Part shown: positions 1-64,000 of the stretch, one piece after another | Numbering within the stretch: position 1 is the first letter of the stretch | Layout: the number at the start of each line of letters is the position of its first letter | Assembly (NCBI GenBank): GCA_964019415.1 | Contig: OZ025886.1 | Coordinates: 6,033,503 to 6,097,502 of the forward strand | Length of the DNA: 64,000 nucleotides | Direction: 5' to 3' | DNA from: Ianthella basta | Lineage: Eukaryota; Porifera; Demospongiae; Verongiida; Ianthellidae | Translations under genes and position numbers: made by a program | Notes under the pieces: generated by a model | Seen by the model: only the letters and a program-made list of their open reading frames with translations | Database searches by the model: none | What the model was told of the DNA's origin: nothing

Positions 1-502
1 ACATTGGGCCATGTTGAAACCATGCAACTCTACCTGAGTTGACAGTAGGAATGTAGCAACACAACATCATGGAAGTGCTTAGATCAACATAAAACTTAAT
101 TTCATTGATCTGTTGAAAGGTCGGCACATTACAGTAGGCCACTGCATGTAATGGGCTGGGCTAGGTTGAACAAAGGGCCTATCACTGGATTTTACACCTA
201 CCAGCCTTCTACACCATAGTTTCTCAGGAAGCTGGGGGGCTGGAGCCATATTGTTGGCAGACTTGATCTGTTGTGTATAACAAAACAATCTTGAGTCAAC
301 TGAAAGCTCCCTTCTATATAGTGCATAGTGTATGCATGGGGTGTGAGAGCAGCTGCAGTACAGTGAATGCCAGCTATAGTGAGGCATCATGCAGTGCTGT
401 TTGCTGTCACGTATTGGATGACAAATTGACAATGTATGAGGCCTATCGAGTTCACAGTATCATCTTGCAGCCTTTTTATATATTATACTATATAATTAAA
501 GT
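1..502. other. Intergenic/upstream DNA of unit 1, repeated elsewhere in the cluster
   Basis: No gene is seen here. The first ~380 bases match 19245-19450, which lies before unit 3, and bases ~412-470 resemble ~49895-49955, just after the stop of the unit 3 gene. It therefore looks like shared intergenic DNA of the tandem cluster. The short open frames have no recognisable domain. Confidence 0.6.
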
Positions 503-1065
503 GTCCTAGGTGACTAGTAGTCATCATTTAGTGGCGTCCTAGGGGGACAGTAGTCATCATTTAGTGGCGTCCTAGGGGGACAGTAGTCATCATTTAGTGG
601 CGTCCTAGGGGGACAGTAGTCATCATTTAGTGGCGTCCTAGGGGGACAGTAGTCATCATTTAGTGGCGTCCTAGGGGGACAGTAGTCATCATTTAGTGGC
701 GTCCTAGGGGGACAGTAGTCATCATTTAGTGGCGTCCTAGGGGGACAGTAGTCATCATTTAGTGGCGTCCTAGGGGGACAGTAGTCATCATTTAGTGGCG
801 TCCTAGGGGGACAGTAGTCATCATTTAGTGGCGTCCTAGGGGGACAGTAGTCATCATTTAGTGGCGTCCTAGGGGGACAGTAGTCATCATTTAGTGGCGT
901 CCTAGGGGGACAGTAGTCATCATTTAGTGGCGTCCTAGGGGGACAGTAGTCATCATTTAGTGGCGTCCTAGGGGGACAGTAGTCATCATTTAGTGGCGTC
1001 CTAGGGGGACAGTAGTCATCATTTAGTGGCGTCCTAGGGGGATAGTATATAGTCACCATTTAGTG
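503..1065. repeat. 33-bp minisatellite, array 1 (~16 copies)
   Basis: A tandem array of a 33-bp monomer carrying TAGTCATCATTTAGTGG, then CGTCCTAGGGGG. About 16 near-perfect copies are present. Almost all have C in 'GGCGTCC', where array 2 (10331-13620) has T. The first partial copy (~501-512) has the T form. The last copy decays through 'TAGTCACCATTTAGTGG' into 'CCCATATATAAGG', an ending shared with array 2. The array stops about 350 bp before the first exon of gene 1. Because 33 is a multiple of 3, one antisense frame stays open as an 11-residue repeat; I treat that as chance. Confidence 0.97.
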
Positions 1066-1410
1066 GTTTCCCATATATAAGGAGGACTGTGGGGATAACA
1101 ATGAGCTAAATTGCAATCATTGGAGTTCAGAACTTGCACATTATGTATAACCATTAATTGTGTGCGCAACTTTACTTTGGAGAGCACAGTAACAAAGTCG
1201 CTATACTCTCTATAGCTACATAGCTAGCTAACAATGGTGCCCCAGACTATCCATTCCAGCACTACTAACGCTGACGACCTGAGATAGAGTCCTTTAGCTT
1301 CTTAACATCTGTTCATAACATCTGTAACACCTGTTTGTTTACTGATGATCGATGAAATTTAGAGGATTCACTTTGGCCTCTATGTTTTCGTTTGCCAGCC
1401 GGCGAAGGAG
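1066..1410 (+). promoter_or_regulatory. 5' flank / probable promoter of gene 1
   Basis: This segment lies between minisatellite array 1 and the first coding exon. Bases 1066-1350 are almost identical to 13617-13903, which follow array 2 but lack the first exon. It shows no clear similarity to the promoter block shared by units 3 and 4 (21170-21621 and 49990-50453), so gene 1 may be expressed from a different promoter. No TATA box is placed with confidence. Confidence 0.4.
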
Positions 1411-1459
1411 ATGAGTGAGAATTCAAAGAGAGTGTTTCTGCTATCGCTACTGACTACAG
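1411..1459 (+). CDS. Gene 1 exon 1: signal peptide
   Basis: ATG opens MSENSKRVFLLSLLTTG, with basic residues then a leucine-rich core, as in a secretory signal. The donor is GTGGGC and the exon ends in phase 1, matching the phase-1 start of exon A. First exons of similar length and phase occur at 18386, 21622 and 50454, which supports this start. Confidence 0.7.
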
Positions 1460-4400
1460 GTGGGCTAACAGAGAAGATTTGACTACCGAATGTATGATAT
1501 TGTAAAAGAAATGCCATCCCTCGGTAGCTATAGATAGCTAGACACGTTATTACCGCTACTGTAATGTATAGCTAGCTATACTGTAGGCGCAGTGACTGCT
1601 AGTGGTGTAGCTACCGGGAGAGCTAGCTAACAAGTTGTACCAAGATCATCCATTTAATGATAATTCCCCGTAATAAGGCTCACACTTTTCCCTACCTCAT
1701 TTCGTTAGTCATCTTTTACTGTTCGGTTCGCTCGCGTTCACTCGACGCTTGCTCAACGCCATCGTGTTCAGAGTGTGCTACCAAGAACTTTTAAAGCACT
1801 GTAGAGTGAAGGAGTAGTGCACATTTAGGTTACTTTCGTCAGTGTAACTTCAAGATAGCAAGCTGTGTGGGCAGTGTCAGTAGCACACGACAATACTGGC
1901 ACGAGTTCCCAGCGCAGGGTCTATTAAGTATGCCTATAGTCGCTAGCTAGCTATGTACATGCTGAGTTAGAAAGGAGTCCGGCTATAAATTATAGCTAAC
2001 TACGTACAAGAACAGAAGAGTAATTTATCAACATTGCTACCCGTTAAAGCTTAGGCTTTCCCAAATTACTAATGGCAGCTAATTCCATACTAGCTAGCTA
2101 TAAGGAATGTTGAGCAAGAACTGAATGTAATATGATCTGTCACAGCGATCCACTGTAATGAATAGGGTGAGGGCTTTTCAGCTGGCTGAAGCATGACCAT
2201 GCAGGGTAGTTCTCCTATAGCTAACACCAACAAACAACGCGGTTGGATTCTTACCAATTAACCTGTTGAGAAGGAGAACATATAGGAGAACAAATGCTAG
2301 CCAGTCCTCCATATAGATGACTATCCAAAAATTATGCTGTGTGCTTCTTGATCAACACGCATTACAGTTTCCCCGGCCTGCAGCATGTATAGATACATGG
2401 CACATATGAAGAGTTACAATACCACTCATTCTGTAGCTAGCTGCTAGGATATCCCCAACATTAGCGTGTGGCATTGGCGAGGGAACCATCCTGGAAGCCT
2501 AACATGTACAGCTGCAAGCATGCAGAGGAGTTTGCTGAGGCAATGTGAGGCTTAATTCCCTCTGTTAAACATCAACATCATGTAGCTACGTTATCCTTAC
2601 ACCTTTCTCATACCTATCATCTTTCTATTGGTTGACATTTCCTCTATTATGACATCATTTATTTTGCACCTGTATGGATATTTTGGGAGAGCTGTGTTTA
2701 CTTTCTCCATGCTTTTACAAAAGAGGAAAGGCAAAGTTTGTCTCTATTGGAGTCTAATATTCTCTGCATGCAATGGGGATAGTAATATACCAGGTTATTT
2801 CAACCCCCTGGATATTTTAAACTATCCAGAGGGATACTTTATGCAGGTGATATTGTTTACTATGACACCAGTATGTACTGCTCACTGCTAGCTACCTGTT
2901 TTTGGGTTCAGTAATATAGCACATGTATGCCTATTGGGGACCTAATGCATACTACTTGTATGCATGAGCCCCAGCACAAGGCTTTACACTGCAAGACATT
3001 CCCTTTTTGTGTATCTCTGATTGGCTATGGAGATGTCTACATACAAAATGTAGTGAGCAGTTTAGTGTTCCTCCTACACTGTATCACCACACCCTGGAGT
3101 GCTTGTGTTTATCATCACTAGCTATACATACATACATGACTGTCAGTTGTTGGAATGCATATAGTGCAGCTTGTGCTACATGGTTTGGTGTACAACAGGT
3201 GCAAATCTATAACTATCCGGTAGCTAGTGAAATGCTCTCAGTTGCTTGTAGACCCATTAACTTCCATACTGATATAGAGTATCTGCAATAGCTTCTTGGA
3301 TGTTTGCATCTTCAGGCACTATAATTTCCTCAAGGCCATAATGGCATGGATCCTTATCATATCACCAAAATGCTAACAACTAGCCACAAGTTAGTTAGCT
3401 GTCAATCTGTAACTTCTTTTGTGTTGCCCACAAGTAGAAAGTGTCACATGTAGAGTGACTGTCACAGCGTTTTACTGTTCCATTATATACTTATACATAC
3501 GTACAGCGTTAACAAGCTGAGCATCCTTTCACTAGTTTCATACACTGTTAGTAGTACACATCCTATTGGCGCCCTCCATCTATATACGTACTAGTCATAT
3601 ACGTATGAAGCATGCATCACAATTGATGAGAGTAGCTAGCTCTGAAGTGAGTGATAATAAGTTCCGTCACAGCACCTTTGCTTTTTCTGGTAACCATACC
3701 TTCATTAATGGATAGTACATATGTGTGTATTCCACAGGTGTACCTTACAAATGTACGTATACCTATAGCTAAGCTGTAATATCTGATACATGCAGACATG
3801 TCCTGTTAGTAGATCCTACTGCTGACTGCTACATACGTAATTGTGTATAGTACATGTAAGGGCTAAGTTATAGATGTCACACTGCTCAGTTCCGAGAAGA
3901 CCTACAGTGATTACCAAGTGGACATGTATACTGCTTGGTGCCTGTCAATTAATGATATCCACTAATAGCTTTGCTTCCATTCTCTTCCATCACATGTATA
4001 TAGGTGTTCTGACACTGTCTCTATCAGCAGTGGCTCAAGGTTAGACCAAGGGAGAACTATTGATTGAAGTTGTAATGTACAGCAGTGCATGTAATCAACT
4101 AGTACAGGTGGGCAAAGATTAATCACTGGAAATTTTACATCAACTAGCCTTCTACACCAATGGTGTCTCAGGAGGCAATACGCCACACGGATGAGCCCCA
4201 AATAGGGCGAAACAGCTGTCTGTGCATGTGGCTCTACCATCTTTGTAGGATAACTAGTGGGGGAAGGCTGTGATCACTGGTTGCCATCAATAGGGCGTGA
4301 TGCCCCCCAGCCTCCTGAGACACCATTGGTGTTACAGTAGAAGGCTGGTTGGTGTAAAATTCCCAGCGATTTAATCTTTGTCAACTAATCTTCAGCAGTA

Positions 4401-7400
4401 GATCAACTGCTACAAACTATCCTCTAGTACAAGTGGGGTCAGGGCAGTCTGACCAACATGAGCAAGATGCAGCAACTGTATAATGTGGCTTATGCAAAGT
4501 ACAAGAGCGTAAGGTGTAGCCTTGAACATACGTACTGCACTTGGTAGTCCTGATCCTCTGCAACTTGTGCTGGTGGTGACATTTTCTCATGAACTAGTGC
4601 AAATACCTCAATTGTACCCTTAGTGGTCCTCACCTTCTGCAGTAAGAACTGTATCAATGTTTTGTGTTTACACATCGATCTACTAATCCTAACTCTATGT
4701 GACCACACACACTGTTTCCTTGTTCATAATACATATCATAACAGGTGAACTCTGATGTCTAATGTGGTGCATATGTATTTGTCTTTACATTCATTTGACT
4801 TCCATATTGTGTATATGATTCACTGTTCAATGGGGTACCTGTCAGCCAAGGTGTGATGTAGGTGCAGTCACTCTGTATATATACTCCTGTTTGATCTTAA
4901 TCATGTCGTTTAATGTCCACTATCTTCAATAGTAGATTATTTTATTTCTTGTCCTCATTGGCAGGCCTCGCTGTGACACCTAATTTGGTTCCACCTTTGG
5001 AAGTGCTGTCATCCAACCCTGTTATAGCTACCTACCCAACTCGCTACAACCTTAACACTGGAGCTGCTTTCAACATCAGTTGTTTTGCCAGTCACTCAAC
5101 TTATGCCTTCGCCTTATACTTCTACAAGGATGGGGTGGTGATCAGTGATGGGGACCTGGTGGACACAACACTGACTGTAACAAGTATCAGTTCTGTCCAG
5201 CAGAACATCCAATTGCAGTTCCTCAACTTCCAACCAGTCCATGATGGTGTCTACCACTGCTTTGCCAACACAAGTGATACAGTGGAAGAGGTGTCCAGTG
5301 ACTTGTACCTCTATGGATCAGGTGAGGACTGCCGCTGGTGCTACAGTATACATTGATCCTAAACAGGTTTCACTGTATTGTATATGTGACGAGTCCTTGT
5401 AATTCCAATGAAGCTGCCCTGATGTATAGTACTTGATAATGACTCCATTTATTGCTGAGCTGAAAGTGAGGCAAGTAATCTTGATGCTCTAGTCTTCATG
5501 GGTTTGTACGTACGTACGTATGTTATATATAATATCCGTAGCATTCAATTTGGGACACCTCATTTGTGCAAGAGCCTCACAAGTGCCCCATGAACTGGGA
5601 GCTGTTCCATTGTCAGTAGTCGCCACACATCTGCACAAAATAGTGATTTCTCACTATACACTGCATCTCGCTCTTCATTGCAGTCCTCCACCACAGTTTT
5701 GTAATGTAGACGGCTGACTCATTCCCAACATTTTGCATGATGTCAATCACGCAGTGTGGCCCAGGCCTTGTACACTGTTCCTTCGAGGGGTGCACCTGCC
5801 CTTCATGGTTTAATGAAAGGCTTCGTCTGGTTTGCTGCCTCCTTCTGTCTGTCAGCCAGGCAATTTAGTCAAGCCAGAGTGCAGATATGTTGACCAAATT
5901 GCACTTTGCTTGCTCCATGCTTTTCATCCTATATTACTTTTGTCGGGGCTGCTTGTTACTACTTTCTTCATTCAGTTTGCATGTTATTGCATTATTACAA
6001 TTTGTGTACAGTATCTTTGGTGGTATGTACATTCTGTTATGCTTACTCATTGCAATACATTTACGTACCTTCACAATGATAGAGTACTCCATGCACAGTG
6101 TGATGTGCATTGCATATTCCTAGTATTGTGTAACTACTCTCTAAGCCGTAATGTACTTATTATTTGATATGCACTTGTGCATGTAATTCTCACAGAACAG
6201 CTGTGTGAGGGTTGAGTGCCACTGATTACATTCCTAACAAAACTGAAAACATCCTGCATGAGTACTATGTTTGCTGAGCGGTACTATGTGTTTACTCACC
6301 AAGCACCCGTGCAGATCAGGGGAAAGGTGTTACATGGGTCGCCTCAAGCGATCTGTGATTTATAACCCTATTAAAATACAGCAACCTGTGGCATCATAAC
6401 AGTAGCTGCATCTTGAAGATGTGACAGGTCATTAAAATGAAAGTGGGTGGAGTTAAATAATGCATAAATGGTATAAATGAATGTGAAAATCATGCATGGG
6501 GGGGGAGGAGTTGAGAATGGATTCCACATTGTGGGGAGCTGTAGGCCACTGTCCAAGTTCATTTTTTCTATGCACAATCTGATGTGGAGAGCCCAGTTCT
6601 ACTCTGCCAGTATCCACTCAAACTCCCTGAATGGAATGCCCTAGCTGTGTATTTGATCACAGCAGCTGATCCCAAGACGTTAACATATGGCTGTTAACTG
6701 CAACACAGAGACAAGCATAGCAGGCAACTGGCCATGTCCACCTGAAGCTTGACAACATAGCTATGGTACATGCAATCTCTGCCTTTACTTTTCCCTCCTA
6801 ATGACTTGTCCAAAGACTATCTAGTCTGTTACAGATCAGATCCTGTATGCATCTTGCTTCTCCAAGTCTCTGTGTACGACTAAGAATGACACTCGCTTCA
6901 GTAAATGTCTTGAAAGTACATAACGAGCCACTTTATATTGCAGGTGTAAGTGTGGAGGCAAAGTTGCATGTACGTACGTAACTACCATTAAAAACAAAGG
7001 AATTTGATATACTTGGTAGTGACATTGACCTATGTATTCTGACTCTGTACAATGTGTTGCATTACCTCACCAGCCACAGCTTCTTTCCTGGGTAGCATTA
7101 GCCTTGTACCAGGTCTTCATAGCTAGGTCCTTTCAGAACAGGTACCTTCTTACCCTGCATGGTTACACATTGCATGAATTCAGTATTGGAATGTTGGATG
7201 TGTACATTTGTCATTCTGCTAATGTTTACACTTGAGAACCCTCAGTTGAGTCATTGTACTTTCTTTTATATTGTAAATTGCCATCAGACAAGCAGTCAAC
7301 CAGAGTATTGATCACCAGTTGCCATCTTATTTCCTGCATAGTCTTTGTGAATAGTTTGTATTTCATCAATTCCCAGCCCAGATAGTCAGATACATACTGT

Positions 7401-10335
7401 ACATACTTATACTGCATAGTGATTCTTTCTCCTCACTGTGCAGAGTACCCCCCTCCCCCTCCTGTCCGAGTGACCCCCCGGTATGTAGTACTGGACACTA
7501 GTGCTGATCTGGTACTGGAGGCAAGGTTCAGAGGGAGCTACTTCGCTAATGACTGGGTGTACAACGAAGATGACCCAACCTTCTTAACTAGTCGTAATAG
7601 TCTGTTTTCATCTGCTAATCGTACCAATGTGGAACAGACCTACACCATCTCTGCTGGGTCAGATGCTCATAGAGTGGGGTACTATGGACCATACATTTTA
7701 CTAACGTCTATTTCTACTTTAGAACCCACTCCAGAGAACACGGTGATTGTTAGCTCCTTTGGTAAGTACGTACACTGCAAACTGACTCCTCACAGCTCAC
7801 AATATGACTCCTCAAACAGACATACTACTCTAACAGTTTGGTCTCAAACCAGGATACTAGTTGTAATTCAATACAATACCATACATTCAATAAGTTGGAC
7901 ACCTGTGCTGGTTCCAGTGGCGTCCTTGTGTAATGTGTAGCAGTATTGCTTTCCATACCCAACATCAGATCATCTGTTGTTGTTCTATTATTTTGTGTAT
8001 TTGCTGCAGTTGCTGCCAATGCCTTCATCAATGGAATGGTGGATGCTATTCAGCTGACAGTTGCTGCTGGTGACATTTCTTTTGTTTGCTTTGCCCGGGG
8101 CTTCCCTGAGACAACCTTCAACATCCAACTGTCGGGAGTGACTGCCTCGTACACCATTGGGAACCAGATCCTGATGACAGAGGCCACGCCCACAACAGCT
8201 TTGGTGGTGAACCGCACTGTCACTCTCCACAATGTGACTGCATTGGACTGTGGAGCAGTGGTGACATGTGTGGCTAGCAACATGAACAGTGATGGGTCCA
8301 CACACACAGACCAAGCAGCAGCTACTCTGCAAGTACAAGGTGAGATGGATGTTCAAATGAATAGTTAGTCCCACGTGGCCAGACCCTTCCACTATTTCTG
8401 TTATTGTGCAATGTTTGTGGAGACTATAGCAGAAGTAGAAGAAGGGACTCGCCACATGGGACTAGTGAATGGTGTCCGTGTGTGTGTGCTTAGTGTACAT
8501 ACGTACATACCTTTGTGTCCTACTCTCCTATTCTCTCTTCTCTCCCTCCTCACTATCCCTCCCTCACACTTCTCCATATAGCACCTCCCTCTGTGAGTGT
8601 GACCCCTTCAGAGTCAATCCTCAGTGTGGGGGACCCTCTGACACTGACCTGCACAGGAGGAGACTGTGTTGGAACCACCAACTTCACCTTCTCCTGGCTC
8701 CTTGATGGCAGCCCAGTGGTCACCAGTCTGGTGACAGCAGTTGACGGCACCACTTCACTGCTTAGTGTCACCAGTGTGACCAGTGCTGACTTTGGAACAT
8801 ACACATGTCAAGTGACTAGTGTCCATGGAACAGGGACAGCAGTGTCCTATGTCCGGGAAAAGGGTATGTTATCCTGGTCATTTCACTTGCTGGGGGTTTG
8901 TATTGTATGTACATAAGCTGGTCACCCATCTACACCAACTTTAAAACAAGCAGTGACAGCACCACACGGTGGGCCAGGGGAGCATCATACACTGAGTGTG
9001 CATGTCTGTGTATATATGCAGGCAATGTGATTGTGGGCCTCACAGAGAGCTGGCACTCACTGAGGGAATAACAAAATGGGTAGCTTGTACTCCAGTGTAG
9101 AGCTAGTGCCTTCAACATCTTCTGTACACCTCACCATAGCTTTGACTGATTCTATTCACTCAAATGATCTTCTGAACCAATGGGAAACAATTGACTTACC
9201 CTATTCCCTATGTAGTGAATGTTTCCAAGTTACAAATGTAATAGTATATGAGCTAGTTTGTACAATACACATATGATACGAGTGTTGAGGTCCAGTGATT
9301 GTCCCTTATCATCAATACACAAAGTACGCAGTAGGACACCATGAAGTGCTTGAGCTGTTTTGTTAGCTTGTGCACTTTAGTGTTACCCATTTGTTGTGGT
9401 ATGCCCACACAGTGATGATGTGTGATACTGTTACTTGTGGCACAAGGTGTTCATGGCACACACACAGTGTCTCTCCTACTGTAAAGGGTAGCTGGGCAAA
9501 CTTGTATTTTGTATTGTTCGTATGTGAAGTTTATGTACTCACCAGTCTGTGCTGACCATGATGATGTAATGGTGATGTATATTGGCTGTCATCATCAGAT
9601 GGGGCTAGCCTTTGTTCTTTGATGTGCTACAGTGTTGGCTTATATTACAACACTATCACATTCCCCTCCCAACATAGGTTGCTTATTGTACTTATTAGTC
9701 TGCAGATAGTGTACTGGCATACCTAGCATAAGGACATGTTGTTCACAAGCTGACGTCCACCTCCACCCTTTCCCTGGTTCCCCCCCTACCTCAACAGGCT
9801 CCCTGGAATTCACCACTGACCTCACTGCTCCGCCCAATACCTCCCTCCACTCCTCACTGAGTGTGCTGGATGGAGAGACCAACAGATACAACATTGAACC
9901 CAGTGCAACCTTCTCCATCACTTGCACAGCAGAGAGCCCAGATGACTTCACTCTCGTGGCATTCCCAGTTGGAGTAGGGAACATGGCAGATGTTGATGTA
10001 TCTCTGGATGAAACCAACACTTCACTACCAACTACCTTCGTGAAGACGCTCGCATTTTCCTTTTCTGCATTCTCTTCGTCATCTAATGGCATGTACTGGT
10101 GTCAGGCAAACTCTTCAGCCACTCCTAATGTGCTGGAGAGTAGACGCATCCTCCTCGGAACTGGTCAGTGCTTGCTAATTCCTCCATTTCCTCACTCCAC
10201 CATCTTCACTGACAATGCTCATCCCTCACAGGTCCTGCTACAGTGACACGAGTGTCAGACCTTTACATTGAGCTGATTCCTTCCAACTCTCTGGAGCTGC
10301 AAGTGATGGTCACTGGAGCCTATGAGAGACAGTAG
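1411..10335 (+). CDS. Gene 1: truncated Ig-superfamily protein (7 exons, predicted soluble)
   Basis: Exons are 1411-1459, 4965-5321, 7444-7761, 8010-8339, 8582-8863, 9798-10163 and 10232-10335, with GT-AG introns in phase 1. They join in one frame of 602 codons including the stop. The order is signal peptide, Ig1 (A), a Cys-less Ig-like domain (B), Ig (C, D, E), then a broken Cys-less Ig-like domain (F). All but F match the 5' part of gene 3. Exon F runs straight into minisatellite array 2, which supplies a stop four codons after the last homologous 'GAYE'. No transmembrane segment is left, so a secreted product or a pseudogene is expected. Splicing past F into the C and D exons of unit 2 would keep frame and is an alternative. 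Confidence 0.75.
1460..4964 (+). other. Intron 1 of gene 1 (3.5 kb)
   Basis: No coding domain is visible. Bases ~2410-3300 match parts of the first introns of gene 3 (~22330-22920) and gene 4 (~51070-51860). Bases ~3600-4460 match ~13905-14220 of unit 2 and ~53595-54110 of gene 4. In all intact units the first intron is much longer (3.5-4.1 kb) than most others, so regulatory content is possible but not demonstrated. Confidence 0.6.
4965..5321 (+). CDS. Gene 1 exon A: Ig domain 1
   Basis: 119 codons, phase 1-1, donor GTGAGG. The domain has the two Ig cysteines in 'FNISCF' and 'GVYHCF' and is closely related to exon A of gene 3 (25650-26009) and gene 4 (54624-54986). Differences cluster just after the first Cys and in the segment before 'QLQFLNF', while the rest is near identical. 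Confidence 0.9.
5322..7443 (+). other. Intron A-B of gene 1
   Basis: 2.1 kb with no recognised gene. Bases ~5540-5700 and ~5900-6200 recur in the same intron of units 2, 3 and 4 (for example 14530-14700, 26230-26400 and 57040-57180), showing it was duplicated with the exons. Confidence 0.7.
7444..7761 (+). CDS. Gene 1 exon B: Cys-less Ig-like domain
   Basis: 106 codons, phase 1-1, donor GTAAGT. It starts EYPPPPPVRVTPRYVVLD. It has a Trp where the Ig C-strand Trp would lie ('NDWVYN') and 'VGYYGPY' where 'GxYxC' would lie, but no cysteine. The family is inferred from size, position and pattern. The middle of the domain differs strongly from the unit 4 copy, while both ends are conserved. Confidence 0.75.
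8010..8339 (+). CDS. Gene 1 exon C: Ig domain
   Basis: 110 codons, phase 1-1, donor GTGAGA. The cysteines lie in 'SFVCFARG' and 'VVTCVAS'. The 3' two-thirds is almost identical in all four units; the N-terminal strand is variable. It lacks the usual C-strand Trp. Confidence 0.9.
8582..8863 (+). CDS. Gene 1 exon D: Ig domain
   Basis: 94 codons, phase 1-1, donor GTATGT. The Ig pattern is 'LTCTGGDC', 'FSWLLDG' and 'GTYTCQV'. There is an extra Cys shortly after the first conserved one. Nearly identical copies lie at 17034-17315 and 29630-29911. Confidence 0.92.
8864..9797 (+). other. Intron D-E of gene 1
   Basis: 934 bp, nearly identical along its length to the same intron of gene 3 (29912-30864), so the duplication is recent or the copies are being homogenised. 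No gene is seen in it. Confidence 0.8.
9798..10163 (+). CDS. Gene 1 exon E: Ig domain
   Basis: 122 codons, phase 1-1, donor GTCAGT. The cysteines lie in 'FSITCTAES' and 'GMYWCQA'. Against gene 3 the first ~60 residues and the last ~25 are nearly the same, but the ~40 residues between them are largely different. This is a local divergent patch. Confidence 0.9.
10232..10335 (+). CDS. Gene 1 exon F, truncated by minisatellite
   Basis: This matches the first ~33 codons of gene 3 exon F (31303-31563) up to '...VTGAYER', then the sequence becomes the 33-bp repeat and reads CAG TAG. The rest of the Ig-like domain and its donor site are gone. It is either the real 3' end of a shortened gene or a broken exon. 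Confidence 0.75.
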
Positions 10336-13300
10336 TCATCATTTAGTGGTGTCCTAGGGGGACAGTAGTCATCATTTAGTGGTGTCCTAGGGGGACAGTA
10401 GTCATCATTTAGTGGTGTCCTAGGAGAACAGTAGTCATCATTTAGTGGTGTCCTAGGGGGACAGTAGTCATCATTTAGTGGTGTCCTAGGGGGACAGTAG
10501 TCATCATTTAGTGGTGTCCTAGGGGGACAGTAGTCATCATTTAGTGGTGTCCTAGGGGGACAGTAGTCATCATTTAGTGGTGTCCTAGGGGGACAGTAGT
10601 CATCATTTAGTGGTGTCCTAGGGGGACAGTAGTCATCATTTAGTGGTGTCCTAGGGGGACAGTAGTCATCATTTAGTGGTGTCCTAAGAGGACAGTAGTC
10701 ATCATTTAGTGGTGTCCTAGGGGGACAGTAGTCATCATTTAGTGGTGTCCTAGGGGGACAGTAGTCATCATTTAGTGGTGTCCTAGGGGGACAGTAGTCA
10801 TCATTTAGTGGTGTCCTAGGAGAACAGTAGTCATCATTTAGTGGTGTCCTAGGGGGACAGTAGTCATCATTTAGTGGTGTCCTAGGGGGACAGTAGTCAT
10901 CATTTAGTGGTGTCCTAGGGGGACAGTAGTCATCATTTAGTGGTGTCCTAGGGGGACAGTAGTCATCATTTCGTGGTGTCCTAGGGGGACAGTAGTCATC
11001 ATTTAGTGGTGTCCTAGGGGGACAGTAGTCATCATTTAGTGGTGTCCTAAGAGGACAGTAGTCATCATTTAGTGGTGTCCTAGGGGGACAGTAGTCATCA
11101 TTTAGTGATGTCCTAGGAGAACAGTAGTCATCATTTAGTGGTGTCCTAGGGGGACAGTAGTCATCATTTAGTGGTGTCCTAGGGGGACAGTAGTCATCAT
11201 TTAGTGGTGTCCTAGGGGGACAGTAGTCATCATTTAGTGGTGTCCTAGGGGGACAGTAGTCATCATTTAGTGGTGTCCTAGGGGGACAGTAGTCATCATT
11301 TAGTGGTGTCCTAGGGGGACAGTAGTCATCATTTAGTGGTGTCCTAGGGGGACAGTAGCCATCATTTAGTGGTGTCCTAAGAGGACAGTAGTCATCATTT
11401 AGTGGTGTCCTAGGGGGACAGTAGTCATCATTTAGTGGTGTCCTAGGGGGACAGTAGTCATCATTTAGTGGTGTCCTAGGGGGACAGTAGTCATCATTTA
11501 GTGGTGTCCTAGGGGGACAGTAGTCATCATTTAGTGGTGTCCTAGGGGGACAGTAGTCATCATTTAGTGGTGTCCTAGGGGGACAGTAGTCATCATTTAG
11601 TGGTGTCCTAGGGGGACAGTAGTCATCATTTAGTGGTGTCCTAGGGGGACAGTAGTCATCATTTAGTGGTGTCCTAAGAGGACAGTAGTCATCATTTAGT
11701 GGTGTCCTAGGGGGACAGTAGTCATCATTTAGTGGTGTCCTAGGAGAACAGTAGTCATCATTTAGTGGTGTCCTAGGGGGACAGTAGTCATCATTTAGTG
11801 GTGTCCTAGGGGGACAGTAGTCATCATTTAGTGGTGTCCTAGGGGGACAGTAGTCATCATTTAGTGGTGTCCTAGGAGAACAGTAGTCATCATTTAGTGG
11901 TGTCCTAGGAGGACAGTAGTCATCATTTAGTGGTGTCCTAGGAGGACAGTAGTCATCATTTAGTGGTGTCCTAGGGGGACAGTAGTCATCATTTAGTGGT
12001 GTCCTAGGGGGACAGTAGTCATCATTTAGTGGTGTCCTAGGGGGACAGTAGTCATCATTTAGTGGTGTCCTAGGGGGACAGTAGTCATCATTTAGTGGTG
12101 TCCTAGGGGGACAGTAGTCATCATTTAGTGGTGTCCTATGAGGACAGTAGTCATCATTTAGTGGTGTCCTAGGGGGACAGTAGTCATCATTTAGTGGTGT
12201 CCTAGGGGGACAGTAGTCATCATTTAGTGGTGTCCTAGGAGAACAGTAGTCATCATTTAGTGGTGTCCTAGGGGGACAGTAGTCATCATTTAGTGGTGTC
12301 CTAGGGGGACAGTAGTCATCATTTAGTGGTGTCCTAGGGGGACAGTAGTCATCATTTAGTGGTGTCCTAGGGGGACAGTAGTCATCATTTAGTGGTGTCC
12401 TAGGGGGACAGTAGTCATCATTTAGTGGTGTCCTAGGGGGACAGTAGTCATCATTTAGTGGTGTCCTAGGGGGACAGTAGTCATCATTTAGTGGTGTCCT
12501 AAGAGGACAGTAGTCATCATTTAGTGGTGTCCTAGGGGGATAGTAGTCATCATTTAGTGGTGTCCTAGGAGAACAGTAGTCATCATTTAGTGGTGTCCTA
12601 GGGGGACAGTAGTCATCATTTAGTGGTGTCCTAGGGGGACAGTAGTCATCATTTAGTGGTGTCCTAGGGGGACAGTAGTCATCATTTAGTGGTGTCCTAG
12701 GGGGACAGTAGTCATCATTTAGTGGTGTCCTAGGGGGACAGTAGTCATCATTTAGTGGTGTCCTAGGGGGACAGTAGTCATCATTTAGTGGTGTCCTAGG
12801 GGGACAGTAGTCATCATTTAGTGGTGTCCTAGGGGGACAGTAGTCATCATTTAGTGGTGTCCTAGGAGGACGGTAGTCATCATTTAGTGGTGTCCTAGGG
12901 GGACAGTAGTCATCATTTAGTGGTGTCCTAGGGGGACAGTAGTCATCATTTAGTGGTGTCCTAGGGGGACAGTAGTCATCATTTAGTGGTGTCCTAGGAG
13001 AACAGTAGTCATCATTTAGTGGTGTCCTAGGGGGACAGTAGTCATCATTTAGTGGTGTCCTAGGGGGACAGTAGTCATCATTTAGTGGTGTCCTAGGGGG
13101 ACAGTAGTCATCATTTAGTGGTGTCCTAGGGGGACAGTAGTCATCATTTAGTGGTGTCCTAGGGGGACAGTAGTCATCATTTAGTGGTGTCCTAGGGGGA
13201 CAGTAGTCATCATTTAGTGGTGTCCTAGGGGGACAGTAGTCATCATTTAGTGGTGTCCTAAGAGGACAGTAGTCATCATTTAGTGGTGTCCTAGGGGGAC

Positions 13301-13620
13301 AGTAGTCATCATTTAGTGGTGTCCTAAGGGGATAGTAGTCATCATTTAGTGGTGTCCTAGGGGGACAGTAGTCATCATTTAGTGGTGTCCAAGGGGGACA
13401 GTAGTCATCATTTAGTGGTATCCTAGGGGGACAGTAGTCATCATTTAGTGGTGTCCTAGGGGGACAGTAGTCATCATTTAGTGGTGTCCTAGGGGGACAG
13501 TAGTCATCATTTAGTGGTGTCCTAGGGGGACAGTAGTCATCATTTAGTGGTGTCCTAGGGGGACAGTAGTCACCATTTAGTGGTGTCCTAGGGGGATGGT
13601 AGTCACCATTTAGTAGTGTC
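10331..13620. repeat. 33-bp minisatellite, array 2 (~99 copies) with higher-order pattern
   Basis: About 3.3 kb of the same 33-bp monomer as array 1, in the 'GGTGTCC' form. Variant monomers are not random. 'CTAAGAGG'-type units start near 10684, 11047, 11377, 11674, 12136 (as CTATGAGG), 12499, 12862 (as CTAGGAGGACGG) and 13258. 'CTAGGAGAAC' units start near 10420, 10816, 11113, 11740, 11872, 12235, 12565 and 12994. Spacings are exact multiples of 33 and often 10-12 monomers (~363 bp), which implies amplification of blocks of about 11 monomers. The array ends with the same decayed monomer as array 1. Confidence 0.97.
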
Positions 13621-13903
13621 CCATATATAAGGAGGACTGTGGGGATAACAATGAACTAAATTGCAATCATTGGAGTTCAGAACTTGCACATTATGTATAA
13701 CCATTAATTGTGTGCGCAACTTTACTTTGGAGAGTACAGTAACAAAGTCGCTATACTCTCCATAGCTACATAGCTAGCTAACAGTGGTGCCCCAGACTAT
13801 TCATTCCAGCACTACTAACGCTGACGACCTGAGATAGAGTCCTTTAGCTTCTTAACATCTGTTCATAACATCTGTAACACCTGTTTGTTTACTGATGATC
13901 GTG
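13617..13903 (+). repeat. Copy of the gene 1 upstream segment
   Basis: About 287 bp nearly identical to 1066-1350, the segment between array 1 and gene 1 exon 1. At 13904 it jumps to sequence matching ~3645 of unit 1, so exon 1 and ~2.3 kb of intron 1 are missing from unit 2. Confidence 0.9.
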
Positions 13904-14219
13904 AGGGGAGTGGTAATACGTTCTGTCACAGCACCTTGCTTTTCCTGGTAACCACACCTTCATCAATGGCTAATATGTGTGTATTCCACAGGTGTACCTC
14001 ACAACTGTACATACCTATAGCTAAGCTGTAATAGCCTGTACATGCAGACCTGTCCTGTTAGGAGCTATGATCCTACTGCTGACTGTTACAGTAGGTACTT
14101 ATGATTGTGTATAGTGCATGTAAGGGCTAAGTTATAGATGTCACACTGGTCAGTTCCAAGAAGACCTACAGTGATTACCAAGTGGACATGCATACTGCTA
14201 GGTGCCTGTCATTTAATGA
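13904..14219 (+). other. Remnant of intron 1 of unit 2
   Basis: Matches ~3645-3960 of gene 1 intron 1 and then joins directly to the middle of exon A. No gene is seen. Confidence 0.75.
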
Positions 14220-14325
14220 TAGCTCCTCAAATTTCAACCAGTCCATGATGGTGTCTACCACTGCTTTGCCAACACAAGTGATACAATGGAAGAGATGTCC
14301 AGTGACTTGTACCTCTATGGATCAG
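14220..14325 (+). pseudogene. Unit 2 exon A, 3' part only
   Basis: Only the last ~106 bases of exon A survive, from a position equal to ~5216 of gene 1 ('NFQPVHDGVYHC' region) to the GTGAGG donor. The acceptor, first Cys and N-terminal half are deleted together with about 1 kb of intron. Confidence 0.85.
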
Positions 14326-15894
14326 GTGAGGACTGCCGCTGGTGCTACAGTATACAGTGATCCTAAACAGGTTTCACTGTATTGTATGTGTGATGAGCCC
14401 TTGTAATTCCAATGAAGCTGGCCTGATGTATAGCACTTGATGGTGACTCCATTTGTTGAGTAATCTTGATGCTCGAGTCTCCATGGGTTTGTATGTATGT
14501 ATGTTATATATACATATCTGTAGCATTCAATTTGGGGGACATCTCATTTGTGCAAGAATCTCACAAGTGCCCCATGAACTGGGAGCTGTTCCATTGTCAG
14601 TAGTCACTGCACATCTGCACAAAATAGAGATTTTTCACTATGCACTACGTCTCACTCTTCATCACTTCATTACTCTTCATTCCATCGGAGTTTTGTGACA
14701 CAGACAGCTGAATCATTACCACCATTTTGCATGATGTCAATTGCAGTGTGGCTGAGGCCATGTACACTGCTCCACTGCACTCTGCCCTTGATTGTTAATG
14801 AAACGTTGCAAGGCTTAGTCTGGCTTGCTGCCTCTTTCTGTCTGTCAATCAGGCAAATCAGTCAAGACAGAATGCAGCTATTTTGACCAAAATGCACTTT
14901 GCTTGCTCAAGCTCTGTTTCTGTTCATGCTCTTCATCTATTACTATTGGGGGGTATTAATCTATAACTATTGGGTACTATTGTCAAGGCTTGCAATCTCG
15001 CATTTATGACCATTTACACACCTTCTTCTATCTTGTTATGACATCATTAGGCACAGTTTTCTTTGCGATATTTACTGGTGTACAGAATGTAACCCCCCTT
15101 TTCAAAACCCTGCTTAAGGGCCTAACGACTCTCCAGCCATTGCTGAATATGTTAGGTATCCCACTCAATGGGAGCGGGTGTACTCCATTCAACAAAATAC
15201 GTCCTCATGTGTATACGTACATCTTTATTGAGTTGGTGGGTTGGATAGAGTGGTCGCGGTGGATCGAAATCAGCATAGGGGTCATGGGATCTGTGTAGTT
15301 GTTGTAACCAGTTTCAGGTTTGTCCTGTACGATTCATGCGCAGTATCTTCTTTATACGCCTCTGGTGGTTTGTTATCTGTGAGGAGGGTTATGCGTGACT
15401 ATGTTTGGGTTTTGGGGCTGCATTTTGCTTATGGGTTTATCCACCTGTGTACGTCTGGTGGCTAGGTAGTGGTTTACGTAGTTGTGTGTAGGGATGGACT
15501 GCTTAGTGTTTCTTCCAGGTACAGTAGGTTTGGTTTGGTCTCTATTTTGAGACTACTTTATGCCCTTCGCCTTGTTCAGGTGCCCCTTAGCAACTGTAGC
15601 AAGCCCTGTGCAATGCAATTAATATATTCCCCTATGGTGCTTCACAACCGATGATAAATTGCAGTAGAAAGTTATAGAAGCTTGGCCTACGAATGCATTA
15701 TATCAATCCAGTTAGCTTTCCCTCCCTGAAAGGGAACCCCTCTCTAGTGAGTACCCTTCCTGGTACTAAACTATACATCTAAAATGTTAGATTCTTCATG
15801 AATATAACACTTCATGCTGCCCTAACATGCCTGGCATAGTAATTGCCCCAATTTCACTCTACATGCAGTTGTGCCCTACCTTCTCCCTGTGCAG
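14326..15894 (+). other. Intron A-B of unit 2
   Basis: Parts match the same intron of the other units (14530-14950, ~15010-15130 and 15575-15890). The segment ~15135-15560 has no counterpart in units 1, 3 or 4 and may be an inserted element. Nothing in it was recognised on either strand. Confidence 0.6.
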
Positions 15895-16204
15895 AGTCCC
15901 CCCTCCCCCTCCTGTCCGAGTGACTCCCCGGTATGTAGTACTGGACACTAGTACTGATCTGGTACTGGAGGCCAGGTTCAGAGGGAGCTTCTATGCTCCT
16001 GACTGGCAATACAACATGGATGATCCAGAACTGGGTCTCCTAGTTTGTTTTCATCTGCTAATCGTACCAATGTGGGACAGACCTACACCATCCCTGCTGG
16101 ATCAGCCTCTCTCAGAGTGGAGTACCATGGACCAGAAGTTCTGCCAACAGCAGTTAGCGTTATTGATTCAACTCCAGAGAATACTGTGATTGTTGGCTCC
16201 TTTG
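15895..16204 (+). pseudogene. Unit 2 exon B, frameshifted
   Basis: Homologous to gene 1 exon B but 310 instead of 318 bases. One base is missing near the acceptor, which an acceptor two bases downstream could offset. Seven bases are missing after 'DDP', and these put the rest out of frame. The conserved 'PRYVVLDTS' and 'PENTVIVGSFG' segments lie in different frames. Skipping this exon would keep the transcript in frame. Confidence 0.85.
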
Positions 16205-16461
16205 GTAAGTGCGCCATCACTAACAGTGTAGCAGTCTCTAGTAAACACACTCTTAGTAACTCATGTGATCGGGGTATTGGTTGATCAAATATAGAAAAAG
16301 CTCTTGTACATGCACATACAAATGGACTACCTGCACTGGTCCCAGTGACATCTTTATCTGTAGTGTAGCTACCAACATGCCCACGCACATGCCCATCACC
16401 AGACCATGTGTTGTTAACTTCCTATCATATATTGTTACTTCTCCTACTGTATTTGCTGTAG

Positions 16462-16791
16462 TTGCTCCCACTGCCTTCATCAATGGACTTAACACTGCTC
16501 AAGTGAAATCTGCTGCTAGTGACAGTGCCACCTTCACTTGCCTTGCCCGTGGCATCCCTGAGACAACCCTCAACATCCAACTGTCAGGAGTGACTGCCTC
16601 GTACACCATTGGGGACCAGACCCTGATGATAGAGGCCATACCAACTAGCTTCATGGAGGTGAACCGCACTGTCACTCTCCACAATGTGACTACATTGGAC
16701 TGTGGAGCAGTGGTGACATGTGTGGCTAGCAACATGAACAGTGATGGGTCCACACACACAGACCAAGCAGCAGCTACTCTGCAAGTGCAAG
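16462..16791 (+). CDS. Unit 2 exon C: Ig domain (open)
   Basis: 330 bases, phase 1-1, open, with both Ig cysteines ('FTCLARG', 'VVTCVAS'). Close to the exon C copies at 8010, 29041 and 61606. It could be used only if spliced from gene 1 or an unseen first exon. Confidence 0.7.
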
Positions 16792-17033
16792 GTGAGATGG
16801 AAGTTCAAATGAATAGTTATTCCCACATGGCCAGACTTTCACCATTTCTGTTATTGTGCAATGTTTATGGAGACTACAGCAGAAGTATATAGAGGAAGGG
16901 GACTCGTCACATGGGACTAGTGAATGGTGTGCATGTGTGTGCTTAAAGTGTACATACATACATACATACATACCTTTTTGTGTCCTACTCTCCCACTCTC
17001 TCTTTTCTCCCTCCCTCACACCCCTCCATGTAG

Positions 17034-17315
17034 CACCTCCCTCTGTGAGTGTGACCCCTTCAGAGCCACTCCTCAGTGTGGGGGACCCTCTGACACTGAC
17101 CTGCACAGGAGTAGACTGTGTTGGAACCACCAACTTCACCTTCTCCTGGCTCCTCGATGGCAGCCCAGTGGACACCAGTCTGGTGACAGCTGTCAACACC
17201 ACCACATCACTGCTGAGTGTCACCAGTGTGACCAGTGCTGACTTTGGAACATACACATGTCAAGTGACTAGTGTCCATGGAACAGGGACAGCAGTGTCCT
17301 ATGTCCGGGAAAATG
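17034..17315 (+). CDS. Unit 2 exon D: Ig domain (open)
   Basis: 282 bases, phase 1-1, open, donor GTATGT. Nearly identical to exon D of genes 1 and 3. Homology with the following intron ends about 20 bases after the donor (~17335), where a deletion or insertion begins. Confidence 0.7.
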
Positions 17316-17335
17316 GTATGTTATCCTGGTCATTG

Positions 17336-17867
17336 CTAAAACATTAGCACCACGTTTGGATGACATTCTGAGGTGCGCACGTGGCTAGTGGAAGTCATTG
17401 CTGATGCATCTGGACCAGTCGACTGGAGCTGGAAGTTAATTATCAAAATAGTTCTAGAATGTACAAGTACACTGTAGGCTGTAGTGATTGTGCTGGAGGT
17501 ACTGACTGCATGTGAACAACCAGTAGTTGTACTCACTTCATATTCAGTGAGGGCTGTGCACTGTTGTGTGAATATATACTACATGAGAATGTTAATGCAT
17601 TGATTGGTGTGACCTCTGGATAGCTTCAGCTTTATGATTACACAAACAATGTATTCTGGTTTATCATGCAGACATACGTTAGTATAATTTGAAGCTGTGA
17701 ACGGTGGACTGCCATTCAAGTGCCTGCATGCATGGCTTCAACCAACCACTAGTCAGGCTGCCTCCTCCACACAGCAGCCATGCACTCAATGCTGTTGTAT
17801 CTCGTACTCTCAGGGAGCAAAGGATGGCAACTACATGTAGTGAGATGACCCTTGTACCTTCTCCAAC
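17336..17867. other. Unique segment replacing exons E onward in unit 2
   Basis: About 530 bp that matches no other part of the cluster by eye and has no recognised coding content. It joins the intron after exon D to a piece of the cytoplasmic-tail exon, so it marks a large internal deletion. Confidence 0.5.
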
Positions 17868-18113
17868 AGGGGTGAGGTGCTGGCTAATATGACAAAGAAC
17901 CCCTCCTACGTATGTGATGGCAAGGGAGGCAGTCACAAGCTTCTCCTCTGGCACAGAAGGGGACAAGGGGAAGGAGGACCACACGTATGAGGTGCTGCCC
18001 TTTGAGGCCAATGAGGAGGAGCAGCAAACACCACACATGGTGGCCAGGAAGACACTGCAGATGTTGGCCAGGGTATTACTGCAGATGATGTGCCTGTGTA
18101 TGCAAACCAGTGA
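17868..18113 (+). pseudogene. Unit 2 cytoplasmic-tail exon, frameshifted
   Basis: Matches the last exon of gene 3 from 'VLANMTKNPSY' through 'HTYEVLPFEA' to the terminal 'VYANQ' and stop. At least two length changes put these three conserved pieces in different frames. The upstream proline motif and first tyrosines are missing. No transmembrane exon lies before it. Confidence 0.85.
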
Positions 18114-18385
18114 CTGGCTCGGGCCTCTATTCGGACATATACGGTACACCACTCCCACGTACATGCACTGCACAATAGTCATATACAGTTCATAGTGTTC
18201 TTTGTCCTCAGATGACTGAAAGTACATAGGATATCAGTGCCTGCTCAGTTACATACCTAACATACAGTTGTGCATACCTGGGGCCAACCCTCCACCTCAA
18301 GCACCAGACCCAGTGAGCATACGACGGTACAATTCAACATCATATTACATACGTAGATACTAATCACTTCTTGTAGCCAGCAAAT
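18114..18385. other. Short intergenic gap
   Basis: About 270 bp between the unit 2 tail stop and an orphan first exon. No promoter or poly(A) motif could be fixed. Confidence 0.4.
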
Positions 18386-18431
18386 ATGACAAGAGAGTAG
18401 AAGGCACTTCAGCTGTTGCTGTTAACTGCAG
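18386..18431 (+). pseudogene. Orphan first exon with internal stop
   Basis: ATG ACA AGA GAG TAG, then KALQLLLLTAG and a phase-1 donor GTGTGT. Length, phase and the following intron match the first exons at 21622 and 50454, but codon 5 is a stop. It is followed by intron-1-like DNA and no exon A before unit 3, so it is a relic of another copy. Confidence 0.65.
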
Positions 18432-19540
18432 GTGTGTGAACATGCAAGACCTGATTTGCAAATTCATTGGCAAGAGTAGTGGGAAAAGCATCGCCACTCG
18501 GCCAACAACACACTGTAGGAGCTACATGTCATGTGCAGTGACTGCTAGTTATATGTCCCACTGCTGTGCATGTATAGCTGGCATATATAGGCTCATATAA
18601 GCTCACTCTTGCCCTCATCCTGCTTTGACAACGTTCCGCTCGGTTGGCTCACTTTTGCTCTACCCCACTATTGTAATTAGGCTGTGCTGTACCAAAATGT
18701 CTAAGCACTGAAGCTAAGGCTATCCCCAAGTTACCCACGATGCGGTGTCAGCCAAACCCATGATCTGTCACAGCAAAGCCACTCTATTGAAAAGGTGATT
18801 CTTCTCAGCTGGCTGAAGTATGACAGGGTAATATAGCATGGTTGGAATCATAGACCTTTTGACCATTATGGGAAGTAAGCATGGTCAAATCCACTCAAGT
18901 TAGTCATGCAGTCTTCTATCTACCACCGTCCAGAAATTATGCTGTGTGTACGTGCTTCTTGAACAACGCTATGCAGTGTGTGGTGGATCAAGAGCTCCTT
19001 GGTGGCAAAGCCGGGTTAGGGCTATAGTCACTGATCTCTGGATCCAGATGTAATGGGGAGAGGGGGGTATAGCCCCATAACCCCCAGTTCCACTGCCCTA
19101 CATCCATACACATGCAGTAGCTACATACACATCCAGTCCTGCCATACCATCACATGCCTCCCTTGGTAGTTTGTGTATTCTCAAAGTATGTACCTGCGAT
19201 GTTCTTAAAGTGTATACGTACCTAATGTTATGTATTCACAATGCCACATTGGGCCATGTTGAAACCATACTGTTATACCTGAGTTGACAGCAGGAATGTA
19301 GCAACACACATGCAATGTCATGCAAGTGCTTATATAAACATTAAACTTCCTGTTGAAACAGAACCATTTTGAGTCGATAGAAATCTCCCTGTTATAGTGT
19401 TTATGGGTTGAGAGCAGCTGCAGTACAGTGAATGCCAGTGAGCCCAGACTGAGTGCCTACATCTCACTCAGGCTTGCTCCCACAATGATCATCATCTGCC
19501 TAGTACTGTCTTACATGTGTCTATACAATTATAGTTTAAT
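18432..19540. other. Intron-1-like and intergenic DNA before unit 3
   Basis: Bases ~18750-18850 match ~2138-2220 of gene 1 intron 1, and 19245-19450 match the start of the window. No gene is seen. Confidence 0.55.
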
Positions 19541-19544
19541 ATAA

Positions 19545-19843
19545 ATTATTATCATTCTGAAGCAACGCCTGTCTGTTGCTGAAATGCTGCCTCAGTGATG
19601 GTAACAAAGGGGGGTACCACCTCCCCTTTTGATTTCTTTTCTTGACTGGACTTTCCTTTTTGGAGGGGAGGGGGGTATTGAGTGCCTCCCCTTCAAATGA
19701 CTGCATGTATTCTATTTATTTTCCCATACTCTCCCATACTATTATTATCATTGATTCTGTAAAGGTTCTTACATAATTATTACGTTACTCGGCGAGTGGC
19801 AACCTTCTCCTGTTTCAAACATGGATTCGCTACTCAATAATTT

Positions 19844-19876
<33 letters not shown>

Positions 19877-21118
19877 CTGTACAATGAATAGGTAATAATG
19901 GTATGAGTGTACGTAAGTGCTTTACATTGTAATAAAATACAATAATAGATTAACCACAATAATAATATCACATATACAGATTCTGACACACAGTGCTTAA
20001 ACACTAAATAGTGCTAAAAGTACAGTACACCCTAAATGAGCATGCATGCAAAATGCTAAAACAGAATCGTCAGAGATCAAAACTGATGTCAACATTAGCA
20101 CTGTCAGGGAGGGATGCAATCACCGATGCTGCATTTCCGACCTGAATGGCAATGGAGATTCTCTGCAGTAGAAAGGTACATGACCGTGCTTCCCCATGCA
20201 GTAACCATCTTGAGCCGCTGGCCAAGCTCCCTCAGAAAATCCCTGGACTTTGGACCAATGGTACCACAAGTCTCCAGAGCAACTGGCTGGAAAAGATACA
20301 TGCTGTCCAGGTGAGCATACTTCTTGGCCTTCTCTTCTTCAGCATGTGCCGCTGCTCCTCCTGGCTCTGTGGCTGCTCTTCGACGGTGCGACTGACAAAA
20401 TGTATCGACACATGTGGCATCCCATACTAGATACTTTCCTTGTTCCCAGGGAACCATGGTCATCCCATCAGGACGCTTCCCATCTGCCCGGTGCAACCCT
20501 GAAGGCTCTAGCCGAGAGGGGATTTTCGCAGCTGTGAGAGCGTGTTGGATGAGACTATTCACAGTGTTGTGACGCGACAATCTCCCCTGGCTGAAACGAC
20601 AACTTAGACCATGTCTGAAAAATTGGTCAACATCACTGCCACGGTGTGCACACTGGTGAGGCTGTCCAAGGGGAGCTCCCACTCTCAAACCCACAGCCAT
20701 CCTGATGGCCTCATCACTCATTCTCAGTCCAAGGGAAGAAACTGGCGGAGCATTCAGCCATGCTCCAGATTCTGCTGAGCCAGCAGCCAGCAACCTGGCT
20801 CTGGATTCATCATCATTGCAGAGTGTGAGGATGGTCTCAAACAGAGCATCAATCCTTGGCCTATCCCAGACTTTCTGCCTACTCGATGTAGTGGGTGCAG
20901 GCATCTCGGGAGGTAGGTCTTGCTTCCACACCCTCAAAGCAAAATCTCTTTCCTCGTACTGAGTTGTTGAGAGGTGAGCTGGTAACAGGTCTAGCATAAG
21001 CGACAGGGCTCCATCAGCTGAAGCCAAAAAGGCAGTAGGTGCAAGATGGGAGGCCCTTCGTATGCCAAGACCACCACACCAGACAGGGAGAGTGGCCTGA
21101 AGCCAGCAGGGATCATCT
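19545..21118 (-). mobile_element. Retroelement fragment, probably non-LTR (3' part)
   Basis: On the minus strand an open frame (21027 back to 20104, with clear homology reaching ~21110) has the conserved segment found after the reverse transcriptase in many invertebrate retroelement proteins. The marks are 'GGLGIRRA', 'HGLSCRFSQGR', 'PSRLEPSGL', 'DGKRPDGMT' and 'LVWDATCVDTF'. The reverse transcriptase core is not in the window. An AAT-rich stretch (19840-19875) lies on the 3' side, as in LINEs with short-repeat tails, and a similar AT repeat lies at 21118-21145. It is a fossil fragment and not part of the receptor genes. Confidence 0.7.
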
Positions 21119-21169
21119 CAATAATTATTATCATTATTATAATTATGCCACATGCTCTCAGGTAAACAA

Positions 21170-21621
21170 CTTGAAGTAGATGCAGCAAGTGAACTAGCTA
21201 TTAGTACTCAGACAGAGCACAATGAGAATAAGTTAATTCATATTGTCAATCAGTGAGAATGCAAGCATCACAGCTTGTTGATGGGCCACACTTTGCGTGG
21301 GATGGAAGAACTCTCTGCTATCCCCGCTAGCTAATGATCCACAGACAGCTTGTGTACAAGGATATAGCCCACCTATAGCTACAGACACTTCACAGTACAG
21401 TTCATACTGTAAATGTTCTCAGTGGTTGAATCAATTGGTCGCTAGCGTAGTTCCATATAGTTGCCAACGTGCGCATGTACCGCCGTCCACATGCTTTGCC
21501 AGATAAATTTGGTCCGGAGGACTAATTTATTTCGCTGCAGGAAATCGCCCTAGGACCATTTTCAGGACCAATTTTTGATAGCTAACTCCCACCTAAAGTA
21601 TCACACCGTGTGAAGTCCGCG
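21170..21621 (+). promoter_or_regulatory. Promoter region of gene 3 (shared with gene 4)
   Basis: About 450 bp conserved with 49990-50453 upstream of gene 4, including 'TTGGTCCGGAG', 'CCTAGGACCA' and the bases around the ATG. Conservation stops near the retroelement fragment. No TATA box is evident. Because it sits directly before a signal-peptide exon in both genes, a promoter role is the simplest reading. Confidence 0.6.
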
Positions 21622-21664
21622 ATGGGAGACAAGAGGGCGCTTTGGCTAGAGCTATTAATTTCAG
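21622..21664 (+). CDS. Gene 3 exon 1: signal peptide
   Basis: ATG opens MGDKRALWLELLIS and ends in phase 1 before GTGGGTG; joined to exon A it reads '...LLISGLSVVPN'. The hydrophobic core is short. The same exon shape and flanks occur at 50454. Confidence 0.7.
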
Positions 21665-24600
21665 GTGGGTGAATAGACAAGACCTGAGTAGCGAATATTT
21701 GAAGTGGGAGAAGGGTCGCCACTCGCCGAGGAACGTCACTGTGACCACAACTGACTAGTGGAATTGGCTAGCTGTAGGGTTGGCTTGGTAGCTAGATAAG
21801 TGCCGTCGATCGCATTAGTAGTTGTATTTGACTAGCTACTCATGGGCCCCTACGCAGGGAAACGGTCTGGCCACTTACTAGTTAACTAAGTGTGGGTTAA
21901 ACCAGACTAGCTAGCTAACGTATAACGGTACCCGCTAGCTACACCTAGCCTGATATATAATGGAATGATATAAACTATTCGGGTTAGAACTCTGCTTGCA
22001 AGGACATATAGATATTGAGGACTGTCTTGATGTATATTAATTCCAAGTAACATAGCCAAGTATATACTGTACATAAAGTGACCAATGGAGAAATGATTCA
22101 AACAATGAGGGCATGCCCAAGACTTTCGGCTGTCCTCAAACACTTTGTTGGTTTGCTTCCACATGTCTTGTGATGCCACACACAACAGGAGGGACAGTAC
22201 ACCCATCTCCTACACCCAATCCTCTGGGTTTACCATAAACTATCCCAGAAGTCACAAGAGGAGTCACGCCAACCCAACACCTAACAGGAACACACACATG
22301 GCAACCATGTGCACACAATGGCTTTAGTTACAATACCACTCATTCTATAGCTAGCTGCTAGGATGATCCCAACATTAGCATGTGGGATTGGCAAGGGAAC
22401 CATCGTTGAAGCCTCACATGTACAACTGCAAGCATGCAGAGGAGTTTGCTGAGGCAATGTGAGGTTTAATTCTCTCTGTTAAACATTAACATCATGTAGC
22501 TACTGGTCCAAAAGTCACCTTCCTATTGGATGACATTTCCTCCATTATGACATCATTTATTTTGCACCTGCATGGGTATTTTGGGAAAGCTGTGTTTATT
22601 TACTCCGTGGTTTTACAAAAGAGGAAATTTAAGGCAAGGTTCTTCTCTATTGACATTAATATTCTCTGCATGCAATGGGGAGAGTTACAGGTTATTTCAA
22701 CCCCTGGAGATTTTAAACTATCCAGGGGGATACTTTATGCTAGGGATAATGCTTACTATGACACCAGTATTTCCTGCTCACTGCTAGCTACCTGTGGTTG
22801 GGGTCAGTAATAGCACATGTCTAATGGGACCTGTGCATACACTTGTGTGTTGCTGAGCACAATTAAGGCTTTACACTGCAAGACATGAATTCCCTTGTGT
22901 ATCTCTTGTTAGCTATGGAGATCAGTTCCGACAAGACCTGCGGTGACTACCAAGTGGAGATACTGATAGGTGCCTGTCATTTAATGACATCCACTTCGCT
23001 TCCATTATTCTCCAACACTTGTATATAGGTGTGCTGATACTGTCTCTATCAGCAGTGGCTCAAGGTTAGACCAAGGGAGGACTATTGAATGAAGTTGTAA
23101 TTTACAGCATGTAATCAACTAGTACAAGTGGGGTCAGGGCAGTCTGACCAACATGGACAAAATGCAGCAACTAACATGGCTTATTGGGTTACTGTAAGGC
23201 CTATACCACAGCTCACAGTATCATATTGACTGCTATGTGCATTGAAGTACATACATCCTGTAGGGCTGCTGTGGTGGCCATTTTGCTTGTGCATACCAGT
23301 AACCATTTACCCTCAGCTGGATTCCTTGCTGGTCCATATTTGGTCACAGACTCAATCCCTCTTGTGTACATACTGCCATCCTACACATGGGAATGGGCTA
23401 CCTTTGGTGCTGACTGTGTAAACAATGGTTCTAAGGGTAGTAGCAATGAATACTATTAGCTACAGTGGTATTGTATCTTTAGCTATAATGTCTACCCCAT
23501 GAAGCATGTTGTGCCCATTTTGTAAGCATAGAGACATTACTGTATGTATATAGGGTCATTGAAACTACTAGGTGAACAGGCCATGGGGATTATATGTAGG
23601 TTGAGTAAGTGAAAGTGCTGCATACATTTGGTAGTTGTGTAAATGCTGTGAGAATGTGACTGGACTCTAAGCAGCTACCTAATGAGCATTCTACAATGGC
23701 ATTCACAGAATCAATAGAATTGACTCTATTTTATGGGTGCATACAGTTGTAGGTGCATATACAGTTGTATTTGTGGAACAGGTTGTAATGTTGATGACTG
23801 TGTATGTGCGATTGAAAAGTCTGTTGATTTCAGCTCCACATGGCTACCATGTGGGTATGAAGCTACTATCACTGCACACTAACCTCATTGACTTGGGCTG
23901 CAGGTAGGCAGTCCATCATTGCCAGCACATAAGGCAAGAGATAGCAGATGTTCATCACCAGTTTTGGTGGCTCTGAGACTGTAGGTCCGTGGTTTGATAC
24001 CCATTTGTGTGGCTTCTTTTCCTCCCTTTGGTTATTAATTAAGCTTGTCAAGTGGATCTGCAATCAACAGTAATTTGGTTAAGGTTGTATGTAGTTGGTC
24101 GGTCTAGCCAGCTACTCGACTAAGGATTGCTATCTGTCCCAATTTTTGTACGGTTTTTAGTGAAAAACACGGCGGTACATGGCAATCATTGTTGAATTGA
24201 CCATTTAGACTGCTGTTTGGATCATCTGTACGGAACCTACTGGTGGCTGCCATTATGCACTCCTGTTAAGTGCTTATGTGTATGCTAGTATTCCTGTTCT
24301 TCAAATAAAGACTTATGAAATGTGCTACCCATGAATGTGCAGTTTATAGTTGTTGTAAGATTATGAAGGTTGGAGTTATAGCAAGTTGCTGAGCTGGTAT
24401 GTTTCATGAAGAACTAATGACTAGCTTTTATGGGTGAAAATATATTCTGTTCACATGAGGTGGCCATTTTGGCTACCACTGTACGTGCACGTATTGGGAA
24501 TGTCAGGTCGTCTAACACATCAACATTGTGCTTCAACCATGCAGGACTTGTTTGTTGTGTAGTGTGTTATTTTATATTTGCACAAAATAGGCAGACATGA

Positions 24601-27600
24601 TTCTGAAACAGAAATGTTAGGAAATACACACTCAGTCACCAGTGCACAGACAAGCAGCTAGTGCCCACATGCACATGCATGATAAATCACTGTTGTAGGA
24701 CCACATTTGGGGTGAGTGGAATCAACCCCCAGCAGTAGTGATCGAGTGCTAACTCTACATTGTCTAGAAAAATCCTGTACTATGTACACACCATACCTTC
24801 TACACGTTTCTGCAGGTGTGCTTGCAGTGTCTTTTATGGGAATGGCTGAAGGTGAGATTTGAGTGTACACTGAGCACATGCAGTCAAAGAAGACAGACAT
24901 TAATCACTGGATAGTACACCTGCCAGCTTGCTACAGTGTCTTAACAAGGCTTGAGGTCCTATTGATGCAACCTATAGGTGTACTGTCTATTGACTGATGG
25001 TTATCACAATCAACCTTCTGCAGTGGCTCACTGCAAGCAACCATAGCCTTTCAGCACAGTCATAATTATCACATGATTATGCTGCTGAGCTAACCTATTG
25101 AGCAATAGCAGTGGAGGATATGACTATGGGATTGCTTCTCCATATGATTGCTATTGTTCTTCTGATCCAGCCCGGTGTATTAGCATCTTAACATTAGTAA
25201 ACCAGCAACTGAAGTATTACACAGAGCTATCTACTGAGAGACGTATAGTCTGTGGACCTAGGACATATAAAACTGCCGCCAGTAATTGAATCCAAGGCCT
25301 CTGGCTTAAGTTGTCAATGCTCTGCAACGGAGTAGTTTAGACCAGACGCCCTGTGGAACCACTTTTCTTTCGAACCCATGCATTGCCACTCCAAAGGTGT
25401 AAGGACAGTAAAGGCCCAGATTGTGTCTGACTAGATACATTCACTGTCAGTCTATGGACAGCAGTCCCCTCCATCGGACTCCTGCTATGATTGGACTTGT
25501 GATTCCTCTATGTCAACTTGTTGTATATGATTTATTTTGCATGATCTTGGTGCAGTCAATCTATACTCTTTCTTTTTGATCTTAATCACGATGTTTTCAT
25601 TGGTCACTGTCTTCATTGATTGTTTTACTTGTTGTCTATATCATGGCAGGTCTCTCTGTGGTGCCTAATTTGGCTCCCAATGGAACTGGAGTGCTGTCAA
25701 CCAACCCTGCTATAGCTACCTACCCAACTCACTACAACCTCAACACTGGAGCTGCTTTCAACATTAGTTGTTTCATCGTTCACTCAAGTGATGCATTCAC
25801 TGTGTACTTCTACAAGGATGGGGTGGTGATCAGTGATGGGGACCTGGTGGACACAACACTGACTGTAATAGTCCATACAAGCACCCAGAAGAGTATTCAA
25901 TTGCAGTTCCTTAACTTCAAACCAGCCCATGATGGTGTCTACCACTGCTTTGCCAACACAAGTGATACAATGGAAGAGATGTCCAGTGACTTGTACCTCT
26001 ATGGATCAGGTGAGGACTGCTGCTGGTGCTACAGTATACATTGATCCTAAACAGGTTTCACTGTATTGTATGTGTGATGAGTCCTTGTAATTCCAATGAA
26101 GCTGGCCTGATGTATAGTACTTGATGGTGACTCCATTTGTTGTCAAGGTGAAAGTGAAGGCAAGTAATCTTGATGCTTGAGTCTCCATGGGTTTGTATGT
26201 ATGTATGTGTGTTATGTATATCTGTAGCACTCAATTTGGGGGATATCTTATTTGTGCAAGAATCTCACAAGAGCCCCATGAACTGGGAGCTGTTCCATTG
26301 TCAGTAGTCGTCACACATCTGCACATTAGTGATTTCTCGCTATGCACTGTGTCTCGCTCTTCATTGCAGTCTTCCATTGAGGAGATTCGTGTTGTAAACG
26401 GTTGACTCATATCGCACCATTTTGCACAATGTCAATCACAGGGTGTGGCCTAAGCCCTGTACACTGTTCCTTCAAGGGGTGCACACTGCCCTTCATGGTT
26501 TAATGAAACATTGTAGGCTTATTCTGGCTTGCTGCTTCCTTCTGTCTGTCAGCCAGGCAGATCAAAGCTAGATTGACCAAAGTGCACTTTGCTGTTTCTG
26601 TTCATGCTTTTCATACTATTACTTTTGTTGAGGCTGATTACATGCTTGTTACTACTTTATTCATACAGTTTGTACGTTATTGCATTATTACAATTTGTGT
26701 GCAGTATCTTTGGTGGTATGTACAGTACATTCTGTTATGCTTACTCATTGCAATACATTTACTTTCACAACAATAGAGTATTCCATGCACAGTGTGATGT
26801 GCATTGCATATATTTCTGTAATAATAGTATTGTGTAACCACTCTCTAAGCTGTAATGTACTAATTATTTGATATGCACTTGTGCATGTAATTCTCACAGA
26901 ACAGCTGTGTGAGGATGTGAGGCCACTGATTACATTCCTAACAAAACTGATAAAATATGTACACATGCTGCATACATTCATTCATAGTTTTGTATATGTT
27001 GGGATTGTGGTGGCAGTTATACGTACGTGCTGTTATGAACATTGGAATCGAGTTCTCTATTGTTTGCTAGGCTCACTATTATCTTCCTTCATGTTTCACC
27101 ATGCATCAGAAGAATGTAATGTGTTTATAGAACAGTTTTAAGTAGCAGTACAGTAGTAAAGAGCTTACTTACGTAAATACTCTCTTGTATCGAGGCACAG
27201 CCCAAATACAACAGAAATTGAATATCCTGCATGTTTAGCAATAATAATAGAGACATGCAAGTCATTAGATTTCCACTAAGGTATGTAGCCATTTTACTCC
27301 TCCACCAGGCACAAAGTAGCATGTATATTTTCATTCAGAATGATATGTCAGTCAAAAGGCAGTTAGCAAAGCTTTTTACAGTTGGTAAGGGTGCTTTTGC
27401 TGGATGACTGACTTGGCTAGTCTGCATGGAGACTTGAAACTCTTGCACACCAACAGTCTGTGGCATAATAATCTATAGTATCTTTCAAGCCATCAGCGAT
27501 GCTCCTTCCCCAAGTATCGGAGCTATGGAGCTTTCACAGCAAATTTAAGCTACGTGACCATTTACACACCTCCTTCCATCTTGTAATGACATCACTGAGC

Positions 27601-30600
27601 ACAAATTTCCTTGCGATATATACTTGTGTACAGAATGTAACCCCTTTTCAAACCCAGCATACAGGCCTAACGTCGCTGTCGAGCCTTAGGTTTGCCATTT
27701 CTATAAGTCAAAAATCAATAAGCTGCTACACCTTTTGCACAGCAAGATTTTTCACAATATCTCAGTCAATCTATGAATACTTAATCCTTGTCATTTTATA
27801 CTATACAATATGTACATATTGGCAAACGGCTGCAGTGTGCAGGTTTCATTGTATGTGACTGTGATAATTCCATTGTAGTTTCAGTGAGGTTGGCTTACAC
27901 CAATAGTTCATTTTAACTCTGCATACAAGGCTGTAGCTCCTGGTGTGGTTGGTCCAGTTATGACCAGGCCACATTTAGCTGCTCAGCAGTCTTTGTATAT
28001 AAGAATCCTTTTCCATTGCATGGTTAGCACTAGGACTAATAATCCTTCCCAGAAGGACTACTTAATATCCTTTCTTTGCATTGTTCAGGTGCCCTAGTGA
28101 CTGCAGCAATTCCCATGCAATGCAATTAAAACAATGCAATACAACTATAATATAATTATTATAATATAATTATAACTATAATTATATTAACAGATTGCTT
28201 ATGACTCTTCACAACCAATGACAAATTGCAGTAGAAAGTTATAGGAGCTTGGCCTATGAATGCAGTACCAATCCAGTTAGCCTTCACTCCCTGAATGGGA
28301 GCACCTCTCTAGTGAGTACCCTTCCTGCTGTCCCACTACATACTAAACAACATCTGAAATATTAAATTCTTCAAGAATATAGCACTTCATGCTGCCCTAA
28401 CATGCCTGGCATAATAATTATACCAATTTCTCTGTACTATCTCCCTGTTTAGAGGACCCCCCCACCTGACCCTGTCCGAGTGACCCCCCGGTATGTAGTA
28501 CTGGACACTAGTACTGATCTGGTACTGGAGGCAAGGTTCAGAGGGAGCTACTACGCTCATGACTGGGAGTACAGCGAAGATGATCCAACCTTCAGAACTG
28601 GGTCCACTAGTTTGTTCCCATCTGCTAATCGTACCAATGTGGGACAGACCTACACTATCTCTGCTGGGTCAGCCTCTCTTAGAGTGGGGTACTATGGACC
28701 ATACATTCTGCCAACAGCACAAAGCTCTATTGATCCAACTCCAGAGAACACTGTGATTGTTCGCTCCTTTTGTAAGTGCGCCATCACTAACAGTGCAGCA
28801 CCTCTAGTAAAGACACTCTTAGTACTCATGTGATCCGGGTATTGGTTGTCCAAATATAGAAAACAGTTCTTGTATATGCACATACAAATGGCCTACCTGT
28901 AGTGGTCCCAGTGACATCCTTATCTGTAGTGTATAGTAGACTAGCCTTGTCTGCACATGGCCATCACCAGACCATGTGTTGTTAGTTTATGTCTTCCTAT
29001 CATATACATATTGTTACTTCTCCTACTGTATTTGCTGCAGTTGCTCCCACTGTCTTCATCAATGGTCTTAACACTGCTCAAGTGACAACTGCTGCTGGTG
29101 ACAGTGTCAGCTTCACCTGTCTTGCCCGTGGCTTCCCTGAGACAACCCTCAACATCACACTGTCAGGAGTGACTGCCTCATACACCATTGGGAACCAGAC
29201 CCTGATGACAGAGGCCACGCCCACTAGCTTCATGGAAGTGACCCGCACTGTCACTCTCCACAATGTGAGTGCATTGGACTGTGGAGCAGTGGTGACATGT
29301 GTGGCTAGCAACATGAACAGTGATGGGTCCACACACACAGACCAAGCAGCAGCTACTCTGCAAGTGCAAGGTGAGATGGATGTTCAAATGAATAGTTAGT
29401 CCCACATGGCCAGACCCTTCCACCATTTCTGTTATTGTGCAATGTTTGTGGAGACTATAGCAGAAGTAGAGGAAAGGGACTCACCACATGGGACTAGTGA
29501 ATGGTGTGCATGTGTGTGCTTAAAGTGTACATACATACATACATACATACGTACATGCCTTTGTATCCTACTCTCCCACTCTCTCTTCTCTCCCTCTTCA
29601 CTATCCCTCCCTCACACCTCTCCATGCAGCACCTCCCTCTGTGAATGTGACCCCTTCAGAGACAGTCCTCAGTGTGAGGGACCCTCTGACACTGACCTGC
29701 ACAGGAGGAGACTGTGTTGGAACCACCAACTTCACCTTCTCCTGGCTCCTTGATGGCAGCCCAGTGGACACCAGCCTGGTGACAGCTGTTGACAGCACCA
29801 TGTCACTGCTGAGTGTCACCAGTGTGACCAGTGCTGACTTTGGAACATACACATGTCAAGTGACTAGTGTCCATGGAACAGGGACAGCAGTGTCCTATGT
29901 CCGGGAAAGGGGTATGTTATCCTGGTCATTTCACTTGCTGGGGGTTTGTATTGTATGTACATAAGCTGGTCACCCATCTACACCAACTTTAAAACAAGCA
30001 GTGACAGCACCACACGGTGGGCCAGGGGAGCATCATACACTGAGTGTGGATGTCTGTATATATATGCAGGCAATGTGATTGTGGGCCTCACAGAGAGCTG
30101 GCACTCACTGAGGGGAAAAACAAAATGGGTAGCTTGTACTCCAGTGTAGAGCTAGTGCCTACAACATCTTCTGTACACCTCACCATAGCTTTGAATGATT
30201 CCATTCACTCAAATGATCTTCTGAACCAACTGGAAACGATTGACTTACCCTATTCCCTATGTAGTTAATGTTCCCAACCCATCAAATTACAAATGTAATA
30301 GTGTATGAGCTAGTTTGTACACATACGATATGAGTGTTGAGGTCCAGTGATTGTCCCTTATCATCAATACACAAAGTACACAGTAGGACACAATGAAGTG
30401 CTCTAGCTGTTTTGTTAGCTTGTGCACTTTAGTGTTACCCATTTGTTGTGGTATGCCCACACAGTGATGATGTGTGGTACTGTTACTTGTGGCACAAGGT
30501 GTTCATGGCACACACACAGTGTCTCTCCTACTGTAAAGGGTAGCTGGGCAAACTTGTATTCTGTACTGTATGTGAAGTTTATGTACTCACCAGTCTGTGC

Positions 30601-33600
30601 TGACCATGATGATGTAATGGTGATGTATATTGGCTGTCACCATCAGATGGGGCTAGCCTTTGTTCTTTGGTGTGCTACAATGTTGGCTTATATTACAACT
30701 CTTAGACTATCACATTCCCACCCCAACACACCCCAACATAGGCTGCCCATTGCATGTACTCACCAACCTGCAGATAGCATATTTGAATACCAGGATAAGA
30801 ACCTGTTGTTCACTAGCTGACGTCCACCTCTACCCCTTTCACTGGTTCCCCCCTACCTTCACAGGCTCCCTGGAGTTCACCACTGACCTCACTGCTCCTA
30901 CCAATACCTCCCTCCACTCCTCACTGAGTGTGCTGGATGGAGAGACCAACAGATACAACATTGAACCCAGTGCAACCTTCTCCATCACCTGCACAGCAGA
31001 GAGCCCAGATGACTTCACCCTGTTTGTTTCAAGAATGCCTTCCACTTTCTCCTCAGCCTTCACCCACAGTGTAACAGAGTCCAACACTACCACGCCCACC
31101 ACCTCTGTGAAGACACAGACTCTCAACTACTCTCCTTTCACGTCTGACCTGAATGGCATGTACTGGTGTCGTGCAGTGTCCTCAACCACTCCTAATGTGC
31201 TGGAGAGTAGACGCATCCTCCTTGGGACTGGTCAGTGCTTGCTTGCTAACTCCTCCATTTCCTCTCTCCACCATCTTCACTGACAGTGCTCATCCCTCAC
31301 AGGTCCTGCTACAGTGACACGAGTGTCAGACCTTTACATTGAGCTGATTCCTCCCAACTCTCTGGAGCTGCAAGTGATGGTCACTGGTGCCTACGAGAGA
31401 CTGAGTTGGAGCCGTGATGGTATGGAGCTGGGGAGTGACTCAGTCAACTTTACTGACTTCCATCAGACACTCACCATCAGTAGCACAGCATCTGTACATG
31501 CTGGAGAGTACACAGCTGAAGTGTCAGCTAATGATTCAGTCACCTTTCAGGTCTGGGAGTTCAGTGAGTCCGCATCCTATAGTGTGTATGTATGCATGCA
31601 CTTTTTATTTTGTTTTTATTCTCCTAAGATCTGTGTATCACTCAATTGCATAGTAGGAGAGTATGGCAGACCTGAATTTGTCTTATGGTGATTGTTCCAA
31701 AGTTGCTGAATGAGCTTCGCTGAATTATTCACGATGTGCTAGCTCTCTCCCATCATCAGTCTAACAGTACTGGTATAGTGTACTGTGTACTATAGCATGC
31801 ATCCAGCTGGTGCCCCATGTCCACCAGGAGTGCAGGCTGCACCTCCCATTCACCGTGTGGTTAAGCATGGAGAGTCTGTGTGAGCCCCCCAATCCTGGCC
31901 TTTGATCTTCCTTGTTAGCCCATTCACTCCTAATGAAGATAGAGATGCAACAGAACATGCATAACAATGCTGTGGATAACCAAACAATGCAAAGACTATG
32001 AGAATAAACAAAGAATAAAAAGGCATAACAGCTACGTAGGGTGGTACAGCTGCCCCTAGTCTTGTGTAGCCAAACCACTTCCTGGAAAGTGGTCTGGCTA
32101 CACGAGACTGCAGCTGCCCCAGTGGTGTGTCTGCATATGCACTGGTTGACATGTCCCAGGGCACCCACATGCACACTGCTGTGCTTTCTACATTCCAAGT
32201 GCAGGTGAACACTTGCCATTTAATTCCATTCCAGTTTGTTACAGTGCTACTGTTCATATATATACATACATGTACATATATGTGTGTGTGTTCTTGTCCT
32301 TCCATCTCTCTCACCATCACTCAGGTACTCCCCTAATTGTTGTCACTGCTCCAAACTATATCATTGAAGGTGACACTCTCACTGTCAACTGCAGTGTGAT
32401 GTCATTCCCCCAGTCCATTGTGTCACTGTCATTGGGTGACACTCCAATAGTGACATCTGTCTCTGAGTCACATCACACTGTAACAGGGTTGTTCACTTAT
32501 GTCACAACCTACTCAACCACAGCGATGTACCCCAGTGATGAGGGCAACTACACCTGCTCAGCAACCATCACCCGCGGCCAGCCTGCAGTGACAGAGGTGT
32601 ACAGTGAAACTGTCTTTGTACCTGTCTATGGTGGGTCCTGCTCACATGTACACTAGGACATGGGAGGGTGTGTACGTTACAGGTACACACCCACCACAGG
32701 CATGTACACATTGCAATGTATGTACAGTAATTGTGACTGTGTTCTAGGGCTGGGACGAATGTTGAGTTTACTGTTTGAAGCTTTGTCTGAAAATGCTTTA
32801 AATGCTTCAAATCTTCATTGATAGCTTGTGTGTGAAACCCTATGCAGTTTGTAGTTAGAGGAGTAATGAGAAGTGAACAGAGTGAAGCAAGGGCAGTATT
32901 TCACTTGATTTCTGTTACTCGCGAAGAAACCATTGGCATAAAATCAAAATGCTTTGAATAATGAAATATAGGCTTTGAAACTTTGAACCCCTTCCCAGCC
33001 CTACGGTATACACTATCCACACTCTCACAGTGCACAACTAGGACATTGGAGTAGAGACAGGAGTAGTAATGTGATCATGACAGTGTATACTAGTCTGCTG
33101 TGTTGTTCCCTCCTCTTACTCACTGCACTCTGTCACAGTACGTCCAACTGTCACTCTGACAGTGGGTGATGGATCAGTCGGAGATGTGGTCATATTCAAT
33201 TGCACTGCTTCAGGGGGAGTCCCTTCTGAGTACACCTTCAGGTGGTTTAGGCAAAGTGTGGTACTATTTTCAAACAACTCAGTTACTCTCACAAGTGATG
33301 GCAACACTTCCATGTTGATGTTTACAGTTGAGCCAGACCACTTCGTAGGCTACACATGCACCGTCAGCAACACCTTCACTGAAGCATCAGATACTGAAGA
33401 GCTGAGAGAAGCAAGTAAGTGGAGCAGCCATACACATCAGATGGATACAGGCATTAATATAATGTGTTCTTGCTAGTGCACTCCCCTGCCCCCCCCCCCC
33501 CCTCCCTTCCAGCTTTCCCTGTCCCATTCATCACTCCTGCCGCAATCGACCCAGTTGTACTTGGTACCTCCATCAACCTGACATGTTCCTCCTACGGCAT

Positions 33601-33964
33601 GAGCCCCTTCAACCTGACCTGGAGTGTCAATAGGAGTGTGGTCGCTAGTGCAGTAGAAGTGAATGACTCCCTCACTTTCACTGTGGCCCTTGTCTCCACT
33701 GACAGCTACACCTCCTACACTTGTACATCACAGAACACATTTGGCATGAACTCCACCTCTGTCACTCTGGAGCAAGCAGGTACTGCCACTGAGTGTGATG
33801 TGTAGAAGTGCTTGCCTTCAGGTTGGTCGGGTGTGTATTTATGTCTGTGAATATCATTACTGTGTTTGTGCTCCATTATTATTGCTTGTGGCTGCACTTA
33901 ATTTTTGTGGCATGTGTATTTTGCAGATTATATTTGCAAATTATATTTGCAGATTATATTTGTG

Positions 33965-34046
<82 letters not shown>

Positions 34047-37000
34047 GTTGACACACAACACACAATAATGTTAGGTGCTTTCATTCATGTCATGTTGAAT
34101 GTACTAATGAAAGGTACGAATGTCATTACACATACTTACATCCTTTCCACCCAGTGCCTCCGGTTGTGACAGCAGTGGGTGACCCCACTCTGTCAGTCAC
34201 TGTCAATGACAGCTTCTCCCTACAAGTGACAATCTCCCAGTACAACCTGCAGCCAGTGACAGTGGAGTGGGAGAGGAATGGCTCCACCCTCAGCAACACC
34301 ATCAAGTACCAGCTGACCAGTGACACCTCTCAACTGGGGAATGGATCAGCAGAGTTAACTGTTCTGTTCACTGAGTCCCTTGTGGACAATGGGACCAACA
34401 CTGTAACTGCTAGCAATGCAGCAGGAAGTAGCAGTGTGGAGTTTGAAGTTGTCATACAGAGTGAGTGTGGCTGTGTGACCTAGTGACTCCATACATACAG
34501 TAGGTGCCATGACCTTACTCTTGTGTCCCACTCCTAATTACCACTTGCTTCACTTAATTACATTGTCTCCTCCAGTTCCACCTGAGGCAGCCATTTTAGG
34601 CTCCCAAAAACCCACAGTGATCATTTCAGAGGGTGACCCTAGTGCACTGATGTGCACAGCCACTGGTGTCCCTGCCCCAACCATCTCCTGGTTCATGAAT
34701 GGAACACTTTTAGCTGATGATGGTGTCACAATTGTCATCATTAGCTCCATGACTGAAGCCATGGAATCCTTCAGTGTCACTAGCACCCTTAATGCCATTA
34801 ATGTGACGAGGGAGAGTGCCTGTGCCATCATCACCTGTACTGCCTCCAATGGAGTTGGTGCCAACTCTTCTGACAGCACACAACTCATAGTGCAATGTAA
34901 GTCATTGAGGGAGGGTGGAATGAGGTGTGGAAGGAATGGAATCAAAGTGTACTATTTACTTGGAATTTTACTGATTCCTGTTAGTGCACAAATTGGCATT
35001 ATGCATATTGTTTGTGTACTCTGTTGATATTACGAACTACTTGTCACTTGTAGAATCTCACATTAGGACCACAAGTAGTGTACAACCATGCTGGGAGGTG
35101 CACACAGTCACCAGAAGTTAGATGTAATTGTGGGAAATTAATGAGCTGTTAAAATAATGCGAATCAGACCAATTTGAGTCACTGAAATATTAATGCTTGT
35201 TTAAATAATGCGGGAACACACACTTGCATAGTCACAAGGTAATTGTTCAAGTGTTCAAGCTACTGTTCATCAATATCAGCAAAAGGGTCATCCTTGGAGT
35301 CAAAGTCACTCTCATGCAGCTTCGTCAACTGCCTCACAGATTCCTGCTTCCACTAACCCACCATGCAGTACATGCACATTTCCAGCCTCAGTTCTATAAG
35401 ATAGTCATAGGCAGAGATAATTCACTTGGCACTAAGGGGCTTCATTACAGTGAGTTTCATGTCTACTTGAATGTCCTCTGGCTGTTTTCCATCGTTCATT
35501 TCTATTGACACCTGCTCTGAATACCATGATTGAAACTGGGAACGAAGGTGGTCTTTCAGGGGCTTGTTCAAAGAGAGGTCCAGTGGCTGAAGTACATCAG
35601 TTCAGTTGCTTGGAATGATTACTGAAATGATGCTATTCTCCAGCAGTAAGGACTCCATTTCACTTCCAGTATGGCCCTTGAAGGTGTCGAATATAACTAC
35701 AGCCATGTGTTCTGCTCCAAGCCTAGATCTTTTTGGGTAGTAGTAATGTAATGTAGGATGATGTTCTTCACGAAGCGAATGCTGATCTCACCATTGGCCC
35801 AGTGATTGGGAATGTGCCAGATGTCAAATCCTTCCGGTAATTGAGTTAGTGGGTGACATTGCTATGAAGTAGTAGTGAGCAAATGAGAAATGCTGTGGTG
35901 GTTAGTGTATAATTCCTTCTCCTCTTCCTCAACAGTTGCTCCCAATGTGACTGCCATCTCTGCCAACCAAGAGGTGACCTCCCCAGACCCTGTCTCCTTC
36001 AGCTGCACTGTGGACAGCTACCCTTCCTCCAACATCATTTGGCTCCACAATGGGGCTGAGGTCCAGGCAGCACCTCCTAGAGTGACCATCAGCACAGTCC
36101 AGGTGGACAGCAGGACACAGGAGAGCACTCTGACCCTCCTCAACACCACTTCAGAGGACATTGGCACTTACACCTGTTTTGCAAAGAATATTGAAGGGTC
36201 AGACAGCATGACCACTGAGCTACAAGTGTTGGGTGAGTATACACTGCTTCAGTCCTACGTGTGTACAGTGGGCTCTTTACATTTCCTTCCCTTCCTCTCT
36301 AGTTGCTCCCAAGGCAGCCATTTTCAACTCCCAGAAACCCACTGCTACTGTTTCTGAGAGTGCCTCTGGTGTACTGATGTGTACAGCCACTGGTGTCCCT
36401 GCCCCAACCATCTCCTGGTTCATGAATGGAACACTTTTAGCTGATGATGGTGTCATGATTATCATCACTAGCTCCACTGATGACACCATGCCATTGTTGA
36501 GTGTCACTAGCATCGTTAATGCTACTAGTGTGATGAGGGAGAGTGCCTTTGCCATCATCACCTGTACTGCCTCCAATGGAGTTGGTGCCAACCCTTCAGA
36601 TAGAACACAACTCATTGTGTTATGTAAGTTGTGTGTGTTACTAGTGATGTGTGTGAACCTAAACTTGAGTTTCATAACAAGAAGGCTATCATGATCACAC
36701 CCAACACACAACTGATAATGCTGCTTAAGTTAAGTGTGTTCATGCAACCTCTGAAGCCAGGGGAAGTGATTAACATTGGCTAATGATAAATGTTGGCTAA
36801 GCTGTAATCCTCTCTTTGACTGTTGCCACAACATGTGATAGAGCGTGGTCCTGTGTGTGGTGTATGCTAGTCCAAGCATACCCAAGAGAGATAAAGTAGT
36901 AGCCAGGGACCATGGTTATGTCAGCTTGAAGGAGGAACAGCTGTTAGTGATGGACAAGTTTGCAATCGGATCAGATGTGTGTAACCCAACAGGCTTTGGG

Positions 37001-40000
37001 TTGCTGGTCTACGGGTTGTTACTGACCATCTTCAATTGCCTCCAAGAGTACACAGATCTAACATCAGTTGCCTTATTAGCCCACTGACCTCTTTCATGGT
37101 ACACTACACAGTTGTCACCTACTATAATTTGTGGATGTTGACATATAACATAGAGGTATAGCCTGCAAGCATGGGCAGAAACAGTACCATCAGGTCATCT
37201 ACCAGACCCCTCCCTGCCTCCCAATGATGTCACTGGAAGAGGGTCTGGTCTACATCAGACTAGTACGTATCTATGTTGCTAGAGATGTTTTCAGGTGTTA
37301 CAGTGCACAGTTGCTGTTGCATTTAATTACCTTGTCCACATCCCTGCAGTCTCCCCCAATGTGACTGCCATCTCAACCAACCAAGAGGTGACCTCCCCAG
37401 ACCCTGTCTCCTTCACCTGCACTGTGGACAGCTACCCTTCCTCCAACATCACTTGGCTCCACAATGGGGCTGAGGTCCAGGCAGCACCTCCCAGAGTGAC
37501 CATCAGCACAGTCCAGGTGGACAGCAGGACACAGGAGAGCACTCTGACCCTCCTCAACACCACTTCAGAGGACATTGGCACTTACACCTGTTCAGCTGTG
37601 AATGGTGAAGGGTCAGACAGCATGACCACTGAGTTACAAGTGATGGGTGAGTAGACACTGCTCCAATCCTACATGTGTACAGTGGGCTCTTTACATTTCC
37701 TTCCATTCTTTTCTATGCTTTTGTAGTTGCTCCCAAGGCAGCCATTGTGGAATCCCAGAAGCCCACAGCAACCGTTACTGAGGGTGACCCTGGTGTACTG
37801 ATGTGCACAGCCACTGGTGTCCCTGCCCCAACCATCTCCTGGTTCATGAATGGAACACTTTTAGCTGATGATGGTGTCAGGATTATCATCACTAGCTCCA
37901 CTGATGACACCATGCCATTGTTGAGTGTCACTAGCACCCTTAATGCCACTAGTGTGATGAGGGAGAGTGCCTTTGCCATCATCACCTGTACTGCCTCCAA
38001 TGGAGTTGGTGCCAGCTCTTCAGACAACACACAAGTCATTGTGTTGTGTAAGTTGTGTGTGTTACTAGTGATGTGTGAGTCTGAGCTTAAGTTAAAGGGA
38101 TAGTGGCTATGACACCCAAGTATATTTAAGCAGTATCCCACTTAGTGCATGCAGCCTGGTCTTTGTACAATAATATATAGACAGTGCCAATGGTGGTAAC
38201 GGGCAGTTCAGTAAGGGCAGCGTTGCCGATCAGCTAGAATCCATTTCCTTTAACTTCCTCCAAATGTGACTACTCCACTTCACATTGCATTCTACATTTA
38301 GTGCTTAGAGTTGGTAATAGTGTCACGTGAATGACATGTGGTTCACTGACTCAACTTCACTGAAGCCTGTCCTCATTGGGCACATTGTATCATCCAGTTC
38401 ACTCCACCATTATCACACCTCACTGTACAGTAATACGAATGCATCATTCACCTCAATGGCATTGACAAGAAATAGGTATTTATACTGATACATTACAATA
38501 TACAATACTGTACCTATATACTGTACTTGACATCCAATCCATTTGTGCTGAGAGTTCAATGGACAGTGAAAGCTTGCCTATACTGTGGGCAGTATCACTT
38601 TTTCAATGTGAACTGTGTATTTCCTTATATGGTCATACATGTTGCTTGAATGCAGGATGTGATGTTTCACTTTTGTAGTCCCTCAATTGTTGCATCATTG
38701 CACTACACTATGCACCTAACCAGTGGGAAGTGTGTAGGCACTTTGTCACAAAGGAGGTTTAGGACAAAGTAGTAGAGATGACTGGGTAACTGTTACAAGT
38801 GCTGTGGTTAGTGTATAATTCCCTCTCCTCTGTGTTACCTCCTCAACAGTTGCACCCAATGTGACTGCCATCACAGCCAACCAGACTGTGACCTCCCCAG
38901 ACCCTGTCTCCTTCAGCTGCACTGTGGACAGCTACCCTTCCTCCAACATCACCTGGCTCCACAATGGGGCTGAGGTCCAGGTAACACCTCCCAGAGTGAC
39001 CATCAGCACAGTCCAGGTGGACAGCAGGACACAGGAGAGCACTCTGCTCCTCCTCAACACCACTGCAGAGGACATTGGCACTTACACCTGTTCAGCAGTG
39101 AATGATGTAGGGTCCACCAACATGACCACTGAGCTACGAGTGTTGGGTGAGTGAGGGAGTACTGCATACAGTGATTGGTTTGTACATGCACTGCCAACAT
39201 GGAATAGGGACACTCTGTACTTGTGTACTGTGTTTGGTTACAAAATTAAGCTGTTATGCTCTAAATTCACCCAAGAAGTGAATACCAGAATGCAACTAGG
39301 TACATATTAAAGATGTCATAAAAAGCAATGTAACAACCTCTCACTAGCTCACTCTACATACAGTGCCAGAGCACTGGACATATGTACGTACATAAGAACA
39401 GGACTAAGCCGTAGTGCACATACATCATATCACCATCACCAGTTGTGTGTGCTGAGGACTACCACTAATGTTGCACAGTACTGTTTACAGTCGCATGTGT
39501 CAAGTTACTATTCTACTGGTGCCTGACTCACTGCAAACACCCACACAGTGACACCTTGCTCAATACAGCCCCTGTCCCTCTTGTTTTCTTATGTTTGTTT
39601 TGCTTGTTGCTAGTGGCTACCTACACATGCACAGTGTTCTACAGTAACTGGCTACAAGTGCTCCTCTTCCCTCTCCTCGCTCAGTGTTTCCAGAGGTGAA
39701 CATCACTGAAGAGACTGTTGTGGTGAATGAGACCAATCCTGCTGTCCTCACATGTGTGTCCACTGGCATCCCTGAACCCAACATCATATGGATGGTAGCT
39801 CCTAGCTTCTTCATGTTTGGTGGTGGAGGAGCTAACATGATGATACCCATTGACTCTGATGGTATTAACTTCAACATCTCATCCACCACAAGAGTGCTGG
39901 GTAGTCAGAACATAGAGGTGACCAGTACACTGACAGTGTACAACACAGCTATGGAGAGCACTGGTGTGTACACTTGTGTGGCCATGAACAGCCTTGGCAC

Positions 40001-43000
40001 TGTGATGGACACAGCAGAACTGATAGTGCAATGTGAGTGTGTGTAATGGCAGCAACCCTACATGTGACTCAACTCATGTATGTTGTAGTGTACTACTGAC
40101 CATGTCTTCCTCCTCCTCCTGCCTAGTTGTTCCAACTGTGGGCAACATTTCACAGGACCAGGTGGTAGTCTCTCCTGATCCAGTTCAGATCTTCTGTTTC
40201 ACAGCCGGCTACCCTCGTCCCACCATCATGTGGTTTCTCAATGGAGAGCCTGTCACTGCTAATGAGAATGTGACCATTGATACAATTGTGTCACCACTGG
40301 AGGACACCACACTGGGGCTTGGACTTGTCACTGGTATCTTGCGTCTGAATGTGACTCGTCCCAGTGACGCTGGAGTGTACGAGTGTGTGTCCTCCAACCT
40401 CCTGGGCAATGCCACTAACACGACCAACCTGACAGTGCACTGTGAGTGTGTACTTGTGTCAATGTTCACTGTTACTCTGTCAATGTCCATTGTTACATGC
40501 ACAGTCAATACCTCAATGAAATGGGCCACCCATGTGTTGTAGCTTTGTGAAGCACCCTACAGTATAGAAGCACCCTGAAGTATAAGCATACCATATACAG
40601 TGGTTTGTTTGCAGCATGCTAAGCTATCATGTATGTATCTCAACTAGTGTTTAGTGTTTGTGCTAACTGCCGCCTTCTTTCACTCTGCTCTATTCCCAGT
40701 TCGTTCTGAGATTGATGTCTCCACATTCCAAGAGCTGTATGTGGTGAATAAAGGTCAGAATGTGACCTTCTCCTGCAGTGCATTTGGTGTCCCTGCTCCA
40801 AGCCTCTCCTGGAGAAGGGATGGGGTGGAGTTCAGTCCCTCCTCCGACAGCCGTGTGGTCCTTCTCCCCGAGGGGACCACCCAGGTGGACTACATGGGAC
40901 CAGTGTACCGGACCACAAGGATGCTGACATTTACCAATGTGATGGCCAATGACACAAGAAACACACCAGGAGACATGTACCAGTGTGTGGTCATCAACAC
41001 TGTGGGGAGTGGTAACAATGCAGAACAGGCTGAAGCTGTAAGGAACTTCTCTTTGTTTGTTCGAGGTAAGTATATACCATCAGTGATTGATGTGTGAACT
41101 GCTTTAGAAGTACACAGATACAGATCTGACCTTCTCCGTACATCCTTTCAACTCTCCTCTCTTTCCACAGTTTCCCCCACCTTGGAGTTGCTGGATTCTG
41201 CAAATGTCACCTTCCCAGCCAACCTTGTACTGTCCTGCATTGCCACTGCCAGACCTCGACCAAACATCACCTGGTACAAGGACGGTGTTGAGCTGACGAT
41301 GGGAGGTCAGGTGTCAGTCACTAGCAGTGAAGTAGGTGAACGTGTCCTGGAGAGCACTCTGACTGTGCTCAGTCCGTTCTTGGAGGGAATGGGGACCTAC
41401 ACATGTGTGGCTGAGAATGTAGTGGACACAGCCAACAGTACAGTAGAAGTGGTTGTATTTTGTGAGTCACTACTGAAAAATGCTTGAGAAGGCGCTTTAT
41501 CTTCTATCCTTCACACTGTGCCCCTGCACTGCTCATTCACTCAGTAAATTAGCCCTTTCTTTCTGTCAGTTATTTATCTCATATTCATCTATCCTCCATC
41601 TCCTCCCTCTTCCATCCAGCTCAACCCTTCATCCGAGCTCCTCCAGTGGACCTGACTGTAAACCAGTCAGGTCCAGCCACATTCAGCTGCACTGCACAGG
41701 GCAACCCAGTGCCGACCATCTCCTGGACAGGACCCTCAGCCAACTTCACTACAGAGGACACTCCTGGGTCCAACTTCACTGTGTCATCTGTACTGACCAT
41801 TGACTCAGCAGTGAGGGCACTCCATGAAGGAGTCTACACTTGCAGTGCCAGCAATGGTGTAAGACCATCCCCCAGCAGCAGTGCAACACTCACTGTACAA
41901 GGTACTGCAGGAGACACCACCTCCACACAACACCAGATGTACTGCTATAGTATAGTCTTACCTACCACAAGTATTCGTAATGAGTAGCATCATGTTGCCC
42001 ATCTCACACCACCAGATCATATCATCCAGCAGCAGTTGTCAACACATGTTATGTTTCTTCTCCTCTTCTCTCAGTTCCCCCCACTGTGGAAGCTGTACAA
42101 GGAAGGATTGTGGGTAGCCAAGAGATGAGTGTCACTGTAGCCTTTGTCATCTTGGATGCCTCCCCAGAGGTGCAAACACAAAACATCCACTGGACCTTTA
42201 CAGATTTGAATGGAAACCCCTTCAACATACCAACTGACAATATGATGACCAACTTCTCCACCAACCTCACTGGGGTGTTCAGTGGTGATCGATTGAACCT
42301 TACTCTTTCAGGTTTAAATAATAATTTTGAAGGCACATACACAATGACGGCAACCAACAAAGCAGGAGGTGATTCTTCTGAAGTTACACTGGTCATTGAA
42401 GGTCAGTGACATCCATCAATGTGTCATGTTCATACTGTCTACATACCTACGTATCATTGTTCCTATCAGTTTATGGTATGAATGTGATCTGCGGTGCATC
42501 CGTTTACACTGCATGCACAAATTGTGTGCCTTGCATCTTTATCTCTTATGCTGTTTTGCTTTTACAGGTCCCCCAAGAATTATTAGATCTTCTCATAGCC
42601 AACAAGTGGTGAATGGTGTGGATGTCACCTTTGACTGCCTTGCACTGGCCGAACCGCTCCACTCACTGACATGGTACTTTTTTGGTGGAAATGGTATCAA
42701 CAAAACCATTGGGTCTGTCAATGGCACAGAGAATATGATCATGGACAATGAAACATACCAAATCACTGATTCTATGACCCTTAGCACCTACGGCAGGCTG
42801 GTTGTCAGAGATGTCCAGTTTGAAGACAGGGGAGTGTACATGTGTCTTGCTGAGAACAGACATGGTTCAGAAACTGCCTCTGCCACTCTGGCTGTGCAGG
42901 GTGAGTGAGTGCAGACAGTGCTGGTGTAGTGCAATGTGCTGTGCAGTGTGCTGTGCATGCTGTGTTCTGTGGTGGGTGCAGTCAGTGATGGTATGCTGCT

Positions 43001-46000
43001 GATTGCTCCTGCAGTGCCTCCCATGTTCCTTTCAACCTCACTACAAGTTGACATCATCATCAACAGCACTGACAATGTCACCCTGAACTGTTCTCTCCAA
43101 GGCTATCCCATCTCTGATGTACAGTGGATGAAGGACGGCACTCCACTCACTCCAGATGGCTCCCACATCACCATCACCACCTTCAGAAGGCAGAACCCAA
43201 CAGACACCTACCCTTTCAGCAGTATCCAGGACAGCAACTTTGAGCCCATCCCTCAGGAAGGTCTGGAGTACTTTGAGGCTGTGAGTGAGCTGACACTGGT
43301 GCCTCCACTTCTGAGAACAGACACAGCCAACTACACCTGTGTGGTAAAGGCACAGTTTGTTCGGAACTACACTGAAACATCAGACAACATCCCTGTATTC
43401 ATTTTGGGTGAGTCCTTTCTGAAAGCATTCATTATATGTTAATTTTACTAGTGTAAAAGGGTCAAAATACATGGACATTCCTTCTATCCCTCTCCATTAC
43501 TGACATACATTGCCATTCATGGCCATTCTCTGGTATTCACAGATTTGGAAGGGACAGTCGGTCCCATGTTCTCTAGTCACCTCTCCTTCTCTCCCTCCCC
43601 TATATACAGAGGTGCCTGATGCTCCAATCAATGTTACTATTACCAACAACACTCAGAGGAGTCAGGTGCTGTCCTGGGTGGTACCCTTTGATGGGAACCG
43701 TCCTGTCACACAGACCATCATCTACTTTACCTCAAGTCGTCAGTCCAATCTGACACAAATCCACCCACCTCTGGGAGGAGGGAGAACCCAACGTCAGACA
43801 AGTGGAGTCAGCACTGACCCTGTGCCAAGTGTCACCACCACTGACAACCCAACCACTGTCATTGTGTCAAACCTGATCCCATTTGTGGAATACAGCTACA
43901 CTGTGGTGGCTGTCAATGAGCTGGGGAGGAGTGACATGTCACAGCCGTCACCCTCAGTGCAGACAGAGGCTGCAGGTGAGTTAAAACTCTTGCCATTTGC
44001 ACAAGAACTACATTTAGTTTCCTACTCATGTGTAGTGTCTTTTCACTGCTGTACTGTGGCAAATGGTGTCACTGTTCTGGCTATTTGTATGTATTGTGTC
44101 CTACACAGCTCCGGACTTCCCACCCCAAGGCTGTGTTGCTATGTCGTTGTCATCTACCTCCTTTGGAGTCGCATGGTCACCACCTGATCCACCAAATGGC
44201 ATCGTTGCCAACTACACCATCGTGTACAGACCAGTGGATGCAGTAGCAGACTATGACCCAAGCACATTGGAGGGCAGCACCACAAACTACACTGACGCAG
44301 ACACCACAATACTCATGGCAGAGAGCCTTCAGTCAGCTGTACTGTACAGCATTCAACTGGCAGCCACCAACCAGATTGGGACCAGCCCCTTCACTCAGGA
44401 CCTTGACTGCACAGTCCTCACAGAGGATGATGGTGAGTAATGACTTCTTGGCAGTTTGCCAGTTTCATTTGTGCCTTGTGTCAGTGGTACCTATCTCTTC
44501 TGTTCATGTGCAGTGCCTGGTGTTCCTCAGAGTGTAAACGTGATATCTCCTAGCTCCACCTCCTTGCTGGTGACCTGGGACCACCCCCTGGCCCCTGACC
44601 GCAATGGTGTCATCACTGGCTACACTGTCATCAGACAGTCAGGCAGTGAGAGAGACACTGCAGAGCTCTTCAACAATGACACCTCACACCTGCTGACAGG
44701 TCTTGTGCCATTCACTGACTACAACATCACTGTTGCAGGGAACACCAGTGCTGGACAAGGGGAGTTCACCATGCCTTTCATAATGAGGACACTCAATGAC
44801 AGTGAGTGGAGGAGAGAGGCTGATAGTGAATTTGTGGGTTTGCACAAATGGGGTGTGTTTAGGTGCATGGGTTTTGTACTTATGTATAAATGTACCTACG
44901 TAAGTATGTATGTACATGTGTATATGCAGGTTGTACATCTCGAGACACCAGTGCATGGCCCATTGTTTCAAATGACTTGAAATGAACACTTTTCTGTCCC
45001 TTTCCTCGCTTCCTTTGTATCTTGCTATCTGCACCAACCTGCGTATAGTGTACCACCTCATTCCTTCAAGTGCTGATGATTTGTCCCTTACACAGTTATT
45101 TGTTCATTCTTATCATTCACTTCCCCTTCTGTCCCATCCCCAGCTGCCTCCCCACCACTCTGTCCAACAGTGACGGATCTCAGAAATGACTCTCTTGTTG
45201 TCTCCTGGTACCCTCCTAGCTTCCCCAGAGGTGATATCACTGACTATGAGGTAAAGAAGGGGAGAAGGTCACGTCTAGATACTGCCCTGTGCTGTTCAAG
45301 CCAACTGGAGTGTGATTAGGCATCTTAACACCCTCAGCTGACATTCTGTGTATTAACCTGAAAACATTCATATACCCTTTGGCAAGTGTGCTAGGAAGTG
45401 ATGCTGGACACGCAGTATGCATCAACAGTACACCACCCTAATGACATAGCCTCAGACCATAAGAGTTTGTAGCTTAGGCTGTGACTTTACTTCCAGTCAG
45501 ATCTGTTACATTATTTGTGCAGCTATGTACCTTGTACATACATACATACAAGTGAGCTTCTCTCAGATCATACGTTAGGTTTAGAGCCTGTACTTATTTG
45601 CGTCATTTAGGGTTAGGGTTAGGGTAGGGTTTCCACTACAAGACATTTGCTGCTAATGTCCTCCTTCCATTGCAGTTATCCCTCAGTGGCAGTAGAAGTT
45701 ATAATGCTACTTTCAGTGACTCCCGTACTGAGATGAGGAATGGTCTCACCTGTGGTGTATGCAGCAACCCACCATCTTGTGTGGAGTCCTCAGCTCAAGC
45801 AGACCAGTGTATCATGTGCACTGTACCAGGACTGCATGCTGGCACTGATTACACTGTCAGTGTGGCAGCTCTGTCTGATGCTGGCACTGGGGCAAGTAGT
45901 GAGGAGAGGACTGGACAGACAATGGTCTCCAGTGAGTTACCCTTCCTGTGGTGATCCATGATTGTCATTGATCTACGTATCTGTTTTGCAAGGCTTGGTG

Positions 46001-49000
46001 TGTATTGTATAGTGTACTGTATGGTCTATGCTTGTTCATATGTAACACTGGATTACAGTGCCACGGTATGGACATTCACAACTCTCATTTCTATTGACTT
46101 ACCACATTTGAATGGCATGCTTGGACTGCATTCTGTGACTCAGCACTTTGGTAGTAATCAAAAGTTGGAGTGTTTCAGGATATTTTGCGTCTGTTAATGC
46201 CTCCTTTGTTTCTTGTGCAGTTCCTCCAGTTTTCAATCCTCCAACACCAAGCACACCAGAACCACCTAATGATGAAACTATCATGGTACCTATAGCGAAG
46301 TGTGGCCAGCAGAATGGACCCATCAGGTAACTATGGGAGGGGCAGAGCAGGTGGTGGGTGGGGCTGGTGTCCTGCAAGCTGCAGCATGTGACTGAGTTAA
46401 GAAAGGGGTGCTACTTTTTTTACGATGATTATGATACTGTCTTATTATGTACTGTAGTAGGTGCTAATGTAGACGTGTGTGTATAGTGAGAATCTGCTCC
46501 TGAAGCACCTCTGGCATGTCATGACTCTTGTTCTTCTGCAGTCACTACCAAATTGTGGTCGTGGCCTACAGTCCTGGTGCTGAGTTTGACACTACACGAC
46601 AACCCAATGATGTATTTGGACCAGATCGCTTTGTTCCTTACGAGAGGGCACGCCAGGTGAACAGCACTTGCGATGAGTTCAGTTCATGTATATAACTGTA
46701 TTGTATTAGTGATCACAGTTCATCATAACATGTATCCCATTCTTGTGGTTTCAGGCCACCTCCCAAGACGAGTTGGTGTACGTGGCAGCTGAGTTTGGTG
46801 CCTCACTCTTTCCAGATGACAGCATGTTCACCCTGGGGTCTGGAGGACCTAACGACAAAGAAGATACTTACACCAACCCTACACTCTCATACAGCACTTC
46901 CTACACGTACTTTATCATTTGCTTCCCGGACACAACCCCTGAGTCACCAAACGTTCGTGTACACACCAACTGCATTCTTGTTGTTATTGTTGTTATTGTT
47001 TGTTTGTTTGTATAGGACCCAGTTGCTCAGCGGGTGACCGACTATTCACTAGCTGGCTACAGCTCATTTGGAGGTGTTTATGTGACACCTAATGGTGAGT
47101 GGTGCACAGCACATTCATGGAGTAACAAGCATTGCATCCTCTTGTGTCTTTGTCCCCATGCATACCACATGTACACCTAATGAGTAGCATGACATTGCCC
47201 ATCTCACACCACCTGACTACATTACCCTGTGCAGCTGTCATCACACGTTGTGTTCCTCCTCTTCTTCCCTCAGTTCCCCCCACTGTGGAAGCTGTCCGAG
47301 AAAGGATTGCGGGTATCCAAGAGATGAGTGTCACTGTATCCTTTGTCATCTTGGATGCCTCCCCAGAGGTGCAAACAGACAACATCCGCTGGACCTTTAC
47401 AGACTTGAATGGAAACACCTTCAACATACCAACTGACAATATGATGACCAACTTCTCCACCAACCTCGCTGGAGTATTCAATGATGATCGACTGAACCTT
47501 ACTCTTTCAGGTTTAAACAATGCTTTTGAAGGCACATACACAATGATGGCCACTAATGAAGCAGGAAGTGATTCTTCTGACATTTCACTAGTCATTGAAG
47601 GTCAGTTACATCCATTGCGATATCATGTTCCTCAATGCATGTGCACATATCATTTGTACTATACATTGGTGATGTACAATGAATGGAGTTCCTCATTACA
47701 CTGTGCATCATTTGCTGCAAAATGATTCAGAAGCATTTTATGGTATGAATGTGACCTGTGGTGCATTTCATCTTATATCTCTAATGTCCTGCCTTCACAG
47801 GACCCCCTAGAATTATCAGATCTCCTGCCAATCAGCAAGTGGTGAATGGTGTGGATGTCACTTTTGACTGCCTTGCACTGGCCGAACCTCTCCACTCACT
47901 GACATGGTACTTTACCAGTGCAAATGGTATCAACAAAACCATTGGGTCTGTCAATGGCACAGAGAATATGATCATGGACAATAAAACATACCAAATCACT
48001 GATTCTATGACCCTTAGCACCTACGGCAGGCTGGTTGTCAGAGATGTCCAGTTTGAAGACAGGGGAGTGTACATGTGTCTTGCTGAGAACAGACATGGTT
48101 CAGAAACTGCCTCTGCCACTCTGGCTGTGCAGGGTGAGTGAGTGCAGACAGTGCTGGTGTAGTGCAATGTGCTGTGCAGTGTGCTGTGCATGCTGTGTTC
48201 TGTGGTGGGTGCAGTCAGTGATGGTATGCTGCTGATTGCTCCTGCAGTGCCTCCCATGTTCCGTTCAACTTCTCCACAAGTTGACATTGCTATTGACAGC
48301 AGTGACACTGTTGCCCTAAACTGCTCCCTCCGAGGCTACCCCCTCTCTAATGTACAGTGGATGAAGGACGGCACTCCACTCACTCCAGATGGCTCCCACA
48401 TCACCATCACCACCTTCAGAAGGCAGAACCCAACAGACACCTACCCTTTCAGCAGTATCCAGGACAGCAACTTTGAGCCTATCCCTCAGGAGGGTCTGGA
48501 GTACTTTGAGGCTGTGAGTGAGCTGACATTATTGCCTCCCATTGCAAAAGAGGACACAGCTGTCTATACCTGTGAAGTGGAAGGTCATTTTGTTCAGAAC
48601 TACACCATGACCTCAGACAGCATCTTTGTCAATATATCTGGTAATTCTTCATTTGTATTAAGATGCGACAATTTTACTGCTGATGAGCCATGATGTTTAA
48701 GCACTCTTCAATCTCTTCCCTTCCTTTTATTGCTCAGTGACTACTATCATCCAGCTCTATTTGAGACCAGTTTCAAATTGCCTCACTTGGGTGGTGAGTA
48801 CACATTACAGACTGAGTGCAAACTGATCGTACATTCATGTAATTACATTCCATCACTAGTCTGGGATGTATTTATTCGCAGGAGAGCAACAGTGAGGCCA
48901 AGCTGTCTGACATATCAACTGCTGTCTCAGTCCCCCTCCAACGGGACTGTAGCTGCTCCTTATCTGTGCAGAAGCGTGTTTTCAGCTGTCTTGCAACTGA

Positions 49001-49748
49001 GAACTCTCAGACAGTGGTGTTTCTTGCAGAGCTCTCACACACTGCACTACCCTCAGTAGATCTGTCCTCCCTCCTAACTTCCTGGGTTGCCTCCACCCCT
49101 CCCATCACAGTGGCCTCCACACAGCTCCAGGTGGACACCGCATGTCCAGTGGTGATTGACTCCTTGGCGCCAGAAGGTTGCTCTGTACCCCCATCTACTG
49201 ACCCACCCACAGACCCACCTACTGCCCCACAGACAGATGTCACTGTGATAGCAGTAGCTGTAGGTGTTGCTGTTCTCGTCATTGTGATCATCACTGTTGC
49301 CATAGTGATGGTAGTGACATGTTTTTGCAGAAAGCAGTCAAAGTACAGGTAAGTACATGTGTGCCAATCACATCAACATTAAGTGTTTGACAGTTCTTGA
49401 ATTACAGCTCACTTCATGTGATGTGGTGTTCACTATTTGCTGTGCAGACTCAACCGTCCCCTCCCCAAGCCACCAGTGTATGAAGAGTATGAGTACATGG
49501 ACAGTGGGTCTGGGGGTGTGGTCCTAGCCAATATGACCAAGAATCCCTCATACATGACTACAGGGGAGGTAGTAACAAGCTTCTCTGGCACCGAGGGGGA
49601 CAGAGAGAAGGACCACACGTATGAGGTGCTGCCCTTTGAGGCTGCAGAGGAGGAGCAGGGAGGCACCACACATGGTGGTCAGCAAGACACTGCAGATGGT
49701 GGCCAGGGTGTTGCCACAGGCAATGTGCATGTGTATGCTAACCAATAG
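21622..49748 (+). CDS. Gene 3: giant Ig/Fn3 transmembrane receptor (40 exons)
   Basis: Forty exons placed by GT-AG sites join to about 11.35 kb of coding sequence, about 3,781 residues. The order is signal peptide; 24 Ig-like domains (one exon each); four Fn3 domains; a region like the membrane-proximal ectodomain of receptor tyrosine phosphatases; three more Ig-like domains copying Ig22-24; a Cys-containing juxtamembrane module; one transmembrane helix; and a ~100-residue tail with SH3- and phosphotyrosine-type motifs. Five Ig-like domains lack both cysteines. There is no kinase or phosphatase domain. It should be a cell-surface adhesion or recognition receptor; the ligand is unknown. The only visible break is one extra C in exon 3, which exon skipping could bypass without loss of frame. 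The exon joins are my reading and have no transcript support. Confidence 0.8.
21665..25649 (+). other. Intron 1 of gene 3 (4.0 kb)
   Basis: Bases ~22330-22920 and ~22985-23160 match the first introns of genes 1 and 4. No coding domain was found in the rest. The phase-1 ends agree with exons 1 and 2. Confidence 0.6.
25650..26009 (+). CDS. Gene 3 exon 2 (A): Ig1
   Basis: 120 codons, phase 1-1. Cysteines in 'FNISCF' and 'GVYHCF', residues ~15-134. Compared with gene 1 and gene 4 the variable spots are the segment after the first Cys and the one around 'VHTSTQ'. Confidence 0.9.
26010..28452 (+). other. Intron A-B of gene 3
   Basis: 2.4 kb, sharing blocks with the same intron of units 1, 2 and 4. 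An AT-rich stretch of ATAATATAATT type lies at ~28136-28192. No gene is seen. Confidence 0.6.
28453..28771 (+). CDS. Gene 3 exon 3 (B): Cys-less Ig-like domain with apparent +1 shift
   Basis: Homologous to exon B of units 1 and 4 but 319 instead of 318 or 309 bases. A run of seven C near the start has one base too many, so neither nearby AG acceptor gives the phase needed to read on into 'VRVTPRYVVLD'. It could be a real frameshift, a homopolymer error, or an exon skipped in the transcript. Beyond the run the frame is open to the donor GTAAGT. Trp is present ('HDWEYS') and no Cys. Confidence 0.7.
29041..29370 (+). CDS. Gene 3 exon 4 (C): Ig3
   Basis: 110 codons, phase 1-1, donor GTGAGA; cysteines in 'FTCLARG' and 'VVTCVAS'. 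The 3' part is almost invariant across units. Confidence 0.9.
29630..29911 (+). CDS. Gene 3 exon 5 (D): Ig4
   Basis: 94 codons, phase 1-1, donor GTATGT; 'LTCTGGDC', 'FSWLLDG' and 'GTYTCQV' mark the Ig fold. The next intron (29912-30864) is nearly identical to that of gene 1. Confidence 0.92.
30865..31230 (+). CDS. Gene 3 exon 6 (E): Ig5
   Basis: 122 codons, phase 1-1, donor GTCAGT; cysteines in 'FSITCTAES' and 'GMYWCRA'. The central ~40 residues are rich in Ser/Thr and differ strongly from gene 1. Confidence 0.9.
31303..31563 (+). CDS. Gene 3 exon 7 (F): Cys-less Ig-like domain
   Basis: 87 codons, phase 1-1, donor GTGAGT. 'LSWSRDG' and 'AGEYTAEV' align with the Ig C and F strands, but both cysteines are replaced. 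This is the exon cut by minisatellite array 2 in gene 1. Confidence 0.85.
31564..32324 (+). other. Intron 7 of gene 3 with a small foldback element
   Basis: Contains an inverted repeat with arms 32047-32080 and 32086-32115 (GCAGCTGCCCC / AGTCTTGTGTAGCC paired with GGCTACACGAGACT), a MITE-like hairpin. Nothing else is recognised. Confidence 0.65.
32325..32630 (+). CDS. Gene 3 exon 8 (G): Ig7
   Basis: 102 codons, phase 1-1, donor GTGGGT. Cysteines in 'LTVNCSV' and 'GNYTCSA'. No copy is seen in units 1, 2 or 4 within the window. Confidence 0.85.
32744..33003. mobile_element. MITE-like element with TAGGGCTGGGA ends
   Basis: A ~260-bp stretch inside the intron before exon 9, starting TAGGGCTGGGA and ending in the inverse TCCCAGCCCTA. 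The ends resemble hAT-type terminal repeats. No clear target-site duplication is visible, so the family is uncertain. Confidence 0.5.
33139..33414 (+). CDS. Gene 3 exon 9 (H): Ig8
   Basis: 92 codons, phase 1-1, donor GTAAGT. 'VIFNCTAS', 'FRWFRQS' and 'VGYTCTV' fit an Ig domain. Confidence 0.85.
33513..33779 (+). CDS. Gene 3 exon 10 (I): Ig9
   Basis: 89 codons, phase 1-1, donor GTACTG. 'NLTCSSYG', 'LTWSVNR' and 'TSYTCTS' fit an Ig domain. The acceptor follows a long C run (33489-33502). Confidence 0.85.
33967..34044. repeat. (TG)n microsatellite
   Basis: About 39 uninterrupted TG repeats in the intron between exons 10 and 11. Confidence 0.98.
34155..34460 (+). CDS. Gene 3 exon 11 (J): Cys-less Ig-like domain
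   Basis: 102 codons, phase 1-1, donor GTGAGT. 'VEWERNG' supplies the Trp and 'NGTNTVTASN' lies where the F strand should be. Both cysteine positions are filled by other residues. Confidence 0.8.
34576..34896 (+). CDS. Gene 3 exon 12 (K): Ig11, type b
   Basis: 107 codons, phase 1-1, donor GTAAGT. 'ALMCTATGVPAPTISWFM' and 'AIITCTASNGVGA' are the marks. It is the first of three very similar 321-bp exons (12, 14, 16) that alternate with 297-bp exons. Confidence 0.92.
34897..35935 (+). other. Intron 12 of gene 3
   Basis: 1.04 kb, longer than its neighbours because it holds a reverse-oriented pogo-type transposase fragment (listed separately). Otherwise nothing is recognised. Confidence 0.7.
35224..35860 (-). 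mobile_element. pogo/Tigger-type transposase fragment
   Basis: Read on the minus strand, ~35700-35480 gives 'VVIFDTFKGHTG', then 'LLLENSIISVIIPSN', a stop, 'TDVLQPLDLSLNKPLKDHLR' and 'FQSWYSEQVS'. This is the conserved second-Asp and C-terminal part of DDE_1 (pogo/Tigger) transposases. At least one stop interrupts it, so it is a dead DNA transposon piece antisense in the receptor intron. Its outer ends were not found. Confidence 0.85.
35936..36232 (+). CDS. Gene 3 exon 13 (L): Ig12, type a
   Basis: 99 codons, phase 1-1, donor GTGAGT. 'SFSCTVDSYPSSNIIWLH' and 'GTYTCFAKN'. It is one of three near-copies with exons 15 and 17. Confidence 0.92.
36303..36623 (+). CDS. Gene 3 exon 14 (M): Ig13, type b
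   Basis: 107 codons, phase 1-1, donor GTAAGT. Near-copy of exons 12 and 16 ('GVPAPTISWFMNGTLLADDG'). Confidence 0.92.
36624..37349 (+). other. Intron 14 of gene 3
   Basis: 726 bp. It includes a small inverted repeat, ACCAGACCC (~37200-37208) with GGGTCTGGT (~37244-37252). An 80-codon open frame at 36845-37087 has no recognised domain and is probably chance. Confidence 0.5.
37350..37646 (+). CDS. Gene 3 exon 15 (N): Ig14, type a
   Basis: 99 codons, phase 1-1. Nearly identical to exon 13 ('SFTCTVDSYPSSNITWLH', 'GTYTCSAVN'). Confidence 0.92.
37727..38047 (+). CDS. Gene 3 exon 16 (O): Ig15, type b
   Basis: 107 codons, phase 1-1. Nearly identical to exon 14; even the start of the following intron is shared, which points to recent exon-pair duplication. 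Confidence 0.92.
38048..38849 (+). other. Intron 16 of gene 3
   Basis: 802 bp with no recognised gene or element. Confidence 0.6.
38850..39146 (+). CDS. Gene 3 exon 17 (P): Ig16, type a
   Basis: 99 codons, phase 1-1. Third type-a copy ('SFSCTVDSYPSSNITWLH', 'GTYTCSAVNDVGS'). Confidence 0.92.
39147..39684 (+). other. Intron 17 of gene 3
   Basis: 538 bp with no recognised gene or element. Confidence 0.6.
39685..40032 (+). CDS. Gene 3 exon 18 (Q): Ig17
   Basis: 116 codons, phase 1-1. 'AVLTCVSTGIPEPNIIWM' and 'GVYTCVAMN', with a glycine/methionine-rich insert ('FMFGGGGANMM') after the C strand. Confidence 0.9.
40127..40441 (+). CDS. Gene 3 exon 19 (R): Ig18
   Basis: 105 codons, phase 1-1. 'IFCFTAGYPRPTIMWF' and 'GVYECVSSN' mark an I-set-like Ig. 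Confidence 0.9.
40700..41065 (+). CDS. Gene 3 exon 20 (S): Ig19
   Basis: 122 codons, phase 1-1. 'TFSCSAFGVPAPSLSWRRDG' and 'DMYQCVVIN'. Confidence 0.9.
41171..41461 (+). CDS. Gene 3 exon 21 (T): Ig20
   Basis: 97 codons, phase 1-1. 'VLSCIATARPRPNITWYKDG' and 'GTYTCVAEN'. Confidence 0.92.
41620..41901 (+). CDS. Gene 3 exon 22 (U): Ig21
   Basis: 94 codons, phase 1-1. 'TFSCTAQGNPVPTISW' and 'GVYTCSASNG'. Confidence 0.92.
42075..42401 (+). CDS. Gene 3 exon 23 (V): Ig22, Cys-less
   Basis: 109 codons, phase 1-1, donor GTCAGT. 'IHWTFTDLNG' gives the Trp, and 'GTYTMTATN' carries Met where Cys is expected; no cysteine in the domain. Its copy is exon 35. Confidence 0.88.
42568..42900 (+). CDS. Gene 3 exon 24 (W): Ig23
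   Basis: 111 codons, phase 1-1. 'TFDCLALAEPLHSLTWYF' and 'GVYMCLAEN'. Nearly identical to exon 36. Confidence 0.92.
43015..43407 (+). CDS. Gene 3 exon 25 (X): Ig24
   Basis: 131 codons, phase 1-1. 'TLNCSLQGYPISDVQWMKDG' and 'ANYTCVV'. The middle is identical in protein to exon 37, but both ends differ. Confidence 0.92.
43610..43975 (+). CDS. Gene 3 exon 26: Fn3-1
   Basis: 122 codons, phase 1-1. 'VPDAPINVTITNN', 'LSWVVP', 'LIPFVEYSYTVVAVNELG' fit a fibronectin type III domain. Confidence 0.92.
44109..44432 (+). CDS. Gene 3 exon 27: Fn3-2
   Basis: 108 codons, phase 1-1. 'GVAWSPPDPPNGIVANYTIV' and 'YSIQLAATNQIGTSPF' fit Fn3. Confidence 0.92.
44514..44801 (+). CDS. Gene 3 exon 28: Fn3-3
   Basis: 96 codons, phase 1-1. 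'VPQSVNVISPS', 'LVTWDHPLAPDRNGVITGYT' and 'LVPFTDYNITVAGNTSAGQG' fit Fn3. Confidence 0.92.
44802..45143 (+). other. Intron 28 of gene 3
   Basis: 342 bp, nothing recognised. Confidence 0.6.
45144..45250 (+). CDS. Gene 3 exon 29: Fn3-4, first half
   Basis: 107 bases, phase 1 in and phase 0 out, donor GTAAAG. 'LVVSWYPPSFPRGDITDYE' is the first half of a Fn3 split by an intron. The other half is exon 30. Confidence 0.85.
45676..45931 (+). CDS. Gene 3 exon 30: Fn3-4, second half, Cys-rich
   Basis: 256 bases, phase 0 in and 1 out. 'GLHAGTDYTVSVAALSDAG' closes the Fn3. Between strands sits a five-Cys insert ('CGVCSNPPSC' and 'CIMC'), unusual for this domain and perhaps disulfide-bonded. A short TTAGGG-like run (~45610-45630) lies in the preceding intron. 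Confidence 0.85.
46221..46326 (+). CDS. Gene 3 exon 31: linker and start of RPTP-like ectodomain
   Basis: 106 bases, phase 1 in, phase 2 out, donor GTAACT. Proline-rich 'PPTPSTPEPPNDE', then 'IMVPIAKCGQQNGPI'. Together with exons 32-34 it forms one domain. Confidence 0.75.
46542..46656 (+). CDS. Gene 3 exon 32: RPTP-like membrane-proximal ectodomain
   Basis: 115 bases, phase 2 in, 0 out. 'HYQIVVVAYSPG' resembles the 'YYQVVVEE' start of the membrane-proximal ectodomain of receptor tyrosine phosphatases (the PTPRK/M group), from known family patterns. Confidence 0.75.
46755..46958 (+). CDS. Gene 3 exon 33: RPTP-like membrane-proximal ectodomain
   Basis: 204 bases, phase 0 both ends. 'VYVAAEFG', 'MFTLGSGG' and 'YTNPTLSYSTSYTYFI' follow the 'YFAAEF...FTIGDN..Y.N.PL..Y..YF' pattern of receptor tyrosine phosphatases. 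No phosphatase domain follows in this gene. The donor (GTACAC after 'PNVR') is the weakest in the model. Confidence 0.75.
47016..47094 (+). CDS. Gene 3 exon 34: end of RPTP-like ectodomain
   Basis: 79 bases, phase 0 in, 1 out, donor GTGAGT; 'DPVAQRVTDYSLAGYSSF'. It restores phase 1 for the next Ig exon. Confidence 0.7.
47274..47600 (+). CDS. Gene 3 exon 35 (V'): Ig25, Cys-less
   Basis: 109 codons, phase 1-1. Copy of exon 23 with scattered changes; again Trp ('IRWTFTDLNG') but Met for Cys ('GTYTMMATN'). Confidence 0.88.
47801..48133 (+). CDS. Gene 3 exon 36 (W'): Ig26
   Basis: 111 codons, phase 1-1. Nearly identical to exon 24, and the 114-bp intron after it is identical to the one after exon 24. 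Confidence 0.92.
48248..48640 (+). CDS. Gene 3 exon 37 (X'): Ig27
   Basis: 131 codons, phase 1-1. 'ALNCSLRGYPLSNVQWMKDG' and 'AVYTCEV'. It is a mosaic: the central ~200 bases match exon 25 almost perfectly, while the first ~110 and last ~110 do not. Confidence 0.92.
48738..48793 (+). CDS. Gene 3 exon 38: juxtamembrane module, part 1
   Basis: 56 bases, phase 1 in, 0 out; 'TTIIQLYLRPVSNCLTWV', donor GTGAGT. Short and placed mainly because it keeps the frame between exons 37 and 39. Confidence 0.55.
48882..49348 (+). CDS. Gene 3 exon 39: juxtamembrane module and transmembrane helix
   Basis: 467 bases, phase 0 in, 2 out, donor GTAAGT. A Cys-containing extracellular stretch ('CSCSLSV', 'FSCLATEN', 'TACPVV') that I cannot assign to a family, then Pro/Thr spacer 'STDPPTDPPTAPQTD', then a hydrophobic helix starting 'VIAVAVGVAVLVIVII' and ending 'VVTCFC' before the basic stop-transfer 'RKQSKYR'. 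Residues ~3646-3673 span the membrane. Confidence 0.88.
49448..49748 (+). CDS. Gene 3 exon 40: cytoplasmic tail and stop
   Basis: 301 bases, phase 2 in, ending TAG. The ~100-residue tail has a class-I SH3-type motif (RPLPKPP) and six tyrosines: 'VYEEYEYMD' includes YEYM (YxxM, the type bound by PI3K p85), NPSY (NPxY, the type bound by PTB domains), YEVL (YxxL) and C-terminal YANQ (YxN, the type bound by Grb2 SH2). Binding is inferred from motifs only. It is repeated, damaged, at 17868-18113. Confidence 0.9.
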
Positions 49749-50453
49749 TTATAACTGATAAAATTACAGTGAATGTGTGCAAGACATAGTTTAACTGTAA
49801 GTGTTTTCTCCTCAGGTTTTAGCAGTTCATGTATTTTTGATATTGATAATAATATCACTCATTTCTTCGCTTTTCTTCTGCAGAAGGTTAGGGTCCGCCA
49901 ATTGACAATGCATGAGGCCTATTGAGTTCACAGTATTACCTTGCAGCCCTTTTATAATGGCTATATGTGTCTCCAAGTGTCTGTATGCAGTTACAACTTG
50001 AAGTAGATGCAGTAAGTGAACTAGCTATTACTGCTCAGACACAACACAAGCACATGCACAGATTCTCTCAATCAGTAAGAAGCATTACAGCACATTTAAT
50101 GGGCCACACTTTGCAAGGGATGGAGAACACTCTGTGCCTCCCGCGATAGCTAATCATCCACATGCAGACAGCTTGTGTACAAGGATATATCCCACCTATA
50201 GCTACAGACACTGCACAGTACAGTTCATATTATATGTTCTCAGTGACTGAAATCAACTGGTCGCTAGCGCAGTCCCATACAGTTACCAACACATGCATAC
50301 ATGTACCGCCGTTTCCAGACCAGTTTGCCCAGATAAAATTGGTCCGGAGACCATCTTTTTCGTTGCAAGAATTGGCCCTAGGACCACTTTCAAGGCCAAT
50401 TTTCCAGTGACAGCCAACGCCCACCTCAAGTATCACACCTTGTGCAGTCCGCG
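49749..50453 (+). promoter_or_regulatory. 3' end of gene 3 and promoter of gene 4
   Basis: Only 705 bp separate the stop of gene 3 from the ATG of gene 4. No AATAAA was found. From ~49990 the sequence matches the promoter block before gene 3 (21170-21621), so the 3' UTR must be short or overlap the next promoter. Confidence 0.6.
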
Positions 50454-50496
50454 ATGAGAGACAAGCGGACGCTTCAGATGTCCCTGTTAATTACAG
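50454..50496 (+). CDS. Gene 4 exon 1: signal peptide
   Basis: MRDKRTLQMSLLIT, phase-1 donor GTGGGTG. Same length as gene 3 exon 1, with matching promoter and intron start. Confidence 0.7.
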
Positions 50497-53400
50497 GTGG
50501 GTGAACAGACAAGATGTGAATGGTGAATCCATACGGTTAAGAAGCAGGAAAAGCGTCGCCACTCCCCCTAACCCTGACGCCGCGCGTGCGCTCTGTAGAC
50601 TCAACTGACTAGCTAGAGGAATTGGCTAGAACAGCTACTGCTAGCTATGTCCCATCAGATTCACTGTGCTGAATGAAGCGCGGTCTGGCAGGCCTATATA
50701 AGGGAATGTTGCTTGTAACTTTGGGATGGCTAGCTAACTGTTTCGAAATTCCACCTTTAGAAGAGAGAGCAGTAGAGAAGCCTATCTTCGCCAACCGGTG
50801 GGTTGCTTTGAGTGTATAGGCTACAGCTACCTAGCAGCTACGTACAATAGGCAAGATAGGCCCCGCTCAGGGAAACTGTCTAGCTACACACAAGACTAAG
50901 AGTAGGTTAAGCCAGGTTAGCTAGCTATAACGTATTATACTTCCCTGTTACTCCGCTAGCTAGCTAGCTATAGCTACCTTACAAACATTGCGATAAGCTT
51001 CACTTTCATTGGTATGACTTGCAGGCCTATCCACTAATAAGTAGGCTGAGCTCACATTCCGGTATAAAACTAACTGCTGGCTACCTGTGGTTGGGCTCAG
51101 TAAATTATGGTACATTATGCATAGACTTGTATTGCTGTGCGTACACAAGGCTTTATAATTATACCCTACAAGTCATTCTCTTGTATATCAATATCAATAT
51201 CACAATCAATATCAATATCAATAATTTTCAAGTGCCTCATGTGCTAGGCACACTAGGGCAACGGCCCCATGCAGCACTAAAACACAGTGTCATTCATTAT
51301 TATAGGGGAAATCGCCAGATGAAAGTCATTAAATAGTAAATAATTGTATATGTCAGGTAACGTATGCGTATATCTCTTGTTGACTATGGAGATGTATTAT
51401 ACATGCGAAATGTAGTGAGTAGTTTAATGTTCCCATTACACTGTAACACCACACCTTGGAGTGCTTGTGTTTATCATCCCTAGCTACGTACGTACGTACA
51501 TGACCCTCAGTTGCTGGAATGCAAAATTCTACACAGTTCATGCTACATGGTTTGATGTACACTGTGGTGGTGGTATACTCCTCCTGTAGTAACATGTTTG
51601 TGCAAACCTATAAGTGGCTTCTCACCCAACATAGTGTACAACAAGTATGAAGGCAGTGGGGCTGGAGGTGTGGGTGTGGCTAGACAAAGATCACCTGCTG
51701 TGCATGTTTCTCGCTATTACTTCTGCACTCAGTGAATTTTCTAGACTTGTATACAAATCTATTAGGCAGTGAAATGTTCTCAGTTGCTTGTACACCCATT
51801 AACTTCCATGTTGCTATAGAGTATCTGCAATAGCTTCTTGAGGTTTTGGATGTTTGCATATACAGGCACTGTAATTTTCTTAAGGCCATAACACAAAAGT
51901 CTTGGTGTTGTTGTATTAAAGTGGTGATAGAGAAGAAGCAGAAGGTGCTGCCCTCATCACTGCTGTTTACAGGTGAGTATATCATGGCATCTATCCCTAT
52001 TATATCACCAAGAAGCTAACAACTAGCCACAAGCTAGTTAGCCGTCAATATGCAACTTCTTTGCGACAGACATCGTTTGGAACTGCACATGCATGGTAGG
52101 GAAAAAGGAGGGGGAGGGAAATATGGTAGTGAACTGGACCAGCACCAGCAACCTCCAGATATTTAGCTGACCCCTTTAGCAGCTGGGTCACTGGTCACCG
52201 CCTACAGCCACTGATCCATTCCCTCCTTATATACTGATGTGGGCGGGCTCTATCCAGAGCCTCCTTTGAAATTCCCACACTGGGCACTGACTAATCAGTG
52301 ACATTATTGGAAATGCTAATTAGATGGTCTATGTACCATGGAGACGCAAATGGAACTTATCATGTGTAGTTCTGAATATTGTCTTTCATTCATGTCACCA
52401 TGGTACATAGACCATCTTAATTAGCATTTCCGATAATGTCGCTGATTATTGTGTTGCATTGTCGTCCCCTGTATATATGTACGTATGTGTATTCGTCATG
52501 GTCAAATCGGGGTACCTCGATTGTGCAACTACCACTGCCTTCCCATGGCATTGAGGACAACCAGCAGCTATTCTTTTGGATAGCGAACGCTTTGAATCTG
52601 CTTAACATTTGGCTTTCTGTCTGTATGTCTCACGCAGTGTGTATTGTGACTGTCTATCATGTTCAGCACAATGTCAACCTTGGAGTAGTTCCGCCATGTT
52701 ACCTTATGTCCTTCTATATAACATGTGGCCCAGACCCCTTTCACCATTCCCTGGGGGATATACCTGCTTCGTGAGGTTCTTGTGCAATGACAAGCTCTTG
52801 TGCAATAGCAATGCAATTAAGCCCCTCTGCACAATTTCATAGTACATTCAAATGTCTGCACTGCATCCAGCAAGTTCTTAATCTTTTAGCTTTTTCAGCT
52901 TTTTCACTCTTTCTGTCCTTTGACAGTATATGATCTTTTTCTCCAGTGAGGCTAGTTGCATTTCGCATATATACATTCAAAATGCGAACAGCCTCACTGG
53001 GCAGCTGCAAAATGTAGAGTGTGCCTGAGAACATGAGGAAGAAGGCGCAGTAAAGTGCATTGTGAGAAGTACACAAGTTGCGCCTGATGGAAGGCCATTA
53101 TCATCACACGTGCTACGTTAGCTAGGACATCTCCGAGCTGATGTTGCATCCATGTATGTGCACACTTGCTGTGGCATAATTCCTTAATAGTCTGTCCGCC
53201 TCTTTGTCTTGCAGTGATGAAAGCGCTTTTGTCCTTACCATAGCACACCAGTGTGGCAGTGAGAGGTGTCTAAGCAGCCAAATGGCCAAATAACTTGCAA
53301 TCATCACTTGCTATGCAAACCTGCCTCCAGAAAGCTCGCAGTCGTCTCCCCGGGGCTCATTTTGGCCTCATTGTTGTGCAAGCATTAATCAAGTGTCACT

Positions 53401-56400
53401 GATAGACATACATGAGCATAGGATTGTATTGCAAAAGGGTTGCAAATATATGTACATACACAAGCATAGAATTTCGTTGCACAAGTTGTGGAAATACATT
53501 ACTTGCCGAGCCAAAAGCTGCGGATATACATACATACCCGCGAGGGACGACAACACATCACGATTACTTGCCTCGCCTGTCGACTCAGCAATTATACATA
53601 TGAAGCACGCATCAGCTAGCTATGAAGTGAGTTGTAATAAGTTCTGTCACAGCACCTTTGCTTTTTCTAGTAACCATACCTGGTTGCTAGAAGAGATAAA
53701 CATGTGTCAATAGCTAATATGTGCATTGCACAGGTACAAATGTACATACCTATAGCTAAGCTGTAATAGCCAGTACATGCAGACCTGTCCTGTAAGGGAG
53801 CTATGATCCTACTGCTGACTGCTACTGTACTTATGATTGTGTATAGTGCATGTAAGGGCTAAGTTATAGATGCCACACTGGTCAGTTCCAAGAAGACCTA
53901 CAGTGATTATACCAATTGGACATACTACTAGGTGCCTGTCAATTTATGATATTTACTTTGCTTCTATTTTCTCCAACACATGTATATAGGTGTCCTGATA
54001 CTGTCTCTATCAGCAGTGGCTCAAGGTTAGACCAAGGGAGGACTTTAATGTACAGCATGTAATCAAATACTACAAGTGGGGTCAGGGCAGTCTGACCAAC
54101 ATGAGCAAGATGCAGCAACTAATGTGGCTTATGCATGCAAGAGTACAAGAGTGTAAGGTGTACCCTTGCACATGCTGCATCTGGTAGTCCTGCATGATCC
54201 TCTGTAGCTTGTGCTAGCTGGTGGCGACTTTTCTTAAGAACTATTGCAAATATATACGTATACTCCACTTGTACTTTTGTGGTCCTCACCTTCTACATGC
54301 GCAGTTGGATCTGTATCATTGTTTTAACTTGCTTTTACACATCTATATACTAGTCCAAAATCTATGTGACCACACACACTGATTCCTTGTTCATAATACA
54401 CATCATAACAAGTCTCTCTCTGATGTCTAATTTGGTGCATATGTAGTCATCTATACTTCAACATGTGTATACGTTTGTTGTTCTATTGGTCAGGGTATCT
54501 GTCAACTAAAGTGTGCATAATCTAGGTGTATGCAGTCAATTCCTTCTGTTTGATCTTAATCATGATGTTTTCATAGTTCACTGTCTTCAATGATTGTTTT
54601 TCTTGTTGTCTTCATGATGGCAGGTCTCTCTGTAGTGCCTAATTTGATGCCAAGTGGAACTGGAGTGCTTTCACCCAACCCTGTTTCAGGTTACGGCAGA
54701 TCAACTCGCTTCAACCTCAACACTGGAGCTACTTTTAACATCAGTTGTATCATCACTCACTCAACTAATGCCTTTACCATATACTTCTACAAGGATGGGG
54801 TGGTGATCAGTGATGGGGAACTGGTGAACACTACACTGACTGTAACAGTCCATACGAGCACTCAGTGGACCGTTCAGTTGCAGTTCCTCAACTTCCAACC
54901 AGTCCATGATGGTGTCTACCACTGCTTTGCCAACACAAGTGATACAATGGAAGAGATGTCCAGTGACTTGTACCTCTATGGATCAGGTGAGGACTGCCGC
55001 TGGTACTACAGTATACATTGATCCTAAACAGGTTTCACTGTATTGTATGTGTGATGAGTCCTTGTAATTCCAATGAAGCTGACCTGATGTATAATACTTG
55101 ATGGTGACTCCATTTATTGCTGAGCAAAAAGTGAGGCAAGTTATCTTGATGCTCAAATCTCCATGGGTTTGTATGTATGTATGTATGTTGTATACTACAG
55201 TGTGACCTCTCCCCCCCCATAATCTGCCAAACCTGCTAATCTGCCCTAGTTCTCAATAAACAAATTAAATTGTACACATTTACTATACATGTAATCTGCC
55301 ACCCACCAATACCATCATCTGCCACAATTTTTGATGACGAAATTGACTATTTATTAATGTATTTCCCCCGGAAATCTGCCATGTGGTAAACCTATATACA
55401 GATCTAGTGGTGTTAGCATTTTCAAGATGGCTAGTCAAGGAAGAACAGAAATCAGTATTGCACGAAAACGAGAAATCTGCCAGTACAGAGAAGATAACCC
55501 AGGTGCCACAAGGATGTTGCAACTGTTTCCAGCGAAAATGGAAAATTAACATCGATCGCACAAAGAACTGTGGGAAATATTTCAAAGAGAAAATTGGACT
55601 GGGAGGCCACCGATACGCGTCAACTGAAGACAAAGCGGATGAAGAAACCCAAATTTGAGGAATTAGAACGGGCTTTGGGATTGCCGTTTACATCCATGGA
55701 AGTGAAGAAGGCTATTGTCACCAATGCCATCCTAGTTGCTAAAGCAAAGGAGTTCGCAAGTCGATTGGACCGCCCTGAAGATGATTTCAAGGGCTGCAAC
55801 AGATGGCTAAGCCGCTTCAAACAACAACGAGGAATCGCATCCAGAAAGTTGCATGAAGAGGCATCATCAGTCGAACTTCCTTTATACTGTATTATACACC
55901 ATTTGTACAATGACATGTTTTGTATTCTGGTTGTGAGTATATTATTTCAATAGTATTAGCACAGTGTTAATATTATCATGGTAATATTATCATAATGATG
56001 CATTCTGAGATGCTCTCTGCATGTACCTGCATGTGTTAGGGCTCAAACCTCATTGATCTGCCAATCCCGCTAATCCACCATAAATCTGAGCGGATTAGCG
56101 AAGTTAGTGTACAAAAATTCCTTTAGAATGAAAAGGATTTAGGAATGGCCAGCAGAAAATACATAGAAACAAGCAACAGCACCTCTATACCATGATAAAC
56201 CACATTTCCACGAAGTTCACTCTGCATTCCTAATTTACTTGTGGATGCATGGACCCAAATGTCTAGCTAGTTAGTCCCATGTAGCTGCAAGGACTACAAA
56301 GTGAATTTCACAGAAATGTGGATTATCATGGTGTTGAGGTGCTGTTGCTTGTTTCTATGCTTTTTCTGCTGGCCATTCCTAAATCCCTTTTAATTCTAAA

Positions 56401-59400
56401 GGAATTTTGTGCACTAGTTTGTACAATTTTTGCATATCCAAAGGACTATAGCTACATCAGATTAATACTTGAGCTGAGTAATACCCCTTCTTTAAAGTAG
56501 ATGAAGATTACGCAGAAGATCGAGAACAGTTATGCCACTTTAGATGAACCGGCTGCTGTGTTACGATAATGGTATACCAGCGCAACAAAATGCCAGCATT
56601 GGAGTATCTTAATACACGGGGAGGACAAGTTTCTTACCTACTCTAGCGCTGTACTTATCGGATTGCCACCAATGCTCAGATCCTAGTCCTCCACGTATGC
56701 ATGTAAGTCGTCTTAGAAAATGGGGTCAATAAGTGCCCTGTGTCATGCACTAGGAGCGCACAAAATTCTGTGGAAGGAGAAGAATAATATGAAAAGACAA
56801 AATGGGGTACGAGCAGCCTATGACACTTTTTCTCTTATGTGCACTCCAGGCTGATTTTAGCTGCGCTGACGTCTTCAGTACATCAAATGAAGCCTATCCA
56901 TGGCCTTCAATTGTTCTTTGCCACCGCCTTTTGACTACATAGTTCACTGAAGCACCCTAATGCATTAAGATAGAAGATGCCATTTTTATCAGCCACATTC
57001 CTAAATAGACGTTATGAGCATGACGTCTGATATCCACAACATTCTATATTTGAGACACCTCATTTGAGTCTCACAAGTGCCCATGAACTGGGAGCTGTTC
57101 CATTGTCAGTAGTCGCTACACATCTGCACAAAATAGTGATTTCTCACTATGCACTGCGTCTCGCTCTTCATTGCAGTCTTCCATTGGAGCTTCGTCACAC
57201 AGACTGCTGACTCATACTCATGCATCATTTTGCATGATGTCAATTGCATGGCATGGCCTGGACCCAGTACACTGTTCCTTTGAGAGGTGCAAGCTGCCCT
57301 TCATAGTTTAATGAAACATTGCAGGCTTAGTCTGGCTTGCTGCCTCCTTCTGTCTGTCAGCCAGGCAAATCAGTCAAAACAGAGTGCAGCTATGTTGACC
57401 AAAATGCACTTTGCTTGCTCAAGCTCTGTTTCTCTGTTCATGCTTTTCAACCTATACCGTATGGCCGGAAATTTGGCGGGAATTTATTTTGGCGGATTGC
57501 TGAAATTTCTGTATTTGGCGGAATTTACTTTGGCGGTTTGGGCAAAGCCTGTGCCATAATGATATTCATAGCAAAATGGCTAATCCGGGCGAACAGAGCT
57601 AGATTGCTGCAGAGTCTCTGAGGAGTATATACACGCGCTGTTGTTTCACCATAATCGGATCATTTTCGTTCCAATCCTTAGCTTTTCCCAGGAATGCTGC
57701 AACGTACAAAGGCTTTTAAGCCTCCTTTTGGCAGATCTGCTGACGCTCGCCCCAAGCCTGTGACCTCGCACACAATTGTACCGCTCCAATGCAGAAACAG
57801 AGAACAGGCTGCCGAAATCTGCCGCAGTAAGTTACCTACAATGATCTCAACGTCAGTCTTCACAGCGACCGCATATACGACGCCGTTCGGATTACCTACG
57901 GCTTCCTCGTGCTCTACTTCCACCTCCGATGTGAAACACTCTTTGGAAATGTGGTGTCCTCGCGCTGTTGTCAGTTGTTCGATTAATCTATAGGCCTGGC
58001 GCAACCAGGCTTGTTAAGCGGGAAAACTATATGATTGCACAAATTTTGGCGGAAGAAATATTGGCGGATTGCTCTCAAAACCGCCAATCCGCCAAAATAA
58101 ATTCCCCGCCAAAATTTCCGGCCATACGGTAGTACTATTGGTAAGGCTGCTTGTTACTGTTTTCTTCATTCAGTTTGCACATTATTACATTTAATTTATT
58201 TTCATATATGTGCAGTATCTTTGATGGTACATACATACATTCTGTTATACTCACTCATTGCAATACATTTACCTTCACAACAGTAGAGAACTGAGAAAGT
58301 GTGACTGTACACATGCTGCGTACATTCATTCATAGTTTTGTATATGTTGCGATTGTGCTGGCAGCTTTATGTGCTGTTGTGAACATTGGAAACGAGGAAT
58401 GTTCTTATACAAGGCTGAAAACCAGTGAAAGAGGCACCCATGTGGAAGTGTGGGTTGTACATATACTATGCAGAAGTCACATGCCATTTATTGGGAGGGA
58501 GCCATTGTAATGGATGTCAAGCAATGCTTCATCAGAGATACCTAAAAGAATCATGGTACAGTACTCAAAGTTAACGGTGAGAGAGAGAGTGGAACAAGTA
58601 AAGGAAATGAAGTACCTCAGGACAATGATCAGTAGTGATGGGAGTATGGACAGTAAAGTGGAGCAGAGAGTAGGAATGGCATCGAGGATGGTTGGGGCAA
58701 CCGGAAGTACAGTGCTAGGAAGGAAGGAATTGGGGAAAGGGGACAAAATTGAGGGTGGTGAATGCTACGGTGATTCCCACATTGACTTATGGGTGTGAAG
58801 CATGGGTGTTGCAAGCAAGACATAAGGGAAGAATACAGGCTGCGCAAATGAAAGTGTTAAGATGGATAGAGGGAGTGACGAGGCTAGATAGAATAAGGAA
58901 TGTGGATCTTAGGGGCAGATTGAGGCAGGAAGGAAACTTGGATCTGGTAAATAGACGACAGCAGAAGTGGAAAGCAAAGATTAGAGGAGATGAGCAGCGG
59001 TAGAGTGACGAAGATAGTGTATGATGATGAGATTCCAGGAAAGCGTTCTCGAGGAAGACCCAGAATGAAGTGGAGTAGTAATTTTGCTTAACTATGTAAT
59101 AACTATATAATAACTCTCTTCTTTCTCAATACCTCTTCCAAAGGCTGTCTGTGGCAGTTCAGAGAGGGAACTCAGCATCAGTGCTGGGGGCTACTGGCCA
59201 GCTGCTTGGTCAAGACTTCCTTTTTGACTGGCTCACTAGCTAACAGTGAGGCATGACTTTTACTTAAGTGTAGTGTTAGTCTGAAGTCTATATCTTAATT
59301 TTAAGAATACCCCAGTCTTAAGCATCTCTATCACCAAATTGTGAATTTTGACCGTACTCCTTTTGAGGAAGGTTTGCTGTATTTTATAATAACTGAGTTA

Positions 59401-61929
59401 TGACACTATTTTCTAGAAACTCCTGTTGTAAGTATTTAGGGTGACCGCCCACATGGGAGATAAAAAACTCATGTGTATTGATTGATTGATTGATTGGTAC
59501 AGTCAGGAACCAGGAATCAGGAAATCTTACTTAACCTGGGGAACCATTAGCCAATGGCTAATTTTAGTGGCACCCAGAAAACAAAACACAACAAACAGTG
59601 CAAAAAGGCAGTATGGAAATAATACAGTTAAAATGGAATATAACTAAGTGATTGATTGGTAGTTATTGTACAGTACATCAGGTCATATGCAAAGACCATG
59701 AACCAAGATGAGGGCAATTTTCCACGTACAAGTGTACAACCTCAGCATTTAGCATAACACTGCCTAAATTAGTCAGCTGGTGAACCTTCTTGTTGACACT
59801 AATGTGTTCCTTTTACAATTTTCTGTAATCTCTCCGCCTTTCAATTTAATGTTTACTTCATTGTTTGTATTTATAAGTCATATGCTTCTACACCGACACA
59901 AACCCATTCATTTGGTTTCATATCTACATTTTTCTTACCTGCCCCTCCTCCTACCTGAGTACATACAGTGTGTAATATACTTTAGTCTCCATACCCTGTG
60001 TCTTATATACGTACCACTGATAAAGACCCTTTGTAGACTGGGACAAACCATCTGATAATTATTGACAAGGGACATCTGTTTCCGATAGTGGCTAGTGAAA
60101 TTTCTGATCTGTAATCACGTCTACATACATCTAGCTAGTGTCTTGGATATTTCAAATTGATTCCCATCTCTCACAATGCAACTCTTACCCAAGTGCAGCT
60201 CCCAAGACAGTTTTGTGACAATGATAGCCACTCACAGTCGGTTATCACATCTGGGCCTTTAGCTAGGGTGGTTCATTTGGTTCGTCTGAACCCCCCTCCA
60301 CAATTTGTGGGGCATACAGTTCAGAACCTAAATCATTTTGAAGTAGTCCAAGTCCATATTGAGGGCCAGAAGCTTCATTTTTGGGGCACCAAAGGCATCC
60401 CATTATTGTTTTCAGTTTTAGGTGTTTGTTTGGTTTCATGTGCATAATGATGTATTTGTCCTTGCAAATGGCAGTACTCAAGTCGTTCTTTACAAAGTTA
60501 AAAATCATCTTTGCTGGTGTTTTGCCATCTGTCTATCTATCGAATGAAATAGGTTCATAGGCAGGTGTTATTAGAGTGAAGCTAGTATAAACCCTATCAA
60601 AGGACTCTCCTGCGAGGTACAGTTTCACAAAATTGAGCAACATTATAAAATGGCCATGCTGAGGTTCTTCTGTTTGCTAGACTTACTATATATCATCATT
60701 CTTCAGATTTCACTATATGTATCGAAAGAATTTTAAGTGTTTATAGACCTGGTTGAAGTAGCAGTATAGTAGTAAAAATATTACCTAATACTCAATGATA
60801 AATTGCAGTAGAAAGTTATAGGAGCTTGGCCTATGATTGCATTACAAATCCACTTAGCATTCACTCCCTGAATGGGAACACTTCTCTAGTAAGCACCCTT
60901 TCTGCAGTCCCACTGCATACTAAACTACATCTGAAATATTAGATTCTTCAAGGATATAGCACTTCACGCTGCCCTAACATGCCTGGCACAATAATTATAC
61001 CAATTCACTGTGCATACAGTTGTGCCCTACCTCCTCCCTGTGCAGAGTTCCCCCCTCCCCTTCCTGTCCGAGTGACCCCCCGGTATGTAGTACTGGACAC
61101 TAGTACTAATCTGGTATTGGAGGCAAGGCTCAGAGGGAGCTACTATTATCTTTACTGGTGGTACAGAGAATATGAAACTGGTTCCTTTCACAATCCGTCA
61201 TCTGCTATTTATACCAATTTTGGACAGACCGTCACCATCCCTGCTGGCTCATTCTTTCTTAGAGCGGGCTACTTTGGACCATTTCTTGGTCCATCACCTA
61301 TCACTCGTACTGTGCAGCCAACTCCAGAAAACACAGTGATTGTTGGGTCCTTTGGTAAGCACATGTACACTACTGACTTGCAGGATTAAAAGGCATAAGA
61401 TTCTGTAATATATGTGCTCTGTAGCACACCTCATATCCTGTTGTTACTGTATGTTGAAATTGTGGCATTAATATGCAAATGAGTATTGCAATGAAACATG
61501 TGCTGTTCCACCATGTCCATGGTGACAATGCAATTGTGCATGTATACCACGTATGTTGCTATCTGTAACCAGTCCATCCTTGTATTGCATGTCTATTCAC
61601 TGCAGTTTCTCCCGCTGCCTTCATCAATGGGCTCAGTACGGCTGCCGTGACGTCTGCTGCTGGTAACAGTGTCACCTTAACTTGTCTTGCCCGTGGCTTC
61701 CCTGAGACAACCCTCAACATCCAACTGTCAGGAGTGACTGCCTCGTACACCATTGGGAACCAGACCCTGATGACAGAGGCCACAGCCACAACACCTCTGG
61801 AGGTGACCCGCACTGTCACTCTCCACAATGTGACTGCATTGGACTGTGGAGCAGTGGTGACATGTATGGCTAGCAACATGAACAGTGATGGGTCCACACA
61901 CACAGACCAAGCTACTCTGCAAGTGCCAG
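50454..61929 (+). CDS. Gene 4: Ig receptor, 5' part (exons 1, A, B, C)
   Basis: Exons 50454-50496, 54624-54986, 61046-61354 and 61606-61929 join in one frame, phase 1, with all four open. It has the same layout as the start of gene 3, and here exon B is in frame. Its intron A-B is 6.1 kb instead of ~2.3 kb because of inserted elements. Exon D should lie about 250 bp after exon C, but a LINE begins there and fills the rest of the window. Whether the gene resumes beyond is unknown. Confidence 0.7.
50497..54623 (+). other. Intron 1 of gene 4 (4.1 kb)
   Basis: Bases ~51070-52060 and ~53595-54110 match the first intron of gene 1. A short ATATCA-type repeat lies at ~51186-51228. The stretch between ~52065 and 53595 is an insertion relative to gene 1, described separately. 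Confidence 0.6.
52065..53595. mobile_element. Unidentified ~1.5-kb insertion with a hairpin
   Basis: Flanks match 3400-3425 and 3600 onward of gene 1 intron 1, so this block is extra. It includes a near-perfect inverted repeat (arms 52290-52345 and 52396-52448, ending in GACATTATTGGAAATGC type sequence), a MITE-like foldback. Several short open frames lie on the minus strand (53307-52837) but none was recognised. Confidence 0.5.
54624..54986 (+). CDS. Gene 4 exon A: Ig1
   Basis: 121 codons, phase 1-1. 'FNISCIITHSTNAF' and 'GVYHCFANTSDT'. It varies from genes 1 and 3 at the same two spots. Confidence 0.9.
55198..56100 (+). mobile_element. pogo-type DNA transposon remnant (CENP-B-like DNA-binding part)
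   Basis: The frame 55570-55953 holds 'LPFTSMEVKKAIVTNAILVA', 'LDRPEDDFKGCNRWLSRFKQ' and 'RGIASRKLHEEAS', the pattern of the CENP-B/Tigger N-terminal helix-turn-helix. A stretch just upstream, in another frame, 'ASTEKITQVPQGCCNCF', may also belong. The left end begins CAGTGTGACC at 55198; AATCTGCC/CTAATCTGCC motifs flank the left and 'CGCTAATCC...GGATTAGCG'-like motifs the right (56060-56100). The catalytic domain is absent, so it cannot move by itself. Confidence 0.75.
56101..56420. mobile_element. Foldback (MITE-like) hairpin
   Basis: Two ~120-bp inverted arms, 56101-56220 and 56301-56420, with an 80-bp spacer. For example CAGCAGAAAATACATAGAAA in the left arm pairs with the reverse of TTTCTATGCTTTTTCTGCTG in the right. 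They match at most positions, so a long stem is expected. Confidence 0.85.
56421..57030. other. Inserted DNA of unknown origin
   Basis: About 610 bp absent from the same intron of units 1 and 3; homology to them resumes at ~57031. No domain was recognised. Confidence 0.5.
57457..58129. mobile_element. 673-bp TIR element carrying a HIRAN-like ORF
   Basis: The terminal inverted repeats are ~43 bp, starting CCGTATGGCCGGAAATTT, with internal 'TTGGCGG' motifs. TA flanks both sides (57455-57456 and 58130-58131), and the empty site is seen in sister introns (near 5933 and 14940). This fits a TA-targeting, probably non-autonomous DNA transposon. On the minus strand it carries an open frame (listed next). 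Confidence 0.88.
57678..58004 (-). CDS. HIRAN-like small ORF inside the TIR element
   Basis: 108 codons, starting MRQAYRLIEQL. 'VEHEEAVGNPNGVVYAVAVK', then 'VGNLLRQISAACSLFLHWSG' and 'VCEVTGLGRASADLPKGGL' resemble a HIRAN-like domain ('E..NP.D..AVAV...VVGH.P..IS..CSLFL..GG.I.C.VTG') common in invertebrate proteins, often in repeats. It is not a transposase. Its role, if any, is unknown; the family call is from memory of the pattern. Confidence 0.55.
   Translation of the reverse strand: MRQAYRLIEQLTTARGHHISKECFTSEVEVEHEEAVGNPNGVVYAVAVKTDVEIIVGNLLRQISAACSLFLHWSGTIVCEVTGLGRASADLPKGGLKAFVRCSIPGKS
58514..59500 (+). mobile_element. LINE 3' fragment (reverse-transcriptase C-terminus)
   Basis: 'MKYLRTMISSDGSMDSKVEQ', then 'VVNATVIPTLTYGCEAWVLQ' and 'QMKVLRWIEGVTRLDRIRNV' match the region after the RT catalytic core in common invertebrate LINEs. 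Two frames overlap at ~58750, so at least one frameshift is present, and a stop follows 'KIRGDEQR'. The 3' end is marked by 'CCCACATGGGAGATAAAAAA' and a (TGAT)n run at 59477-59500, typical of LINE tails. Confidence 0.85.
59501..60666. other. Inserted DNA of unknown origin
   Basis: About 1.17 kb with no match in the sister introns and no recognised domain. The frame at 60157-60447 has no known motif. Confidence 0.5.
61046..61354 (+). CDS. Gene 4 exon B: Cys-less Ig-like domain
   Basis: 103 codons, phase 1-1, donor GTAAGC. The ends 'VRVTPRYVVLDTST' and 'PTPENTVIVGSFG' match genes 1 and 3, but the middle ('YYYLYWWYREYETGSFH', 'LRAGYFGPFLGPSPIT') is very different. No Cys. Confidence 0.85.
61606..61929 (+). 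CDS. Gene 4 exon C: Ig3
   Basis: 108 codons, phase 1-1, donor GTGAGA. 'LTCLARG' and 'VVTCMAS'. The 3' part matches the other units, minus two Ala codons before 'TLQV'. Confidence 0.9.
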
Positions 61930-61978
61930 GTGAGATGAGCCGCATGGTTTGTTGAGTAAGGGAGTGAATGAGTGTATG

Positions 61979-62056
61979 TGCGTGTGCGTGTGTGTGTGCG
62001 TGTGCGTGTGCGTGTGCATGTGCATGTGCGTGTGTGCGTGTGTGTGTGTGTGTGAG
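61979..62056. repeat. GT-rich compound microsatellite
   Basis: Mixed GTGTGC/GTGCAT/GTGT repeats just after exon C, immediately before the LINE. Confidence 0.95.
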
Positions 62057-62065
62057 TACTGTTTG

Positions 62066-64000
62066 GCGGGCTACAAGATGGCTGCGAGGAGGCTAGAATT
62101 GTTTGCTAGAAAGCGTGCGTAGCACGGTACCTCAGTTGTTGGGACAGAGTCTTTGGCCTTTCCACCAGCACAGGATGCCACTCTTCACATATGCTTGATA
62201 GGGACGAGCCGAATGGCAGCGAATCACAGGAGGAGCAATCACTGACCACCAATGCCCAATGCGGCTGTCCAGAGGGGAGGTGCGTCCTCGATGAATGCCA
62301 GTGGAGGCCGCTACCACACCATACAGGTTTGTCAGGCGGCCCCAAGGCCTGATTCGGAGCTGACAGGACCCCAACGGCGGATGAGGGACGTGTCTCCCCA
62401 ACGGCCGAAGGGCGGAGGAGGGATACATCCCCAACGGCCTCCTGTCGACCACAGGTGAGGAATCGTGTGAAGTTGGGAACAGGGTGATGCCTGATGTCGC
62501 CACTCGCTTCACCCCTCGCTTGTACACCCGCGGAGAACTTGCAGAACTCTCGGGTACGACCCCATTTTGCATTTAAAACAAAGAGGAAGATGCAGGATCA
62601 GAAATCATCTGTTTGGCGACTAGGTTCGTGGAATGTACGTTCATTATTGGATGCTGAGGGCCCTGTTGAAACAGCTAAACAGGGCAGAGACGTGGCATAG
62701 GCAGAAGACAGGAGGATTGACCAGGTAGTGAGCGAGCTTAACAGGTACAAGGTGAGTGTGGCTGCATTACAAGAGACGAAGTGGTATGGTAATGATGTGT
62801 ACCGTGTAGAAGAATCCATTGTGCTGGCAGCAGGGCTTCCAGTACCACCACCAGGACAGCATTTGCAGAGAGGAGAGGGTGTAGCCTTAGTGCTAAATGG
62901 TAGGGCTGTGAGAGCATGGAGGGAAGCTGGAGAACAATGGAAGGCATGGAGTCAGCAACTTGTCTTGGCCCGGCTACAAACTGGAAGCAGAAGGAAGGAC
63001 ACTCTTCATGTGTTATCCTGCTATGCACCAACAAGAGCAGCCCACAGAGTGGAGAAGGATAAGTTTTTTCAGCGATCTACAGCAAGCACTGTCTGCTATA
63101 CCCTCTGACCAGCCCTATGTTTCCTGGGGGACATCGATGCTCGACTGGGATCAAGGGAGACGGCTGGAGACCCCTGGGTTAGCATACGGAACCGCATGGG
63201 TATGGAGAGGCCAATGAGGCAGGGAGAGAACTGCTGGGTTTTTTGGAGACCAATGTAGCTTTAGTGTGTAACACCCTTTTCAGAAGAAGAACATCAACAA
63301 GCAGACATGGCAGCATCCCAAGTCAAAGCAGTGGCATTGCATTGACTTGCCATCATGCGACAAAGTGATCGCAAGAGATGTCTCAATGCCACTGTGATGC
63401 AAGGCACAGAATGCCACACTGATCATCAGCTGCTATGTGTGAAAGTGAGGGTGTCTGGGAAGGGCTATCATCGTAAGCCAGCCATATGACCAAAGAGATT
63501 TAATGCCAACAAATTGTCCAAAGACAGCAAGGAACTTGTGGCTTTCCAGGAAGAGATTGTGAGCAGAACCCAAGCTAAGTGGACCCGTGGTGGTTCAGCA
63601 GAGGAGAAGTGGACAGTAGTTAGATCAGCACTGACTGATGCGGCAGAAGTAGTTCTGGGGACTGAATCACGACGCCACCCTGACTGGTTTGGAGAAAGTT
63701 CAAATTTGAAGCCAATTCTCCAACATCGGAACCAGCTATACAATTGATGGCTTGCCATCCACAGCACAGAAGATCTGCAAAGGTTCCGAAAAGCCCAAGG
63801 GGAAACACACCAAGCCATCCGTGCTGCCAAAAATGAGTGGTTTCAGGCCAAGGCCGAGGAAGATTTGGTGGGAAAGCAGTTTGGCAGTGCATCAGAGCAA
63901 TGCAGTCTGGAAGGAAAGGCTTGGTACCTAGCACATCTAGTTGTGTTCGCAACGAAGATGGCAGCAAATGCACCCTATTATCAAAACAACACAAACAATG
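62066..64000 (+). mobile_element. LINE, 5' part with APE-type endonuclease (runs off window)
   Basis: After ~400 bp of leader, the endonuclease appears: 'WRLGSWNVRSLLDAEG', 'VAALQETKWYGNDVY', 'VLSCYAPTR', then in other frames 'FLGDIDARLGS' and 'KQTWQHPKSKQWHCIDLP'. These are the hallmark steps of the APE endonuclease in craniofacial-development-protein-2-like LINE proteins. The linker 'AIRAAKNEWFQAKAEEDLVG' follows. A stop after 'GRDVA' and at least three frame changes show it is dead. The reverse transcriptase would lie beyond the window. Confidence 0.88.

Follow-up and report, generated by a model that had tools for sequence, protein, structure and literature searches.

Some animals use clustered Ig genes to tell self from non-self, and to our knowledge few such loci are known. 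Among the systems that invite comparison with the locus described here, the Alr proteins of Hydractinia have a small ectodomain with a few Ig domains, the N-terminal one variable and V-set-like, as well as ITIM- or ITAM-like immunoregulatory motifs in the cytoplasm and an allelic polymorphism that predicts fusion, the Sp185/333 genes of sea urchins are not known to be Ig genes, and Dscam contains FN3 domains. In the portions of the reports drawn on here, the Hydractinia allorecognition complex consists of clustered IgSF genes and pseudogenes, with single-pass membrane receptors as products (PMC3276163, PMC11067881), and sequence donation between its loci has been suggested (PMC3276163). The fuhc locus of Botryllus, as excerpted in PMC3691228, has neighbouring secreted and membrane-bound products, the membrane-bound one carrying Ig domains. 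The Sp185/333 genes are described in sections of PMC5103432 as clustered, bounded by tandem repeats and composed of mosaic exon blocks for which gene conversion is proposed; these genes have two exons, and almost no pseudogenes are recorded in those sections. Daphnia Dscam diversifies through alternative exon arrays, between which the cited part of PMC3236188 found no gene conversion.

The window analysed here, a stretch of 64,000 nucleotides of the sponge Ianthella basta (contig OZ025886.1), contains a head-to-tail cluster of Ig receptor genes. The first-pass annotation had described four successive copies sharing a 5' series of Ig exons, and comparison of the window with itself bears this out with corrected labels: copies A (3994-10327), B (about 13902-18110, a pseudogene), C (25650-49748) and D (53980-61929) form collinear blocks on the + strand at about 75-89% identity. 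Like Hydractinia Alr1/Alr2, as these are portrayed in the excerpts cited above, the window thus holds related IgSF genes arranged in tandem, pseudogenes among them, with sequence apparently passed between copies. A clustered, diverging Ig family with a putative membrane form, a putative secreted form and broken copies is supported by these sequences. Whether, more specifically, these animal IgSF genes for cell-surface receptors form a tandem cluster that evolves by birth and death and is diversified by gene conversion below the scale of an exon we regard as about evenly poised, and this is the reading we prefer.

A fifth copy probably lies upstream of A, as its 3' flank appears to be preserved at the start of the window (1-480, + strand): positions 424-480 match 49900-49956, directly past the stop codon of C, at 91% identity, and 1-97 together with 279-373 match 19246-19438, located 3' of B. 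Two arrays of a 33-bp minisatellite, to which no strand is assigned, occupy 503-1047 (16.5 copies) and 10328-13621 (99.8 copies), and each adjoins one of two 280-bp blocks (1072-1351 and 13622-13901) that are 98.2% identical. Clustering, bounding tandem repeats and mosaic blocks recall the Sp185/333 genes as they appear in the sections cited; unlike those, the present genes are multi-exon Ig genes with decayed copies. The sequence TAGCTAGC occurs in excess (12 seen against 0.9 expected). Rfam gave no match in the window at gathering scores, and no tRNA was found there with the bacterial model. No relatives were confirmed in the virus and prokaryote collections viral_contigs (33 pattern hits) and genome_contigs (26 pattern hits), nor was the minisatellite unit found in viral_contigs; given the content of these collections, such absences say little.

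Copy A begins with a signal exon, MYIGVLTLSLSAVAQ, that ends in a phase-1 donor (3994-4039) and is conserved at 53980-54025 in D. It is followed by the Ig exons E2 (4965-5321), E4 (8010-8339), E5 (8582-8863) and E6 (9798-10163), by E3 (7444-7761), which encodes a domain conserved in the copies, and by E7 (10232-10327), which is cut at the second minisatellite, all on the + strand. Together the seven exons are open over 600 aa, with a stop in the first minisatellite repeat. The earlier description of a soluble truncation therefore holds for A, which reads as a secreted form and whose present state looks like the outcome of a deletion. The cluster had been said to start at 1411; a candidate signal exon (1411-1459, + strand) is indeed present there, but it is found in A only, and it was rejected as the first exon of the family since neither C nor D has a homologous block. 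Secreted and membrane forms appear to adjoin at one locus, as the excerpted account of Botryllus fuhc also has it; fuhc comprises distinct polymorphic histocompatibility genes, whereas A duplicates, in truncated form, 5' exons that belong to the receptor itself.

The two remaining partial copies are also much as first described. B, "a wreck", retains on the + strand a remnant of E2, most of which is deleted, a frameshifted E3, open E4 (16462-16791) and E5 (17034-17315) exons and a frameshifted tail (17869-18110). D, called transposon-swollen, carries within its second intron an open reading frame of Tc5 type (55498-55950, + strand; HTH_Tnp_Tc5, E 9.2e-9), and its signal exon (53980-54025), E2 (54624-54986, Ig), E3 (61046-61354) and E4 (61606-61929, Ig) are open over 347 aa on the + strand. 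Past its E4 lies a probable non-LTR retrotransposon (62106-64000, no strand assigned), recognised mostly by eye; 62701-63105 within it has a weak Exo_endo_phos match that falls below the cut-off (E 0.022).

The conserved signal exon starts with ATG in A and D and with TTG in C, where it lies in the 5' flank (22326-23184, + strand). This distribution is compatible with an arrangement in which the 5' Ig series of A, and once that of B, serve as alternative N-termini spliced onto the common 3' part of C, in the manner of protocadherin or UGT1 clusters: A supplies a signal exon but lacks a 3' end, C has the 3' end but its conserved signal exon lacks an ATG, and the junctions would keep frame, as E2-E6 of A and most exons of C are phase 1-1. 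Against such cassettes, D has its own signal exon, C has an alternative candidate (24782-24851, + strand; one of 11 scan hits), and the decayed tail of B lies between A and C with the 3' flank of C repeated behind it at 21166-21727, indicating that B was once a whole gene. We consider a cassette array quite unlikely, and its fuller version, in which A cassettes are spliced onto the C body while recognition blocks (the middle of E6) are exchanged by conversion, giving variable N-termini on a common signalling receptor, very unlikely.

C is the one large gene body of membrane type. Its 26 Ig exons and four FN3 domains are accompanied by an RPTP-like domain, a transmembrane segment and, in the tail, seven tyrosines, all on the + strand. 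E2 through the first Ig trio span 25650-43407, with Ig exons that are nearly all phase 1-1; there follow the four FN3 domains (43610-45931; Pfam fn3), the fourth split over two exons, a domain over four exons that resembles the final Fn3 of receptor tyrosine phosphatases (46221-47094), a second Ig trio (47274-48640) that duplicates 42075-43407, a juxtamembrane region with the transmembrane segment (48882-49348; segment at 49260-49316), and the cytoplasmic tail (49448-49748). Further Ig exons are duplicated within C (34576/36303/37727 and 35936/37350/38850). Leaving out any signal exon, the Viterbi exon chain amounts to 3,737 aa, with 2 of its 39 exons doubtful (26118-26163 and 48738-48793); an extra 66-aa exon with a weak donor (46755-46952) also fits. 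The full receptor of about 3,780 residues previously proposed corresponds to C, but the TTG start, an out-of-frame E3 and a weak link to the transmembrane exon count against its completeness. For the last Ig exon to be joined in frame to the transmembrane exon, splicing would have to include the doubtful exon 48738-48793 or use a weak phase-1 acceptor at 48931.

I-set and Ig_3 are each matched (E<=0.01) by 24 of the 27 exons of Ig size in C, and E3 alone matches neither. E2 reaches 30.4 bits with Pfam ig and 19.1 bits with V-set, the latter below the cut-off of 26. E3 was rejected as an Ig domain, as the C copy has no Pfam match and E3 has neither a PDB match up to E 10 nor a match to the E2 and E6 profiles. 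In C, E3 (28453-28771) shows either a frame break or a homopolymer error: its AG acceptors are in phase 0 or 2 and none is in phase 1, and a sequencing error is possible because of a run of seven C's there. This run, together with the position of both array junctions at minisatellites, could suggest that haplotypes of one locus were joined end to end, or that consensus errors arose at minisatellites and frameshifts. Four partial copies and the flank of a fifth exceed two haplotypes, each carries different indels, and the number of N bases in the window is 0, so an assembly artefact of this kind is quite unlikely.

The large Ig/FN3 receptor encoded by C resembles Dscam, and the solved structures that best match the Ig profile include DSCAM alongside titin, Roundabout, neurofascin and contactin; here, unlike in the alternative exon arrays of the cited Dscam account, whole-gene copies carry conversion-like patches. 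A second likeness is to receptor tyrosine phosphatases, of RPTP-mu type and others, which share the combination of an Ig and FN3 ectodomain with a domain like their last Fn3. The Pfam matches of 46221-47094 fall below their cut-offs (Fn3_PTPRU 23.8 bits against 24.7; PTP_tm E 0.006), and in PDB it matches RPTP-mu at E 0.11. In C, unlike in the phosphatases, three Ig exons separate the membrane from the Fn3-like domain, and there is no phosphatase domain, the tail stopping about 110 residues past the transmembrane segment. That segment is the one strongly hydrophobic stretch near the end (hydropathy 3.37 over 19 aa). The juxtamembrane region was modelled poorly (pLDDT 42), and its PDB matches, of which beta-dystroglycan is the best (E 0.063), lie on the proline-rich and transmembrane part.

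The last exon of C encodes 99 aa before the stop, without a Pfam match, and includes RPLPKPP and six of the seven tail tyrosines. Tyrosine-rich tails had been noted in the plural; the C tail is the only open one in the window. Pattern searches of it found no ITIM, ITSM, ITAM or paired YxxL, and one YxxL. In this respect C differs from Hydractinia Alr, as it does in carrying 26 Ig exons, E3 and four FN3 domains in place of a small ectodomain.

The exons of the cluster are largely uniform in phase. Using a coding score trained on 24 exons from the same window, 37 of the 40 forward exons scoring at least 20 are phase 1-1, with one domain per exon between symmetrical phase-1 introns as in metazoan class 1-1 modules, and there was no such exon on the reverse strand or in one block-shuffled sequence. 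Of the 39 exons in the Viterbi chain of C, 29 are phase 1-1. Gains and losses of such exons keep frame, as first proposed, and skipping the out-of-frame E3 of C restores it. In the available text of PMC8001218, shuffled animal modules, Ig and FN3 included, are as a rule phase 1-1, so the pattern does not mark out any special shuffling in this cluster. The first-pass annotation's emphasis on exon shuffling is therefore not upheld as stated: its phase pattern is ordinary for animal Ig genes, and the most noticeable diversity lies in patches smaller than an exon rather than in whole-exon swaps.

This patchwork within exons is the strongest new observation of the analysis. E6 of A and its partner in C (30865-31230, + strand) are about 97% identical at their start, and then diverge over a block at about 9952-10118 of A. 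In the worst 90 bases (9952-10041) identity falls to 39%, 55 of 90 columns being different (0 of 2000 shuffles), while the introns flanking E6 are 94.2% (before) and 95.6% (after) identical. Over codons 38-91 pS is 0.65 and pN 0.37, compared with 0.07 and 0.01 in the preceding 38 codons, and synonymous sites in the divergent part are near saturation. Conversely, the two Ig trios of C, which differ by 13.5% overall, share 279 identical bases (47984-48262 and 42751-43029; 0 of 2000 shuffles). Shorter identical runs occur between A and C (139 bp, 0 of 2000), C and D (94 bp, 0 of 2000), B and C (109 bp, 3 of 2000), A and B (98 bp, 7 of 2000), and within the duplicated Ig pair of C (100 bp, 1 of 2000); for E2, the A-C run is 64 bp (34 of 2000) and the worst C-D window is unremarkable (96 of 2000). 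Because identical runs beside divergent blocks in the same exon do not readily arise from point mutation alone, the patchwork points to sub-exon gene conversion. The window yielded no sequence that could have donated the E6 block. Divergent patches also occur in introns, at 9676-9795 just before E6 (75-80% identity) and at 42402-42567 (59%), the latter containing the worst window of the C trio (42467-42556). Exons are 85% and introns 94% identical over the A-C block; a general rule that exons diverge faster than introns was rejected, as E5 is conserved rather than variable and the relation is reversed in the C trio.

For E6, simple positive selection was likewise rejected, since synonymous sites have diverged even more than non-synonymous ones; with pS above pN, the block gives no direct sign of it. 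Across shared exons, dN/dS is 0.58 for A-C (bootstrap 0.46-0.75), 0.62 for C-D (0.44-0.89) and 0.94 for A-D (0.69-1.29), and in pairs with B it is 0.83 (A-B), 0.90 (B-C) and 0.80 (B-D). Relaxed constraint would fit these values equally well. With synonymous divergence of 0.24-0.25 for A-C, A-D and C-D, they also speak for a large Ig/FN3 adhesion gene having undergone ordinary, near-neutral tandem duplication and decay, with conversion as the incidental concerted evolution that any tandem repeat undergoes and no recognition role, and the decay of B, the truncation of A, the patches in introns and the solved Ig-profile matches named above all agree with this. The E6 block argues otherwise, as such a pS amid 94-97% identity requires a long-separated lineage rather than neutral drift, and so do the reading frames still open in A and in C, where a join of 35 exons (without exon 3 and the transmembrane and tail exons) runs for 3,407 codons with no stop. 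Ordinary duplication and decay is accordingly a serious possibility, albeit one we hold to be short of probable.

If, as we prefer, the cluster diversifies by conversion, the structure model of E6 suggests where this might matter. Modelled at pLDDT 76, E6 has an Ig fold closest to CSF1R, VEGFR2, shark VNAR and KIT, in which the divergent block, starting at strand C and ending shortly ahead of the second cysteine, may belong to a ligand-contacting face, and selection may keep it diverse. Signalling by the membrane form would rely on tail motifs of SH3 and SH2 type, and the secreted form may compete with it or serve as a ligand. With the minisatellites and phase 1-1 introns, the family would tolerate copies being gained, lost or truncated. 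A recognition role like that of Alr is plausible, and the family may act in the recognition of self and non-self or of microbes. For block exchange within a single Ig exon the cluster offers a clear example from nature, with a long-diverged patch in near-identical surroundings. If it is not polymorphic, it would represent well-resolved but ordinary tandem duplication, conversion and decay; if it is polymorphic, it would be a new allorecognition or immune candidate of unusual, giant architecture.

Exon models and self-alignment place four receptor gene copies head to tail, A (3994-10327), B (~13902-18110), C (25650-49748) and D (53980-61929), which bears out, with corrections, the tandem immunoglobulin (Ig) receptor cluster proposed by the first-pass annotation. 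By its gene content, the window is animal DNA. Its first bases are similar to what lies 3' of C and 3' of B, so at least one further copy probably lies upstream. The exon finder combined generic splice-site weights with a coding score learned from 24 clear exons of the window. At a score of 20 or more it returned 40 plus-strand exons (a count not independent of the training set, since the 40 include the 24), and none at this threshold on the reverse strand of the window or in one block-shuffled control sequence. Exon phase, which was not among the trained parameters, is 1-1 in 37 of these 40 exons. The phase 1-1 pattern claimed earlier is thus present but ordinary, since shuffled modules in animals are generally of this phase class (PMC8001218). 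No relatives of the cluster were confirmed in the viral and prokaryote sequence collections searched, the whole analysis being based on one sequence, domain libraries and papers. As a compositional trait of the whole window, TAGCTAGC is in excess, with 12 occurrences where 0.9 would be expected, and so is TAGCTA, with 70 where 16 would be.

Exon models of copy C describe a large membrane-type body. Among its 27 Ig-sized exons, I-set and Ig_3 each match 24 (E<=0.01), the shared 5' exon E3 being the only one with neither match at this threshold. Four FN3 domains are present, and a second copy (47274-48640) of a three-exon Ig block (42075-43407) precedes a transmembrane segment and a tail that ends in a stop. 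A domain at 46221-47094, just below the Pfam cut-off, resembles the last Fn3 of receptor phosphatases; the receptor itself lacks a phosphatase, and three further Ig exons follow the domain. The frame stays open across 35 joined exons (3,407 codons) when exon 3 is left out. Copy C had been read as a full receptor, and the large body stands, but its intactness is not clear because the conserved signal exon lacks its ATG, exon 3 lacks an acceptor for entry in phase 1 (possibly a homopolymer error), and an in-frame link to the transmembrane exon requires either a doubtful 56-base exon or the weak acceptor at 48931. The domain encoded by E3 is conserved between three copies (7444-7761, 28453-28771 and 61046-61354); it has no canonical cysteine pair and matches nothing in Pfam (tested in copy C) or in the PDB.

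The signal exon of copy A lies at 3994-4039 (plus strand) and is conserved in D; the first exon previously placed at 1411 is found in A only and is not supported as the first exon of the family. E2 to E6 follow, and then E7, which a 33-bp minisatellite of ~100 units cuts off at 10327. Joined, the exons read through 600 residues, beginning with the signal sequence and ending at a stop codon within the first repeat. In copy B, E4 and E5 are still open, most of E2 is missing, and E3 and the tail are frameshifted. Copy D retains an open signal exon, E2, E3 and E4, carries a Tc5-type transposon ORF in intron 2, and probably runs into a retrotransposon 3' of E4. By eye, open frames at 58511-59000 in the same intron resemble the end of a retrotransposon polymerase, and one at 20104-21117 (minus strand) the C-terminal region of a non-LTR retrotransposon, neither with a corresponding Pfam match. 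The minisatellites at 503-1047 and 10328-13621 give minus-strand open frames of 181 and 1,111 residues, as the 33-bp unit is a multiple of three, and these frames are likely not a gene. A 280-bp block flanks both (1072-1351 and 13622-13901, 98.2% identical, against 80-88% elsewhere between A and B), which may reflect recent conversion or a repeat that moved together with its flank.

Copies A and C differ abruptly within the Ig exon E6. The introns before and after it are 94.2% (over the full length) and 95.6% identical, the E7 piece is 96.9% identical, and the final 120 bases of the preceding intron form a patch at 75-80%. The first 154 bases of E6 hold four differences, whereas at 9952-10041, 55 of 90 columns differ without gaps, a density matched by none of 2000 column shuffles. 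Codons 38-91 have a pS of 0.65 and a pN of 0.37, against 0.07 and 0.01 in the 38 codons preceding the divergent block and 0.31 and 0.14 in the 29 codons after it. Since near-saturated synonymous sites adjoin near-identity, the block has a history different from that of its surroundings; either it was imported from a diverged sequence, or homogenisation of the surroundings passed it by. The Ig fold predicted for E6 has a pLDDT of 76, lower within the block. In this model the block begins at strand C and stops just short of the second cysteine, and changes after the block are scattered; the best Foldseek matches are CSF1R, VEGFR2, shark VNAR and KIT, at 10-18% identity.

A similar texture is seen in other pairs, with uninterrupted identity over 64 to 139 bases that 0 to 34 of 2000 shuffles matched, under tests that assume equal rates along the alignment, although exons and introns may differ in rate. 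The contrast within the single exon E6 is the safer argument. The two Ig trios of C share 279 identical bases despite an overall difference of 13.5%, and the intron one exon upstream of this run is 59% identical. The weakest case is E2 between C and D, with an unremarkable worst window (96 of 2000 shuffles). Divergent patches are present in introns as well, so the exchange reaches beyond coding sequence. For the shared exons, dN/dS is 0.58 for A-C (bootstrap 0.46-0.75), 0.62 for C-D (0.44-0.89), 0.94 for A-D (0.69-1.29) and 0.80-0.90 for pairs with B, which shows some constraint and does not prove positive selection.

The closest functional analogue is the Hydractinia ARC, in which loci appear to donate sequence mutually and V-set-like domains vary (PMC3276163, PMC11067881 and the review PMC11999971). 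The cluster is not filed as Alr, the complex of which it reminded the first-pass annotation, because copy C lacks two Alr features, a small ectodomain and ITIM/ITAM-like cytoplasmic motifs. Like the cluster, sea urchin Sp185/333 loci are bordered by tandem repeats and contain mosaic blocks (PMC5103432), and Botryllus fuhc pairs a secreted with a membrane gene (PMC3691228); unlike the cluster, Dscam in Daphnia showed no gene conversion between its exon arrays (PMC3236188). Clusters with multiple variable first exons are treated in PMC1885805, and aggregation-factor genes were not enriched in Amphimedon grafts (PMC5450542). In the sponge Ig and allorecognition literature, with subscription journals mostly outside, a similar cluster appears in no title or abstract opening among the matches listed.

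The cluster holds a gene body for a large receptor of membrane type together with an open secreted relative. Recognition would occur via the N-terminal Ig domains and signaling via the cytoplasmic tail, which in copy C has seven tyrosines in 106 residues. By pattern, the tail contains one RPLPKPP and single YxN, YxxM, NPxY and YxxL matches, and no ITIM, ITSM or paired YxxL, all of them weak evidence because patterns this short arise by chance. A role in allorecognition is possible, and the sub-exon mosaic is the feature of the cluster most worth following up.
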